From Sabellastarte sp. h YS-2021 (Eukaryota > Annelida > Polychaeta > Sabellida > Sabellidae): 64,000 nucleotides of DNA. Under the pieces are notes generated by a model that searched no databases, was not told the origin of the DNA, and saw nothing but the letters and a program-made list of their open reading frames with translations. This document shows, piece after piece, positions 1-64,000 of the stretch; positions within the stretch are counted from its first letter, which is position 1, and each line of letters starts with the position of its first letter. The stretch lies in the NCBI GenBank assembly GCA_964017235.1, contig OZ024932.1:81657451-81721450 (forward strand), read 5' to 3'. Both the position numbers and the translations under genes were made by a program.

Positions 1-298
1 TCTCGGAAACCGTAAGGTGTAGGAAGTTGATACTTGGTAGGGACATTGGTTAGGGGGTGTAGTTGTGCAACGTCATGATCTGACCTTAATTTGACCTTTG
101 ACCTTGCCGTAGTGACCTTGACCTATAAAATCTTGTCCGGGCTATATCTTGGAAACCGTAAGGTTGAGGAAGTTGATACTTGGTAGGGACATTGGTTAGG
201 GGCTATAGGTGTGTATTATCATGGTGTCACCTTAATTTGACCTTTGACCTTGTCGTTGTGACCTTGACCTATAAAATCTTGTTGCACCTTTGGGTCTG
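1..298. repeat. ~146 bp tandem repeat, two units
   Basis: Two units are visible, starting near 1 and 147, each opening with a 'ctcggaaaccgtaagg'-like block and 'gttgatacttggtaggga'. Each ends in a cluster of TGACCT hexamers, with direct repeats separated by one base (92-104 and 238-250). The same family recurs at about 53,190-53,560. The left edge of the array lies outside the window. It is probably the tandem core of a dispersed non-autonomous transposon, by analogy with the other cores in this window. Confidence 0.75.
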
Positions 299-2574
299 TC
301 TTTTGATGCAGATTAAGCACTGTTAAAGTCATTTTAGAATTTATTAAGAATTTTACTTTCATAACTTCCCATTGTAAGAGATAGAATTTCATCAAGTGAG
401 CCACAGATTTTGCTCCAACACCACACATAAGGATTCATTAAATGTATTACCACTTCTGTATGCATGGTAATATTCAAACCATCTAAACCATAATTCGGCC
501 ATGCAGATGTAGATAAAGAGTGTTGAATTTTAGTTTGCTGATTAATGCTGTCATCTTGTTATTGGATTATCTTGTTTTAATACTTCATCTTTATATGCAT
601 GATCTTTCTTTTAAACATTATTTCTCCATTTAAACATTGTTTGGACCTTTATATAACTGACAGTGCTCTGAAAGTATCCTGAAGTTTGTACTGGTACAGT
701 ACTTCTGTATCTCATGGTGTTGAAAATATTTCCCTAGGCTGTGGGGTATGGGCATCTCTGATGCTATTTTATACATTGACTTGCAAATTACCAAACAATA
801 TTTTTTTTTACTTTTCTACTGTGCAAGCACCTTGAAATGCACCATATTGTTTGCAATGTTTACATCCATGCAGCATGCATATTTCACTTTGGAATTTCCT
901 CAATGAAGGTATACATTGGAAACCAGTTGACCGGTTAGTCGATGGCTAATGCAGTTAGCTACCTAGCGACCAAAATATGCTTATCATTTCAGCCGTAGAA
1001 GTACTTTTCCAATATTCACAAAGGTGGATCAAGCTCAGCGAACAATTAACTTTGTATTGATAAAATTTTATCTGAGACTTTGTTCAAATCGTTATTCACT
1101 AAGGACAGATTAACTAATCCAAAAGTTAAGCAGATTTTTGGCTCTTATCCAATCAGATTTGAGTGTTTCATCATATTTTAAAACATCTACCTTGGTGTAT
1201 CAAAGTTAAGCCAGAAGTTGAGCCAAAAAGAAATTTGATTTCTCAGTGACTTCAAGCTTGATTCTGATCCAATATTTGCCTCAAGGTGAGCTGATTTCTA
1301 GCTCAGCTTGAGCTTAATCCCTTTTGTAAATTCATCCAATGAAAAATCAAGGAAATAGGAATGGGTTTCCTCCTTGGGAAATTTCACATGCTGTGGTATA
1401 TTCCTGCAGTTCTTACTCATATACATTATATATAAATTATTTATTATTTCCAAAGCATATTTTGCCCCTTTGATTGACAAAACATTTTTAATCATGCCAA
1501 AATTTTGTAAAATTATACAAAACCTATGCTGTTTTGTGAACCTAAAAATGTTTCCCAAAGGATTAATATCATGGAGATTTTCTATTTTGTGACTTTGTTT
1601 TTTTTTCAGAATTTGATTTCAGAATTTACAGTGATGTTTAGCTAATGCAATAATACATTACATTATATTGTTATGGCAATTATAAAGCACAAGAATTATT
1701 GAAACTGTTTTGAAAAGTTATAATATTTAGGCAATATTGTGGTCATTTTGTCCAACAAAATTGACATATCTTTTTTTTTTTTTTAAATTATTTTATGGTT
1801 ATTGTTTCATACAGATAACTGTCAGAAACCCCTTGTTATCACAGTGGTTTGTGAATTTGTTTTAACCATTGAACCTGAGGATTGTCGGTTGCTTTACATC
1901 TGTTCCCATATTGCAGCATAAAACAAGGTTAAAAAATCAATGGTTACTTTTTGTCCTGCACAAATTGTCACTGATTATAATCGTAAATGTATTTTGCTAA
2001 CTATTGCAATGATTGATACTTTATACTAGATATTAAATATTGTGAAACTGTTGGTTCCACTTTTATGTTCACTGTGTCACCCAGAGATATTATTTTCATA
2101 GATATTATATTATACGAGGACTTTGTATGTTATTTTGTCATACTTCAACATTTACAATATTGCTGTTTCTTATATAATAACAATACCATATTGAATTGGG
2201 TAGTTCCTCATTCTCATTTGAAAGATACATTAAGTGTATCTTTAGCATGGTTCCAGTCCATATTAATTTTATTTTAGAAGTCTTGAAAAGCTTCCAAAAA
2301 TCTCAATCATATAAACTACAGCTGATGGAGAAAAGAGTGCTTTTAAAATAGAATTCGTCAGAAAATAATTGTGTTGAATGTTAGTCCCATTAAAACTTTT
2401 GAGAGTGTAAGATGAGAGAATAAATATTTTTATTTGTATATTGTGAATAGAAAATAACATGTCTGATAAAAAATTTTGAAAGCTTAAGTATTTTCATAGT
2501 ATTGTTTTAAACTTTTCTTGAATCTTTTAACTTGCTTGTGACAAAAATATTGGTTTGTTCAGACTAGTGGTTCA
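299..2574. other. gene-free AT-rich DNA
   Basis: AT-rich sequence with short homopolymer runs (for example T-runs near 800 and 1,770). Open frames are short, overlap on both strands and match no family I recognise. No splice-flanked conserved block was seen. Confidence 0.5.
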
Positions 2575-3275
2575 GTTGGGGTTGTCACTGATTGAAGCAT
2601 ATTGGGGATTAGGTGTGAACACTCTCAATCCTATTGACAAGGATAAATGTTAACCCTATTCAAGGGGTGGATTGAAGCAGATTAAAGCAGATTGGCTCAG
2701 TCCCTTTTGTAGTGTGAACCCTCTCAATCCCAGTTGACAAGAATTGAGTGCATTGGCTGTTCACAGTTGACTTACTGCTTAAAAACTTTTGCTTAACTTA
2801 ATGCTATTGTCTCAATACATGTACATGTACTTAACAGGAGGACCTAATTCAATCAAAGGCCACATGAAGTAATTGTGTGGTCTTTCACTGATTATAATTA
2901 GACAAAAACTGTATGTAGATCTGTGTATAAAACAGGTAAATTGAATAAGCAGAAATGTTTTAAAAGATTGCAATTGATCTGATGCTGAAAAAGTGACACG
3001 ATTTTAATTATAAAATATTTTTCTTTGATTAATGATAATAACTTCACAAATAGTTAGTATGTTTTTGTTAATTTTGTCATCATTAGAAATTAATTAAAAA
3101 TTGTTAAATGTGTCATAAGCTAATTTGAGGGGCTTTTTCTGTACTTATATTTTTAAAAATTGTCAATCCAGATTTAACTCTGTAATGGGGACACTGATTG
3201 AGATAAATCTGACTGTATCTGCTTCAACCCTTAATCCTTGTCAACACGGATTGTAGTGTGAACAGGGTAATAGTG
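2575..3275. repeat. possible degenerate inverted-repeat element
   Basis: Blocks around 2,600-2,740 ('gtgtgaac', 'ctctcaatcc', 'ttgacaagga', 'ttgaagcagatt') reappear in reverse complement around 3,170-3,270 ('atctgcttcaaccc', 'aatccttgtcaa', 'gtgtgaacaggg'). The pattern suggests an old foldback or TIR element of ~0.7 kb. Arms are imperfect and ends are not defined. Confidence 0.35.
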
Positions 3276-4280
3276 TGCTGTAATGTTATCTGTTATGTTA
3301 TATTTTAATTAGCTGTTATCTATTACTGTGTCTTTTTTGTTGAACTTCTGTTGTTTAGGACTTATCCCTCATGTTGATAAAAATGTATGTGATAAGTTCT
3401 GGTTTCACTTACTGACTGTTGGTTGTGACATGTTGTTTATTTTGTTGCATATGTTTAGAATGTTTAATTGGGGTTTTGTTCATTGGTAATAAATGTTTCT
3501 AAAGTTATCATATTGTCCCTTTTATGGCATTTTCTTACGAAGAGAATATTGGAAATGAGCATACCAACGCTCATTATCAGTATCTGTTTTATAAATCATT
3601 ATTGTGGTTTCTAACCTATTACTGATAATTGTTCTTGCTCAAATACATTCCAGTTGTTATTTTGCACAGTTTGAATGTGTGTTCCTGTTGTCAGTACTGC
3701 AAAGAATAATATTGACAATTTTGCATTTTTTAGAATTATATTTCAAGAACTGTACTGTTCTAAAATCATTGATAAATTGATATACCATGTTAATGTCTAA
3801 TTTTAATATCCATAGATTATGATTTTATTTATATTTAACCATCAATTATTTTTAATTGCATAGGCTATTTACAAGTTACTATGAAATGTTTATATTTTTT
3901 GTGAAAAACAAACATCCAGACTTAATTTGGGAAGTTGAAATATTGTCTCGGTTTGTGTCTTATTACGAATTATTGTATGAATTATTGTGGGTTTATAATT
4001 ACTGATTGTGCTTTTTTTGCTTTTAATAAAATAAAGCTTAAAATAGTTCTTGAAATTGTTTTATGTCCTGAATTCCCAGTCGTACCGTGTGGTTTTTTGT
4101 GAAAATTATTTTTATGAGTGAGTAATGATACTTCTACCTGTTGATAAAAGTCAGGGATGTATAAGTTTATAACTTTTCACAAAGCTGTTTAAGTGATTTC
4201 CTTTCAAAAAAAAAACTCAAAGTTGAAACATCACTTTCAAATTTGTTGTGGGGTATATATGAGTAAGTTCAAGAAGCCTC
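3276..4280. other. gene-free AT-rich DNA
   Basis: No supported gene, RNA or repeat structure was recognised. The sequence is AT-rich throughout. Confidence 0.45.
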
Positions 4281-5004
4281 TGTTTCGGTCATGAGGCAAG
4301 CATGGTAGCAATTACCGGTTGCTTTTAAGTTGCAACAGGAAAAGACAAAAAGTTTAACTCAACAAATTTATTATCAACTTAAAATAATGATTATAGTCAA
4401 CTAGTATGCTCTCAATGGCACATACAATGATGCAATAATGAAACCAATCTGACCTGACCACTCTAACCGAGAGTTTAAGTTTATCCACCGTATCCAGTAA
4501 TCTGTCCTGTGATCTGTCCAATGTTCCATAACACAAAATGTCCTTATCCTGTGATCCTTTTGATATCCAATCACACAAAATGTCTGTATAGAGATATTCA
4601 GAGAGTTTGCAAAAGTTCACAACACAAGTAATTTATATCCACTTGGTATTAGTTCTAAGACACAAGCAGCCTTCCTTATAGCCAGCGAATACTAAGTTCA
4701 TGTGTGGTCAGATGTACAGCCCTTCTATTTACTTACCGAAATTCTAGAATCTTATAGAACATAACAGCTATCACCAGAGGCAGTGAAGAAGTTCTAGAAC
4801 CTACAGGTAGCTTCTAGGGTTTCCGCAAATCTATTAATAGCATCACTGGGGTTAGCCTAGAGGGATTCCCCCAGTCTATAACTAGATCAATAAACATCAT
4901 TATCACATAATACAAATTAATAACTCCCTTACTTTAAAATGTTAATACATACATATGAAGCCTAGATTAGATAATGTACAGACACAGTGCCCGTATATGT
5001 AACA
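4281..5004. mobile_element. solo LTR, family A copy 1
   Basis: Begins TGTTTCGGTCA and ends ATATGTAACA, giving the TG...CA ends of an LTR with near-matching TGTTA/TAACA tips. It is homologous along its length to 18,377-19,040 and to the interrupted copy at 47,062-51,290. Shared blocks include 'gtagcaattaccggttgctt', 'tgtcctgtgat' and 'taatagcatcactggggtta'. No flanking target duplication is evident (left 'gcctc', right 'tccta'), so one flank may be rearranged. It directly abuts the tyrosine-recombinase remnant. No internal retroelement coding region is attached, hence solo LTR. Confidence 0.72.
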
Positions 5005-5800
5005 TCCTATTTCTTCATGACCTTGGCCTTCAGTTTCATGGTCAATAGCAGAGACAGACTCAAAGGCCGGAGGGGAATCCCCTCCTGGAACCTCTCCCTG
5101 GTTTTACACCAGCTGACAAAGGCTCCATTTGAATCAATTAAAGAGGCTTCTTTGAAACATTTGACCTTCAAGACGGTTTTCCTCTTGGCCCTGGGGTTGG
5201 GCAAGCATAGAAGTGAAGTACATGCTTAGCAAAACAGAAACATTAGGCACCAATCTGACTGGTCAAAGGTGTCCCTGTACCCATCACCCAGCTTTCCAAG
5301 AATCAGCTGGCCAAAGAAAGTTCAGACAGTGTGGCCCCAGTGGTTATAGCAGCCTTGGCCCCAACTCTGGATAGGTCTCTCAAGTCTGACAGGCCTCTCC
5401 GGTTAGAGCATTGCGCTACTATTTGGACAGGACCTCGGACCTCAGGCAGAATAAGGAGTTGATTTTTGTCTCCTTTAAGAAAGGTTTCGACAAAGACATC
5501 TCACCTGTCTCTATCTCCTCGTGGATCAAGCAGACTGTAATCCTATGTTATGAGCTCTCTGACCAGTAGGCCCACACTTTACATAAGGTTAAACCCATGA
5601 TGTCAGGGCCTTAGCTGCTTGTGAGGCCTTCCAGTCGGGAGTCTACTTAGAGCAAATCTTATCAGCCTGCCACTGAAAGTCACATAACATCTTCACACAA
5701 TTTTACCTGAAGGATGTGGCCTGGACTGATTCGGAGCTCTACCACCTGGTTCCTGTGGTGGCTGCTCAGCAGATCCACTGGTATAGAGGAGATTTGTACA
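5005..5800 (+). pseudogene. DIRS-type tyrosine recombinase remnant
   Basis: Conceptual translation resembles the recombinase of DIRS-group retrotransposons, which integrates circular element DNA in place of a DDE integrase. Visible parts in order: 'WNLSLVLHQLTKAPFE' near 5,080; a box with the first catalytic arginine ('GKHRSEVHA', about 5,200-5,226); 'LAPTLDRSL' near 5,360; 'VRALRYYLDRTSDLR' near 5,403; the HxxR box as HDVR (5,596-5,607); then His followed by a stop (5,671-5,676) where a Trp codon is usual; and the likely tyrosine nucleophile at 5,704-5,706. It is inactive: a stop after 5,226, at least two frame changes between 5,226 and 5,403, and the stop at 5,674. No gag or RT of the same copy is attached on the left, where the solo LTR sits. 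Confidence 0.85.
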
Positions 5801-5886
5801 TATGTAAGTAGTTGTACATAGATATATAAATATAAAAAAATTTAAAAAAACTCTAACATGCTTCCTTTGGGAGGTTTTTTTATTGC

Positions 5887-6062
5887 GAAAAATACACTTA
5901 CCATTTCCTGACCATTGCTATATGTTGGTGCCATCCAACTCACTGGCCAACGTTGAGAAACGTTTTAAGATACCTTAAGAGGCCAGTGAGTGAGTGTGAA
6001 CTAGCATGTCCCCCCCAGTGGTCATGTGACCACGCTAGTAAACAACCTTCATTATTTTTGTT
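5887..6062 (+). repeat. left inverted terminal repeat of DIRS-like element
   Basis: Runs from 'gaaaaatacacttacc' to 'cattatttttgtt' and is reverse-complementary to 11,257-11,429 with a few small indels. It contains its own dyad: 'cactggccaacgtt' is followed ~40 bases later by 'ggccagtg'. Confidence 0.85.
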
Positions 6063-6162
6063 GGCCATCCTAGAGTGTGGATGTTTATTTTCATTTCGGA
6101 TTTTTATTTATTTTTGGACTTCTTGTGGATTTCAGTTCTGTTGTAAGACATCTGTATTGACT

Positions 6163-6760
6163 ATGTCTTCTCAGGACAAAAAATTAAGAGGAAAAGCACA
6201 GAGGAAAAGTGCTTTTGTGGACATTTTTTCGCGTTTGATGACCACCATTTGCAACATGGCGGCAGGGATGTTCGTCGTTGGATGGAGACCTTCTTCTGCT
6301 CAGAATGCATGTTTTTCTTCAAAGATCTCGTCTTACTTCAGATTGGGACGAGTTTCTTTTATTTGTTTATGGTTTTTCCACTGGATTGAAGATTTACTTC
6401 ATTTTTAACTCTGAAACTGCCGGCAGTCATACTAGCTCTGGCAGGGACAGTTTACATGTTGCTAGGCGACAAAGGAAGCCATGGAGGCAATTCGATTGTC
6501 GCAAATAAGCTTATCACAGGTCGGGTTCTTATAGCCAGGTGTTTGGCAGCAAGATCTCACCACGTCATTCTCTGCCGAATGGGTCACCGGATGGATTTCC
6601 CTATGGGGGCAGACATCATACTTTTTCTTGAATGCTACGGAGTGGACGAGTTCCGGATGCAGAGTTGAGCTTCTACACCGTTTAATTCCTCCGGTGAGGT
6701 TCAGTCGGAACTTTTCACAGAGGAAAATACCCACATGACGTCATCCGAAGACAATCGAGT
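6163..6760 (+). pseudogene. DIRS gag-like N-terminus, frameshifted
   Basis: The ATG at 6,163 starts 'MSSQDKKLRGKAQRKS', the basic leader that precedes a Cys/His block in DIRS gag proteins. After about 6,208 the Cys/His-like block continues in a different frame ('CGHFFAFDDHH'), so a frameshift separates leader from block. Compare the related gag at 61,790, whose leader is 'MSAQQTNKDKPRSSK'. The 3' limit is arbitrary; sequence beyond ~6,420 is not recognisable. Confidence 0.6.
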
Positions 6761-8629
6761 TTCCATACCTCCTCATATGTCTGGAATCGGGTTGACAGAC
6801 GACCGGAGTTTGTGATTTATCTCACCACTTGGCTTTTCATTCTGTGGATTTTTACTAGTTTCTGCTGGGAACTGGCACCGGTACACATTATCTAGTACCC
6901 ATTGTCAAATTTTATTCAGCAGTACAGCAGCTAGAGAACATGTCAAATCTTGGATAAGAATTTTTGGAAGTTGTCTGGCGGGACCTTTTCCAGGACTTCA
7001 TCAAGGATCTTGAGATTACTGCATATCATAGGGTATCAGCAATTTCTTGGTTTGTCACCAGAGTATTTGCAATTACAGTCCTCAAAGATCCTGGATTTTT
7101 CTGTTGGGAAGTGCTTACCCAGTTCTTCAATTCATTGCTCTAACTTATCTCTTAAAATATTTTTAGTGGGATAAGGAGTGCATTTTCACTGTTAATGAAG
7201 TTGTTTCTTGGTGGACACATGTCAGATGCCCAAAAAACTTCATTTTGTAATCTCATGTGTATTGGGATTCTTATGTTTAGGAAGGGCCAAATCTGACATA
7301 TGACTGGAAACATCATAAAAGGCCCTACAACATATTCTTTGTCCCTTTTATGACAACTCTTCCACTTACTCTGTTCCTCAGATAGACATGGGGGAATTAG
7401 AAGTAAAAAAATGTTTTAATGGAGTAATCGTTTAGGAGGAATGTATGTCCAGTTTTCGCAGATATACAATTCCTTACTTGTTCAGACAGTAACAGGACTA
7501 TTTTCATCAAATTTTTTCACAGAAGCGACAGTAGCAGGAAGTAGTTCTGATCCATATGCAGAAAGTAGTTGTGGACATAGGTTTTAAAGTTTAAAAAAAA
7601 AAAAAAAAAAGGGGGGCGAGAGACAACAGTTTGATAGAAGCTGTTTATGAAATGATCGACAAAAGGGCGATAACACCGGTAAGATGGTGATATCGCTGCA
7701 ATTTTACAGTTTATCGGTTGTCATAAGCTGGGAAGAGATGGCTACCACCAATAGTTGAGGTCAGTTAAACAGGCCTTTACATGTACCTTAATTTCTCAAT
7801 ATTGGAATATTTGCTTTTGTTTCTAGTAAGTGAATGGAGGTATTTGTCCCTTTCCTTACAGTGGCATTCTTTCGTAGCCGGATTCACGAGAATTTTTATC
7901 TTCACTTCAGTGTTGATGACAGATCACACCAGTTCACTGCCTGTTTGCTATGTTAGTACATGGTGAGTTTGTGGGATCTATAAGAATGCATCTTGATATA
8001 TAGACCAGTTCATTGCCTTGCTCTTGGAAATGGTTTATTTGCGACTTTACTATTATATCAACGGATAGTGAACCTGATGGCTACAGTAGAAGGCATTGGG
8101 TGTCACCATTTAAAAAAAAAAAAAAAAAAAAAAACTTCTTCACTAAAGCAGAGTTGGATCATGATTTTTACATCAGATTTTCAGCTCCAGGGTTTTTAAT
8201 TTGGATTGCAGATTCGACCCTATGGTACATCTTTCATGCAAAGCAAAGCAATTTCTTGAGTTAATGGTTCCTAAGGAAGCCATGTCTTGGGTTGGCAGCA
8301 TGGCTTCATAGGAGAAGACAGTTTATCAGGTGACCCCAAGGTTTTCTGATAATGTACAAAGGATATCTTCAGTCTTGTGATATCCCACTTTTCTGTTCTC
8401 AGGTTCTCAGGGATCATCTTCAGAGGTGGACTGACTTTGCAAGTTTGAAGGAGGTCCCACTACTTCATCAGAAGGAGCACAATCTCCTTCTGTTATTAGC
8501 TTTCTTTAAGAGTTAGGATGCGCAATTATGGCATCAAACAGCCAGTGGTCTGTTATATTATTAACAGGGCTACTACTATTAGAATCATTTGGAAGTCTGA
8601 TTCGGATTCTAATCTCTTGATTTCCACAG

Positions 8630-8800
8630 ACAGTTCTTCAGTGGTTTCCTATCTGAACAGGTAGGGAGGTACCCACTTTCAGGAATGTGTTTCCTTATCT
8701 GAAGAATCATTCCTTGGACGAATGCCATTGGTTCAGATTCAGGCATATCACTTCCCAGGGTATACAAATGTTCTAACAAATTCTTTGTTCATGAGAGTCA
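8630..8800 (+). pseudogene. DIRS RNase H-like remnant
   Basis: A 'TDSSSVVSYLN' stretch followed by 'GGTH' and, downstream, 'LPGYTNVL' matches the spacing of the C-terminal RNase H block of DIRS pol (an aspartate near DNS/TDS, then a 'LPG..N.lAD' tail). Stop codons and frame changes interrupt it. It is preceded at 8,280-8,620 by equally decayed sequence that may be the rest of the domain. Confidence 0.5.
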
Positions 8801-8918
8801 AGATGATTCAAATTGAATGTGTTTTGGATGACTTTTCAATCTTCTATTCTGATTCAGGTGTTCAATCAAATCTGTCTTTGATTACAATCACCAATGATGG
8901 ATTTGTTTTGCAACAAGT

Positions 8919-10280
8919 TTGAACCACAAGCTTGTCTTTTTCAATTTTTCTTGGGATGGACTGAACAGTTTGTTTGGTCCTGTGACCTTGATTCTTCAGG
9001 TGATGCTGGTGAATCATTTGGCTTCTAAGGCTCCTTTGGTTTTTCAACCTGTAGTCTTTCCTGCTTTGGAACCTTCTTTAGATCATGCTTTGGTGCAAGA
9101 TAGGTTTCTTTGTCCAGTGAGAGCCTTGAGAGGTTATCTTGATAAGACAAAAGATCTCAGGAAAGGCAAGAAATTCTTTTTGTAGCTATTAAGAGGGGCT
9201 ACTTCAAGATTTGGTGCAGAATCATCTTGATTGCATCAGAGTGGCTAGGGATGTCTTATTTTTGGGATCTGGTGGATCTGTTCCACAAAGGTTCCTTTTA
9301 AGGCTTCCCTTGTAGGTGAGTTCAATCATTATGCCATTGGTATCCAACAACCTGGATCTTAAGCTTCCAGTGTATGTGTTTCCTTGCCTTAGACTGTGGG
9401 GCTTGGGGAACAGATGCATTACACATTTCTTGGGAGGATCTGGACAGCTTTGTTTGTTCCAGTGGCTCTCATTCCTCAGGTGACTCAAGATGATCACCTA
9501 CAGGTGCAGAATCATCATGATTGCACCAGGATAGCCAAGGATTCTTCAGATGATTTAGAAGATGACCACCTTCAGGTGCAGATTCATCATGATTGAATCT
9601 TGATGGTCATGGTGGATGTTCTTGGTTGTGGGGCCTGGTAGATCTATCCACAAACCTCCATCTGAGGCTTTTTTGTGGTGAACATCTCAGATAATACTTT
9701 TCTACATGTAGCTAATTTCCTTAACTATTTCTTTAAGGAAAAGAATCTAAAGCTATCTACTATTACTGGTTACAGAATAACAATTGTAGATTGCTTTACT
9801 TGAAGGGTAATAAGTCTCCAAAACTCTTCAGTTGTATAGATTGTTGACATGTTTCTATAGAGACAATCCAGTAGCCAATAGGTTAAGCCTTCTTTACCTT
9901 TTGTCTCTGGTTCTTGTTTGGTCTCACCAGACAGCCTTTTGAGCCTTTTGAGGAAGATTTCTTGGAGGTTATTAACTTTCACAATGATCTTTCTTTTGAC
10001 TTTGGCATCAGGCAAAGGAAAAAGGGTAATTTTTGTTAGCATTGTCTTCCCTTACTTAAGAGGAGTATTGCTCACAAATGGTTCTGGCCATTTATTACCC
10101 AAGAATCAGTTGCCTTCGGATGGGCCTACTTCAGTTAAGCTGGTCGATATGCCAGCTCTCAATCACTGGGACAGCAGTTTTACTCAAGATAGATCTCTTT
10201 GTCTTGTGAGGTTTTGTAATACTTTTACTTGGGACAAAGGATTCAATGAGGAATTTTATGTCTTGTCTGTGCCTAGTTAG
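8919..10280 (+). pseudogene. two overlapping-type recombinase fragments
   Basis: The fragment at 8,919-9,185 reads 'ALEPSLDHALVQDRFLCPVR' then 'ALRGYLDKTKDLR', matching the middle of the DIRS tyrosine recombinase. A second fragment at 9,918-10,280 restarts earlier in the domain ('LLTLASGKGKR', equivalent to the catalytic-arginine box) and then repeats the middle block ('QDRSLCLVR'). The middle block therefore occurs twice, showing an internal duplication or a nested second copy. The intervening 9,190-9,760 contains short imperfect repeats ('caggtgcag', 'atcatcatgatt' near 9,500-9,595). HxxR and tyrosine boxes were not located. Confidence 0.6.
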
Positions 10281-10917
10281 GAAGGCTTTACAGCAGATAT
10301 TTTCAGGTCAACTATCTTATCTTGCTGTAGGCAGATTAGCATTTTGACTGAGGAGAAGTCAAATTCTGACTCTCAACAGCAGTGAGTCAAAGCAAGAATC
10401 TTTAGGTTTTAGGGTATATGAATTTTCAGATGCCTGTTACTGGAAGCCATAACTTTTTTACCAATTTTCAGTCTCACCTGCTTGGTTTGCTTGTGGTCAG
10501 ACTTTGATATTGTGTCCTACAGTTTGTTATCTTATAAGTATATGTGTGATACTTATTTTGATACTTTAGTATGCATTTGTATCTGTATGTCTGTCATACT
10601 ATCTGTATTTATATTAGGCAGAATTGTTGACTTCTTTCAGGCTTGGAATTACACAATATGCTGATGACACTTCCAATAGTTGTGTCACCTGTGTGGGTGT
10701 TGGATGTTTGTCTAGATACAGCATTCAACTGTGGCAATTACTGTCAGTTTGTGAGAACTTCAACTACATACTATGATTTAGGGGATCTGTATGGTATGTG
10801 GTGACTGTTGGAAGTTTATATGTTGTTGTATGCATGTAAATTTCAATGTAAACTTCTCATAATGTTTTAGTTGTAGGCTAGGTAGTGAGTCTCTGTAATG
10901 ATTACTTCCTTTCTACA

Positions 10918-10940
10918 ACAGCAACAACAACAACAACAAG
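10918..10940 (+). repeat. CAA microsatellite
   Basis: Short run of CAA trinucleotides (with one CAG). Confidence 0.8.
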
Positions 10941-11092
10941 GCTGTGTTGTTTTGTAGTGCTCAACAGTTCCACTGCCTCATCTGGGAGGTGAGTTTGGAT
11001 CTGAATGCTTATAGGTTTGTGCTGTGTATGATAGCTGTGCAGAGTGGTGTACTGGGTCTTTAAATTCTAGTACTGCCCTCCTTCCATGAAGG

Positions 11093-11205
11093 CTGCATTC
11101 AGCAATGGTCAGGAAATGGTAAGTGTATTTTTCGCAGTAAAATTGAAAAATTTTGTTGTAATTTTAATTTTTATTAGATAAATACTTACCATTTCCTGAC
11201 CAGGA
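11093..11205. repeat. extra copies of DIRS terminal motif in opposite orientations
   Basis: The terminal motif 'ggtcaggaaatggtaag' occurs near 11,106 and its reverse complement 'cttaccatttcctgacc' near 11,188. The same motif is present at the outer ends near 5,895 and 11,406. The copy near 11,106 continues into 'tgtatttttcgc', the exact inverse of the outermost left end (5,885 onward). DIRS elements carry an internal complementary region next to the right ITR that repeats both outer ends; this fits that role. Confidence 0.6.
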
Positions 11206-11256
11206 TAGTCCCCCCCTACCTCCCCGCAGATTCAGTACTAGGGGAGTATTTTCTGC

Positions 11257-11429
11257 AACAAAAATAATGAAGGTTGTTTACTAGCATGGTCACATGACCA
11301 CTAGGGGGACATGCTAGTTCACACTCACTCACTGGCCTCTTAAGGTATCTTAAAACGTTTCTCAACGTTGGCCAGTGAGTTGGATGGCACCAACATATAG
11401 CAATGGTCAGGAAATGGTAAGTATTTTTC
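11257..11429 (-). repeat. right inverted terminal repeat of DIRS-like element
   Basis: Reverse complement of 5,887-6,062, with 'aacaaaaataatgaagg' at its inner end and 'ggtaagtatttttc' at its outer end. Confidence 0.85.
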
Positions 11430-12002
11430 TAATAAAAATTAAAATTACAACAAAATTTTTCAAATTTCTACTTCTTATGGGACTGAACTCATCCCTCTCT
11501 TCCCCTGTCTCAGAGCAGGTCTGTAAAAAAGGGGGGGAAACATCGGTTTGGCCCTGGGTAACTGGCTGCTTATAACCGATCATGGCTGTAGAGGGGTTTC
11601 CTGACCTCAAGGTCAACCCAGGCCTGGAAATTTGTTAGTTTTGTTTATGAGTTCACTAGTAACTTGCCCACTGATCAATCGGTAGTTATTCAGCAATTGA
11701 ATAGGATGTATTAATGCAATAAAATTGCAAATTTAATAAGTAAATTCAATTTTTTTAAGTTAATACCCTATCCAATGGACACACAAGACCCTCCCACCGA
11801 CCTTGCAATCAGCTTACTAGGGATCTAATAGGTTTAGACAAGGAAAAAGATGCTGTGATGTCACTCTGTCTAGACAGGAAGGTAGTACGATACGCCACCT
11901 GGTGTCTGCACAGTACTAGCCGGCCCAGCCCGGCCGATGGAAACACAGGACATCTTTTTCTGACATTTGACGGGCCGGTCTGTGCCAGCTGGATTAGCAT
12001 TT

Positions 12003-12640
12003 GTCCAGTTAATGGTTGACACATCCCAAATACATACCAATTCTTTGGCACTGTCCCTATGTTGAGTACATATGCTCCTAAAAGTAGCAATATATCAGGC
12101 ATTTACCTCTGACTAGCACAAGACAGCTTTTTCTCAGTTTTGTCTGCGGGCACCATTTGTCTACTAATGCTGGTCAGACTACTGTCACTGCGCCATGTAC
12201 ACTTGGGCCGCAAAGTCCACCACCTTTATCACACTTACAATGGGCATCTTAATACCCAATCTGTGCTAAGTGATGACTCTCTACAACTGCTTTAATAAGC
12301 AGCCATGGCATCAGGTGTACTGAAGAGACACTTATCCAGCCAACCCACAATAAAGGAGAAGGCAACACTCTCATGAATTGATTCTAATGTGGTTAACCAA
12401 ATAATTGGTGGAAAGATAAATCCATTTAGAGATAGGATTATAAGCATAGTTACCAGTGCCAAAAATACTGAAAATATGTTAAACTAACCCTAGCATTTCC
12501 ACTTAATAACACCACTCTCACAAACACAGGAGATTCAGTGTGATTGAATGGCCAGGCACTATAATCAACCCAGATACTCAGCATAGGCACAGTGCCAAAG
12601 AATTGGTATGTATTTTGGATGTGCCAACCATTAACTTATT
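12003..12640. repeat. inverted repeat pair, ~60-bp arms
   Basis: The arm at ~12,005-12,066 ('aatggttgacacatccc ... ttctttggcactgt') is the near-perfect reverse complement of ~12,577-12,637. The arms enclose ~510 bp with no recognised coding sequence. It could be a foldback element or part of a larger decayed transposon. Confidence 0.6.
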
Positions 12641-13405
12641 CGCATCAATCAGCTTGTGTAATAATATTCCTCTTATTGTATATTAGGTGACACTATACCC
12701 CTTGCTCCCTTATTTGAATAAATCAGGAAGCTGGAAAGTTGGTAGTTACTTGCCAGTGCCTTATGGCTTCTAGTGTAGTGTGAGAAAATGTCTCTCCCAA
12801 ATTTTTGACTGGGGACAGTATTTTGCAAGGGGGGTTGAAATATTCTGACTTCCCTTAACTCCTACTCATGTGCGGACAAAATGCCATTTTGGGGGTAGGG
12901 AGGACAAGATGCCAGTCTCTTTAAATCTCCAAAGAAAGGATATTTGTGACCTTAAACTAATTAAACTTCAATGGGCTAATAAATGGTCCACTCTCCCAAT
13001 TTTCTATTGTCTGGGATAATAAATGTTCTGTGCAAAATACTGACTGCCCCAGAAAATCAAAGAAGTCATTACCGAAATCCTGATCATCCAAGTATGTAGT
13101 GCTTTTCTCCATCCTTCATTTACATGTCAAACTGGGAGATTTCCATGGGAAACTTCTTACTCTCTTCCCTTCCACAAACTTTCCAAAACTGCTGCAAGAT
13201 TTAAAAGGGACAATTCTAAAAAAATGAACTTGAGAATGCTGAGACAATTTTCAATTTTATTTTAAATGTAGCTTTTCGTTTGTCCCATTCAAAAACAAGC
13301 CATCAGTCTGGATATCTCTGCATTGCTGCTGATATCCATTCTGGTATTTCCTAAGGTGTCCACAATAGCTGTCCTGTTACCTTCAACATTGGAAGGGTTC
13401 TCGGT
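12641..13405. other. gene-free DNA
   Basis: No supported gene or repeat was recognised between the inverted repeat pair and the foldback MITE. Confidence 0.4.
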
Positions 13406-13964
13406 CTGTATTCACAAAGATTCTTACCATTTTTCTTAGAATTACACTTAAGTCTAAGAAAAATTCTATGCTAAGAATTTTTTTATTCTTAGAATAAAAT
13501 CCTGTTCACAAAACAATTCTTGGCTAAGAATAAGTTTAAGAATAGAAGTAAAAAGCAATGTATGCAATTCTCAGAATTTTTCTTAGACTAAGCATAATTC
13601 GAACAAAAATTCTATTAATCTTTGAGAATACAGATTTTGGCATATGTGAACAGAAAGTTAGAACTTTTTGTAATAATATAAAGATACTGCATTTCAGTGC
13701 AGTACACACAATGGACAATTAATATGCAACACTCTGTTTTGGGTGACAATTTTCAATCAGTTGCTGCACTATATTCTAAGAATAAGAATCTTATTCTTAG
13801 AAAAATTCTAAGAATGAAAACCATTCCTAGAAAAATTCTAAGAATAAGTGTGATTCTAAGAATAAAAATCTTTGTGAATAGGAAAATTCTTATTCTTAGA
13901 ATTTTTCTAAGAAAAAGAACAATTCTAAGAAAAATTCCAAGAATAAGAATTTTTTTGAATACAG
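13406..13964. mobile_element. foldback MITE with 'attcttag' arms
   Basis: Starts 'ctgtattcacaaagattc' and ends '...ttttttgaatacag', so the tips are inverted. Both arms are built from repeated 'ctaagaata'/'tattcttag' words, giving extensive self-complementarity. A second inverted tip ('tctttgtgaatagg', near 13,868) lies inside the right arm and matches the left tip better than the outer one. This suggests nested or repeatedly duplicated termini. The long open frames across the arms come from the low-complexity arm sequence and are not genes. Confidence 0.75.
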
Positions 13965-14589
13965 GGCTTGATCTTGGTATTGAATTGGAAACATAGGAAA
14001 TTACAGATGTCACCTATAGAGGGTCGCACAATGTCAACTTGTGTATCCATGTACCACCATTAGAACATTGTGCACATTGAGGCACAAATGGCTCTAGTAA
14101 AGGGTCTTTTAGGGGCTGCAATCTCTCTGCCAATTCCATAGAGAAGCCTCTGTTTTGTAGAGCAATACTCCTAGATAACAACATGGAGATTCAGGGATAC
14201 TGGGTTGTTGTGGAATAAGTTGTTCAGTGGTTGTTTTAGCAAGAGGTTTAGTGACAGTTCCACCAGGTTCCAAAACCATGTTTTTGTCAGTCAGCCTGGG
14301 ACGATCAGAATGAGACTGCAATTGTGAGACATCAACTTTTGTAATAGTCTTGGGAGTAATGGTGAAGGGGGAAAGGTATAGGCTACCGGGTTTTCCCAGG
14401 AGATGCTTGGAGCAGTACCCATGTGCTTCTTGATTCAGAATTGGGGAGATATACAAGAGAAGTTTGTTTAGGCTTGTCATAAATAATTTCACCTGAGGAT
14501 GTTTTCATATCCTTGTGATCTGTTTGAGAACTTGATGAGACAGGGACCACTCTGTGTGTTGGATTTGGTTTCTTCCTGAGAGACCATCA

Positions 14590-14905
14590 GGATCACATTG
14601 ATGGATTCAGGTATGTGATGTGCTCTAAGTGTGATATGATGTTTCTGACAACAGATTTGGAGTATCCACATAAGAGCACATGGTTCTCCTGAGTGAGTGT
14701 TGATGTGGGCTACTACTCTGGAGTTGTCTGAGGCAACCATTACTTGTCTCTCCTTGCACTGGGGAGTAAAGTGTTTTAAGGCAAGGATTACTGCCTTCAA
14801 TTCTAGAAGATTTATGTGTAATCCTTTTTCTATGGAGTCTTGATTTAAGTGTGTGCCACAACCTGCATTTGAGGCATCTGTAAAGATTAAGACGTCATGT
14901 TCCCC
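14590..14905 (-). pseudogene. DIRS RNase H domain
   Basis: Continuous frame with 'FTDASNAGCG' (~14,885), 'NLLELKAVILALKHF' (~14,800) and 'VASDNSRVVAHIN' (~14,730). These supply the three acidic residues (Asp, Glu, Asp) of the RNase H active site in the usual order. The domain itself is open, but it belongs to a broken element. Confidence 0.85.
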
Positions 14906-14959
14906 GAGGTGTAAGATTTCTCCTTGTGATATGTTTTGTGGGTTCAGCCACCATTCCGT

Positions 14960-15610
14960 ATTTTCTGAGTCCAGGGGATGGGAGAATTCAGAGGTATCAA
15001 AAATTTCCAGTGAACTTTGAGATGCCTTGAAAAGGTCTCATTTGTATCCTGCCAAGCTTTACTGTCCTTGTGGATGCTAGTAATCCAATGGAGGACGTAA
15101 GAGTCCTTGCACTCATAACAAAGGTCTTTACTATTCTGTTGAAGGTCTCCTGAATTTTGGTCCATCTGTTTTGTGTGTGCTTGACAAGTGCCATGTCTAG
15201 CAAAAAGTGGTACCTTATAAAGTCAAACCTCTGGGTAGGGTTGAGTTCTGACTTCTTGATATTGACTAGGAAATCCAGTTTGTGTACCATGGCTAGGGGA
15301 TGTTTTGTGTTTGATAAGGTTTCTGCTTGAGAAGGTGCCCTGATGAGTCAGTCGTCAAGGTCCTGATTTAAATGGATGTTTTCTTTAGGTCAATCAGGTT
15401 TCTCGGGAGGTGGAGGTATGCATCTGTCAGGTCTATTGAGGTGATCCACTCTCCCTTTTGGAGGAACAACCCTATTGATTCTGGTGTTTCTATTTTGAAT
15501 TTTGGAACTGATTTAGTGAGCTGAGATCTATAACTGGTCTCAAGTGGTTCTCTGGTTTTGGGATCAGAAATAGGCAGCTGTAATAGCCAAGACTGTCATG
15601 TTTGTGTATT
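14960..15610 (-). pseudogene. DIRS reverse transcriptase, broken
   Basis: Recognisable RT motifs in order on the minus strand: 'LIPKPENHLRPVIDLSSLN' (~15,560), 'TSIDLTDAYLHLP' carrying the first catalytic aspartate (~15,440), 'LDD' followed by a stop where Trp is expected, then 'LIRAPSQ' (~15,355), and 'KKSELNPTQRFDF' (~15,250). The downstream connection region runs to ~14,970. The stop in the LDD block and frame changes make it non-functional. Confidence 0.85.
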
Positions 15611-15697
15611 TTTTCTAAATTATTTTTGGCCAACATATCTTGAATAGATAAGGCATTGTGTTTGTCTCATTCTCTGTTTCCACTGATTATGCATGGA

Positions 15698-16043
15698 GTC
15701 CTGGGTGACTTTGGGTGGGCTTTGAAGGGTAGTTTGTATAAGTCTCTCAGGAGCCCTAGTTGAAACTTGTGGGATCCCTATGCTTCCCACCGATGAACAA
15801 ACCACTTTAGCCTGACTCCTTCTGGTAGGCTGTTTAAAATTCTTTGGTAAAAATATTTCCTAACTGTATACATAGAGTTTTTTCCTTCTGCACAAGGGGT
15901 CCTGGGTAACTTTGGGTGGGCTTTGAAGGGTAGTTTGTATAAGTCTCTCAGGAGCCCTAGTTGAAATTTGTGGGATCCCTATGCTTCCCACCGATGAACA
16001 AACCACTTTAGCCTGCCTCCTTCTGGTAGGCTGTTTAAAATTC
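15698..16043. repeat. 145-bp direct duplication, 201 bp apart
   Basis: 15,698-15,842 and 15,899-16,043 are nearly identical, both starting 'gtcctgggt' and ending 'ctgtttaaaattc'. They lie between gag and RT of the minus-strand DIRS. The low divergence points to a fairly recent local duplication. Confidence 0.85.
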
Positions 16044-17960
16044 CCTGTCCTCTTCTGAAGGGATTGAACACATTGAGTATTTGCCCTCTCCAGAAGGGAC
16101 TGCATACTCAGTGTCTTGACTGTCTCTGGGAGGGTGTGAGGGAGATTGTAATCCAAGATAAGCCCTGAATGGGTTAAATGAGCTAATTCAGGACTCTGGG
16201 GGGAAATGAGTGTCATTGTTGGAGATTTTGTTATTCTTGCCAATCTTGTGAGGCAGGTACTGGCACCTGATAGTAGCCACTGGAATAAGCTCCCCTGCCC
16301 ATGCCTTTTGATTTCTTTTTGCCCCTTGAATAGGGGTAGAAGTGTGATCCCTGCTGATTTCCTGTCTTAACCCCATGTTGTTTATTTGTGCCATGCCCCA
16401 GGGTCTGGGTTTGAAGTGAGGAGTCCAAAATTGCATTCCTTTTGATCTCTAGTAGTCTGAAGATCAAGGGTGGTTTTGCTGTAGTAGAGTGTTGAAAGAA
16501 ATTGGAGGTGGCAATGCACTCCCAATCCTGATTGCTTGACCAGTTTCCACTGATTTATTGATGCTGGTAGATGTTCTTTGTAGGCTGATTTGGCTATATT
16601 TGAGAAGGCCTGAGGGACTACTTTTACTCAAATTTGTTACCTGTGAGTGGATACCAGTTGCCCCTGTTTGGGAGATTTAGTACAAATTGACCCATCTCCA
16701 GGTTTGATGAGGAGGGTCCTGGCTTGACAGAATTATCCTGGTTTTGCTGAATTTTGCTGTGACATCCATGAGCGGCAAATTTAATGACAGGGGATGAGAG
16801 GACCGTTCGACTTTAAACATTTGTGGGGCTCATCCTTGGCCTAAGCCTAGTTTATAGTCCTCATTTTTTGCCAGGTAATCTTGTCTGATGTATTCCTGGA
16901 CCCAGTCGATAAAAGCATGGAAGTCTGCCTTGGGTGGAGGAGCCAGGTTGTGATGGGGATGAACATGAAGTAGTACCATCCATCTCGAAACCTCAAAACT
17001 ACAAACACTAAAGGGGAGATTGAGTTTGTAGGTGGGGGTTGAGTTTGAATGGGTAGAGAGGGGAACGACTGCCCTGATTGAAAAGTGACTATGGAAGCTG
17101 AACCTTTGATCTTGTGAGTTTCATTTTGCTTTGTTGAGTAGTATCCATTTGTTCCAAATTAGTGTGAGTCATACTTTGGGGTTGTGCTATACGTACCTGT
17201 AGTTGGGGTGAGGGTCTTGACCTTTAACCTGACTCGGCACCAAAGATTGGTTGACTGGAGTAGAAGTTGAGCTAGCCTGAGACAATGAGGAGTAACAGGA
17301 ATTGTTGAAGTCTGCTTTGGAGCTTTGAAGATATATCCCAGATTTGTTTTTGCTTTTGTTGTGCATGGGGTAGGCAGCAGAGCTACCCCTTGAGGGTCGA
17401 GTGCTGTAGCAAAGGTTGATCCTGCTTACAGTTAGTAGATAGCGGTGGTGGGGCACTTGTGTCTTGAATAACAGGCATCAGAACCTGACCCTGTTGAAAA
17501 GCCACTGATCTGGAAACACATGTTAATAGCAGGTAGAGCAAGGCTGTGTAATCCACGTAATCCACCTGGAGTTGTTGATGCCAGTTAACGAGAAAATAGA
17601 CTTGTCAGGGATGTTGTTCCAGATGAGGTGATATATCCAATGTTGCTGGATAGGCTGAGGTTCATTATTATTTAAATCCAAGATGGAGTTATCTATTTCA
17701 CCAGATTCCAGCTCTTTATCTGAGTCATAGACCAGGTTATCCACTGACAGGGTCTTAGAAGCAGCCCGTTTTGCACTTGGTGCCATTCTACCTCTGAAAG
17801 GGCTGAGCAAGCAGCGCAAGCTTCCACATGGACTGCAGAGATGCACATGAGTCTTCACCCTGGGAATTACAAATATAGCATCTGAGATGGGTATCAAAAG
17901 TCAGCATCCAGTCTCCACATTTAGCCCTCTTCTGGTTAATTTGAGTGCCTACCATGATGA
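15850..17960 (-). pseudogene. DIRS gag, broken
   Basis: On the minus strand the start of the block reads 'KCGDWMLTFDTHLRCYIC' followed by a Cys further on, the Cys/His pattern also seen in the gag copies at 6,210 and 61,840. A serine-rich, low-conservation middle lies at 17,456-17,187. The C-terminal part (16,467-16,231) has a Lys/Arg/Gly-rich tail ('SRGKKKSKG'), as in DIRS gag where it likely binds nucleic acid. Frames change several times and stops are present. Confidence 0.7.
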
Positions 17961-18376
17961 GTATCACAATAAAACTGCTAATAAGGCAGACATTTCATGG
18001 AAAGTAATATCACAAGTGTCTATACACTAAAGTCTAAAGTTTTTGTGAAAGTTAAGTAGCTACACCAAGTACAAATAAATAAAAGAACTCACAAAGTGAG
18101 AGGAAAAATGTTTTGTACTGCCAAGATGGCTGGCATCAGAAATAAGGAAGAATCACATGATGCACAAATGCACAGTTCTTGCTATACCAGTGATTGGATA
18201 GGTAATCCTGCCTCAAGTACCAGTTCCAGAAACCCTGTCGTCTCTGCATTAACTGAAAAATCCAACAACTTTTATTCCCACTGGTAGCTATTCCAGTAAT
18301 AAATGGAATAGCACCCTGTTGCAGTAGTTAAGTACATTGTAGTGCAATAAAATATGATCAAAGTGTTTTATTTTCA

Positions 18377-19040
18377 TGTTACAGTCAAAGATGCAGGCAT
18401 GGTAGCAGCTATTGGTTGCTTTCATGTTGTAACTGTAAAAGACAAAAAGTTTTACTTAACATATTTATTTAACAGTCAAATAATTACAGTCAACTGAGAT
18501 ACTCTGATGGTTAATAAAATAAGATTAATACAATAATGAAACCAATCTGATTTGATCAGAGTTCTAGCCACCTAACAATTGAGACCAGTTCGGCTATATC
18601 ATCAAGTAATCTATCCAAAGATCCAGTGTTTACCAGCACAAACGTACTGTACATATCCTGATAGTCTGTATGTCTAAAAACCTCTGATGCTAGCTCCAAG
18701 ATGTGAAAAATTTACCCACCGTTCAGCAATTGATTCTCTAGTAGATCCAGACACAAAATCCAGTTCACCACAGTTTGTCAGCACTTGACATACATAAAAT
18801 AAATCCACAATTAAGCATAGCAAATTCAAAAACCTTTGACCATACAGCACTCCGTATCATCACTAATTCCATATCATCACTAATTCTGTGCTCAGGTCTT
18901 CTGCCCTCTGTATATACAGTTTGGATTCCAGAAGGTTCTGGAAGAAAATATAAGCAGATCAATCCTTTTTCAGGAAAAAATACATAGAAGGTTAATTCTA
19001 GAAGTGTAGGTGTGTCTTCTTTCAATCAATAAATATAACA
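18377..19040. mobile_element. solo LTR, family A copy 2
   Basis: Begins TGTTACAGTCA and ends AATATAACA, with the same TGTTA/TAACA tips as copies 1 and 3. Shared internal blocks include 'gcatggtagcag', 'gacaaaaagtttta' and 'aatgaaaccaatctga'. The middle is diverged. No clear target duplication was seen. Confidence 0.65.
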
Positions 19041-20229
19041 CTCTGCAAAGTACAAGAAAGACTATTACTAAGTATGCAGACCAATTCTGTGGAATTTAGA
19101 GAAAATTTATACTTCAGTATCTTTGTATTGAACAATGCCAAAAGGATTTTCAGTCTACTAGCATGAGCACAAAGCCATCAGAGACATGAGTAGTGCACAG
19201 AAGTTGTCACCCACCCCAGTACTAACATAGTCCATTGCTGCTTAAATTCAGTGAACATACAGATACTCATCACGCTACACCACACTTCATGAAAGTCTGG
19301 AGACAAAAAAAGTTATCTAAAAGCACGACCCTTGCTAGAGTCTGTGCTTAAAAAGGCCTCAGCAGAGTACCTTATATGTGACAGAAAAACATTGTATTGA
19401 AATTCTTTATCCTCTATATCACCAAACCTGTGTCAATTTCCTAACTGATGGACACACTGTTAAAAACTTGTGAGAGCTGCATAATAATGTCAGGCAATTT
19501 AACCCTGTTTGATTGAATGAAAGGGAGACACATATTTTGTAAAATCCTCAGAACAATCCTTTCATTTTACCATAGTTTATAGCATATATGTGCAGAATAT
19601 TTTGACTGATTTTGGTGATAACTCATATCACAAGTTCTCCATTTCAAAATTGCCACATGGTTAACATCTAACTGCAGTTTTGTACTTTTGTAATTTATAA
19701 AAGCTGTAATCTTAAATACATGTAGTTGTAACCATGAGATAAATAAAGTTAAAGTATAATTCATATGTGAAATACATTGAGCTATTTTTGGTATCAGTCA
19801 TATATAAAGACACTGCCAGTATGTCTTTTTAAAAAGATAATGCTGTGAGTGGCTGCTGCAGAACTATTTTTGCTATATGTAAGGACATGGAATTATTGAT
19901 TGTCTTTATATTCTACAAATCTGGTCCAGTTAGTACTGATCTTTCATGTATTCTGTACTTGTGACAGCATGTTAGTTGGGGAGGTTTCTAGAACCTTGTG
20001 TCTATTTTCTTTTTCCTGTAAATGTATTGGGTTGTTTGCAATTCTTTCTAGAATATTCTAGTATCCAGAGCAGTATACAATGGGTTGAAAACCTGACCAC
20101 AATTTTTGTGTACAACTAGTGTGCTATATGGGCAGCTGCTACATCTTGAATTAATTTATCTGTGCGTCAAGTGGATACAAACTGCTTATATATGTTTTTT
20201 GGGTGAACTCTTATTGGAATAAACTGTGG
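19041..20229. other. gene-free DNA
   Basis: AT-rich sequence with no recognised gene or repeat. Confidence 0.45.
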
Positions 20230-20459
20230 CAGGTAATTACAAAGTCAACAACACAACTATATCCACAACTATATGTTTATTTTAATAATACACAAGTGCC
20301 GTGGTTATGACTCATGTGCACAGAACTAAAAACAAAACATAAACAGAGATAAGGTTTTGTGAAAACAATAACTAACAACATGGCACAATGTTGTTTCTGT
20401 GTTTTTAGAATTTAAAATGAAAAATACATCACAGCCACCATGCAAATTACATTATTAAA
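20230..20459 (-). repeat. 3' LTR remnant of gypsy element
   Basis: 20,230-20,382 matches 26,101-26,256 in direct orientation. 20,383-20,459 does not match and is followed at once by the Helitron-like insertion. Confidence 0.7.
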
Positions 20460-22276
20460 CTAGACCAAGGACGCATCTGTGGTCAGATGCAAGATGTATC
20501 CACTGGCAAAGGCAAAAGTAGCTATTACTCAGCTATGCCACAAGCTAGAGGTCTGAAATTTTACTATGTTATAGCTGACCCAAAAGTAGGTGAATAAAAG
20601 ATTTGCACAAAATTCTCTAAATGCAATAGTTTTCAAGTTACAAGTGATTTTACTCATGATGGAAGTTAGTGAAAAGTCCAAAAATAGCTATTACTCACTT
20701 AGCTATTGAGATAGACACTCAAGTTACTCACCATGTTGTAGCTATGGAAAAAGTAGCTGAATAACATTTTTTAACAAAATGCTCTGAATGCAATACTTTT
20801 CAAGTTATAAATGATTTAGTGTTGAGTAAGAACCTCAAAGTAGCTATTACTCAGCTATGCAATGAGCCACAGGTCTGGAATTTTACTATGTTATAGCTGC
20901 CTCAAAATAGGTGAATAACATTTTGAAACTAAATAATCTAAATGCAACAGTTTTCAAGTTATAAGTGATTTACTCAACAGTGATAACCTAAAAGTAGCTA
21001 TTACTCAGCTATGCCATGAGCTACAGGTCTGAAATTTTATTATGTAATAGCTGACCCAAAAGTAGATGAATAACATATTTGCACAAAATTCTCTAAATGC
21101 AATAGTTTTCAAGTTACAAGTGATTTTACTCATGATGGAAGTAAGTGAAAAATCCAAAAGTAGCTATTACTCACTTAGCTATTGAGATAGACACCCAAGT
21201 TACTCACCATGTTGTAGCTATGGAAAAAGTACCTGAATAACATATTTTAACAAAGTGCTCTAAATGCAATACTTTTCAAGTTATAATTGATTTAGTGCAT
21301 GATTTCATTAATTTTAATGCATTAAAAATTATACAAAAAATTCATAAAAAAACTTTAGCGTGTGAAAGCTCTCCAAAATGTAGGTGAATGAGTTATTTGA
21401 GAAATACTGGCTATCTGCAATACTTTCAGTGATAATAGGCATTTACTCATTTTAAGTAGGTGAGTAATTAGCTACGGATCTGAAAATTAACTAATTGAAA
21501 GCTCTCCAAAATGTAGGTGAATGAGTTATTTGAGAAATACTGGCTATCTGCAATAATTCTAGAGATAATTTGCATTTACTCATTTTGAGTAGGCGAGTAA
21601 TTAGGTATGCGTCTGAAACTTCACCAAGTGAAAACTATCCCAAAAGTAGGTGAATGAGTTATTTGATGAAAATTTTCATGTTTCAACAGAATACTCTTCT
21701 ACTACCCTGCGGGTCCAAAATTCGCTCGAAATCGCTCTATCTCTGACAGTTTCAAAGATATTTGCCATTTTTCATTTTCCGCAAAAATTCAAGATGGCCG
21801 CCAAAAGTTGTAAAATTTGAAATTTTTCATATTGCAACCAAATACTCTTGTACTACCCTGTGGGTCAAAAATTCACTCGAAATCGCTCTATCTCTTACGG
21901 TTTTCGAGATATTTGCACTTTTTGTATTTTGTAAAAAAACGGTCAAAGAAACACCCAGAATAATTCCCAAGGAAGCTTTGACCATGATGAACATATCCTG
22001 CAAATTTGGAAAGTGTACATTGCATGCCCTTTGATATACTGGGGCAGCAAAAGTCCCTAAAAATTTGAATGAAACGGCCGTGGCGGCCATCTTGTTTTTG
22101 GAAACGAGGCCAAAAAACTCTGAGGCAAGCTTTTGTACCATCGAACCTATCCTGCAAATTTGAGGCCTCTACTGCTAATACTTTTGGCTGCAGAGGGGTA
22201 ACGAGAAATCATCTACACACTGCGGCGGTGGCGTACCCGCGCGAAAACCATGGTATCCACCAGAACAATTACAGGA
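20460..22276 (-). mobile_element. Helitron-like satellite element H1
   Basis: Read on the minus strand, its 3' end is CTAG (20,460-20,463) followed by T. A 7-bp stem, 4-base-loop hairpin (20,473-20,490, 'gcatctg'/'cagatgc') lies nine bases inside. The body holds ~160-bp tandem units (20,490-21,340), ~133-bp units (21,340-21,690), then units related to the 169-bp family (21,690-21,950) and a unique stretch. The 3' half is an inverted copy of H2 (to 36,398). The 5' end is less sure: 'A|TC' on the minus strand at 22,277/22,276 is possible, but the palindrome expected there is incomplete. It is inserted in the gypsy element. Confidence 0.7.
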
Positions 22277-22429
22277 TATTATCATGATGCAGTACTTTCT
22301 ATGTTATTCATGAACTGAACAAAGAGTGATAAAACCTGAAGATAAAAACTAAGTAAATGATGAAAAAGAAAATAAATGTGAAGATTACTAATAGGTATTA
22401 GTGTGCTTACTGGAAGCAAAGGTTGGGTT

Positions 22430-23110
22430 TAAGAATTATGAGTGAGGGGCAATCCTGCTGCTGTGTAACCTTCCATGCTGTCCGAGATAAAAAAGGCATG
22501 TTGAACTTGCCATCCAGTATGTCAGAGATACAGTAACTGTTTTTGGACAGTAACTGTAGCTGAGTTGTGGATAAAGCGACAGATTTGACAATGGAGTGTA
22601 ACATTCCATTGGATGTCATGATTGGTAGGCTGCAGGAAGATTGGCAGCACCAGAGATATGTTGCAGGGATACTTTGTAGTGACTCAGGGCTGACAAAAAT
22701 GTAGACACACATCCACTTGAAGAAAACTGACCCCAACATAATTTATCATAGGCTTGAACACAGGACCGAGATTGATGGTTGTATTGATAGCAAGAGCTTC
22801 AATTTCATAGGGTAACCAGTTGACCTAGTGCTGTTTATGTCTAGCTGAAAAAAATCCACCGACATGCATTACCCCCTTTTGTAGGACATACAAGATGGAC
22901 CCAATGCCACCATTGGAAGAGGCACCATCAGTGGTTATTATTAGGATGTCACTGGGGGAAGGGATGACAATAGCTTTGATATCATTGAGAGATTTCTGGA
23001 CAGCTGAAAAGTGTGATGGAAGTTCTTCTGTCCAATTGACAATGGTGGAGGAGTCCAGGCCAGATGTGGCTGTTTCCAGGGGTGAGACCTGCTGAGAATA
23101 CTGTGGGATA
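22430..23110 (-). pseudogene. gypsy RNase H and 3' pol, broken
   Basis: The minus-strand frame contains 'TTDGASSNGGIGSILYV' followed by 'GGFFSARHKQH' and a stop, the start of a Ty3/gypsy RNase H domain with its first catalytic Asp. A continuation in other frames runs to ~22,430 ('LGPVFKP', 'VSLQHISGAANLPADP'), which is the end of the domain. Stops and frame changes are present. Confidence 0.75.
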
Positions 23111-23299
23111 CAGCTAGGCTTTGAGGTGTTTGAAGGCACACCATGATCACAGTGCCTTAACTGTCCTTGGTAGAGGTGATTTCAGGTGTGGGGTGATTTT
23201 GTGTGGACAGGCTTGTATTCTTCCCGAGGACCAGACCCAACCTAATATAGTAGTGGTGACAGGGAAAACAACAGTTTTAGTTGCTAAGAGGCAAAGGCT

Positions 23300-24250
23300 G
23301 TTCTGTAAGGATCTTTGTAAAATGTGCTAACAATTGATGAGGAGCTCATCAATTGTATTTCCACCAGTGTAAGATCATTTGCAATTCTGATCACTTTTCC
23401 TTCATGCATAAAGCCACCATTCTGGACATTAGCTCATCCAAATGCTCAATTGAACCGAGCATGCCCATTGTTGCTCTAGTGTAAACCCGTAGGCCCTTGA
23501 ATGGAGTGATGACACCAAGGTATTTTAGTCAGGACTTCTGCTTTGGGAGTTGAAAGAACTGTTTTGTCATATCTGTCTTGATAATATATTTATGTTGGGC
23601 AAGGAAGCAGAACACATCATTCGTTGTGGTAGTACAGGTGGGTGAAGGCTAGCCATAGGGACCAATAGTGTTGAAGGCTGTGACAAGCCACTAGGCGTAT
23701 TTCACAACCAAGAATCTGCATAATCCGTCGAATCTAGATTCAGATTTGGATTCGTTGGATTAGCTAGATTAGTGAAATGCAATTTTCTATAGATCTGAAT
23801 CTAAAATATGAAAATAAGATGAACCGACATAAATATAATATATTAATATATGCCAGTATATAGTAAAATAATATTATCATATTACAATATAACAAAAATT
23901 TCCCAAATGTTAAAATTTTTTGCCACATGTTGCTGCCATTATTTTACAAAGAATTATGGGTAATCCAAGGACATTGAATCTGTTGATCTACCTCGAGAGG
24001 TAGATCAACGGATTCATAATCCAGATTCAGATTCAAGTCACAAAACAAGCGACGAATCTAGATTCGACGGATTACGGTTGTGAAATACGCCTAATAATCA
24101 CGGTCACCTTTCTTTACGAAAAAGCTGGGGGACACATGTTCTACCTTCACACCTGTGTCTTTTGGTCTGGCAAAGACACCTAGGTCCTCTAGATCATAAA
24201 TTTTTCTGTAAGAGTCTAAGCTTTTCAGTGTTGTAGCTAGGAAGTCTGGC
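23300..24250 (-). pseudogene. gypsy reverse transcriptase, split by a MITE
   Basis: Minus-strand translation shows 'VKVEHVSPSFFVKKG' (~24,130) on one side of the MITE. On the other side are 'YIIKTDMTKQFFQLP' (~23,590), 'KYLGVITPFKGLRVYTRA' (~23,530) and 'GMLGSIEHLDELMSR' (~23,450). The block at ~23,370 reads 'IANDL' where an aspartate pair is expected in an active enzyme, so one catalytic Asp appears changed. Stops are also present. Confidence 0.8.
23692..24093. mobile_element. 402-bp MITE with 18-bp perfect TIRs
   Basis: 'taggcgtatttcacaacc' (23,692-23,709) is the exact reverse complement of 24,076-24,093. If TA is the duplicated target, the repeat proper starts GGCGTATTTC. Inside, 'gttgatctacct' and 'aggtagatcaac' (around 23,984-24,011) form a second, central palindrome. 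No transposase. It splits the gypsy RT. Confidence 0.85.
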
Positions 24251-24729
24251 TTTCACGAGGGGGGTCAACAGGGCCCATGTTTATAAAGGCTCATACAAGA
24301 CCAGAGTCATTGTACTTGTCAACATGCTTATTGAACACTTTATTAAAATGCTTATGGAGACACCTGAACCAGGATTTGTCATCATGTCATAGCTGATTGT
24401 CAGGGTCAATGGCGATAGAACTACAGTGTAGGTTATAGGTGACCAGCGGGTTTTGTGTAAGACCAGGGTGGTCTGTAGAAGAGTAGCTTATGTTGTGAAG
24501 ATGATGGCCCTCTTTTAAGTAATGTGCCTGAACTTTGTGTTAGTGTTTGCAGCAGCCACCATATTAGGTGATGAATTTATGATGCGGATTTTGCATCACA
24601 GCTGAAGTGATATCTGAAGTAATATCAGGTAGGATCCATAAGTTTGAGTGGGAGTTATATCTTGGCTCCACGGCTATGTTAGTACAATCTGAACACTCAG
24701 GGGCTTTGACCTCAAGAAAATCACCTGGG

Positions 24730-25195
24730 AACAGGGCTCATGTGTTTGGCTTCTTATCAAAAATGACTTCAAGCTGAGGTGTTGGTCCAGGGTTGTATGA
24801 GATTTTATGCTTACCTTGAATGATAATACAGTTGCGGGGTACATCAAGTTGAATATCATTGTCTCTCATGAATGGGAGACCAGCAAGTATGTTACAGTCC
24901 AGTTCAGAAACGACAATAGCTTGTAGAGAGAAAGACAGTGGACCTCTGGCTAATTTGACTTCCCCAAAGGCCCTAATGTGAATCTTGCCATCAGCCTGAC
25001 TGGCAAAATGAGAGGTTGGGGAGATGGGCATCTGTAGCTTGATTGCAAAGTCATGTCATATGAGTGGTGATGTAGCCCCAGAGTCACAAGTAAGGTTAAC
25101 AGGGTTATGGTTATAAAATACACTGAAACATGGGGAGGCAGCTGTTGTAACTCTCTTGATGGAAGTTGGAGTGTCATCTGGGGAGGCTTCTAGTC
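24730..25195 (-). pseudogene. gypsy aspartic protease region
   Basis: The minus-strand frame reads 'NPVNLTCDSGATSPLI' (~25,090) then a stop, and after it 'DGKIHIRAFGEV', 'LDCNILAGLPFMRDNDI'. The D-S-G-A-T active-site triad and the 'ILG.pF...N'-type flap/C-terminal motif (here ILAGLPF) identify a retroelement aspartic protease. The in-frame stop just after the active site makes it non-functional. Confidence 0.8.
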
Positions 25196-25279
25196 ATTAT
25201 CAAGTAATGCTCAGTTGATTGACTTCATCTGAAATGTCAGCACTTACTTCCAGTCAGGTGTCAGTATCCACCTTGAATG

Positions 25280-26010
25280 ACCTTATCATGGTGTGCTTAT
25301 CTGCCCTGGAGATGCAATCACATTGAGACATCGAGTGTCCATTATAAGTTCTCTTTTCAGCTTGACAAACTCTGCACTGTAGTTTAGGAGTAGTTTTTTG
25401 GCGAGCTTGAGAAGTAAATTTAGAGTTTTGCTTTTTTTGTTAGAGAATAGTTTCTTTTGCTTAAATGGGGTAAATACAGGAGCAGGTTTAATATCATCAT
25501 GATGCAGCTCTTTTAGGAATCCTTCCAGGGCATCAGCAATTTGTGGTTGTAAATCCTTCAGAGTCATTCTCTGTAATTCATAGGCAAAGTTGTGTTATAC
25601 CAAAGCTTGGAGAGAAGGGTGAATGAGCTCCATTCAGTGTGAGATGGCTAGCCTGTCAATGGTGTGATGATTTGGCAAATGCTGTCTATGGACATGCCCT
25701 GCTTGATTATGTCATTAGCAAGGTAGTGGGGGACCCACTGAGTGATCAGTCCAAGCATCTGTTCATGATTGGCATCCTTCTGTTCTTTTGATAAGCCATC
25801 AGAATCAGTGAATCCCCTGTTGGGATTATCAGAAGTGAGTCTTTCCCAAGTGGCCCCAGACTCTAGTAAAGGTTTAAATGTTGGAAATGTTGGTTCTTGT
25901 GGTAAAGAGTACAGTATGTTGTGCTTCCAGCTGATAAATGATGAAAATGACTCCTCTTCTGTTAGTTTTCAAGGTTTAGGATCATCTGTAGAGGCACCAC
26001 CAGCAGCCAT
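25280..26010 (-). pseudogene. gypsy gag, two in-frame stops
   Basis: The minus-strand frame from the ATG at 26,010 begins 'MAAGGAST' and continues through 'SFISWKHNILYSL', 'ESGATWERLTSDNPNRGFTD' and 'LITQWVPHYLANDIIKQG', a pattern I associate with capsid-type gag of invertebrate gypsy elements. Stops fall at about codon 14 and near 25,650; the frame then reopens ('LKDLQPQIADALEGFL') to ~25,286. The start lies ~90 bases inside the 5' LTR, as expected for a first gene. Confidence 0.75.
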
Positions 26011-26100
26011 AGTGTATATAGTAAACAGTGTAGTTTAGTGGAAATCAAGTTTTAAGTGTTTATTTATTAGCTCGGCATGGTAGGACTGCTGCCACCACGT

Positions 26101-26256
26101 CAGGTAATTACAAAGTCAACAACACAACTATATCCACATCTAGATATGTTTATTTTAATAATACGCAAGTGCTGTTGCTATAACTCATGTACACAGAACT
26201 AAAAAGAAAACATAAATCGAGATAAGGTATTGTGAAAACAATAACAAACAGCATAA
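26101..26256 (-). repeat. 5' LTR remnant of gypsy element
   Basis: Matches 20,230-20,382. Sequence up to ~26,530 may belong to the same LTR; it contains two imperfect copies of a block with 'catcttggagyaa', at ~26,318 and ~26,410. Confidence 0.65.
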
Positions 26257-27230
26257 CGCTGGATATTGTGTGTGAATCTACCAGAGACAGGATTGGTTGT
26301 ATACAGAATATTGTTGACATCTTGGAGCAAACAGAGTGGAGAAATATACTGAACAGTTGGATGCAGATATTATATATTCCTTATATATTATTGCTGTATA
26401 TTGGACATTGTTCACATCTTGGAGTAAGCAGCATAGTTTTGCAGACACTCTAGATATCTGGATACAGACATTTTGTGCTATTGGATGTTGAAAGGAACCC
26501 TGGATAGGATGCTGGATACAGTGCACAAATTTGTTTAGTTAGACAGATAGGACTGTGGTCAGGTCAGGTTGCTTTCACTTTTTGTATTATTGTGTGAACT
26601 ATTAAGTGTATCCTCAGTTTATTGTAATTATTGTTTTGATTGTCAAATAAATTTGTCAATAACTTTGCTTTACCTGCTACAACTTCAAAAGAACAGATAA
26701 TTGCCTCCACGCTTGCCTTGTTGGCATTATTGCTTCAATGTTAGTTTGATGGGAAAAATCGTGTCTTGACTATTACATTTTTTTTTAAAAACTAGAAATT
26801 GCTTTATAATCCAGTGGCAGTAGCTTATTGTGGATAGTGATTAACAATTTTTTTTCTCTTATTGTCTTTTTTCAATTTTAAAGTAGAAAATTATTTGTAA
26901 CTATAATTATTGATATTTGACAAAATGCAAAACTAAATCTTTTCTAGGGGCAAATTACTTCAAAATAATTACAATACTCGTTATGTTATATGATACCCCT
27001 GTTCCTCAAAGTTGATCCAAAACTGGACTGGAAAAAACTTTTTCTTTCAGCACTACCCATATGTAAGGGTTTGTTTCACTTATGAAGGTGGGAGCATGAT
27101 TACAGAGATTGTTGCTGTTCATGGAAAACATCAAACATATTGTTTATATTGTTGGTAAACTTATCAAATGACAAAGATCCAAAATGACAAATCTACATCT
27201 GTGACCTCAGGGAAGGCAGTACTGTTACAC
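26257..27230. other. gene-free DNA
   Basis: Possible LTR remainder to ~26,530; beyond it no recognised feature. Confidence 0.4.
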
Positions 27231-28062
27231 AGTTTGATCTCTCTGCAGCTTTTGATAGGATTGATCACTCCATTTTACATGATTGTCTAAAAGACTGGTT
27301 TTGATTGTGCTGTATTGATGTAGGTGAATTCCTACCTTTCACATGGCAAATAAAAGGATTAAACTTTGGAAATGTTTTTTCAGAGGCACTTTTTATCTCT
27401 TTTTGCGTCCCACAAGATTCTATTCTGGGCCCCTCCTTTTAACTCTCAACATCATTCCCCTCAGTCAAGTAATTTCAAGGTTCAATGTTGCTCACCATCT
27501 GTATGCTGGTGACACCCAGATATATTTCTTAATAGACTTTAGGAACTTTGATTCTAGTATTGTTGTGCTGATTGTCTAATTTCAATCTTGGAGTGGATGG
27601 ATAGTGCCATCTTTGAAGTTGGTGCTAGACTGTAAAACTGTAACCAAATAACCTAGAATTATTTATGCCTGACCTATTGAAAGTGCTGTATTATGATGTT
27701 AAAAAGAATATTCTGTCTTTCTAGAAAAAGGAGCAGAAAAACGATTATAATCAATAATCAATTGTTAAGATTTACTGATTAATCAATTCTTATTTTTAGA
27801 CCAATCCCTAATACTACTTTTAAGGCCATAATTTTCTCGCAAACTTTCTATTTGGCCTGTTTGATCCAGTCTAGCAGTCTCACTCGTGGAAATAGGCTAT
27901 CAGTTTTCTTATTAACTCAAAAGGCAATAGGCAGGCATGGTTTTGCCACTGTCGCATTAGTTGACTGAAAGAGGGTGCCATTAATTATTCGATCCAAACA
28001 GACCAGTTCCAGTTTCAGGAGGTCAACTCAAAACATACCTGTTCAGATTTACATACCCATAA
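27231..28062 (+). pseudogene. CR1/L2-like LINE reverse transcriptase fragment and tail
   Basis: 'DLSAAFDRIDHSILHDCL' (~27,236) is RT motif A of a CR1/L2-type non-LTR retrotransposon. It is followed by a stop, then 'VPQDSILGPLLLTLNIIPLS' and 'AHHLYAGDTQIYF' (~27,400-27,530), where the catalytic YADD is YAGD. A separate tail near 27,930-28,062 ends 'LKTYLFRFTYP' and a stop at 28,060-28,062, the usual end of such ORFs. The part between is missing, so there is an internal deletion. Confidence 0.8.
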
Positions 28063-30240
28063 CATAGTCATCCTTCCCAGGCAGGCACATGGTCATGAAC
28101 TCTGGTTTTGGACTTGATTGTCCTTATTTGGGATTCCAGGACAGAAGAGAATTTTTACCAAGTTTGTGACATGTACATCTTTCTATTTTTATTATTATTT
28201 CCCGTATAATCCACTTTAACCAGCATTTTTGGTCGTTTTTTTTAATCAAGTGATCAACAAGGATGTCTATGAAAAAGTATAGTGGTAATGTTCATTAATT
28301 CCATCCAAACAAATGTACTATAGCTATAACTCCCTGTATCAGTGTTAGTGAGTTTTACAATTGATGCACCTGTAAGGTAAACCCCAAGGTTAAAACAGTG
28401 TGACTAAGACACCCATCCATCAATGTTGCAAGACTGTCTGTATAACTTAATATCTGTAGATCTTAAGTTTCATATTGGACAAGTTTTAGGGTTGAACCTA
28501 CAGATTGGCGGATTTGTGCCCTACTTGTACTAGGTAGAATTTGGTTCCAATCTACAGCTCAGTGGATTTAGTTATATAAGACTTAAACTGTGTCACAATA
28601 AAGAAATAATGTACCTCAACAGTACTGAAAATATCCAATATACATATATGTAATAAGAAAAAAAACATATACCAGGACTTTCACCATATGCATCATCTGT
28701 GTTACTATGGACTGGATGGATATACACCAACTGCCACAGATGAGAGTTAATTAAGTGATTAAATGACTAGATTGAACTTTTATCTGCCTTGCTACTGATA
28801 CCTCACATAGGTTTTAAGTAGGTTTTTGAGCTGTTCTTTAAATCAAGTTCACAAAGAGGCAGGGCAAAAATTGGCGAGCCAGTCATCTTGGAGCTTATAG
28901 GAGCATCACTTGGGACACAATTTTTCTTGCATAAAGAGTATGTGCTAACTAAGGCATTTGTAACTGTGGTAGAAGGTAATGACATGATTTCCTACAAGAA
29001 TATCATAGTGCTGATTATTACTCAATATCCAGGACAATATCCAAGAGAATCTCATTTATAATATTTACTCTATCTGCAATAAAATAGTGCAATTTAGCAG
29101 ATACTGATATAACTAAAGTAAGAAGTATGTAATGGATGTACCCATGTATAAAATATATGAAGTACAATCACTCTTGCAAGATGCAGAAAACTTTAGAAAT
29201 AGAAAATCACTTGTCCAAAACATCATGAGTCTAAACACTCCAGTTAAATCATTTTATCTTTGAAAAAAACAACTCAGCGATGTCATACACTTCTTGCCTA
29301 TATTGTTATCAGTACTCTGTGCTGCACATAATTACATTAAGGATCACACAATGAGGATAATTTACCCTATCTCAACTGCATGGTATGAACTTGTCTAGCT
29401 GAACACTTTTGTGATCAGAACTGAAAACTAATTAAGTTTGGACAGCACAGATGTGAAGTTACCTACATTTAGATTGATGTTTTTCCTTCAAGCAACATAA
29501 AAAGTTGAACTCATAATATTTTTAAAGAGAGAAACTAAATGTTGCACTTTTATTGGATAGTTCCTTTATCACTATACATTGGTTATTTTAAACTTAATTG
29601 GATTGAGGAAATTAGATTATGATATCAGAGAATTGGATTGAGGAAATTAGATTATGATATTAGAGTAACATAAAATGATTTATATCTAGTTGCAAAATAA
29701 AATAACAGAATATACAATCCAGAGTCTTTGAAGTTGACTCCAAATATAAAATTATTAAGAGATACAATACAGTAGCTATCTTCAATGGACATGTCATTAC
29801 ATTGTGAATAAGATGGAAAATTATCAGTTAAAGTGCTAACGTGAAATAAATAAATAAATAAATGAGAAATAAAGCCTCAAATGACATGATTCCATGAGAA
29901 AACTATGCCTTAGTTGGACTACTATATATTTCAATGTTGGATCCATGAAACAATTTGTAAAATATGTATGGATTTCTGACTTCATCTCTTTGATTCAACC
30001 TCTTTTCACTGGTTGGATCCAACGAAAAAAATGGTTTGCAAAATCTACACGAATATCAAACAAATTTTACTGTTGGATTCGACATGATTTCAAAGTTGCA
30101 TGCCTGCTGGGATGTGTCTGTTACAACTTTACTGTAAGCATATTATCTGATCTAATCTTATGTAATCTACTGCTTTGCAGATGCAATATCTTCCCGACAA
30201 AGGGGAACTCAGTGCACTAGTTAACAAAATACATTTATCA
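28063..30240. other. gene-free DNA with a small duplication
   Basis: No supported gene. A ~38-bp direct duplication ('ggattgaggaaattagatta'...) lies at about 29,600-29,664. Short open frames at 28,803-28,985 (-) and 29,894-30,220 (+) match nothing I recognise. Confidence 0.45.
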
Positions 30241-30308
30241 TAAGGACAATCGAGGGGTGGTTAACTTCAGTGGTCCAGAGTGTTGTGTGTGACCAAGAGG
30301 GAAGGAAA

Positions 30309-30594
30309 CTAAGTTGGGAAACTGAAGTTGAACAGACGAGTTTTGAGGTGTTTCCTGAAGGATGTGACAGAGGGGCTGTTTCTTATTTGGAAGGGGAAGG
30401 AGTTCCAAAGAACAGGGGCAAAGTGACTGAAAGAATTAGAAAAGTGTTTAATTGATTTATGCACTCTACAGTCCAAATTGGGCGCATGAAGGAGCTTAAG
30501 TTTAGGGCTGCTACCTCTTGTATTTCTAGAAGAAGTGTAGGGGTGAATTAATTCGCATAGTATATCATAATTATATATTTTCTTTTGCTGAGTA
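30309..30594 (-). pseudogene. CR1/L2-like LINE C-terminus
   Basis: The minus-strand frame reads 'LCELIHPYTSSRNTRGSS' and ends 'FSHFAPVLWNSFPFQIRNSP' then 'SFRKHLKTRLF'. The 'APxLWNSLPxxIRxSPSxxSFKxxLKTxLF' ending is characteristic of CR1/L2-type LINE ORFs. The homology stops exactly where the MITE at 30,595 begins, so the MITE or a truncation cuts the ORF there. Confidence 0.8.
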
Positions 30595-31306
30595 CAGGGC
30601 CGGGATTCACAAAAGGTCTTAAGCAAAACAAAATTGTCATAACTTTAAGAGAAAAGTCTTAACTGTGCAAGAATTTTGTCATAAAGGTAAGACTTTTTTT
30701 TTTAGACAAAATGGGATTCACAAAAGGTTTAAGACAAAAATTTGTCTTAGATTTTGTCATAACTTTAAGACCACTGCAGGGCAGACTTAAGTCATTTTTT
30801 TAAATATTCCATTGCATGTATTTACATTTTACCCTTTGTTATGCCAACAAAAGATATACTATGATGATCTATCTATACTTCCTATAAAAGTAATTTCTGT
30901 GGATTGTAAATTTACATAATTTAATTACCTATAAATTTCCACATTTTACCTTCTTGTGGTAAAAATATTGTCATAAAAATGGCTGACTCGCAATGAAACA
31001 TTAAGACTACTATTTTTACATAATTTTACAAAAAAAGGTAACAAATCTGTTTTATAATTTTGAAGAGTATGTTTGGTGTATTTATCGATGAAAAATGTTT
31101 TTGTTTTACTAAAATTTGTTAATTTGAATTCAAAGTAGTTAAGACTTTTTGCACAAATTTTGTCTCAGCTAAGATTTTGCTAAGCACTTTTTGTGAATCC
31201 CAATTTAAGAGAAATCTTAGCTAAGACAAAAGTCATAACTTTAAGACTGGTCTAAGCAAAAAAAAAAATGCCTAAGACTTAAGACCTTTTGTGAATCCCG
31301 GCCCTG
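30595..31306. mobile_element. 712-bp MITE with 29-bp perfect TIRs
   Basis: 30,595-30,623 ('cagggccgggattcac'...) is the exact reverse complement of 31,278-31,306. A second, weaker inverted pair lies inside ('gggattcacaaaagg' at ~30,714; 'ctttttgtgaatccc' at ~31,186), so a MITE appears nested in a relative or the termini were duplicated. CAGGG ends resemble hAT-group tips, but the flanks (left 'gctgagta', right 'cggtcttt') show no 8-bp duplication, so the superfamily is unsettled. No transposase. Confidence 0.85.
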
Positions 31307-32545
31307 CGGTCTTTAATTATTTCCGAATTAATTGTGTTAAAGGAATTATTCATATTTTTATGTTCATCAGTGAAAATCCGACAAGCGTCAGAAATCAATT
31401 ATTATAGATGCCCTTACATTCATGGTGTTTCACATCGGGTACCAGTTCAAGTATACAGCCGAATACATTTTTAGCAGGTAGTTAGCTTTCTAGAAACACA
31501 TTCCCCTTTCCTGTTTTTTTTTCAGATACTATGTTGTCGATAATTTATGTATAAATCAAGTATATGTCAAAGTTTCTGCCCAAATATAACCATAAGTCGT
31601 CCCATTTTAACTTTCCTTTTATATTTCATGATACCCATATATAATGGACTAGCCCAGCGAAAACATTGCAGACAGTATTTTAAAATTTGACAGAACTGAG
31701 ATGGGCTAAAACTATTTCGATTTAAATAAACTTTTAAAATTATACTAAGGATACCAAAAGGATATATAATACAAAATGTTGTTCTCAAGAATTAGACATA
31801 AACGAAGGATAGTGTCATTTTGGCTTTTACTGTTTTTTGGCTTTTTTATGTTGATACACGAGAATGTACTCAGCTTTGTAAACAGTGAGCCGGTTGATAG
31901 TCACCTATCTTCAGGCAAGTACAACATAAATATTGCTGAAACTAGGTTGATATAAGATATATATTATAAGTTATTTAAGAAAAAAATCAGAAAATGATTT
32001 TTTTGTTGTTGATGCAGATTCATTTTAAATTATTTATACTGCATTATTCATAGATTCAGTTTTATCTTGTGCTGACAACAAGTCTTTCAGTTGTCGACAC
32101 TCTCTTTGGAGACTTACTTAATTTATTTTCTTATGAAAAAATGAAACAAAAGAGGAATTGCAGGAAATTATTTAATTTTGTGTGTTTAAATTTATATTAA
32201 CTAAACGTTCCAACCTTGTTAGGTACTTAAGGTAAGGACTATAGTTCCATCCTACATTATATGGAATAAAAAATATATTAAGCAAATAATAACCATACTA
32301 ATGTGCATATAATAAAGTACTCTAAGTAGAAGTGGATTAGAATTGACTTGTTTTCATTCAGATTGAAGAGAAATGGAAAGAAAATATCATTGAATGACAA
32401 CTGCACCACATAGAACCCATACTTAATTTAGTTTTGGTTTATTTATAAATGATGTACACAGTTATCTATATTTGTGTCAATATTAAATCATCATCTAAAG
32501 GCCAATTCGACTAATAGTCCACAACTCATAGAGCCAGATCTGGGT
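31307..32545. other. gene-free AT-rich DNA
   Basis: Nothing recognised beyond AT-rich sequence. Confidence 0.45.
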
Positions 32546-33012
32546 GGGTGTGATGGGTAGTGATGGTGGACCAGTTCACGCCCGGGTACCAATTCACGCC
32601 CACCCTCAATTTTCTTGAAGATTTATGATTTTTCATAAAGAAGATGTTTACCACATTATAGATAATCATCAAATTGATCATATACATTTGTAATTTATTG
32701 TTTAACTGTGATTGTTTTGGATAAATTTAGGGGTGGGCGTGAATTGGTACCCGGGCGTGAACTGGTCCACCACATACACCCTTTTTTCAGAATATAAAAG
32801 CTTGGTCATGGAAGTTTTCTCACCCTCCACACCCCCTCTTGCATCCCCGCCCCCTGTATCAATCCCAGCTTTCCCCGATCAGAATAATATCTGTTTAATG
32901 TGAGAGTAATTATTCTGTGATACTGTCAAACTGACACAACTTCATTGGGGAAAACTTCTATGACCAAGCTTTTATATTCTGAAAAAAAGGTTTATGTACC
33001 CATCACATACCA
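32546..33012. mobile_element. cluster of nested foldback elements
   Basis: Three inverted pairs are arranged together. A 42-bp perfect pair spans 32,564-32,605 and 32,731-32,772 ('tggtggaccagttcacgc'...). A ~40-bp pair spans ~32,780-32,818 and ~32,950-32,989 ('agaatataaaagcttggtca'). An outer short pair, 'ggtgtgatgggta' (32,546) and 'tacccatcacata' (~32,998), encloses both. The simplest reading is one MITE inserted near the end of another. No coding sequence. Confidence 0.8.
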
Positions 33013-33079
33013 AGTCAAGTCTTGTGCGAAACAACTCATGCGGTCCCTCTAAATACCGTTCCTCTCCGAACGGTAAACG

Positions 33080-33345
33080 TGTGGAGTCACATTTATAAAG
33101 ATCGAGTTGTAATAACACCACAATTTAATTTTTTGGGAGTCACTTTCATAAAGATTGAGTTGTAATAACCCCACAATTGAATTTTTTGGGAGTCACTTTT
33201 ACAAAGATAGAGTTGTATAAACCCCCAAATCGAAGTTTCTGGGAGTAACTTTCAGGTTGATTGTTTTGTAAAAGCCCCAGATTAGACTTTTTTGGAGTCA
33301 CTTTTATGTAGATTGATGTAGAAGCCCCAGAATATATTTGCTGGT
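33080..33345. repeat. 53-bp tandem repeat, about five units
   Basis: Units begin 'gagtcac' (or 'gagtaac') at 33,084, 33,137, 33,190, 33,243 and 33,295. Identity declines to the right. Each unit carries 'aaagat.gagttgta' and a C-rich 'ccccaca' block. Confidence 0.85.
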
Positions 33346-33763
33346 TGACAATAAGAATATATTTAAGTAATGACTTTTAAATATTAGATACAAAAGCCAA
33401 TGAAATTATTATTCAGTTTTATAATCCCACGACTTTAATATAAGAAACAATATTCCTTCTGGGCTAAAACACAATTTGTACTAGTACTATCATTAACATT
33501 CATCTGTTTCTATATATATAAGACTAAATGGCAATTGTGTATACAGTATACCTGAGTGATTCAATACAAGTAAGTAATTGTATTAATATTCTGTGTTCAC
33601 CTTTTAAATGTGATCAAAGAATTATCTCATTTCACACCTCCTCTCAATCTAATTGCTCTTCATTGCAATCAAGGCTAAATTGTTTGTGTCCACAGTATAT
33701 GCATTCAAATCACAATTAAATAATGACAATAGTCTTATGTTTTCCATTCTCCTTATAATTGTA

Positions 33764-36398
33764 TCCCCGGCGCGAAGTGGGGATACTATGGATTCATTAT
33801 CGCTCGCGTCCACAGAGATTTCTTGTTAGCGACCTACAGTCCACATTTCTTTCCAGATTTCTTTCATATTTGGCAGGTGGCTTGATATGGTGGAGGACTC
33901 GCCACCCTATCTTTTTGGTAGGCTTTATGTGTAAATTAGGCCTGTAGTAGACCAAAATGTCTAAAATGTGGAATATTGCTTGTTAGCGACCTACAGTCCA
34001 CATTTCTTTCCAGATTTCTTTTATATTTGGCAGGTGGCTTGATATGGTGGAGGACTCGCCACCCTATCTTTTTGGTAGGCTTTATGTGTAAATTAGGCCT
34101 GTGGTAGACAAAAATGTCTAAAATGTGGAATATTGCTTCTTAGCGACCTACAATCCACATTTCTTTCCAGATTTCTTTCATATTTGGCAGGTGGATTGGT
34201 ATGCTAGAGGACTCGCCACCCTATCTTTTTGGTAGGGTTTATGTCTAAATTAGGCCTGTGGTAGACAAAAATGTCTAAAATGTGGAATATTACTTGTTAG
34301 CGACCTACAGTCCACATTTCTTTCCACATTTCTTTCATATTTGGCAGGTGGATTATCGCTTAAAAGTATTGCAAAATAGCCAATTTTTCTCAAATAACTC
34401 ATTCATCTACTTTTGGGAGAGCTTTCATATGGTGAAGTTTCAGACCCGTAGATAATTACTCACCTACTCAAAATGAGTAAATGCGAATTATCTCTTAAAA
34501 GTATTGCAGATAGCCAATTTTTCTCAAATAACTCATTCACCTACTTTTGGAAGAGCTTTCACATGATGAAGTTTCAGACCCATAGCTAATTACTCACCTA
34601 CTCAAAATGAGTAAATGCGAATTATCTTTAAAAGTATTGCAGATAGCCAGTTTTTTCTCAAATAACTCATTCACCTACTTTTGGGAGAGCTTTCACATGG
34701 TGAAGTTTCAGACCCATAGCTAATTATTGACCTACTCAAAATGAGTAAATGCGAATTATCTCTAAAAGTATTGCAGATAGCCAATTTTTCTCAAATAACT
34801 CATTCACCTACTTTTGGGAGAGCTTTTACTTGGTGAAGTTTCAGACCCCTAGCTAATTATTGACCTACTCAAAATGAGTAAATGTGAATTATCTTTAAAA
34901 GTATTGCAGATAGCCAGTTTTTCTCAAATAACTCATTCACCTACTTTTGGGAGAGCTTTCACATTGTGAAGTTTCAGACCCATAGCTAATTATTGACCTA
35001 CTCAAAATGAGTAAATGCGAATTATCTCTAAAAGTATTGCAGATAGCCAATTTTTCTCAAATAACTCATTCACCTACTTTTGGGAGAGCTTTTACTTGGT
35101 GAAGTTTCAGACCCCTAGCTAATTATTGACCTACTCAAAATGAGTAAATGCGAATTATCTCTAAAAGTATTGCGAATAACTAATTTTTCTCAAATAACTC
35201 ATTCATCTACTTTTGGGAGAGCTTTCACATGGTGAAGTTCCAGACCCATAGGTAATTACTCACCTACTCAAAATGAGTAAATGTGAATTATCTGTAAAAG
35301 TATTGCAGATAGCCAATTTTTCTCAAATAACTCATTCATATACATTTTGGAGAGCTTTCAATTAGTGAATTTTCAGATCCGTAGCTACTTACTCACCTAC
35401 TCAAAATGAGTAAATGCCTATTATCTCTAAAAGTATTGCACCTAGCCACTATTTCTCAAATAACTCATTCACCTACATTTTGGAGAGCTTTCACATGCTA
35501 AAGTTTTTTTATGAATTTTTTGTATAATTTTTAATGCATTAAAATTAATGAAATCATGCACTAAATCAATTATAACTTGAAAAGTATTGCATTTAGAGCA
35601 CTTTGTTAAAATATGTTATTCAGCTACTTTTTCCATAGCTACAACATGGTGAGTAACTTGGGTGTCTATCTCAATAGCTAAGTGAGTAATAGCTACTTTT
35701 CAATTTTTCACTTACTTCCATCATGAGTAAAATTACTTGTAACTTGAAAACTATTGCATTTACAGAATTTTGTGCAAATATGTTATTCATCTACTTTTGG
35801 GTCAGCTATTACATAATAAAATTTCAGACCTGTAGCTCATGGCATAGCTGAGTAATAGCTACTTTTAGGTTATCACTGTTGAGTAAATCACTTATAACTT
35901 GAAAACTGTTGCATTTAGATTATTTAGTTTCAAAATGTTATTCATCTATTTTGAGGCAGCTATAACATAGTAAAATTCCAGACCTGTGGCTCATTGCATA
36001 GCTGAGTAATAGCTACTTTGAGGTTCTTACTCAACACTAAATCATTTATAACTTGAAAAGTATTGCATTTAGAGCATTTTGTTAAAAGATGTTATTCAGC
36101 CACTTTTTTTCCAAGGCTACAACATGGTGAGTAACTTGAGTGTCTATCTCAATAGCTAAGTGAGTAATAGCTACTTTTGGACTTTTCACTAACTTCCATC
36201 ATGAGTAAAATCACTTGTAACTTGAAAACTATTGCATTTAGAGAATTTTGTGCAAATCTGTTATTCACCTACTGTTGGGTCAGCTATAACATAGTAAAAT
36301 TTCAGACCTCTAGCTCGTGGCATAGCTGAGTAATAGCTACTTTTGCCTTTGCCGGTGGATACATCTTGCATCTGGCCACAGATGCATCCTTGGTCTAG
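33764..36398 (+). mobile_element. Helitron-like satellite element H2
   Basis: The 5' end is TC preceded by A (33,763/33,764), within a palindrome 'gtatcccc ... ggggatac'. The 3' end is CTAG (36,395-36,398) followed by T. A hairpin at 36,368-36,385 ('gcatctg' loop 'gcca' 'cagatgc') lies nine bases before CTAG. A subterminal inverted repeat links the ends: 'tgtatccccggc' (33,760) and 'gccggtggataca' (36,351). The body has 157-bp units (33,823-34,350), ~133-bp units (34,360-35,490) and ~160-bp units (35,540-36,340). TC...hairpin-CTAG between A and T is the Helitron signature; no Rep/helicase, so non-autonomous. Confidence 0.85.
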
Positions 36399-37074
36399 TT
36401 TTATCAAAGGATTCTATTCTATTCAAATTGCAATAAGTCCTCTGCCAGGTATAAATATAGACAGAAAATCTGGGGATAATCACAAGTCAAACAGATCTCT
36501 AGAGTGAATGATAAAGGTTTTTTTCAAAGAGATATTTATGGTAAAGTGATCTAATGAAGACTGCAAAGAGATTAAATGCAGGTTTAAAGCCAAAAAGATT
36601 TAGAGACAGATAATAATAAAGTTTGGATAAAATACCTCACAATTTATCTCTTCCGATACATAAACATAAAATATTATAATAGGGATAAAGATACAAAAAT
36701 TCTGGACCTCAGAGCAATACCCTCAGCATTAAGCCCCATTTCCTTACATGCATGTATAATATTTGTATGATATGTCTAATTTTTCTAACAATTTTGCACA
36801 TATTTTACATCTTGAATTCTTCTGACACTCAATTTATTTCTTTGACAACAAATAAATGTGTATACAAAGCAGGTTTTAGGGGTGTTTAAAACTCTGCATG
36901 TTTACCGTGTGGAGATACCGTGTGGAGCCTCCATATGGTGTTTAGTGGGACCCAACTCATGGATTATATATTTTGTTGATATATATAACTTGCTTTATAA
37001 AGTTAATTAGTTAAACAAGAGATTTAGTATTGTACTATCTGTGTTTTAATTAGGATGTTAATTTAATTTTTTAT
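36399..37074. other. gene-free DNA
   Basis: AT-rich, nothing recognised. Confidence 0.45.
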
Positions 37075-40000
37075 GTCAGCTGACTTGTCAGTCAGCTGAC
37101 ATTATGTCATCACTCTGCGGCGTGGGCGTATGCGTCCGCGTGAACAACTTCTTCTCCAAAACTACAAGGCCTAGAGACATGCTGTTTTTTTTAAAGATAC
37201 CTTATCTATCGAGGATGAAAAATTGTTCAAGGCATGCAAATCTGTCTGTTCGTCTGTTTGCTAGAGACATTACAAGGGGGGTACCCCCACCAAAAGTGTG
37301 AAAATTTCAACTTTTTATCACAATTTTCTCAGTGACTATTGCAGGGATTTCTCTCATATCTTGCATATATGTACTAGGCCAGAGGTAGATTCTCTTGTGT
37401 GAGTATGAGACCTGGATCTGTCTTACTTTTTTTTTAATAAATTTTTTTAATAATTTTTAATGCATTAAAATTCATGAAATCATGCACTAAATCACTTATA
37501 ACTTCAAAAGTGTTGCATTTAGAGCATTTTGTGAAAATATGTTGTTCAGCTACTTTTTTCATAGCTACAATATGGTGAGTAAGTTGGGTGTCTGTCTCAA
37601 TAGCTAAGTGAGTAATAGCTACTTTTGGGCTTTTCAGTAACTTCCATTATGAGTAAAATCACTTGTAACTTAAAAACTATTGCATTTAGAGAATTTCGTA
37701 TAAATATGTTATTCAGCTACTTTTGGGCCAGCTATAACATAGTGAAATTTCAGACCTGTAGCTCATGGCATAGCTGAGTAATAGCTACTTTTAGGTTATC
37801 ACTGTTGAGTAAATCGCTTATAACTTGAAAACTATTGCATTTAGAGAATTTCGTATAATTATGTTTATCAGCTACTTTTGGGTCAGCTATAACATAGTAA
37901 AATTTCAGACCTGTAGCTCATGGCATAGCTGAGTAATAGCTACTTTTAGGTTATCACTGTTGAGTAAATCACTTATAACTTGAAAAGTGTTGCATTTAGA
38001 GCATTTTGTTAAAATATGTTATTCAGCTACTTTTTTCATAGCTACAATATGGTGAGTAAGTTGGGTGTCTGTCTCAATAGCTAAGTGAGTAATAGCTACT
38101 TTTGGGCTTTTCAGTAACTTCCATCATGAGTAAAATCACTTGTAACTTAAAAACTATTGCATTTAGAGAATTTCGTATAAATATGTTATTCAGCTACTTT
38201 TGGGCCAGCTATAACATAGTAAAATTTCAGACCTGTAGCTCATGGCATAGCTGAGTAATAGCTACTTTTAGGTTATCACTGTTGAGTAAATCACTTATAA
38301 CTTGAAAACTATTGCATTTAGAGTATTTTGTTTCAATATGTTATTCACCTATTTTGGGGTCAGCTATAACATAGTGAAGTTTCAGACCTGTGGCTCATTT
38401 CATAGCTGAGTAATAGCTACTTTGAAGCTGTCACTGTTGAGTAAATCAGTTATAATTGGAAAACTATTGCATTTACAGAAATTTGTGCAAATATGTTATC
38501 AGCTACTTTTGGGTCAGCTATAACATAGTGAAATTATAGACCTATAGCTCATGGCACAACTGAGCAATAGCTATTCTCAGGTACTGACTGTTGAGTAAAT
38601 CAGCTATAACTTGAAAAATATTGCATTTGGAGTATTTTGTTAAAATATATTGTTCACCTACTTTTGGGTCAGCTATAACATAGTGAAATTACAGACCTAT
38701 AGCTCATGGCATAGCGGAGCAATAGCTATTTTCAGGTTCTCACTATTGAGTAAATCAGTTGTAGCTTGAAAACTATTGCATTTACAGTAGTTTGCTTAAA
38801 TATGTTGTTCACCTACTTTTGGGTTAGCTATAACATAGTCAAATTTCAGACATGTAGCTCATTGCATAGCTGAGTAATAATTCCTTTGAGGTTCTCACTG
38901 TTGAGTAAATCAGTTGTAACTTGAAAACTATTACATTTAGAGTAATTTGTTAAATATGTTATTCACAGAATTTTTGGTCAGCTATAACATAGTGAAATTG
39001 CAGACCTCTATGTCATGGCATAGCTGAGCAATAGCTACTTTCAGGTTCTCACTGTTGAGTAAATCATTGTATCCACTGGATAGCCGCAGTGTGTAGAGAG
39101 AGATTTCACCATTACTGCTCTGATGAAAAAAAATATTATAGCTAGCTTTCTTAAGTTTGCAGTATATATTAATAACCATAAAATGTTGTCTGGGAATATT
39201 TTTGGCCTCATTTTGAGAAACAAGATGGCCGCCACAGGTGTTTTTTGTCAGTAATGAAAAGTGCTTATATCTCCCTTATTATTGATCCTAGAGGTTTGGG
39301 ATGATAAACCAACCCTGTAGGAAATCATGGGGTGGGAATCTTTTGGTGTGGTCAGATTTGACCTTCAATGACCCCTCCTTCAAGGTCAAACAAGGATAGC
39401 CAAACTTAAAAGTGCTTATAACTCGCTTATTATTGGTCCCAGAGGTTTGGGATGGTAAACAGACAGGAAATCATGGGCTGTGAATCTGTTGATATGGTCC
39501 GATTTGACCTTGGAACCCTCCTTCAAGGTCAAATGAGGATAGCTAAAATTGAAAGTGCCTACAACTCGCTTATTATTGGTGACAGAGTTTACCATCCCAT
39601 AGGAAATCATTGGGTCGGAATCTTTTGGTATGGTCAGATTTGACCTTTGGACCCCTCCTTCAAGGTCAAATGAGGACAGCCAAGCTTAAAAGTGCTTATA
39701 ACTCATTTATAATTGGTCCTAGAAGTTTGGAATGGTAAACCATAGGAAATCATGGGCTGGGAATGTATTTGTGTGGTTAGATTTGACCTTGGACCCCTTC
39801 TTCAAGGTCGAACGAGGATATTGCATTTGTAGTATTTCTTTAAATATGTTTTAACCTATTTTTTACATTTAAACAATTACCTTGTTATTTTCCTTCATAA
39901 TACCATTTACAGGGCACAACTTTTTTATCCTTTTCTTCTGTCAGCTTCGGAATTTCTTTCGAACTTGCTGTTTAGTTACCATTTACTGTATTTCTGTACA

Positions 40001-40099
40001 GCCCTTTTCCTGATAATTATTCTGTCCTCTAATCACCTTCACAAATCAAAAACACTCAGTCAGCTGACACAGTGCCCGTTCACGGGCACTCTCCTCTTG
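37075..40099 (+). mobile_element. Helitron-like satellite element H3
   Basis: The left end carries two copies of the palindrome GTCAGCTGAC (37,075 and 37,091). The right end carries one (40,059-40,068), followed by a hairpin with 8-bp stem and loop 'ttca' (40,071-40,090), a five-base spacer and CTTG then T (40,096-40,100). The body is ~155-165 bp tandem units (37,490-39,060). Two unit types occur: one with 'cagacctgtagctcatggca', one with 'gggtgtctgtctcaatagct'. Four ~147-bp units rich in 'ccttcaaggtcaaa' follow (39,245-39,820). CTTG in place of CTAG departs from the Helitron consensus. Confidence 0.75.
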
Positions 40100-40348
40100 T
40101 TTAAACTTTACTGCCTTCATCTTTCACTTACATATACTGTTGGCAATTGATCAACCATTAAATTGTATCATATATGAGTTTCTTAATTTGCACTTGCTAA
40201 ATTAACTATAGTAAAACTGAACTGAAAAGCAATTTACATTCTGACAAAGTTTCAGAAATTTAACCAGTTGATTAGAGTTATGTAAATCTAAAGACATATT
40301 TATGTCCACCCCCCTGGGGGGTGGATATATTATTTTTGCTTTTTTCGC

Positions 40349-40437
40349 CGTCCGATGTCCGATGTCCGATGTCCGTTGTCCGATGTCCGTTGTCCGATGT
40401 CCGATGTCCGGCGTCCGGCGTCCGATGTCCGGCGTCA
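40349..40437 (+). repeat. 7-bp minisatellite (gtccgat)n
   Basis: About twelve copies of a 7-mer, gtccgat, with gtccgtt and gtccggc variants, inside the left end of H4. Confidence 0.9.
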
Positions 40438-40789
40438 CGCATGGTTTCCGCTCATTTAAAGGAAAAGTATTAGAGCTATTGTCACCAAATTTGGTATGCA
40501 GGCTTATTGGGTCAGTAGCTTGCTTGGGATTGCTTTTGGCTGTTGTACCTCTTTTGCTTACTGAGTAATACTTAAGTACAGCTATTTTCAGTACCCATTG
40601 GTTTCCGTGCATTTAAGCCAAAATAATTAAAGATATTTTACTACAATTTTGAATACAAGATTGTTATGTCCATAGCTCGCTTGGTATTGCATTTGGGACT
40701 GATAGCTTTGTCAGTACATGAGTAATAGCCATTTAGGTACTTCATTGTGTATTTTCAGTACTACTTTTGAGTAATTTGCTTCTATCTCC

Positions 40790-43700
40790 TTAACCGTGCG
40801 AGATAGAGCGATTTCGGCAAAATTTTCGACCCGCAGGGTATCTGAGGAGTGTACTCTTTGCAATTTTCAAAAAATTTTCCCCTCCCCAAAAATGGCGGCC
40901 ATTTTGAATTTTCGAATTTTTGCCAAAAATGGCAAAACACTAATTTGCTTCTATCTCCTTAACCGTGCGAGATAGAGCGATTTCGGCAAAATTTTCGACA
41001 CACAGGGTATCTAAGCAATGCAATCTTTGCAATTTTCAAAATATTTTCCCCTCCCCAAAAATGGCGGCCATTTTGAATTTTTGCCAAAAATGGCAAAACA
41101 CAAATTTGCTTCTATCTCCTTAACCGTGCGAGATAGAGCGATTTCGTCGAAATTTTCGACCCACAGGGTATCTAAGGAATGTAATATTTGCAATTTTCAA
41201 AAAATTTTCCCCTCCCCAAAAATGGCGGCCATTTTGAATTTTCGAATTTTTGCCAAAAATGGCAAAACACAAATTTGCTTCTATCTCCTTAACCGTGCGA
41301 GATAGAGCGATTTCGTCGAAATTTTCGACCCACAGGGTATCTAAGGAATGCAATCTTTGCAATTTTCCAAAAATTTTCCCCTCCCCAAAAATGGCGGCCA
41401 TTTTGAATTTTCGAATTTTTGCCAAAAATGGCAAAACACAAATTTGCTTCTATCTCCTTAACCGTGCGAGATAGAGCGATTTCGTCGAAATTTTCGACCC
41501 ACAGGGTATCTAAGGAATGTAATATTTGCAATTTTCAAAAAAATTTCCCCTCCCCAAAAATGGCGGCCATTTTGAATTTTCGAATTTTTGCCAAAAATGG
41601 CAAAACACAAATTTGCTTCTATCTCCTTAACCGTGCGAGATAGAGCGATTTCGGCAAAATTTTCGACCCACAGGGGATCTAAGGAATGCAATCTTTGCAA
41701 TTTTCCAAAAATTTTCCCCTCCCCAAAAATGGCGGCCATTTTGAATTTTCGAATTTTTGCCAAAAATGGCAAAACACTAATTTGCTTCTATCTCCTTAAC
41801 CGTGCGAGATAGAGCGATTTCGGCAAAATTTTCGACGCACAGGGTATCTAAGCAATGCAATCTTTGCAATTTTCAAAATATTTTCCCCTCCCCAAAAATG
41901 GCGGCCATTTTGAATTTTCGAATTTTTGCCAAAAATGGCAAAACACAAATTTGCTTCTATCTCCTTAACCGTGCGAGATAGAGCGATTTCGTCGAAATTT
42001 TCGACCCACAGGGTATCTAAGGAATGCAATCTTTGCAATTTTCAAAAAATTTTCCCCTCCCCAAAAATGGCGGCCATTTTGAATTTTCGAATTTTTGCCA
42101 AAAATGGGAAAACACAAATTTGCTTCTATCTCCTTAACCGTGCGAGATAGAGCGATTTCGTCGAAATTTTCGACCCACAGGGTATCTAAGGAATGCAATC
42201 TTTGCAATTTTCCAAAAATTTTCCCCTCCCCAAAAATGGCGGCCATTTTGAATTTTCGAATTTTTGCCAAAAATGGCAAAACACAAATTTGCTTCTATCT
42301 CCTTAACCGTGCGAGATAGAGCGATTTCGTCGAAATTTTCGACCCACAGGGTATCTAAGGAATGTAATATTTGCAATTTTCAAAAAAATTTCCCCTCCCC
42401 AAAAATGGCGGCCATTTTGAATTTTCGAATTTTTGCCAAAAATGGCAAAACACAAATTTGCTTCTATCTCCTTAACCGTGCGAGATAGAGCGATTTCGGC
42501 AAAATTTTCGACCCACAGGGGATCTAAGCAATGCAATCTTTGCAATTTTCCAAAAATTTTCCCCTCCCCAAAAATGGCGGCCATTTTGAATTTTCGAATT
42601 TTTGCCAAAAATGGCAAAACACTAATTTGCTTCTATCTCCTTAACCGTGCGAGATAGAGCGATTTCGGCAAAATTTTCGACGCACAGGGTATCTAAGCAA
42701 TGCAATCTTTGCAATTTTCAAAATATTTTCCCCTCCCCAAAAATGGCGGCCATTTTGAATTTTCGAATTTTTGCCAAAAATGGCAAAACACAAATTTGCT
42801 TCTATCTCCTTAACCGTGCGAGATAGAGCGATTTCGTCGAAATTTTCGACCCACAGGGTATCTAAGGAATGCAATCTTTGCAATTTTCCAAAAATTTTCC
42901 CCTCCCCAAAAATGGCGGCCATTTTGAATTTTCGAATTTTTGCCAAAAATGGGAAAACACAAATTTGCTTCTATCTCCTTAACCGTGCGAGATAGAGCGA
43001 TTTCGTCGAAATTTTCGACCCACAGGGTATCTAAGGAATGCAATCTTTGCAATTTTCCAAAAATTTTCCCCTCCCCAAAAATGGCGGCCATTTTGAATTT
43101 TCGAATTTTTGCCAAAAATGGCAAAACACAAATTTGCTTCTATCTCCTTAACCGTGCGAGATAGAGCGATTTCATCGAAATTTTCGACCCACAGGGTATC
43201 TAAGGAATGTAATATTTGCAATTTTCAAAAAAATTTCCCCTCCCCAAAAATGGCGGCCATTTTGAATTTTCGAATTTTTGCCAAAAATGGCAAAACACAA
43301 ATTTGCTTCTATCTCCTTAACCGTGCGAGATAGAGCGATTTCGGCAAAATTTTCGACACACAGGGTATCTAACCAATGCAATCTTTGCAATTTTCAAAAT
43401 ATTTTCCCCTCCCCAAAAATGGCGGCCATTTTGAATTTTTGAATTTTTGCCAAAAATGGCAAAACACAAATTTGCTTCTATCTCCTTAACCGTGCGAGAT
43501 AGAGCGATTTCGTCGAAATTTTCGACCCACAGGGTATCTAAGGAATGTAATATTTGCAATTTTCAAAAAATTTTCCCCTCCCCAAATATGGCGGCCATTT
43601 TGAATTTTCGAATTTTTGCCAAAAATGGCAAAACACAAATTTGCTTCTATCTCCTTAACCGTGCGAGATAGAGCGATTTCGTCGAAATTTTCGACCCACA

Positions 43701-45395
43701 GGGTATCTAAGGAATGCAATCTTTGCAATTTTCCAAAAATTTTCCCCTCCCCAAAAATGGCGGCCATTTTGAATTTTCGAATTTTTGCCAAAAATGGCAA
43801 AACACAAATTTGCTTCTATCTCCTTAACCGTGCGAGATAGAGCGATTTCGTCGAAATTTTCGACCCACAGGGTATCTAAGGAATGTAATATTTGCAATTT
43901 TCAAAAAAATTTCCCCTCCCCAAAAATGGCGGCCATTTTGAATTTTCGAATTTTTGCCAAAAATGGCAAAACACAAATTTGCTTCTATCTCCTTAACCGT
44001 GCGAGATAGAGCGATTTCGGCAAAATTTTCGACCCACAGGGGATCTAAGGAATGCAATCTTTGCAATTTTCCATAAATTTTCCCCTCCCCAAAAATGGCG
44101 GCCATTTTGAATTTTCGAATTTTTGCCAAAAATGGCAAAACACTAATTTGCTTCTATCTCCTTAACCGTGCGAGATAGAGCGATTTCGGCAAAATTTTCG
44201 ACGCACAGGGTATCTAAGCAATGCAATCTTTGCAATTTTCAAAATATTTTCCCCTCCCCAAAAATGGCGGCCATTTTGAATTTTCGAATTTTTGCCAAAA
44301 ATGGCAAAACACAAATTTGCTTCTATCTCCTTAACCGTGCGAGATAGAGCGATTTCGTCGAAATTTTCGACCCACAGGGTATCTAAGGAATGTAATCTTT
44401 GCAATTTTCAAAAAATTTTCCCCTCCCCCAAAATGGCGGCCATTTTGAATTTTCGAATTTTTGCCAAAAATTGCAAAACACAAATTTGCTTCTATCTCCT
44501 TAACCGTGCGAGATAGAGCGATTTCGTCGAAATTTTCGACCCACAGGGTATCTAAGGAATGCAATCTTTGCAATTTTCCAAAAATTTTCCCCTCCCCAAA
44601 AATGGCGGCCATTTTGAATTTTCGAATTTTTGCCAAAAATGGCAAAACACAAATTTGCTTCTATCTCCTTAACCGTGCGAGATAGAGCGATTTCGTCGAA
44701 ATTTTCGACCCACAGGGTATCTAAGGAATGCAATCTTTGCAATTTTCCAAAAATTTTCCCCTCCCCAAAAATGGCGGCCATTTTGAATTTTCGAATTTTG
44801 GCCAAAAATGGCAAAACACAAATTTGCTTCTATCTCCTTAACCGTGCCAGATAGAGTGATTTCGTCAAAATTTTCGACCCACAGGGTATCTGAGCATTGT
44901 ACTCTTGGTAATTTCTAAAAAAATTTCCCCTCCCCTAAAATGGCGGCCATTTTGAATTTTCAAATTTTTGCCAAAAATGGCAAAACACAAATTTGCTTCT
45001 ATCTCCTTAACCATGCGAGATAGAGCGATTTCGTCGAAATTTTCAACCCACAGGGTATCTAAGGAATGTAATCTTTGCAATTTTCAAAAAATTTTCCCCT
45101 CCCCAAAAATGGCAGCCATTTTGAATTTTCGAATTTTTGCCCAAAATGGAAAAACACAAACTGGCCTTAACCGTGCAAAATAGAGTTATTTTGTTGAAAT
45201 TTTCGACCCATAGGGTATCTAAGAAATGTACTCTTGGCAATTTTCAAAAAAATTTCCTTTTCCCAATAATGGCGGCCATTTTGAATTTTCAAATTTTTGC
45301 CAAAAATAGAAAAACAGGAATTGGCTTCTATCTTCTTAACCGTGCAAGATAGAGTGATTTCGTCAAAATTTTCAACCCAACCAATGCAAAAAGGC
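40790..45395 (+). repeat. 169-bp satellite array with 5-monomer higher-order repeat
   Basis: About 28 monomers, phased on 'gagatagag' at 40,969, 41,130, 41,299 and then every 169 bp to 45,017. Diagnostic differences define types: A (ggcaaaa, 'aagcaatg', 'caaaatatttt'), B/T, C ('ccaaaaattt'), T' (gtaatattt, 'caaaaaaattt') and G (ggcaaaa, 'caggggatc'). A-type monomers fall at 40,969, 41,806, 42,651, 43,327 and 44,172. The intervals are 837, 845, 676 and 845 bp; 845 is 5x169, and 676 is 4x169 with G missing. The edges (40,800; after 44,848) are more diverged. Each monomer carries 'aaaatggc g gccatttt', an interrupted palindrome. Open frames on both strands recur with the monomer and are not genes. 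Confidence 0.92.
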
Positions 45396-45546
45396 ATGAA
45401 GCTGAAATAAATTACATCTACACTATCAAATATTTAAGCATCATTGATATATTTTACAAATGAAACAGGGTCTTGTAAGACTACTGTACAATTTGGGCAA
45501 AAGGTTCATGGGTGGACATTACACATGATAATGTGTGTTCTTCTAT

Positions 45547-46636
45547 GCTATCCTGTTTCTATTCGCATCTACTATCAACAGGGCGGCCTATTTCTAGTTT
45601 CATTTTGAACTCATGGTCAAGGAAATTCAAGACTTCTTTGACGTGCAATAAAAAAGTCTATTTTTTGGACTTTTCAGTATTTTGAAAATTATAAATATCC
45701 TGGAAATTGCAAGAGACATGTGATTTTAAGTTTATATTCAGTCTTACAGGGTATGTTAGAGTGCTAGAAAAATAAGAAATTGTTAAAAAGTTTCAAGTTT
45801 GGCTTATTTTTGTGACTGTAATGTTAAAATTGAGCTTGTGATGATATCATAAATGGTAAGACATTTCAAGTTTATCTTTGATCCTGCAGGGTACCCAAGA
45901 GTACTGGAGCTCCCATTAAAATTTCTGAATTTATCTGCTATTATTTTTAATTTAACACTGTCAAAATTTTTGCTGTGTCTCACATATGGAAACAAATAGA
46001 ACAATGTCTAGTTTATTTTGGGACAGATGTGGTACATTAGAACTCAATAAATATAAAATTTTTCACAAGATTTTGAAATTGTTTTCAGCCAGTAACATTA
46101 CATAAGAGCGCTCTGTGCAAGCAAAAACAAAAAACAGTTGAAGTTGTTGCCAGAAAAAAGTGGACTGAAATTATATCTCAGGAACATATTGCTCTTTTTA
46201 AACAAGTTCTTTCATTATAATATACCATTTTAACTTTGACTAGTTTTACAGTGCTTGCTTATCATTAAAACCACCCAAAGTAGACTCAGAGATTAAATTT
46301 TCCTAAACCAGGTGTTTTGAAAATCAACCAATTACAAGTTAAACATTGCATTGAAATTGTCTTTAAAAAGTAAAAGAGGCCTGTTGCATGTCTATTTGGT
46401 AATCTTTTTGAAAATATCTTCATAACAAAGTTAATAAGGTTAAAATAATCACTCTTAAATTTTATCAAACTGCTAGTCTTTTATAATCTTTTGCAAAATT
46501 TTATTTGAAGTGTTAAAAGAATGTTAGGTACACAGCTTTTACTGAATGCAAAGACCAGCTATCAATTTTTGAAACTGGTTGTTAGTTTTTTTTACATCAA
46601 TCATTGTGGTATTCATCAACATTTTGTCATTTTTGT
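45547..46636. other. gene-free DNA
   Basis: AT-rich sequence with no recognised gene or repeat. Confidence 0.45.
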
Positions 46637-47291
46637 GTCAGCTGACTCGTCACTTGTCAGTCAGCTGACATTATGTCATTACTGTCTGGCGTTGGCATAT
46701 GCATGAACAACTTCTCCTCCAGAACTACAAGACCAAGAGACATGCTGTGTTTTTTAAAGATACGTTATTATCTATTGAGGATAAAAAATTGTTCAAGGCA
46801 TGCAGCTCTGTTTGTTCATCTGCTCCCCAGAATTATTACAAGTAAATGTACCCCCACCCAAAGTGTGAAAATTTCAACACTTTATCACAATTTTCTCATT
46901 GATTATTGCAGGGATTTCTCTCTTATCTTGCATATATCTACTAGGCCATAAGTAGATACTCTTATGTGAGTATCAGGCCTGGATGTTTCATAATTTTTTA
47001 TTTTTTTAGAATTTTGTATAAATATTTTATTCAGCCACTTTTGGGTCTGCTATGACACAGTTGTTATGGTCACGGGGCAAGCAATTGGTAGCAATTACCG
47101 GTTGCTTTTAGGTTGCAACAGTTTTAACTTAACAAATGGCAAAAAGTTTAACTTAACAAATTTATTTAACAATTAAAGATAATGATTACAATCAACTGGT
47201 ATGCTCTCAATAGTACATACAATAACACAATAATCAAAACAATCTGACTTGACCACTGTAACTGACAGTTAAGTTTGTTGACTATAGCCAG

Positions 47292-47724
47292 TAGTGCTGT
47301 AACGAGTTGACCGAAACTCGAGTCGTAACTCAGTGGGCGGTACTTGGGGATCACATTAATTTACGCAATTTAACTCGAGTTTTTATGAAATAAATTATGA
47401 TATACTAATCTTGTTATAAAACCAGCACTTTTGCAATTTGTCTAATCATAAAGACATAAAAAATCAATGAGCAATGGTCGTTTTTTTAATTTCCCTTATG
47501 TATGTGGCTGTTCCATAAAGTGCTTATACATATCTGCACAATTTAACAGGCAACAAAATATATTTCCTTGGAATAAAATGGTACTAAACACGTTAATGGC
47601 GGATCCCTTGATGACAATATTTGGACATTGTTATTTTATTTATATTTGTGTCATTTACTCGAGTTCAACTCGCATCTAACAGGCGAGCGTTGATCTACAG
47701 AAATCGCTAATGATAACAGCTCTA
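47292..47724. mobile_element. 433-bp hAT-type MITE with 8-bp target duplication
   Basis: Flanked on both sides by 'atagccag' (47,284-47,291 and 47,725-47,732), the 8-bp duplication typical of hAT transposons. Tips are inverted: TAGTGCTGTAAC on the left, and TAGAGCTGTTAT as the reverse complement of the right tip. 'actcgagt'-type blocks occur near both ends as subterminal repeats. No transposase. The related LTR at ~4,490 ('tccgtatccagtaatctgtc') lacks the insert, which supports an insertion here. Confidence 0.9.
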
Positions 47725-47991
47725 ATAGCCAGTATTCTGTCCTGTGATTTGTCCTGTGATCCGTTCAGTGTCCAATAACACACAGATATCTGTATCCTGT
47801 GATCTGTTCAATGTTCAATAACAAGAAATGGCCTTATACTGTGATCCTTTTGATATCCAATCACACAAAATGTCTGTATAGAGATATTCAGAAAGTTTGC
47901 ACAACTGTACTGTCCACTCCAAGATATGGACAATGTCCAAAATGCAGTAAATCCACTCTCTGGTAGAATCACACACTGTATAAAATTATAA

Positions 47992-50819
47992 CAAGGCCAC
48001 TGCCGTGGTATTGTCTCCCGCCGAGCATTACAGGGGAAGAAATACCTTTTCCGAGATATTCACAATTTTTCATTTTCCGCTAAAATCCAAGATGGCTGCC
48101 AAAAGTGGTGAAAACTGAAATTTTTCCCCTAGGCACAGAATACTGTTGTACTACCCTGTGGGTCAAAAATTCGCTCAAAATCGCTCTATTTCTTACCATT
48201 TCGAAGATATTTTCAATGTTTATTTTCCGCTAAAATCCAAGGTGGCTGCCAAAAGTGGTGAAAATTGAATTTTTTTCCCCTTTGCATAAGATACTATTGA
48301 AGTTTTTCCCCTTTGTATATGACACTGTTGTACTACCCTGCGGGTCAAAAATTCACGCGAAATCACTCTATCTCTTACGGTCTTTGAGATATTCACACTT
48401 TTTAATTTTCTACTAAAATCCAAGATGGCCGCCAAAAGTGGCAAAAATTGGAATTTTCCCCATTTGCATAGGACACTCCTGTACTACCCTGTGGGTCAAA
48501 AAATCGCTCGAAATCACTCTATCTCTTACGGTTTTCAAGATATTCACACTTTTTAATTTTCCGCTAAAATCCAAGATGGCCGCCAAAAGTAGTGAAAATT
48601 GAATATTTTCCCTTTTCCATAGGACACTCCCGTACTACCCTGTGGGTAAAAAATTTGCTGGAAATCGCTCTATCACTTACGGTTTTTGAGATATTCACAC
48701 TTTTTCATTTTCCGCAAAAATCAAAGATGGCCGCCAAAAGTGGCGAAAATTGAATTTTTTCCCTTTTGCATAGGACCCTCTTGTACTACCCTGTGGGTCA
48801 AAAATTCGCTCGAAATCGCTCTATCTCGTATGGTTTTCGAGATATTCAAGTTTTGCCATTAAAAGTGACTTACTGAAAGGAAAACAGTCCGTTAGCTATG
48901 GACTTACAGCTGTGAAACTTTGCCACGATACAGAACATTAAAAAGTAGGTGAACAACATATTTGACAAAAATCCTCTAAATTCAACAGTTTTGCTGTTAA
49001 AAGTGATTTACTCAAAGGAAAACAATGAAAGTAGCTATTACTCAGTTAGCTATGGACTTACAGCTGTGAAACTTTGCCACAACACAGAACATTAAAAAGT
49101 AGGTGAACAACATATTTGACAAAAATCCTGTAAATGTAATAGTTTTGCACTTATAAGTGATTTACTCAATGGAGAACCATCAAAGTAGCTATTACTCAGT
49201 TAGCTATGGACTTACAGCTCTCAAAATTTGCCATTACACGGTACATAAAAAAGTAGCTAAACAACATATTTGAGAAAAATCCTTTAAATTCAACAGTTTT
49301 ACTTTTATAAGTGATTTCCTCAATGGAGAACCATTAAAGTAGCTATTACTCGGTTAGCTATGGACCTATAGCTCTCAAAATTTGCCATTACATAGTACAT
49401 CAAAAAGTAGGTGAAGAACATGTTTGACAAAAATCCTCTAACTTCAACAGTTTTGCTATTAAAAGTGATTTACTCAAAGGAAAACAATGAAAGTAGCTAT
49501 TACTCTGTTAGATATTTACTTACAGCTGTGAAACTTTGCCACGACACAGAACATTAAAAAGTAGGTGAACAACATATTTGACAAAAATCCTGTAAATGTA
49601 ATAGTTTTGCACTTATAAGTGATTTACTCAATGGAGAACCATCAAAGTAGCTATTACTCAGTTAGCTATGGACCTACAGCTCTCAAAATTTGCCATTACA
49701 CAGTACATTATAAAGTAGGTGAACAACACATTTGACAAAAATCCTTTAAATTCAACAGTTTTGCTGTTCTAAGTGATTTACTCAATGGAAAACCCTCAAA
49801 GTAGCTATTACTCAGATAGCTATGGAGATATAGCTGTGAAAATTTCCCATGACACAGTACATCAAAAAGTAAGTGAACAACAGATTTGACAATAATTCTC
49901 TAAATTCAATAGTTTTGGAGTTCTAAGTGATTTACTCAATCTTGAAATTCAAAGTAGCCATTACTCAGTTAGCTATGGAGATACAGCTCTGAAACTTTTC
50001 CACGACACAGAACATTAAAAAGTAACTGATTAACATATTTGACAATAATTCCCTAAATTCAATAGTTTTGGAGGTATAAGTGATTTACTGAATGTTGAAA
50101 TTAAGAAATTTCAAAGTAGCTATTACTCAGTTAGCTATGAACTTACAGCTCTGAAAATTTATCACGACACAGTACATCAAAAAGTAAGTGAACAACATAT
50201 TTGACAAAAATCCTGTATTTTCAATAGTTTTTGAGTTATAAATGACTTGCTCAATGGTCAAATGTTAAACTTACTGTAGCTATTACTCAGCTTGCTATGG
50301 TGCTACACCTTGGAAACCCCACCATGATATAGTACATGAAGGAGTTGTTCAAGAGCATATTTGAGAACAATATTGTAAGTAACAGTTACAAAGATAAAAG
50401 CAACTTACTCATTTTGGTCATTGTTAAAAATAGAAAATAGCTATTCCTCACTTAGCTATCAAGATAGATCCCTAAAAATGGTACCATCTTGTAGGCATAG
50501 AGAAAGTAGCTGAACAACGTATTTTACAGAAATGCTCTAAATTCAGTCGTTTTTGAGTTATGAGCACTTTACTGAAAGTAGCCACCATTGCTATTACTCA
50601 CTTAGCTATGGGCCTAGGTCTGAAAAAACAGCATCAAATGAAAAGACATAAGCTATAAGGTCATAAAACATTGAAAAGGCCAAGGAGAAACAACCAGTGT
50701 GATGTATAGCCCTTTTTGAAAACGTGAAACACACACGCACTCACCCCCACACACACACACACACTCACCCCCGCACACACGCATGGAATGCGTTTTATAA
50801 TTTCCGGGCTAGCGGGAGA
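47992..50819 (-). mobile_element. Helitron-like satellite element H6
   Basis: On the minus strand it starts A|TCTCCCGC (50,819) and ends CTTG|T (47,995-47,992), inserted between A and T of the LTR. Subterminal inverted repeats: 'tattgtctcccgc' (48,009-48,021) and 'gcgggagataata' (50,812-50,824), 12 of 13 matching. A short hairpin ('ccac' tgcc 'gtgg', 47,997-48,008) sits next to the 3' end. The body has five ~151-bp units at 48,030-48,850, related to the inverse of the 169-bp family, then ~153-bp units to ~50,600 with 'gtagctattactcagttagc', then an AC-rich tract. Tandem core plus microsatellite is typical of non-autonomous Helentron-type elements. Confidence 0.75.
50726..50790. repeat. AC microsatellite
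   Basis: Interrupted (ac)n tract with 'ctcaccccc' interruptions, at the 5' side of H6 on its own strand. Confidence 0.85.
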
Positions 50820-52020
50820 TAATAAGTAATTAATATCCAAAGTACAGCAGATCTATCCAGATACTGTAAAAAGTTCACTCCAGCAGTAGTTCAGAACAAC
50901 ACAATTTATATCCACTTGTTATTTAGTTCTAAGACACAAGTAGCCTTCCTTATTACCAGCAAATACTATGTTCACTTGTGGTCAGATGTACAGTCCTTAT
51001 ATATCATTATGGAAGCTTCTAGAATGTTACAGAACCAACTTGAAGTTAGCATCAGTAACCAGATCAAGTGAGGGAGTTCTAGAAGCTACAGGTAGCTTAT
51101 AGGGCTTCCCTTAATCTATTAATAGCATCACTGGGGTTAGCCTAGAGGGATTCCCCCCAGCCTATAAATAGATTAATAAACATCAGTACCACATAACACA
51201 AAATCAATAACTCCCTTACTTTAAATATTAATATGTACATATAAAGCTTAGATTAAATAATGCACAGACACAGTGCCTATATATGTAACATAGTAAAATT
51301 GCAGATCGGAATCTCATGTTATAGCTAAGCAATACCTACTTTCAAGTTCTCACCGTTAAGTAAATCAGTTGTAACTTCAAAAGTGTTGCATTTAGAGTAT
51401 TTTCTTTAAATATGTTAGTCACAAACTTTTGAGTCAGCTATAAGATAGACAAATTGCAGATCTTTAGCTCATTGCATAGCTGAGCAATAGCTACTTTCAG
51501 GTTCTTGCTGTTTAGTAAATCTCTTGTAACTTAAAAAAACTCTTGCATTTAGAGAATTTTGTATAAATATGTTATTCAGTTACTTTTGGGTCAGCTATAA
51601 CATAATAAAGTTGTAGACTTGTAGCTCATCGCATAGCTGAGCAATAGCTACTTGCAAGTTTTTGCTGTTGAGTAAATTGCTTTAAACTTTAAAACTAAAG
51701 CATCAAGAGAATTTAGTTTAAATATGTTAGTCACCTACTTTTGGGTCAGCTGTAATGTATTGAAATTGCAGACCTATAGCTTATTCCGTAGCTGAGCAGT
51801 ATCTACTTTCAGGTTCTCACTGTTGAGTAAATCAGTTGTAACTTGACAACTGTTGCATTTACAGTATTTTCTTTAAATATGCTATTCAGCAACTTTTGTG
51901 TTAGCTTTAACATGGTTAAATTGCAGACCTGTAGCTCATTGCATAGCTGAGCAAAAGCTACTATGAGATTCTCACTGTTGAGCAAATCAGTTGTGTCCCA
52001 ATACATTTTATGGCTCTAAA

Positions 52021-53085
52021 TGCAATACTTAGGAAGATAATGGGGGGGGGGGGGGGAAACTGTGAGAAAATTACTGATAAATCGGTCAATTTTTATCAGA
52101 TCTCTCCCCACAATCTGATCAGCTCACGTTTTTGATAATATGAACATGTGTATGAAATTACTAGTCTCTTCGGTTAGTAGATTTTGCCGAGTGACGATGA
52201 TGGGCAGGTGTACCCCAAAATAAATTTTTTTGATCATGTGACCTCGATAAAGATCAAAGGTCAAATTTAAGCATGTGGAAAAATTTCCCCACACCTAAGG
52301 TATATAACTGCCAAATATGGTTAGAAAGCTTCCAATAATAAGGGAGATATTCAAGCGAGAGCATAATGCAGCAGTGAGGAAACTGAAGTGAAAACAATTA
52401 AGTCCCCTTTCACGGATGCTTAATTAGCTTTTATTCTGTTGAAAGTATTGTATACAGAGAGCTCATACCCAGAACATGTTCCATGTTCCATTGACTAAAG
52501 AGATCAAGTATTTATAGAATTAGCTTATACCTTCTTTCACAGAACTATTTTATAGAAGCAAATCAATTTTATATACACAGCTTTAAACTATGTTAAGGTG
52601 TTTGATTTTTTTGCATTTCAGTAGATTTACAATTGTTGAACTTTAGAATAGAATATCGACAAGTGAGCAAAGTGTATCAATCAAATTTCTGTGGCATTTG
52701 TGACTCAGCATGGTTGTATTCTCTAATCCATCAACATCAAAGACTTATTCCTGACTGTATACACAGGAGGATAGCTCTTTGTTCAAAGTTTCCCCAACAG
52801 GAAAGAAGACAATTCCATGTACACGTGAAAATGATGGAGAATCAACTGTTCAGAGTACACAGAAATTGTCTTTTTCATTGATTGCGTGTGTTAAACCAAC
52901 CTTTATATCAATGTGTTTATTACAACTGCGTATGATTATGACTGAAAATATAGAGTTTTATTCCTGTTGTGTGTATACTGTTATGTCACAGGAATGTTAT
53001 TTAATAGGACATCAGTCCTAACCTAAAGTGTGACCAAACGTATCCTGGTTTTTAACTTCTATAAGTTGCATTCCTGAGCTCAGTT
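52021..53085. other. mostly gene-free DNA; G-run
   Basis: A run of about 14 G begins near 52,041. The sequence around 51,995-52,025 matches 59,838-59,890 in reverse complement. An open frame at 52,633-52,881 (+) follows a plausible acceptor ('ttttgcatttcag'), but its peptide matches nothing I recognise and no donor stands out. Confidence 0.4.
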
Positions 53086-53640
53086 TTTAACCCCACAGCC
53101 TTTAAGGACTGTGCAGGTATTGTTTTCTCCCATGGTATCTGGATGGAGAGGCGGTCGGTTAGATGGGCAGCTGGAATGTGTTTGAGGCTTTTTCGCAAAA
53201 TCCGTAAGGTGTTGGAAGTGGATAACTTACCAGTAGTACTACCGTAGTAGGGACATTAGTTGGGTGTGTAGATGTAGGTGTGTAATGTCATGGTGTGACC
53301 TTGGTTCGACCTTTGATCTTGCTGTAGACTAGTGGCCTTGACCTTTAAAATCTTGTCTGGGCTATATCTCGGAACCATAAAGTGTAGGATGTTGATACTT
53401 GGTAGGAACATTGGTTAGGGTGTGCAATGGGTATGCAACAACGTCCTGGTGTGATATTGATTTGACCTTGCCATAGTGACCTTGATCTTTGAAATCTTGT
53501 CTGGGCCAAATCTGGAAGGTGTAGGAAGTTGTTCCAGGATGGGTCGTTGGTTGGTGAGTATATGCATGCTAAATAATGGTTTGACCTTTAACCTTGGCTC
53601 TACCAAAACATGTTCACTTGCCATATTTGAGAAATATCTC
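53086..53640. repeat. copy of the ~146-bp repeat family with hairpin start
   Basis: Starts with a stem-forming block ('cacagcc tttaa ggactgtg', ~53,094-53,112), followed by units homologous to 1-298 ('gttgatacttggtagg', 'tcttgtctgggctatatctc'). TGACCT-like hexamers are frequent. Confidence 0.65.
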
Positions 53641-53670
53641 TCTTATGACAAAGATATATGGATTGCTTTT

Positions 53671-54400
53671 TAACCCCAGCCCATTAAGGCTAGGGTTATA
53701 GATATAGTCGTTCTCTATGCCGTCCGGGAGGCTGCAGCAGGCATAAAGTTTATGGGTGTTCCGCAGCCTAAACCCATGCACAGATTTTCACTAAATGTTC
53801 AGGATATGTTTACCCTAAGATGATCTAGAGTTGATTAGGTTTTGGTTGGTATCTGGCAACAACTGTTGCAACACTTTTAAGATTTTTGGGTCTTAAAGAG
53901 TTTTGGTGTTCCACAGCCTAAACCCATGCATCAATTTCACCACATTTTCAGGATATGTTTACCTCAAGAGGATTTAGAGCTGATTAGGTTTTGGGGGGTA
54001 TCTGGCAACAACTGTTGCCATGGCATCTATGTTATGATTTTTGGGTCTTAATGATTGTGGGTGTACTATAGCCGCAAACCCATGTATGGATTTTCACCAA
54101 ATTTTCAGGACATGTTAACTGAAAGAGGATCTAGAGCTGAGTAGGCTTTGGGGGTATCTGGCAATAACTGTTGCCATGGCAACATTTTGTATATTTTGTG
54201 GTTTTTAACACTTGTGGGTCTTCCACTGGCCAAACCAATGCATTGATTTTAACCAAATTTTCAGGAAATGTTAACCAAAACAGGATTTAGAGCTGATTAC
54301 GTTTTAGAGGGTATCTCTTAACACCTGTTTCTATGGCAACGCTTTACATACTTTTCAGTCTTAAACTTCTTAATTGAAAAAGGGGCACTATAAAGTGTTG
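53671..54400. repeat. ~152-bp tandem repeat, four units, hairpin start
   Basis: Opens with 'taacccc agcc cattaa ggct agggtta' (53,671-53,698), a palindrome with one mismatch. Units begin at 'gtgttcc.cagcctaaaccc' near 53,756 and 53,907, with degenerate starts near 54,060 and 54,213. It is likely the 5' part of another element of the H2-H7 type; the 3' end is unresolved. Confidence 0.65.
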
Positions 54401-55060
54401 CATTTTTATCTCCTGCCTGCCAAGGTCGGGGTTAGGGGATTATGAAATGCCTTCTGTGTGTGCATGTGTGTTGGTTTGCATGTGTGTTTGTCACATTTTT
54501 TCATCAACCTTTATATCTCATTCATTTATGAAGATATCTTCACCAAATTTGCAGAGAACGTTTATGGCTATGAAAACATGTATGTAAAATTTTTTTACTT
54601 GTTTTAAAAAAAACATGGCTGCCATAGCCAATTGTTTGAAAATCCTAAGTATTTTCTAAAATTTAAAATATTGAAACTAGTTTTGTCAGATTTGCACAAA
54701 ATGTAAATGGCTAGGAAAGCTCCCCTGAGAGTAATTTTGGCCTTGTTTTGAAAACAAAATGACCACCATGTCACATCTTTAATGTCAAATTGGTTGGGGG
54801 GGATATCAAAAAGCCCTACTATTTCTCGTATTATTGGTCCTAGGTATTTGGAATGAGAAAACAACTTGTTGGAAGTCGTGGCCAGCAAATCTTTTGCACT
54901 GTCAAATTTGACCTTTGACCCCTGCTTCAAGGTCATGTAGGGTCATCATACTAAAAGGGCCTTATATCTCCCTTATAATTAGTTCTAGGGCTTCAAAATA
55001 TGAAAACAACTTGTAAAAAATCATGGCCTGTGAATCTTACATCTGACAACATTTGGTGGA
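54401..55060. repeat. relative of the H3 'caaggtcaaa' units
   Basis: Units with 'attattggtcctaggtatttgg', 'tttgacctttgacccc' and 'cttcaaggtca' resemble 39,245-39,820 in H3. A possible but weak hairpin start lies near 54,408. Confidence 0.55.
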
Positions 55061-58025
55061 TTCTGTATACTTCTTACGACTGAAGTTGTTTCTAAGATTT
55101 TCTTAAATCTCAATGTTGTTGCCCATTTAGTTGTATCTGTATGTCTGACTTGCCTATTTCATGAAGTGGGCAAAATTCTTGCCTATTTCAGAAAATGGGC
55201 AATTTTATGGATTGGATATAACTTGTACATTAACCATTACCAAGTACTAAAATTAAACTTTTAGTCACAAAAATATTAATTCTCAATGTATTCTTGACGT
55301 AGTTAGGTCACTGTGATGTCACCATGTTGGTGTGTGACAGGTTAGTGACATCATAAACCATGTACTGTATGTAATAAGGAGTCTTTATGTGTGTTTCTTT
55401 ATATATATACAAGTATATACAAGATATACTTTATTTTTTATATCTTCAGTTTCTGTGGATGTATTGTATTGGATACTGTTTCATGATATATCATACAAAG
55501 TATAAAACTAACTTTGTTTTAATAGTTTAACCTAATGAAATGCAAATTTAAAATTACAATAAATAGTACTAACATTTTAGTCATGAATACATGTTTATTG
55601 TAATATTAACCAGCATAACAATATATTTTTAAAAAGGAAATCAACTCTCACACCCTGTAAACATATGTTCACTCAAAGCAAATGTGAGTAAATAAATACA
55701 AGTGTTCTGTTTTAGCTATGCAAGGGCATAGAAACAATACTTAAACCCCTGGCGATATAATCCGCGGTTATAGGCATTAGGCAACCCCCCCCCCCCCCCC
55801 CCCCCCCCGCATCAGCTGCCACCTGACGCACATATGCAAACTAGTGATACAGTGGCCTGCCGTCCCATTCCTTGAGCGTCCTACAGAAGTTTTAAAATGT
55901 TTAAAATTTCATGCACAGATGAATTTTTCATACAGTAACTGAAGATGTGGTCTAGTTGTTATATAAGGTTGTGACTCGGTTATGTGTCGGTGTAACACAT
56001 AAGTGCGACGGCAACATAAGGTGAGTGGAGGTAAATGGAGGTTGCTCTCATTGACACATGTTCATACTACTCTCGTCCTACTGCCATGCTACTATTATTT
56101 ACGGCTACACATTGTGTCCAATCAGTGGCTGTGCACGTCATACCTTATGGATACACCAAATCTGGGAGGTGGTTCCGCCGCCGAGTAAAACTAAAAAGAA
56201 AGGGGTATACTGCCCGTAGTGCCACTGGTGCATTACTGTAATATTATTAATTATTATTAATAAATATTGGCCATTTACCCCACACAAGTGAGGTTTAGTA
56301 AAGGGTTTGCAGATAAGGGGTTAACTTAAAATCTTTGTGAAACTACCTCATGGACAGTTTTGTCATATTACTGTAAAAAATAATTGCTATAATACTGAAT
56401 TCATACTAACCATGTTGTGTCTCTGTTGGAAAGTATTAAATGGAACCTCATTTAGAAACTGAGTAGACTACTTTGGTTGCACATTGTATCAAACTGACCT
56501 CACTAAAAATCTGTCAAACCATTATCAGTTTTTCAGTATACTTATGTCAAATGGTTGTCTAAGATGTTGGCTGCACTGACACAAGTCATTCGATCTCATT
56601 TTGAGTCTATTCTAGAGCAATAGTGTGTGATTTAATGCAAATTCCTATCACCTTCCCAAACTCCAAAAAGTAAAGTATTCGTCTGACTGAATCCTGATTC
56701 ATCTGCATCAGTAAGGTGAAAGCCTTCAGGCTGTATCCAGTCATGGAAAACCTGAAAAAGTCATGGAATTCCATTTTTCTTTTTAGGCCTGGAAAAGTCA
56801 TGGAAATTGACTCCAGGTTTTGGAAAATTCATAAAAAGTCATGGAAATTAAAAGACATCCTCTCGCGAACGGTGTTACTCCTTTCTTTCATCCAGCATTT
56901 CAATACAAGGATACGTTTATGTAATCATATCAAATTTTGGTGTCTTCCACGTGTTCCTGTACTGTGACTAGAACCTTGTGTGTGGTTCTCAAAGGCAAAA
57001 GCGGTGGGAGCTTGTGGCCTCGGTATATGTAGCTTCATGCCATGAAGCATGTAAAATGTCCTTGATTTTAAAGCTTTGGTCATGTAGAAGTCATTGAAAA
57101 GTCATTGAAAAAATATTGAAATTAAGTGGATACACCCTGAGCCTTACTTAGTTAAGGAATGACTTAGCATCTGCACTGGAAATGATCCTGTAATGTACAC
57201 GAGTGATCTTGACAGTCAGGAGTAATTACTGTGATGTTTGGGATTAATTTGGGGGATTAAAGCCCTTGCCAAATCAATCAGATTTACCAAGGTTTGTATT
57301 AAGATGAGAAAATTTAATAAGCATTGCTTTATGAACATTCTCCAAATATCCAGAGTGACATAGGAATAAAAAAGGAATTAAACAAGAAATGTGACTTTCA
57401 GGAACTACTCCTGAAGGTGATATGTTACCAACAGTTTGAACGGTTGATGTGACAGTAAATTTCCCGATTTCTAGGAATGCACAGTCAATATCAAGAACAT
57501 ATTCCAGAAGTCTGCATGAAGATCCTGTGAGGCCTCACATTTTCCATTTTTATCTCAGTTTGGAGTGCAATTCCTGTCAGTGGTGCAGCTATATAATGAA
57601 GACTCAAAATGCACTACAACAGATGCAAATGTCAGGCATTATAATCCTCAAGATTCTTATTTTCTCTTTTCATTGGGAGAAGTTAAAGTATTTTTGAGCT
57701 GTATATATTGGTGTATTGTTTTTAAAAATGCATGGAAGAATATGTGAAGGAGCTTTTTGTGCACGTTATGGAAAGCAAGCCTCTATACAAGTAAGGAGTT
57801 TGAAAATATGGCTTCAGGCAAGTAGCCTAAAAGCTACATTAGCATCAGATTGAATTTTACAATATTGGGTATGACAGTTTATATCATATGAAATATGATG
57901 GCTGTCTGAAAACCTTTTCTACTTCATGACAGGAATGTTATTGGTTTTTCTGTGGTTTTGTGTAAAAGTGACAGAACTAAATACATTCACAATTTAAATA
58001 AAAAGGTATTTGTACTTATTTTTAG
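55061..58025. other. presumed intron or intergenic DNA
   Basis: No further exon recognised. It holds a C-run of ~24 (from 55,786) and repeats of 'gtcatggaaa' (56,738-56,850). The sequence ending at 58,025 is a pyrimidine-rich acceptor ('cttatttttag'). Confidence 0.45.
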
Positions 58026-58229
58026 GAAATTCCAGAAAGTTGCTCTCAGTTAAATTACCAAATTGCACACCTCCTGCCATAGAAAAGTTCCCTTACCCTT
58101 TGATGTCCAAAGAGGTTCGGAAAGAAGGTGGTGTTGTCGTCCACATTTTGTTGGGGGCCTATATGTTCCTTGCCCTAGCTATTGCCTGTGATGACTATTT
58201 TGTACCTGCCTGTGAGAAAATCTGTGATG
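58026..58229 (+). CDS. SLC24A-like: internal exon of a K+-dependent Na+/Ca2+ exchanger (NCKX)
   Basis: NCKX proteins are membrane antiporters that move Ca2+ (with K+) against Na+. The translated exon carries 'NCTPPAIEKFP', 'VRKEGGVVVHILLGAYMF' and 'LALAIACDDYFVPACEKICD', the conserved stretch spanning the first hydrophobic segment of the mature protein, just before the alpha-1 repeat. A 3' acceptor AG ends at 58,025 after a pyrimidine tract, and a GTAAGC donor starts at 58,230. The exon is 204 bp and starts and ends in phase 1, so it is symmetric. No in-frame stop occurs inside it. The next exon (expected 'EDVAGATFMAAG') and the N-terminal exon were not seen in the window. The subtype is not assigned. 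Confidence 0.88.
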
Positions 58230-58978
58230 GTAAGCTCAAATAGCACATAGTTTTTTATATATACAAAAATTTATTGAGAGGAGCTCCAACAAAACGCTGT
58301 TCTATAATTGCATGTGTTCAAACAAATTTAAGGTTTAATTGGGCAAGGCCCACTTTTGCATGTAAACTTTCAAAGTTTGACGAATTATCTTTGGTCAATG
58401 ATGGTCAGTTTTATAGCCATGTAGGAAATGTTTTAGTGTATGGATCCATGCACACATATGTAGTATGCAACTTATGGATATGGCTTGCAGTAAAAAATTC
58501 AAACAGTATAACCGGTAGTTCTAGAAGGAGTTTTTCCTTGTGCATAGCTTGTGGATACAACTTGCGAATTGTGGCTTGTGTTAATTTTTTAGCAATGATT
58601 GATTTTACCAGATCTGCAAGCTCAACCAGACAAGAAAAGACATAAATTGTAAATAATATTTTTCGAAAAATTCAAAATTACATATACACATGGATGCATA
58701 CACCTAGACTTTCCCAATCTTTAACCAATAGTTTTTGTAAAGGTAGGTAGCATTTATGTCTTTCCTCTGCCAAAATAGAAATTAGTTTTATAAATTTAAA
58801 AAAGGGAACATACAGAGTGTATATGCATATATCATATTTCAATATCCTATAGATTTTATTTATGCATACACAATGTTGGTTCAAACAAAACTAAAAATTT
58901 ATCAATTGTCAAGTAAAATAAAACCTGTGCAATACTAGTTGGATATTTTTTAAATGGCAGTTGGGTTGAATTAAAATT
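58230..58978. other. presumed intron of the NCKX gene
   Basis: Follows the donor at 58,230; AT-rich. The open frame at 58,274-58,645 (+) shows no recognised similarity. Confidence 0.5.
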
Positions 58979-59427
58979 AAGTGTCCCTTGTGGGACACTT
59001 ATTTATATTTAGAGGAGAGAGAGTCTGCTGGCTCCGCTGGCTCCCACATTTTCTATTGCTTACAGCTCAGCAACCACAGGGTAGATTCTCATCAAATTTA
59101 GCATGTGTATGTGGTAGCCCTGGGAAAAATTTCTGAATATGGTGTCATGACATTTCAACCAATCAGAAAAGTCACATGACCAAAAACATGTTTTTCAAAG
59201 GGGTGTGCTTGTCTGGATGGTAACTTATAAAGCGCTTCACCTATTCACAAAAAATTTGGCAAGTATCTTTGTTATATAGATGTCTGGATATAATTAACTT
59301 TTGCAAGTAACCCAATACAAAATAGCCGACTTATTAACAATTAACAAAATGCCACATTTTATTGCACTACAATAGCTTACCATGTGGGACTGAATGCTGT
59401 TCTCAGATGGCCGCAGGCATTCTTATT
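58979..59427 (+). mobile_element. 5' end of a satellite-type element (truncated)
   Basis: Begins with a perfect palindrome 'aagtgtccc ttgt gggacactt' (58,979-59,000), very like the start of H7 ('aagcgtccct'). It ends where H7 starts. No matching 3' end was found after H7, so it is likely a truncated copy. Confidence 0.6.
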
Positions 59428-61193
59428 AAGCGTCCCTGAAAGGGCGCTTATTTGTTTTCGCCTCAGTTTCCTCGCCGCCGCCGCCACCGCCGCCGCATTA
59501 TGGTCTCCCTTGAATATTTCCCTTATTATTAGAAGGTTTCAAACCATATTTGGCACTTATATACCTTAGGCGTGGGAAGATTTTTCTGCGTGCTTAAATT
59601 TGACCTTTGACCTTTATGAAGGTCACATGATCAAAAACAATTTTTTTTAAGTACACCCCCCGTCATCACAGTTCAGGAAAAACTACTTGCTACACAGCCT
59701 TATGCTTTGACACACCTGTTTATACTATCGAAAACGCGAGCTGATTAGATTTTGGGAGCAATCCCTTGAAAAATGTCTCATTTATGGGTGATTTCCTCAC
59801 ACCTTCCAATCTGAGAGCCTTAAATTTAGGTCAACCCCCCTATTATCTTTTTAAGTATTGCATTTAGAGCCATAAAATGTATTGGGAGGTAATAGGAAAC
59901 CATATGTGGAGAGTCTAAATAGCCGGTCAGTTTTACCCCACGGCCCTCCCTTATGGGTCAAACTGGGGTCATAAAATAGCTGATTTTGAGTTTTTGCCTT
60001 ATATCTCCTTTATTGTTGCTTTTATAGCTTCAGAATGTATTAAGAGGTATTGTGAAAGCATATGTGGAGAGTCTAAATAGCCGGTCAGTTTTACCCCCCG
60101 ACCCCCCCTTATGGGTCAAACTGGGGTCATAAAGTAGCTGATTTTGAGTTTTTGCCTTATATCTCCTTTATCGTTGCTTTTATAGCTTCAGAATGTATTA
60201 AGAGGTATTGGGAAAGCATATGTGGACAGTCTAAATAGCCAGTCAGTTTTACTGCTCAAACCCCCCTTATAGGCTAAACTGGGGTCATAAATAGCTGCTT
60301 TGGAGTTTTTGCCTTATATCTCCTTTATCGTTGCTTTTATAGCTTCAGAATGTATTAAGAGGTATTGGGAAAGCATATGTGGAGAATCTAAATAGCTGGT
60401 CACTTTTATCCCCTGATCCCTCCCCCCCCCCCCATGGGACAAACTGGGGTCATAAAATAGCTGATTTCGAGTTTTTGTCTTATATCTCCTTTAATGTTGC
60501 TTTTATAGATTGAGAATGTATTAAGAAGTATTGGGAAAGCATATGTGGAGAGTCTAAGTAGCCGGTCAGTTTTACCACCCGACCCCCCCCTTATGGGTCA
60601 AACTGGGGTAAAAAATAGCGGTTTTGGAGTTTTTACCTGATATCTCCTTCATTGTTGCTATTATAGCTTCGGAATGTATTAAGAGGTATTGGGAAACCAT
60701 ATGTGGACAGTCTAAATAGCCGGTTAGTTTTACCTCCTGACCCCCATGTATGGGTCAAACTGGGGTCATGAAATAGCTTTTCCTTTATTGTTGCTTTTAT
60801 GCTTTCACAATGTATTAAAACCTATTGCAAAACCCTGTGGACAATCTAAATAGCAATACATACTTGCACACCTGATTATATATGAAGTTATCAATACTCG
60901 TTACTGAAATGCTTTGTAGCATTTACACAAAATTTACTAAAGTTACATCCAATGTTGTACATCCAATGTACAACACTTTCTCCAGCTTGTCTATGTCTAC
61001 AACGCTTGTTTATATTAATTAAAGAAGACCTTTGTAGGATTTTCCCTGTCATGATATCACTAAGGGGGTTGGTTTATGTAACAGTACGGTACAGCTTTGT
61101 GCATTCTTAGCTTTACAGCATGCTTATTAAAACCACAAGGCATTTTAAACTCTCAGGGACGCTTCGCTTTTGTTAGCAAAAGCATTCATCTAG
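59428..61193 (+). mobile_element. Helitron-like satellite element H7
   Basis: The left end 'aagcgtccctga' (59,428-59,439) is exactly inverted as 'tcagggacgctt' (61,153-61,164). A hairpin ('gcttttg' ttag 'caaaagc', 61,166-61,183), a six-base spacer, CTAG (61,190-61,193) and then T follow. Tandem units of ~158 bp (about six) fill 59,860-60,850 ('ttatatctccttta', 'agtctaaatagccggtcagt'). A CCG-rich run lies at 59,470-59,496 and a direct repeat of TGACCT at 59,601-59,613. The exact 5' base is uncertain. Confidence 0.8.
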
Positions 61194-61199
61194 TTCTAA

Positions 61200-61462
61200 T
61201 TTGACTTTTATAGTGCTTAATCTCCACTGAGTAGTGGACTCTAAGGTGCAACAAGACAATAGCAATATGCAAATTCAAAGTCCAGGGACAAATACAGGTC
61301 GGCACCATGGAGAAGCCATAAGAGAAAATTAGCTAAGGCGGATATGCCTTTGCGTAGAGATAGGTTTTGAGCTTCTTTCTAAAAGAGGCAATAGTGGGTG
61401 ATGCACGGATGTCTTCAGGAAGTGAATTCCAAACAGTGGGAGCATCAAAGGCAAAACTGAAG
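61200..61462 (-). pseudogene. CR1/L2-like LINE C-terminus and 3' tail
   Basis: The minus-strand frame reads 'FAFDAPTVWNSLPEDIRASP' then 'TIASFRKKLKTYLY' and a stop, the conserved end of CR1/L2-type LINE ORFs. About 140 bp of 3' sequence follows, to ~61,200. The 5' side ends at ~61,462, next to the DIRS-like element. Confidence 0.8.
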
Positions 61463-62783
61463 CAAGGAAATCATGGCCAACGTCTAAGAAAAATAGACAT
61501 TTATAGTTGGCCGTAGCCTCAAGTTGTTCTCTCGTGGTACACTACGAGATCTCTTCCTACTTTCTCGTTGGCTGCGTGAATTGGTAGCTTCTGTAACTTA
61601 CACAGATATTTTCATCTTTTTCTCAGCACGTACGTATTGTTGGATATTGATTTTTGGGTATTTTATGTAATATATCTCATAGTTTATTCTGTGAAAGTTC
61701 CGTTTCAACAGGATAAGTTTTTTTTTTTTGTGTTTTTTTAGTTTTCCTCGGTACAGGCTTTTCATCTACATTTTTTATTGCATTTCAAGATGTCTGCCCA
61801 ACAAACGAATAAAGATAAGCCAAGATCTAGTAAGTGTCGTCACTTTTGATTTGCGTTTGATGCACATAATTACTGCCCTACCTGTAAGGAATCTGGCAAG
61901 GGTGATGACCCCTGTGTCATGTTTGAATCTCCATGTGAAATATGTGCTTCTTTCACAGAAGAACAACTGATCAAAATTACACACAGAAAACGCTCTGTTG
62001 AGAAGCAAAAGAAGGATACTACTAGTTCAAAAGACGATGAACTCGATCTTTTAGGTGATGAGGGCGTGGATTCATTTACTGGATCTCATGCAGACCTTGA
62101 GAGTGCTACAGATAACTTATTTACCTCACCCCCGCGTCCTCAGCCCCTACCCTCCACTTCATTGTCTATCCAACACCAGCCAAAACTGTCCCATCCACCC
62201 CAGGTACTGCCTTACAGCAGAAGATTGAATCAAATTTAGAAAAATCCTTGGGTAACACACTTAACATCCATTTACAGCAGCAAATGGGTTCTTTCCAGGC
62301 ATCTATGTTAGAAGCTTTCCAGTCTCTCCGAGACGAATTGACAATTAAAAAACAAGCAGAGGTGGATCAGACCTCGGCTTCAGCTTCTTAGCCTGAACGC
62401 TCCAATAGTGCTGTTAATCTGGACCTACCCCCTCCGAGACCTAGAACTACCTCACATGTCGAGGAAATGGAAGTGGACTATGGTCTTGCACTTCCTCCAT
62501 GTCTCGTTTCTGACCTTCATAACGCATCGAATCAGAATTCTAATCCATCCGAGGAGCCTTTTAAGAAGGCCTCGGATAGACCTAAAAACACTCTCACAAA
62601 AGGCATGATGTTGAACCGAGGTCTGCCTTGGATCAATACTATGATGAATCCGATGAAACTCAGATTTCATCTTCTAAACCCAAAAAACATGCTGACAAGA
62701 GTAGACATAAAGTCAGGTCCAGATACATGTCACCCTCTTCAGAGGAGGATCCGTTCTCTGTAGCCAGACACAGGTCTTCTAAG

Positions 62784-62826
62784 CCCTCTGGGGCTCAGCC
62801 CTCTGGGGCTCAGCCCTCTGGGGCTC
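62784..62826 (+). repeat. 15-bp tandem triplication in gag
   Basis: Three copies of 'ccctctggggctcag' (the third partial) encode a repeated PSGAQ pentapeptide. The length is a multiple of three, so the frame is kept. Confidence 0.9.
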
Positions 62827-63208
62827 TCTCTGACCAAGACCAACCTCAACATGATCCAGACTCCCCTTATTATAGGGAAGTAGCTCTGTCTGACGTTCCC
62901 TCCCAATACGCTGAAGAAGTGGACACCTTCAGGCGCATTCTTTCACTCCCTGATCCCAGGGAGTCCATGCCTAGGTCCTCAACTTCAGTCATGGGTCTGG
63001 ATGATGAAAAAGGCCGTCAGGAACTCAGACCTAGAGGTCCTTCCTCTATGCTCCCACTCAGTTCAGTTATCAAAGATGTCTTTGATAAGTTTGAACATGA
63101 TTTCCAGGCCGCTAATTTACCTGAGGGTAAATACATCAAACCTCCTCCTTCCTCTGCAAAGTGGTACAAGGTGGGGCAACCCTGTTATGAGGAGAAAATA
63201 AAAGAGTT

Positions 63209-63254
63209 GAATACAGATTTTGCAAAAATCTGAATACAGATTTTGCAAAAATCT
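63209..63254 (+). repeat. 23-bp tandem duplication breaking gag
   Basis: 'gaatacagattttgca'-starting 23-mer occurs twice back to back (63,209-63,231 and 63,232-63,254), identical. Because 23 is not a multiple of three, it shifts the frame and brings TGA into frame at the junction. Confidence 0.92.
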
Positions 63255-64000
63255 GTATTACTCCTAAACCCTCTGGGGCTCCTATGGGCAAGGTTCCCCT
63301 ACCAGTTCTTAAGGAATTGGAATACCAAGCTAGGCAAAATATTTCCACGCTCAACTTTACTGCTGCCTTTGCCAAGACTTCATCTTCTTGCAATGCCACT
63401 CTTGAAAAGTGTCAACATAGCCTGAAGTCAACCTTTAAGAGGGTTAAGTCTCAGATCCAGAAAGGTGCCAATCCTGAGAAAGCAGCTAAACGTGGATAAG
63501 AGCAGGCCTGTGATAAACTAAAATTTATGGAATAAGACTGTTCTTATTCAGCAGAGAGCTCTTACATGCCTCAGCAAATCCTTAGCCCATATACTCCAGA
63601 GGGAGCTATATACTATGGGTAACACCGGCTTGCTAAGGCGCGAAGCCGAAATGACCCTTTTGCAACCACATCTAGGGGAAACGAGATGCCAAGAACTCAG
63701 GAACTTGCCTTTTTGGCACTCCTCCTTGTTCAAGTCTCAACTTGTGAAGGAGGCAGAAGACTTCCTCCTCAAAAAAGGGACCTCTAAAGACTCTCCGGGT
63801 TTCGCACCCTATCAAAATAAGCCCTTTCGTGGTCCCCACAACAAGAAAAGTGGCTCCTACAGGAAACGCCTGGGGGCAACTCCTTACAAAGCAGTAACCA
63901 ATTGTTTTCCTCAGGTAGGGGGAAACTGAACTTCAGAGGCTCCAGGGGCCATTTTCGACCCCACTCTAGGGGACGAGGGTGTGGAAACCCCTCCCCCCAA

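Follow-up and report, generated by a model that had tools for sequence, protein, structure and literature searches.

Probable Helentron-type elements with matched end words and satellite arrays in a 64-kb stretch of the Sabellastarte genome

The window, that is, the whole stretch of 64,000 nucleotides that was analysed, contains a set of elements that are very probably non-autonomous, non-coding members of the Helitron2/Helentron type (HINEs, of the pearl or Cg_HINE kind) whose movement would depend on a Rep-helicase supplied in trans from another locus. Word pairs, hairpins, tandem arrays and copy edges common to pairs of copies are directly observed, and these features suggest that the elements would be mobile, replicate by a rolling circle and be bound by Rep. 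Satellite-carrying rolling-circle transposons with matched ends are a known kind, published for oysters and flies, and the elements described here illustrate satellite DNA dispersal by such transposons. Their end grammar adds nothing to the published models, including those of compensatory changes and of pairing, as far as excerpts of PMC3627910, PMC4067079 and PMC7492417 set these out. What the window adds, judged from sequence similarity, is that ends and satellites appear not to travel together, because the array of the c-type element E1 is closer to that of the d-type element E3 (90.6% over 840 bp) than is the array of the other d-type element, E6 (81.4% over 710 bp). The features are collected in Table 1; the labels E1-E8 belong to this analysis, the H labels of the preliminary description being undefined in its finding.

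Table 1. Elements, modules and linkers located in the window
Feature	Position	Strand	Composition
E1, c-type	20460..22261	-	3' hairpin and CTAG 20460-20490; A155 20513-21293, linker palindrome, A133 21362-21671, about two B151 units 21667-21949; 5' module to about 22261
T-tract linker in E1	about 21295-21352	-	
E2, c-type	33761..36398	+	5' palindrome GTATCCCC..GGGGATAC; D157, A133, linker, A155; 3' hairpin TGCATCTG-GCCA-CAGATGCA, then CTAG-T
T-tract linker in E2	35504-35562		
E3, d-type	37073..40099	+	13-bp 5' hairpin with GTCAGCTGAC; A155 array; 3' word 40058-40069, hairpin AGTGCCCG-TTCA-CGGGCACT, CTTG-T
T-tract linker with palindrome TTTTAATGCATTAAAA	37430..37487	+	Head of A array in E3
c-type 5' module (GTATCCACTGG)	39069..39821	+	C143 repeats; interrupts E3 A array, A unit resuming near 39822
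E4, f-type	40302..45547 (3' limit uncertain)	+	5' hairpin ATGTCCACCCCCC; GTCCGAT microsatellite 40350-40431; B169 array; 3' word 45510-45519, hairpin ACACAT-GATA-ATGTGT, without CTNG-T
E6, d-type 5' module and A155 array	46635..51994	+	Split by LTR-like repeat (about 47062-51283)
E5, e-type, inside LTR-like repeat	47992..50824	-	5' word TATTATCTCCCGC; CA-rich microsatellite 50729-50780; A154 then B151 arrays; 3' word, short hairpin CCAC-GGCA-GTGG, CTTG-T
5'-only b-type module	51996..52427	-	73.7% to E8 over 468 bp
5' palindrome TAACCCCAGCC/GGCTAGGGTTA	53671..54338	+	Then 156-bp array; 3' end not found
5' hairpin with b-like word TTAAGTGTCCCT	58977..59001	+	One double substitution relative to E8
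E8, b-type	59426..61193	+	5' hairpin TTAAGCGTCCCT; GCC-rich stretch; C158 array; 3' word TCAGGGACGCTT, hairpin GCTTTTG-TTAG-CAAAAGC, CTAG-T

End words, hairpins and class assignment

The preliminary description had proposed a layout shared by all the elements, with terminal words that differ among elements and match within each one. This describes E3, E4, E5 and E8, in which the 5' word returns inverted at the 3' end, 0-1 base before the hairpin. It does not describe E1 and E2, where the match between an element's own end words is at chance level (289/300 and 105/300 control zones). The inverted words are TGTCAGCTGACT in E3 (37074/40058, 12/12 bases matching), ATGTCCACCC in E4 (40302/45510, 10/10), TATTATCTCCCGC in E5 (50824 on the minus strand/48009, 12/13) and AAGCGTCCCTGAAAG in E8 (59428/61150, 14/15). 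An equal match was reached in 6 of 300 control zones for E3, 22 of 300 for E4 and none of 300 for E5 or E8, on a score that understates perfect matches by one, controls alike. Subterminal inverted repeats of 11-15 bp are found in E3, E5 and E8, and one of 10 bp in E4; E1 and E2 have none above chance. Over 11 bases, the c-type 5' word at 39069 and the 3' word of E1 are exact inverses of each other.

At the 5' end, folding gave z-scores of -6.8, -3.2 and -4.3 for the hairpins of E3, E4 and E8, and no hairpin in E5 (z 0.55). The 5' palindrome of E2 has 8-bp arms and was folded one base short, and in E1 the first 5' arm is apparently missing. TRF detected a microsatellite behind the 5' end of two elements, a GTCCGAT array in E4 and a CA-rich one in E5; a GCC-rich stretch in E8 and GCGTCC in E3 occupy this place by eye only. 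At the 3' end, all six elements carry a hairpin, with a stem of only 4 bp in E5, and in four of them it abuts the matched word. The proposed 4-base loop was present in all six; however, it is weak evidence, since the same loop size occurs in 56 of the 126 hairpins that lie outside arrays on the two strands together. The short spacer and CTNG-T edge held for five of the six, with CTNG then T within 9 bases of the stem, as CTAG in E1, E2 and E8 and as CTTG in E3 and E5, but not for E4, which has neither. Across the window, CTNGT followed 6 of the 126 hairpins, which is not clearly above the approximately 3.5 expected from a base rate of 0.0275; four of these six lie at array 3' ends. The CTAG ends are also compatible with the CTRR end of canonical Helitrons.

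In a blind scan for the full grammar, only E3 (31.4) exceeded all 30 shuffles; the score of E8 (25.0) was reached by 3 of 30, and E2 (19.0) and E1 (18.0) did not stand out. E3 combines this best score with its 12-bp inverted match and fold z-scores of -6.8 and -3.6. Most grammar matches being no better than shuffles and the E1/E2 words lying at chance level, the arrays could be no more than common satellites or segmental duplicates, with chance palindromes picked by eye as their end words; the window holds 27 palindrome rows, compared with 0-12 in shuffles, and 18 of the 27 lie away from these ends. We regard this as highly improbable, given the control zones for E5, E8 and E3 and the copies themselves, which in pairs have common edges and unrelated flanks. 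Similarity begins at the same edge for the c-type 3' end (E1/E2), the d-type 5' end (E3/E6) and the b-type 5' end (E8/52422). E1 and E2, 95.9% identical over 1223 bp, have one common 3' end, both alignments stopping within 6-7 bases of CTAG; the 5' modules of E6 and E3 are 81.2% identical over 410 bp, and the two d-type 5' arms hold an identical 12-base word. The E1 5' module is homologous to that at 39069.

The structure fits the Helentron/pearl-type assignment of the preliminary description when set against the published definition (excerpts of PMC3627910, PMC4067079 and PMC7492417): a 5' word with a 5' hairpin, a tandem core, a 3' word abutting a hairpin, and a T-rich edge. In the excerpted account of Helitron2 with asymmetric terminal inverted repeats (Bao and Jurka 2013, PMC3627910), the words are likewise 8-15 bp, the 5' word lies in the 5' hairpin and the 3' hairpin is immediately preceded by the 3' word. 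Autonomous RepHel elements belong to that group, whereas none was found in this window. DINE-1 and the mite HINE (Thomas 2014, PMC4067079, in part) similarly have palindromic subTIRs of 12-15 bp, a 3' palindrome, central repeats and T-rich sites, with families defined by subTIR, although empty sites and autonomous partners are shown there. The pearl elements CvA, CvE and CvG (Gaffney 2003, as cited in passages of PMC11136912 and PMC7492417) have by description the same modules and core repeats of about 160 bp. Canonical Helitron1 non-autonomous elements are a very unlikely alternative: CTAG, a CTRR end, precedes T in E1, E2 and E8, but E3 and E5 end in CTTG, E4 has neither end, and a 5' TC end could not be made out by eye. 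Moreover, the 5' hairpins with inverted words in E3, E4 and E8 and the inverted words in E5 are Helitron2 marks according to the same excerpts of PMC3627910.

Of the 59 window ORFs of at least 90 aa, 47 had Pfam matches, to 11 families in all, and none of these families is a Rep or helicase. Exact patterns from satellites A, B and C and from d-type ends had no matches in the viral and prokaryote contig collections, a result therefore uninformative about animals. A literature text search with six window words listed eight papers, all for one 12-letter word and all on unrelated topics. The sole empty-site comparison in a host repeat, of the E5 right flank with the copy near 26.2-26.4 kb, gave an alignment no better than shuffles (60/300).

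Recognition of the ends

According to published models, Rep would nick the 5' end beside a T, and rolling-circle replication would then copy the satellite core until it reaches the stop marked by the 3' word with its hairpin, pairing of the 5' with the 3' words being one proposed signal. The matched words had been taken to suggest that DNA structure is recognised at the ends, the arms being free to change as long as they remain paired. The idea had already appeared in 2013 (PMC3627910, in excerpt), supported there by compensatory changes between two related CQu elements, and this proposal is a further likeness to that group. In the window, words that differ among families and match within E3, E4, E5 and E8 agree with the idea, as does one double change, from C-G to T-A, that separates the hairpins at 59426 and 58977. 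On the other hand, this is the only double change among the ten pairs of the family with three 5' hairpins, where one pair is altered in a single arm, two differ solely through unpaired cells and six are invariant, and 327 of 500 shuffles did as well; co-varying arms are not supported here. Pairing is broken in the copy at 52422, and the d-type copies keep one and the same word. A separate Rep-binding word for each family would predict matching words just as well. Each matched family is represented by one 3' end in the window. Near-identical subTIRs between families less than 70% identical, reported in the part of PMC4067079 consulted, speak for recognition of the word itself, and we consider recognition by structure unlikely.

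Satellite arrays under different ends

Tandem arrays with the periods given in the preliminary description are present. Its contrast of different satellites was too strong, as the 133- and 155-bp units are homologous, and so are those of 151 and 169 and of 143 and 158 bp. The 17 unit consensi fall into family A (8, 155- and 133-type), family B (3, of 151, 169 and a 182 variant) and family C (2, of 143 and 158), with four lacking a strong relative (33818, which is D, 1-282, 33082 and 53744) and a few weak between-family links (z 4.6-5.5). The B units of E1 were identified by BLAST to 48.6 kb.

In a monomer tree, all five E1 monomers have a single E2 monomer as partner, and E1/E2 monomers join E3 monomers across end types in two groups (support 100/100 and 95/85), in a tree with many weak inner forks, E6 unresolved from E3 and bootstrap not settled. 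We tentatively propose that ends and satellite cores may be interchangeable cassettes, whole in-register blocks of T-tract linker and array being copied between families with unrelated end words, so that satellites would hop between several transposition systems rather than with one. Nesting alone, in which element fragments were inserted into others and the elements exchanged nothing, is a possibility that we place somewhat short of an even chance. It would suit the c-type module that interrupts E3, the LTR-like repeat holding E5 that interrupts E6, and the start of the shared linker at a T-tract, the site type where HINEs insert. Against it, the linker and A array of E1 and E2 stand in register beside their own c-type 3' end and align to E3 at 90.6% over 840 bp and 90.1% over 842 bp. 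Under block exchange, the simplest routes would be template switching or recombination in arrays or T-tracts, and later insertions, to judge from the joints, would have broken elements up. If block exchange holds genome-wide, it would explain how one satellite family comes under several element families, and satellite history would be separate from carrier history.

The closest comparison is Cg_HINE of Crassostrea gigas (Vojvoda Zeljko 2020; PMC7492417, in excerpt), with a 5' subTIR and complementary IR, a GTCY-type microsatellite, a 3' subTIR followed by a palindrome, and T-rich sites; the microsatellite after the 5' end may have its counterparts in E4 and E5. Those elements carry a single satellite array, or two in exceptional cases, built of 138-181-bp units, and 11 elements serve 13 clusters, some with unrelated end words. 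There, each cluster has one specific flank pair at a 70% threshold, whereas here c and d ends share the A155 array at about 90%, B151 is common to c and e ends at about 81%, and E1 and E2 hold three arrays each. At that threshold, A154 in E5 (about 70%), B169 (65-68%) and C143/C158 would be separate clusters.

The array at 51286-51994 is at odds in orientation with the reversed b module; the conflict disappears when the array is assigned to the d-type element E6, which the LTR-like repeat splits and for which no 3' end was found. The right-hand A piece of E6 starts at model position 83 and the left-hand piece runs from position 39; a 4-base near-repeat, CAGT/TAGT, was read by eye at the joint.

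Satellite families and element ends

E1-E8, satellite-carrying Helitron-like elements (Table), had been preliminarily described as a clan with one terminal layout around different satellites. In the range of that description, Tandem Repeats Finder returned arrays with units of 133, 143, 151, 154-156, 157, 158 and 167-169 bp, as claimed, but the cores are less different than proposed. When 17 unit consensi, each doubled and on both strands, were scored against shuffles, the E1-E8 cores reduced to four families: A (155- and 133-type units; 8 consensi), B (151, 169 and a 182 variant; 3), C (143 and 158; 2) and D (157), the last being among four consensi without a strong relative. Three weak cross-links (z 4.6-5.5) join the groups.

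Each of families A-C was found with more than one type of end, A with c (E1, E2), d (E3, E6) and e (E5), B with c (E1), e (E5) and f (E4), and C with b (E8) and c (the 5' module at 39069). At the 70% threshold of the oyster study cited below, just two sets would each count as one cluster, the A155 arrays with c and d ends and the B151 arrays with c and e ends. In a tree of A monomers (36 of 49 hits), five E1 monomers each pair with one E2 monomer, a distinctive type is common to E1, E2 and E3 (support 100/100), a second E1/E2/E3 group has support 95/85, and the E5 monomers form their own clade; the placement of E6 is not settled in this tree, whose inner forks often have low support and whose bootstrap had not converged. 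E1 and E3 are 90.6% identical over 840 bp, linker included, whereas E3 and E6, both with d ends, share 81.4% over 710 bp in their longest array alignment and at most 83.7%, along a piece of 166 bp; their 5' modules are 81.2% identical over 410 bp. Thus, the E3 array is nearer to an array with another end type. On these comparisons, the simplest reading would be array exchange between elements of different end types. Insertion into a T-tract, together with nesting of fragments, offers a tentative account of the same mixing of arrays and ends, plausible but not the one we favor.

Bao and Jurka (2013; PMC3627910) define Helitron2 by short asymmetric inverted repeats and a 5' hairpin, with the 3' word directly preceding the 3' hairpin. 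Compensatory changes are described in the same study, which proposes that replication ends where the words pair. Thomas (2014; PMC4067079) defines HINE, classing families by subTIR identity. The 11 oyster elements of Vojvoda Zeljko (2020; PMC7492417) carry 13 satellite clusters, double arrays too, and some have unrelated end words. Statements in PMC8268682, PMC5139131, PMC5148889 and PMC11136912 are consistent with the HINE/Helitron2 picture. Because these descriptions, as far as they extend, cover the structure, E1-E8 are regarded as a further set of an already known kind. Their likeness to elements described from bivalves would suggest an animal source, probably a mollusc.

End words and hairpins

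Comparison of left and right array flanks gave inverted end words for E3 (TGTCAGCTGACT), E4 (ATGTCCACCC), E5 (TATT(A/G)TCTCCCGC) and E8 (AAGCGTCCCTGA(A/G)AG), the 3' word abutting the hairpin in E5 (0 bases) and lying one base from it in the others. The flank-match matrix by itself is not decisive, because some mismatched pairs score equally high (26.9 and 25.0, besides two long matches reflecting real homology). With the 25 bases preceding the 3' hairpin fixed and 300 control zones per element, controls matched as well in 6 (E3), 22 (E4), 0 (E5) and 0 (E8) zones, but in 289 and 105 for the own words of E1 and E2. Matched words within each element were thus recovered for four elements and not for these two. 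A c-type pair does exist, since the 3' word of E1 is matched exactly, in inverted form, by GTATCCACTGG at 39069; in E1 itself the pair seems to have been lost.

The proposed co-variation of arms was not supported. Three 5' hairpins of b-like type were compared over ten base pairs, of which one carries a double change (C-G to T-A), another a change in a single arm, two differ by unpaired cells only and six are invariant, counts attained by 327 of 500 shuffles; the matched families have a single 3' end each.

Folding at the 5' end is much stronger than in shuffles for E3, E6, E8 and E4 (z -6.8, -5.5, -4.3 and -3.2); the 5' end of E5 folds no better (0.55), and E2 gave -1.3 with the folded sequence one base short. 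For 3' ends, z was -3.6 (E3), -2.2 (E8), -2.0 (E1), -1.5 (E2), -1.2 (E4) and -0.9 (E5). The claimed CTNG and T after a hairpin occur in four of five end families, which is improbable at the base rate of 0.0275, but the computed chance of 2.8e-6 is too favorable because the motif was picked after inspection, and hairpins outside arrays carry CTNGT near expectation (6 of 126 against 3.5). CTAG (E1, E2, E8) is compatible also with the CTRR end of canonical Helitrons, whereas CTTG (E3, E5) is not.

In a blind scan of the window for hairpin, CTNGT and inverted word, E3 alone (31.4) exceeded all 30 shuffles (top 28.0), and E8 (25.0) exceeded 27, with decoys scoring up to 23.0; the scan is blind to E4, lacking CTNGT, and E5, with its 4-base stem. 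Outside arrays there are 27 rows of perfect palindromes, compared with 0-12 for 20 shuffled sequences. Nine, at seven places, lie within the described end structures and 18 elsewhere, and palindromes are therefore over-represented generally. One copy of a 187-bp inverted pair (96% alike, >5 kb apart) carries GTGGTC-ATGT-GACCAC, G and CTAGT, resembling the 3' ends of the elements.

Boundaries, nesting and inserted repeats

E1 and E2 are 95.9% identical over 1223 bp, reaching CTAG and a few Ts, beyond which flanks are unrelated. E3/E6 similarity begins at a T-tract immediately ahead of the 5' word, and E8 resembles the 52422(-) module from near TTAAG. The 5' module of E1 is homologous to the one at 39069. 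Exact and near-exact word searches and inspection by eye found no 3' partner for the 5' modules at 39069, 46635, 52422, 58977 and 53671. Consecutive 5'-like starts at 53082, 53671 and 54400 (the first and last recognized by eye) share one orientation and lead into three different repeats, and no 3' end was made out for them. A T-tract and 16-bp palindrome TTTTAATGCATTAAAA precede the A arrays of E1, E2 and E3, and could represent either an end or a linker prone to breakage.

The c-type 5' module and its C repeats break E3 at 39069-39821, and the A unit continues beyond them. E6 is interrupted within an A unit by a repeat that appears LTR-like and non-coding, with a possible 4-base near-duplication at the insertion. 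This repeat in turn contains E5 and an insert of ~495 bp, perhaps a hAT-like MITE, with TAGCCAGTA read by eye on both flanks. Elsewhere, a likely retrotransposon remnant shows weak similarity to the RNase H-like part of a reverse transcriptase (E 5.1e-5), scoring 23.8 bits where Pfam sets its cut-off at 24.8.

Table. Positions of elements and repeats in the window
Feature	Position	Strand	Remark
E1	20460-22261	-	c ends
E2	33761-36398	+	c ends
E3	37073-40099	+	d ends
E4	40302-45547	+	f ends
E5	47992-50824	-	e ends
E6	46635-51994	+	d ends
E8	59426-61193	+	b ends
Putative LTR-like repeat	4281-5005		copy
Putative LTR-like repeat	47062-47293, 47788-47904, 50888-51291		copy inside A satellite unit
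Putative LTR-like repeat	26391-26718	-	partial copy
Putative LTR-like repeat	18377-18558		partial copy
Insert of ~495 bp	47293-47788
T-tract and palindrome	21295-21352		E1
T-tract and palindrome	35504-35562		E2
T-tract and palindrome	37430-37487		E3
Inverted pair	5877-6063, 11256-11438
RNase H-like match	14489-15037	-
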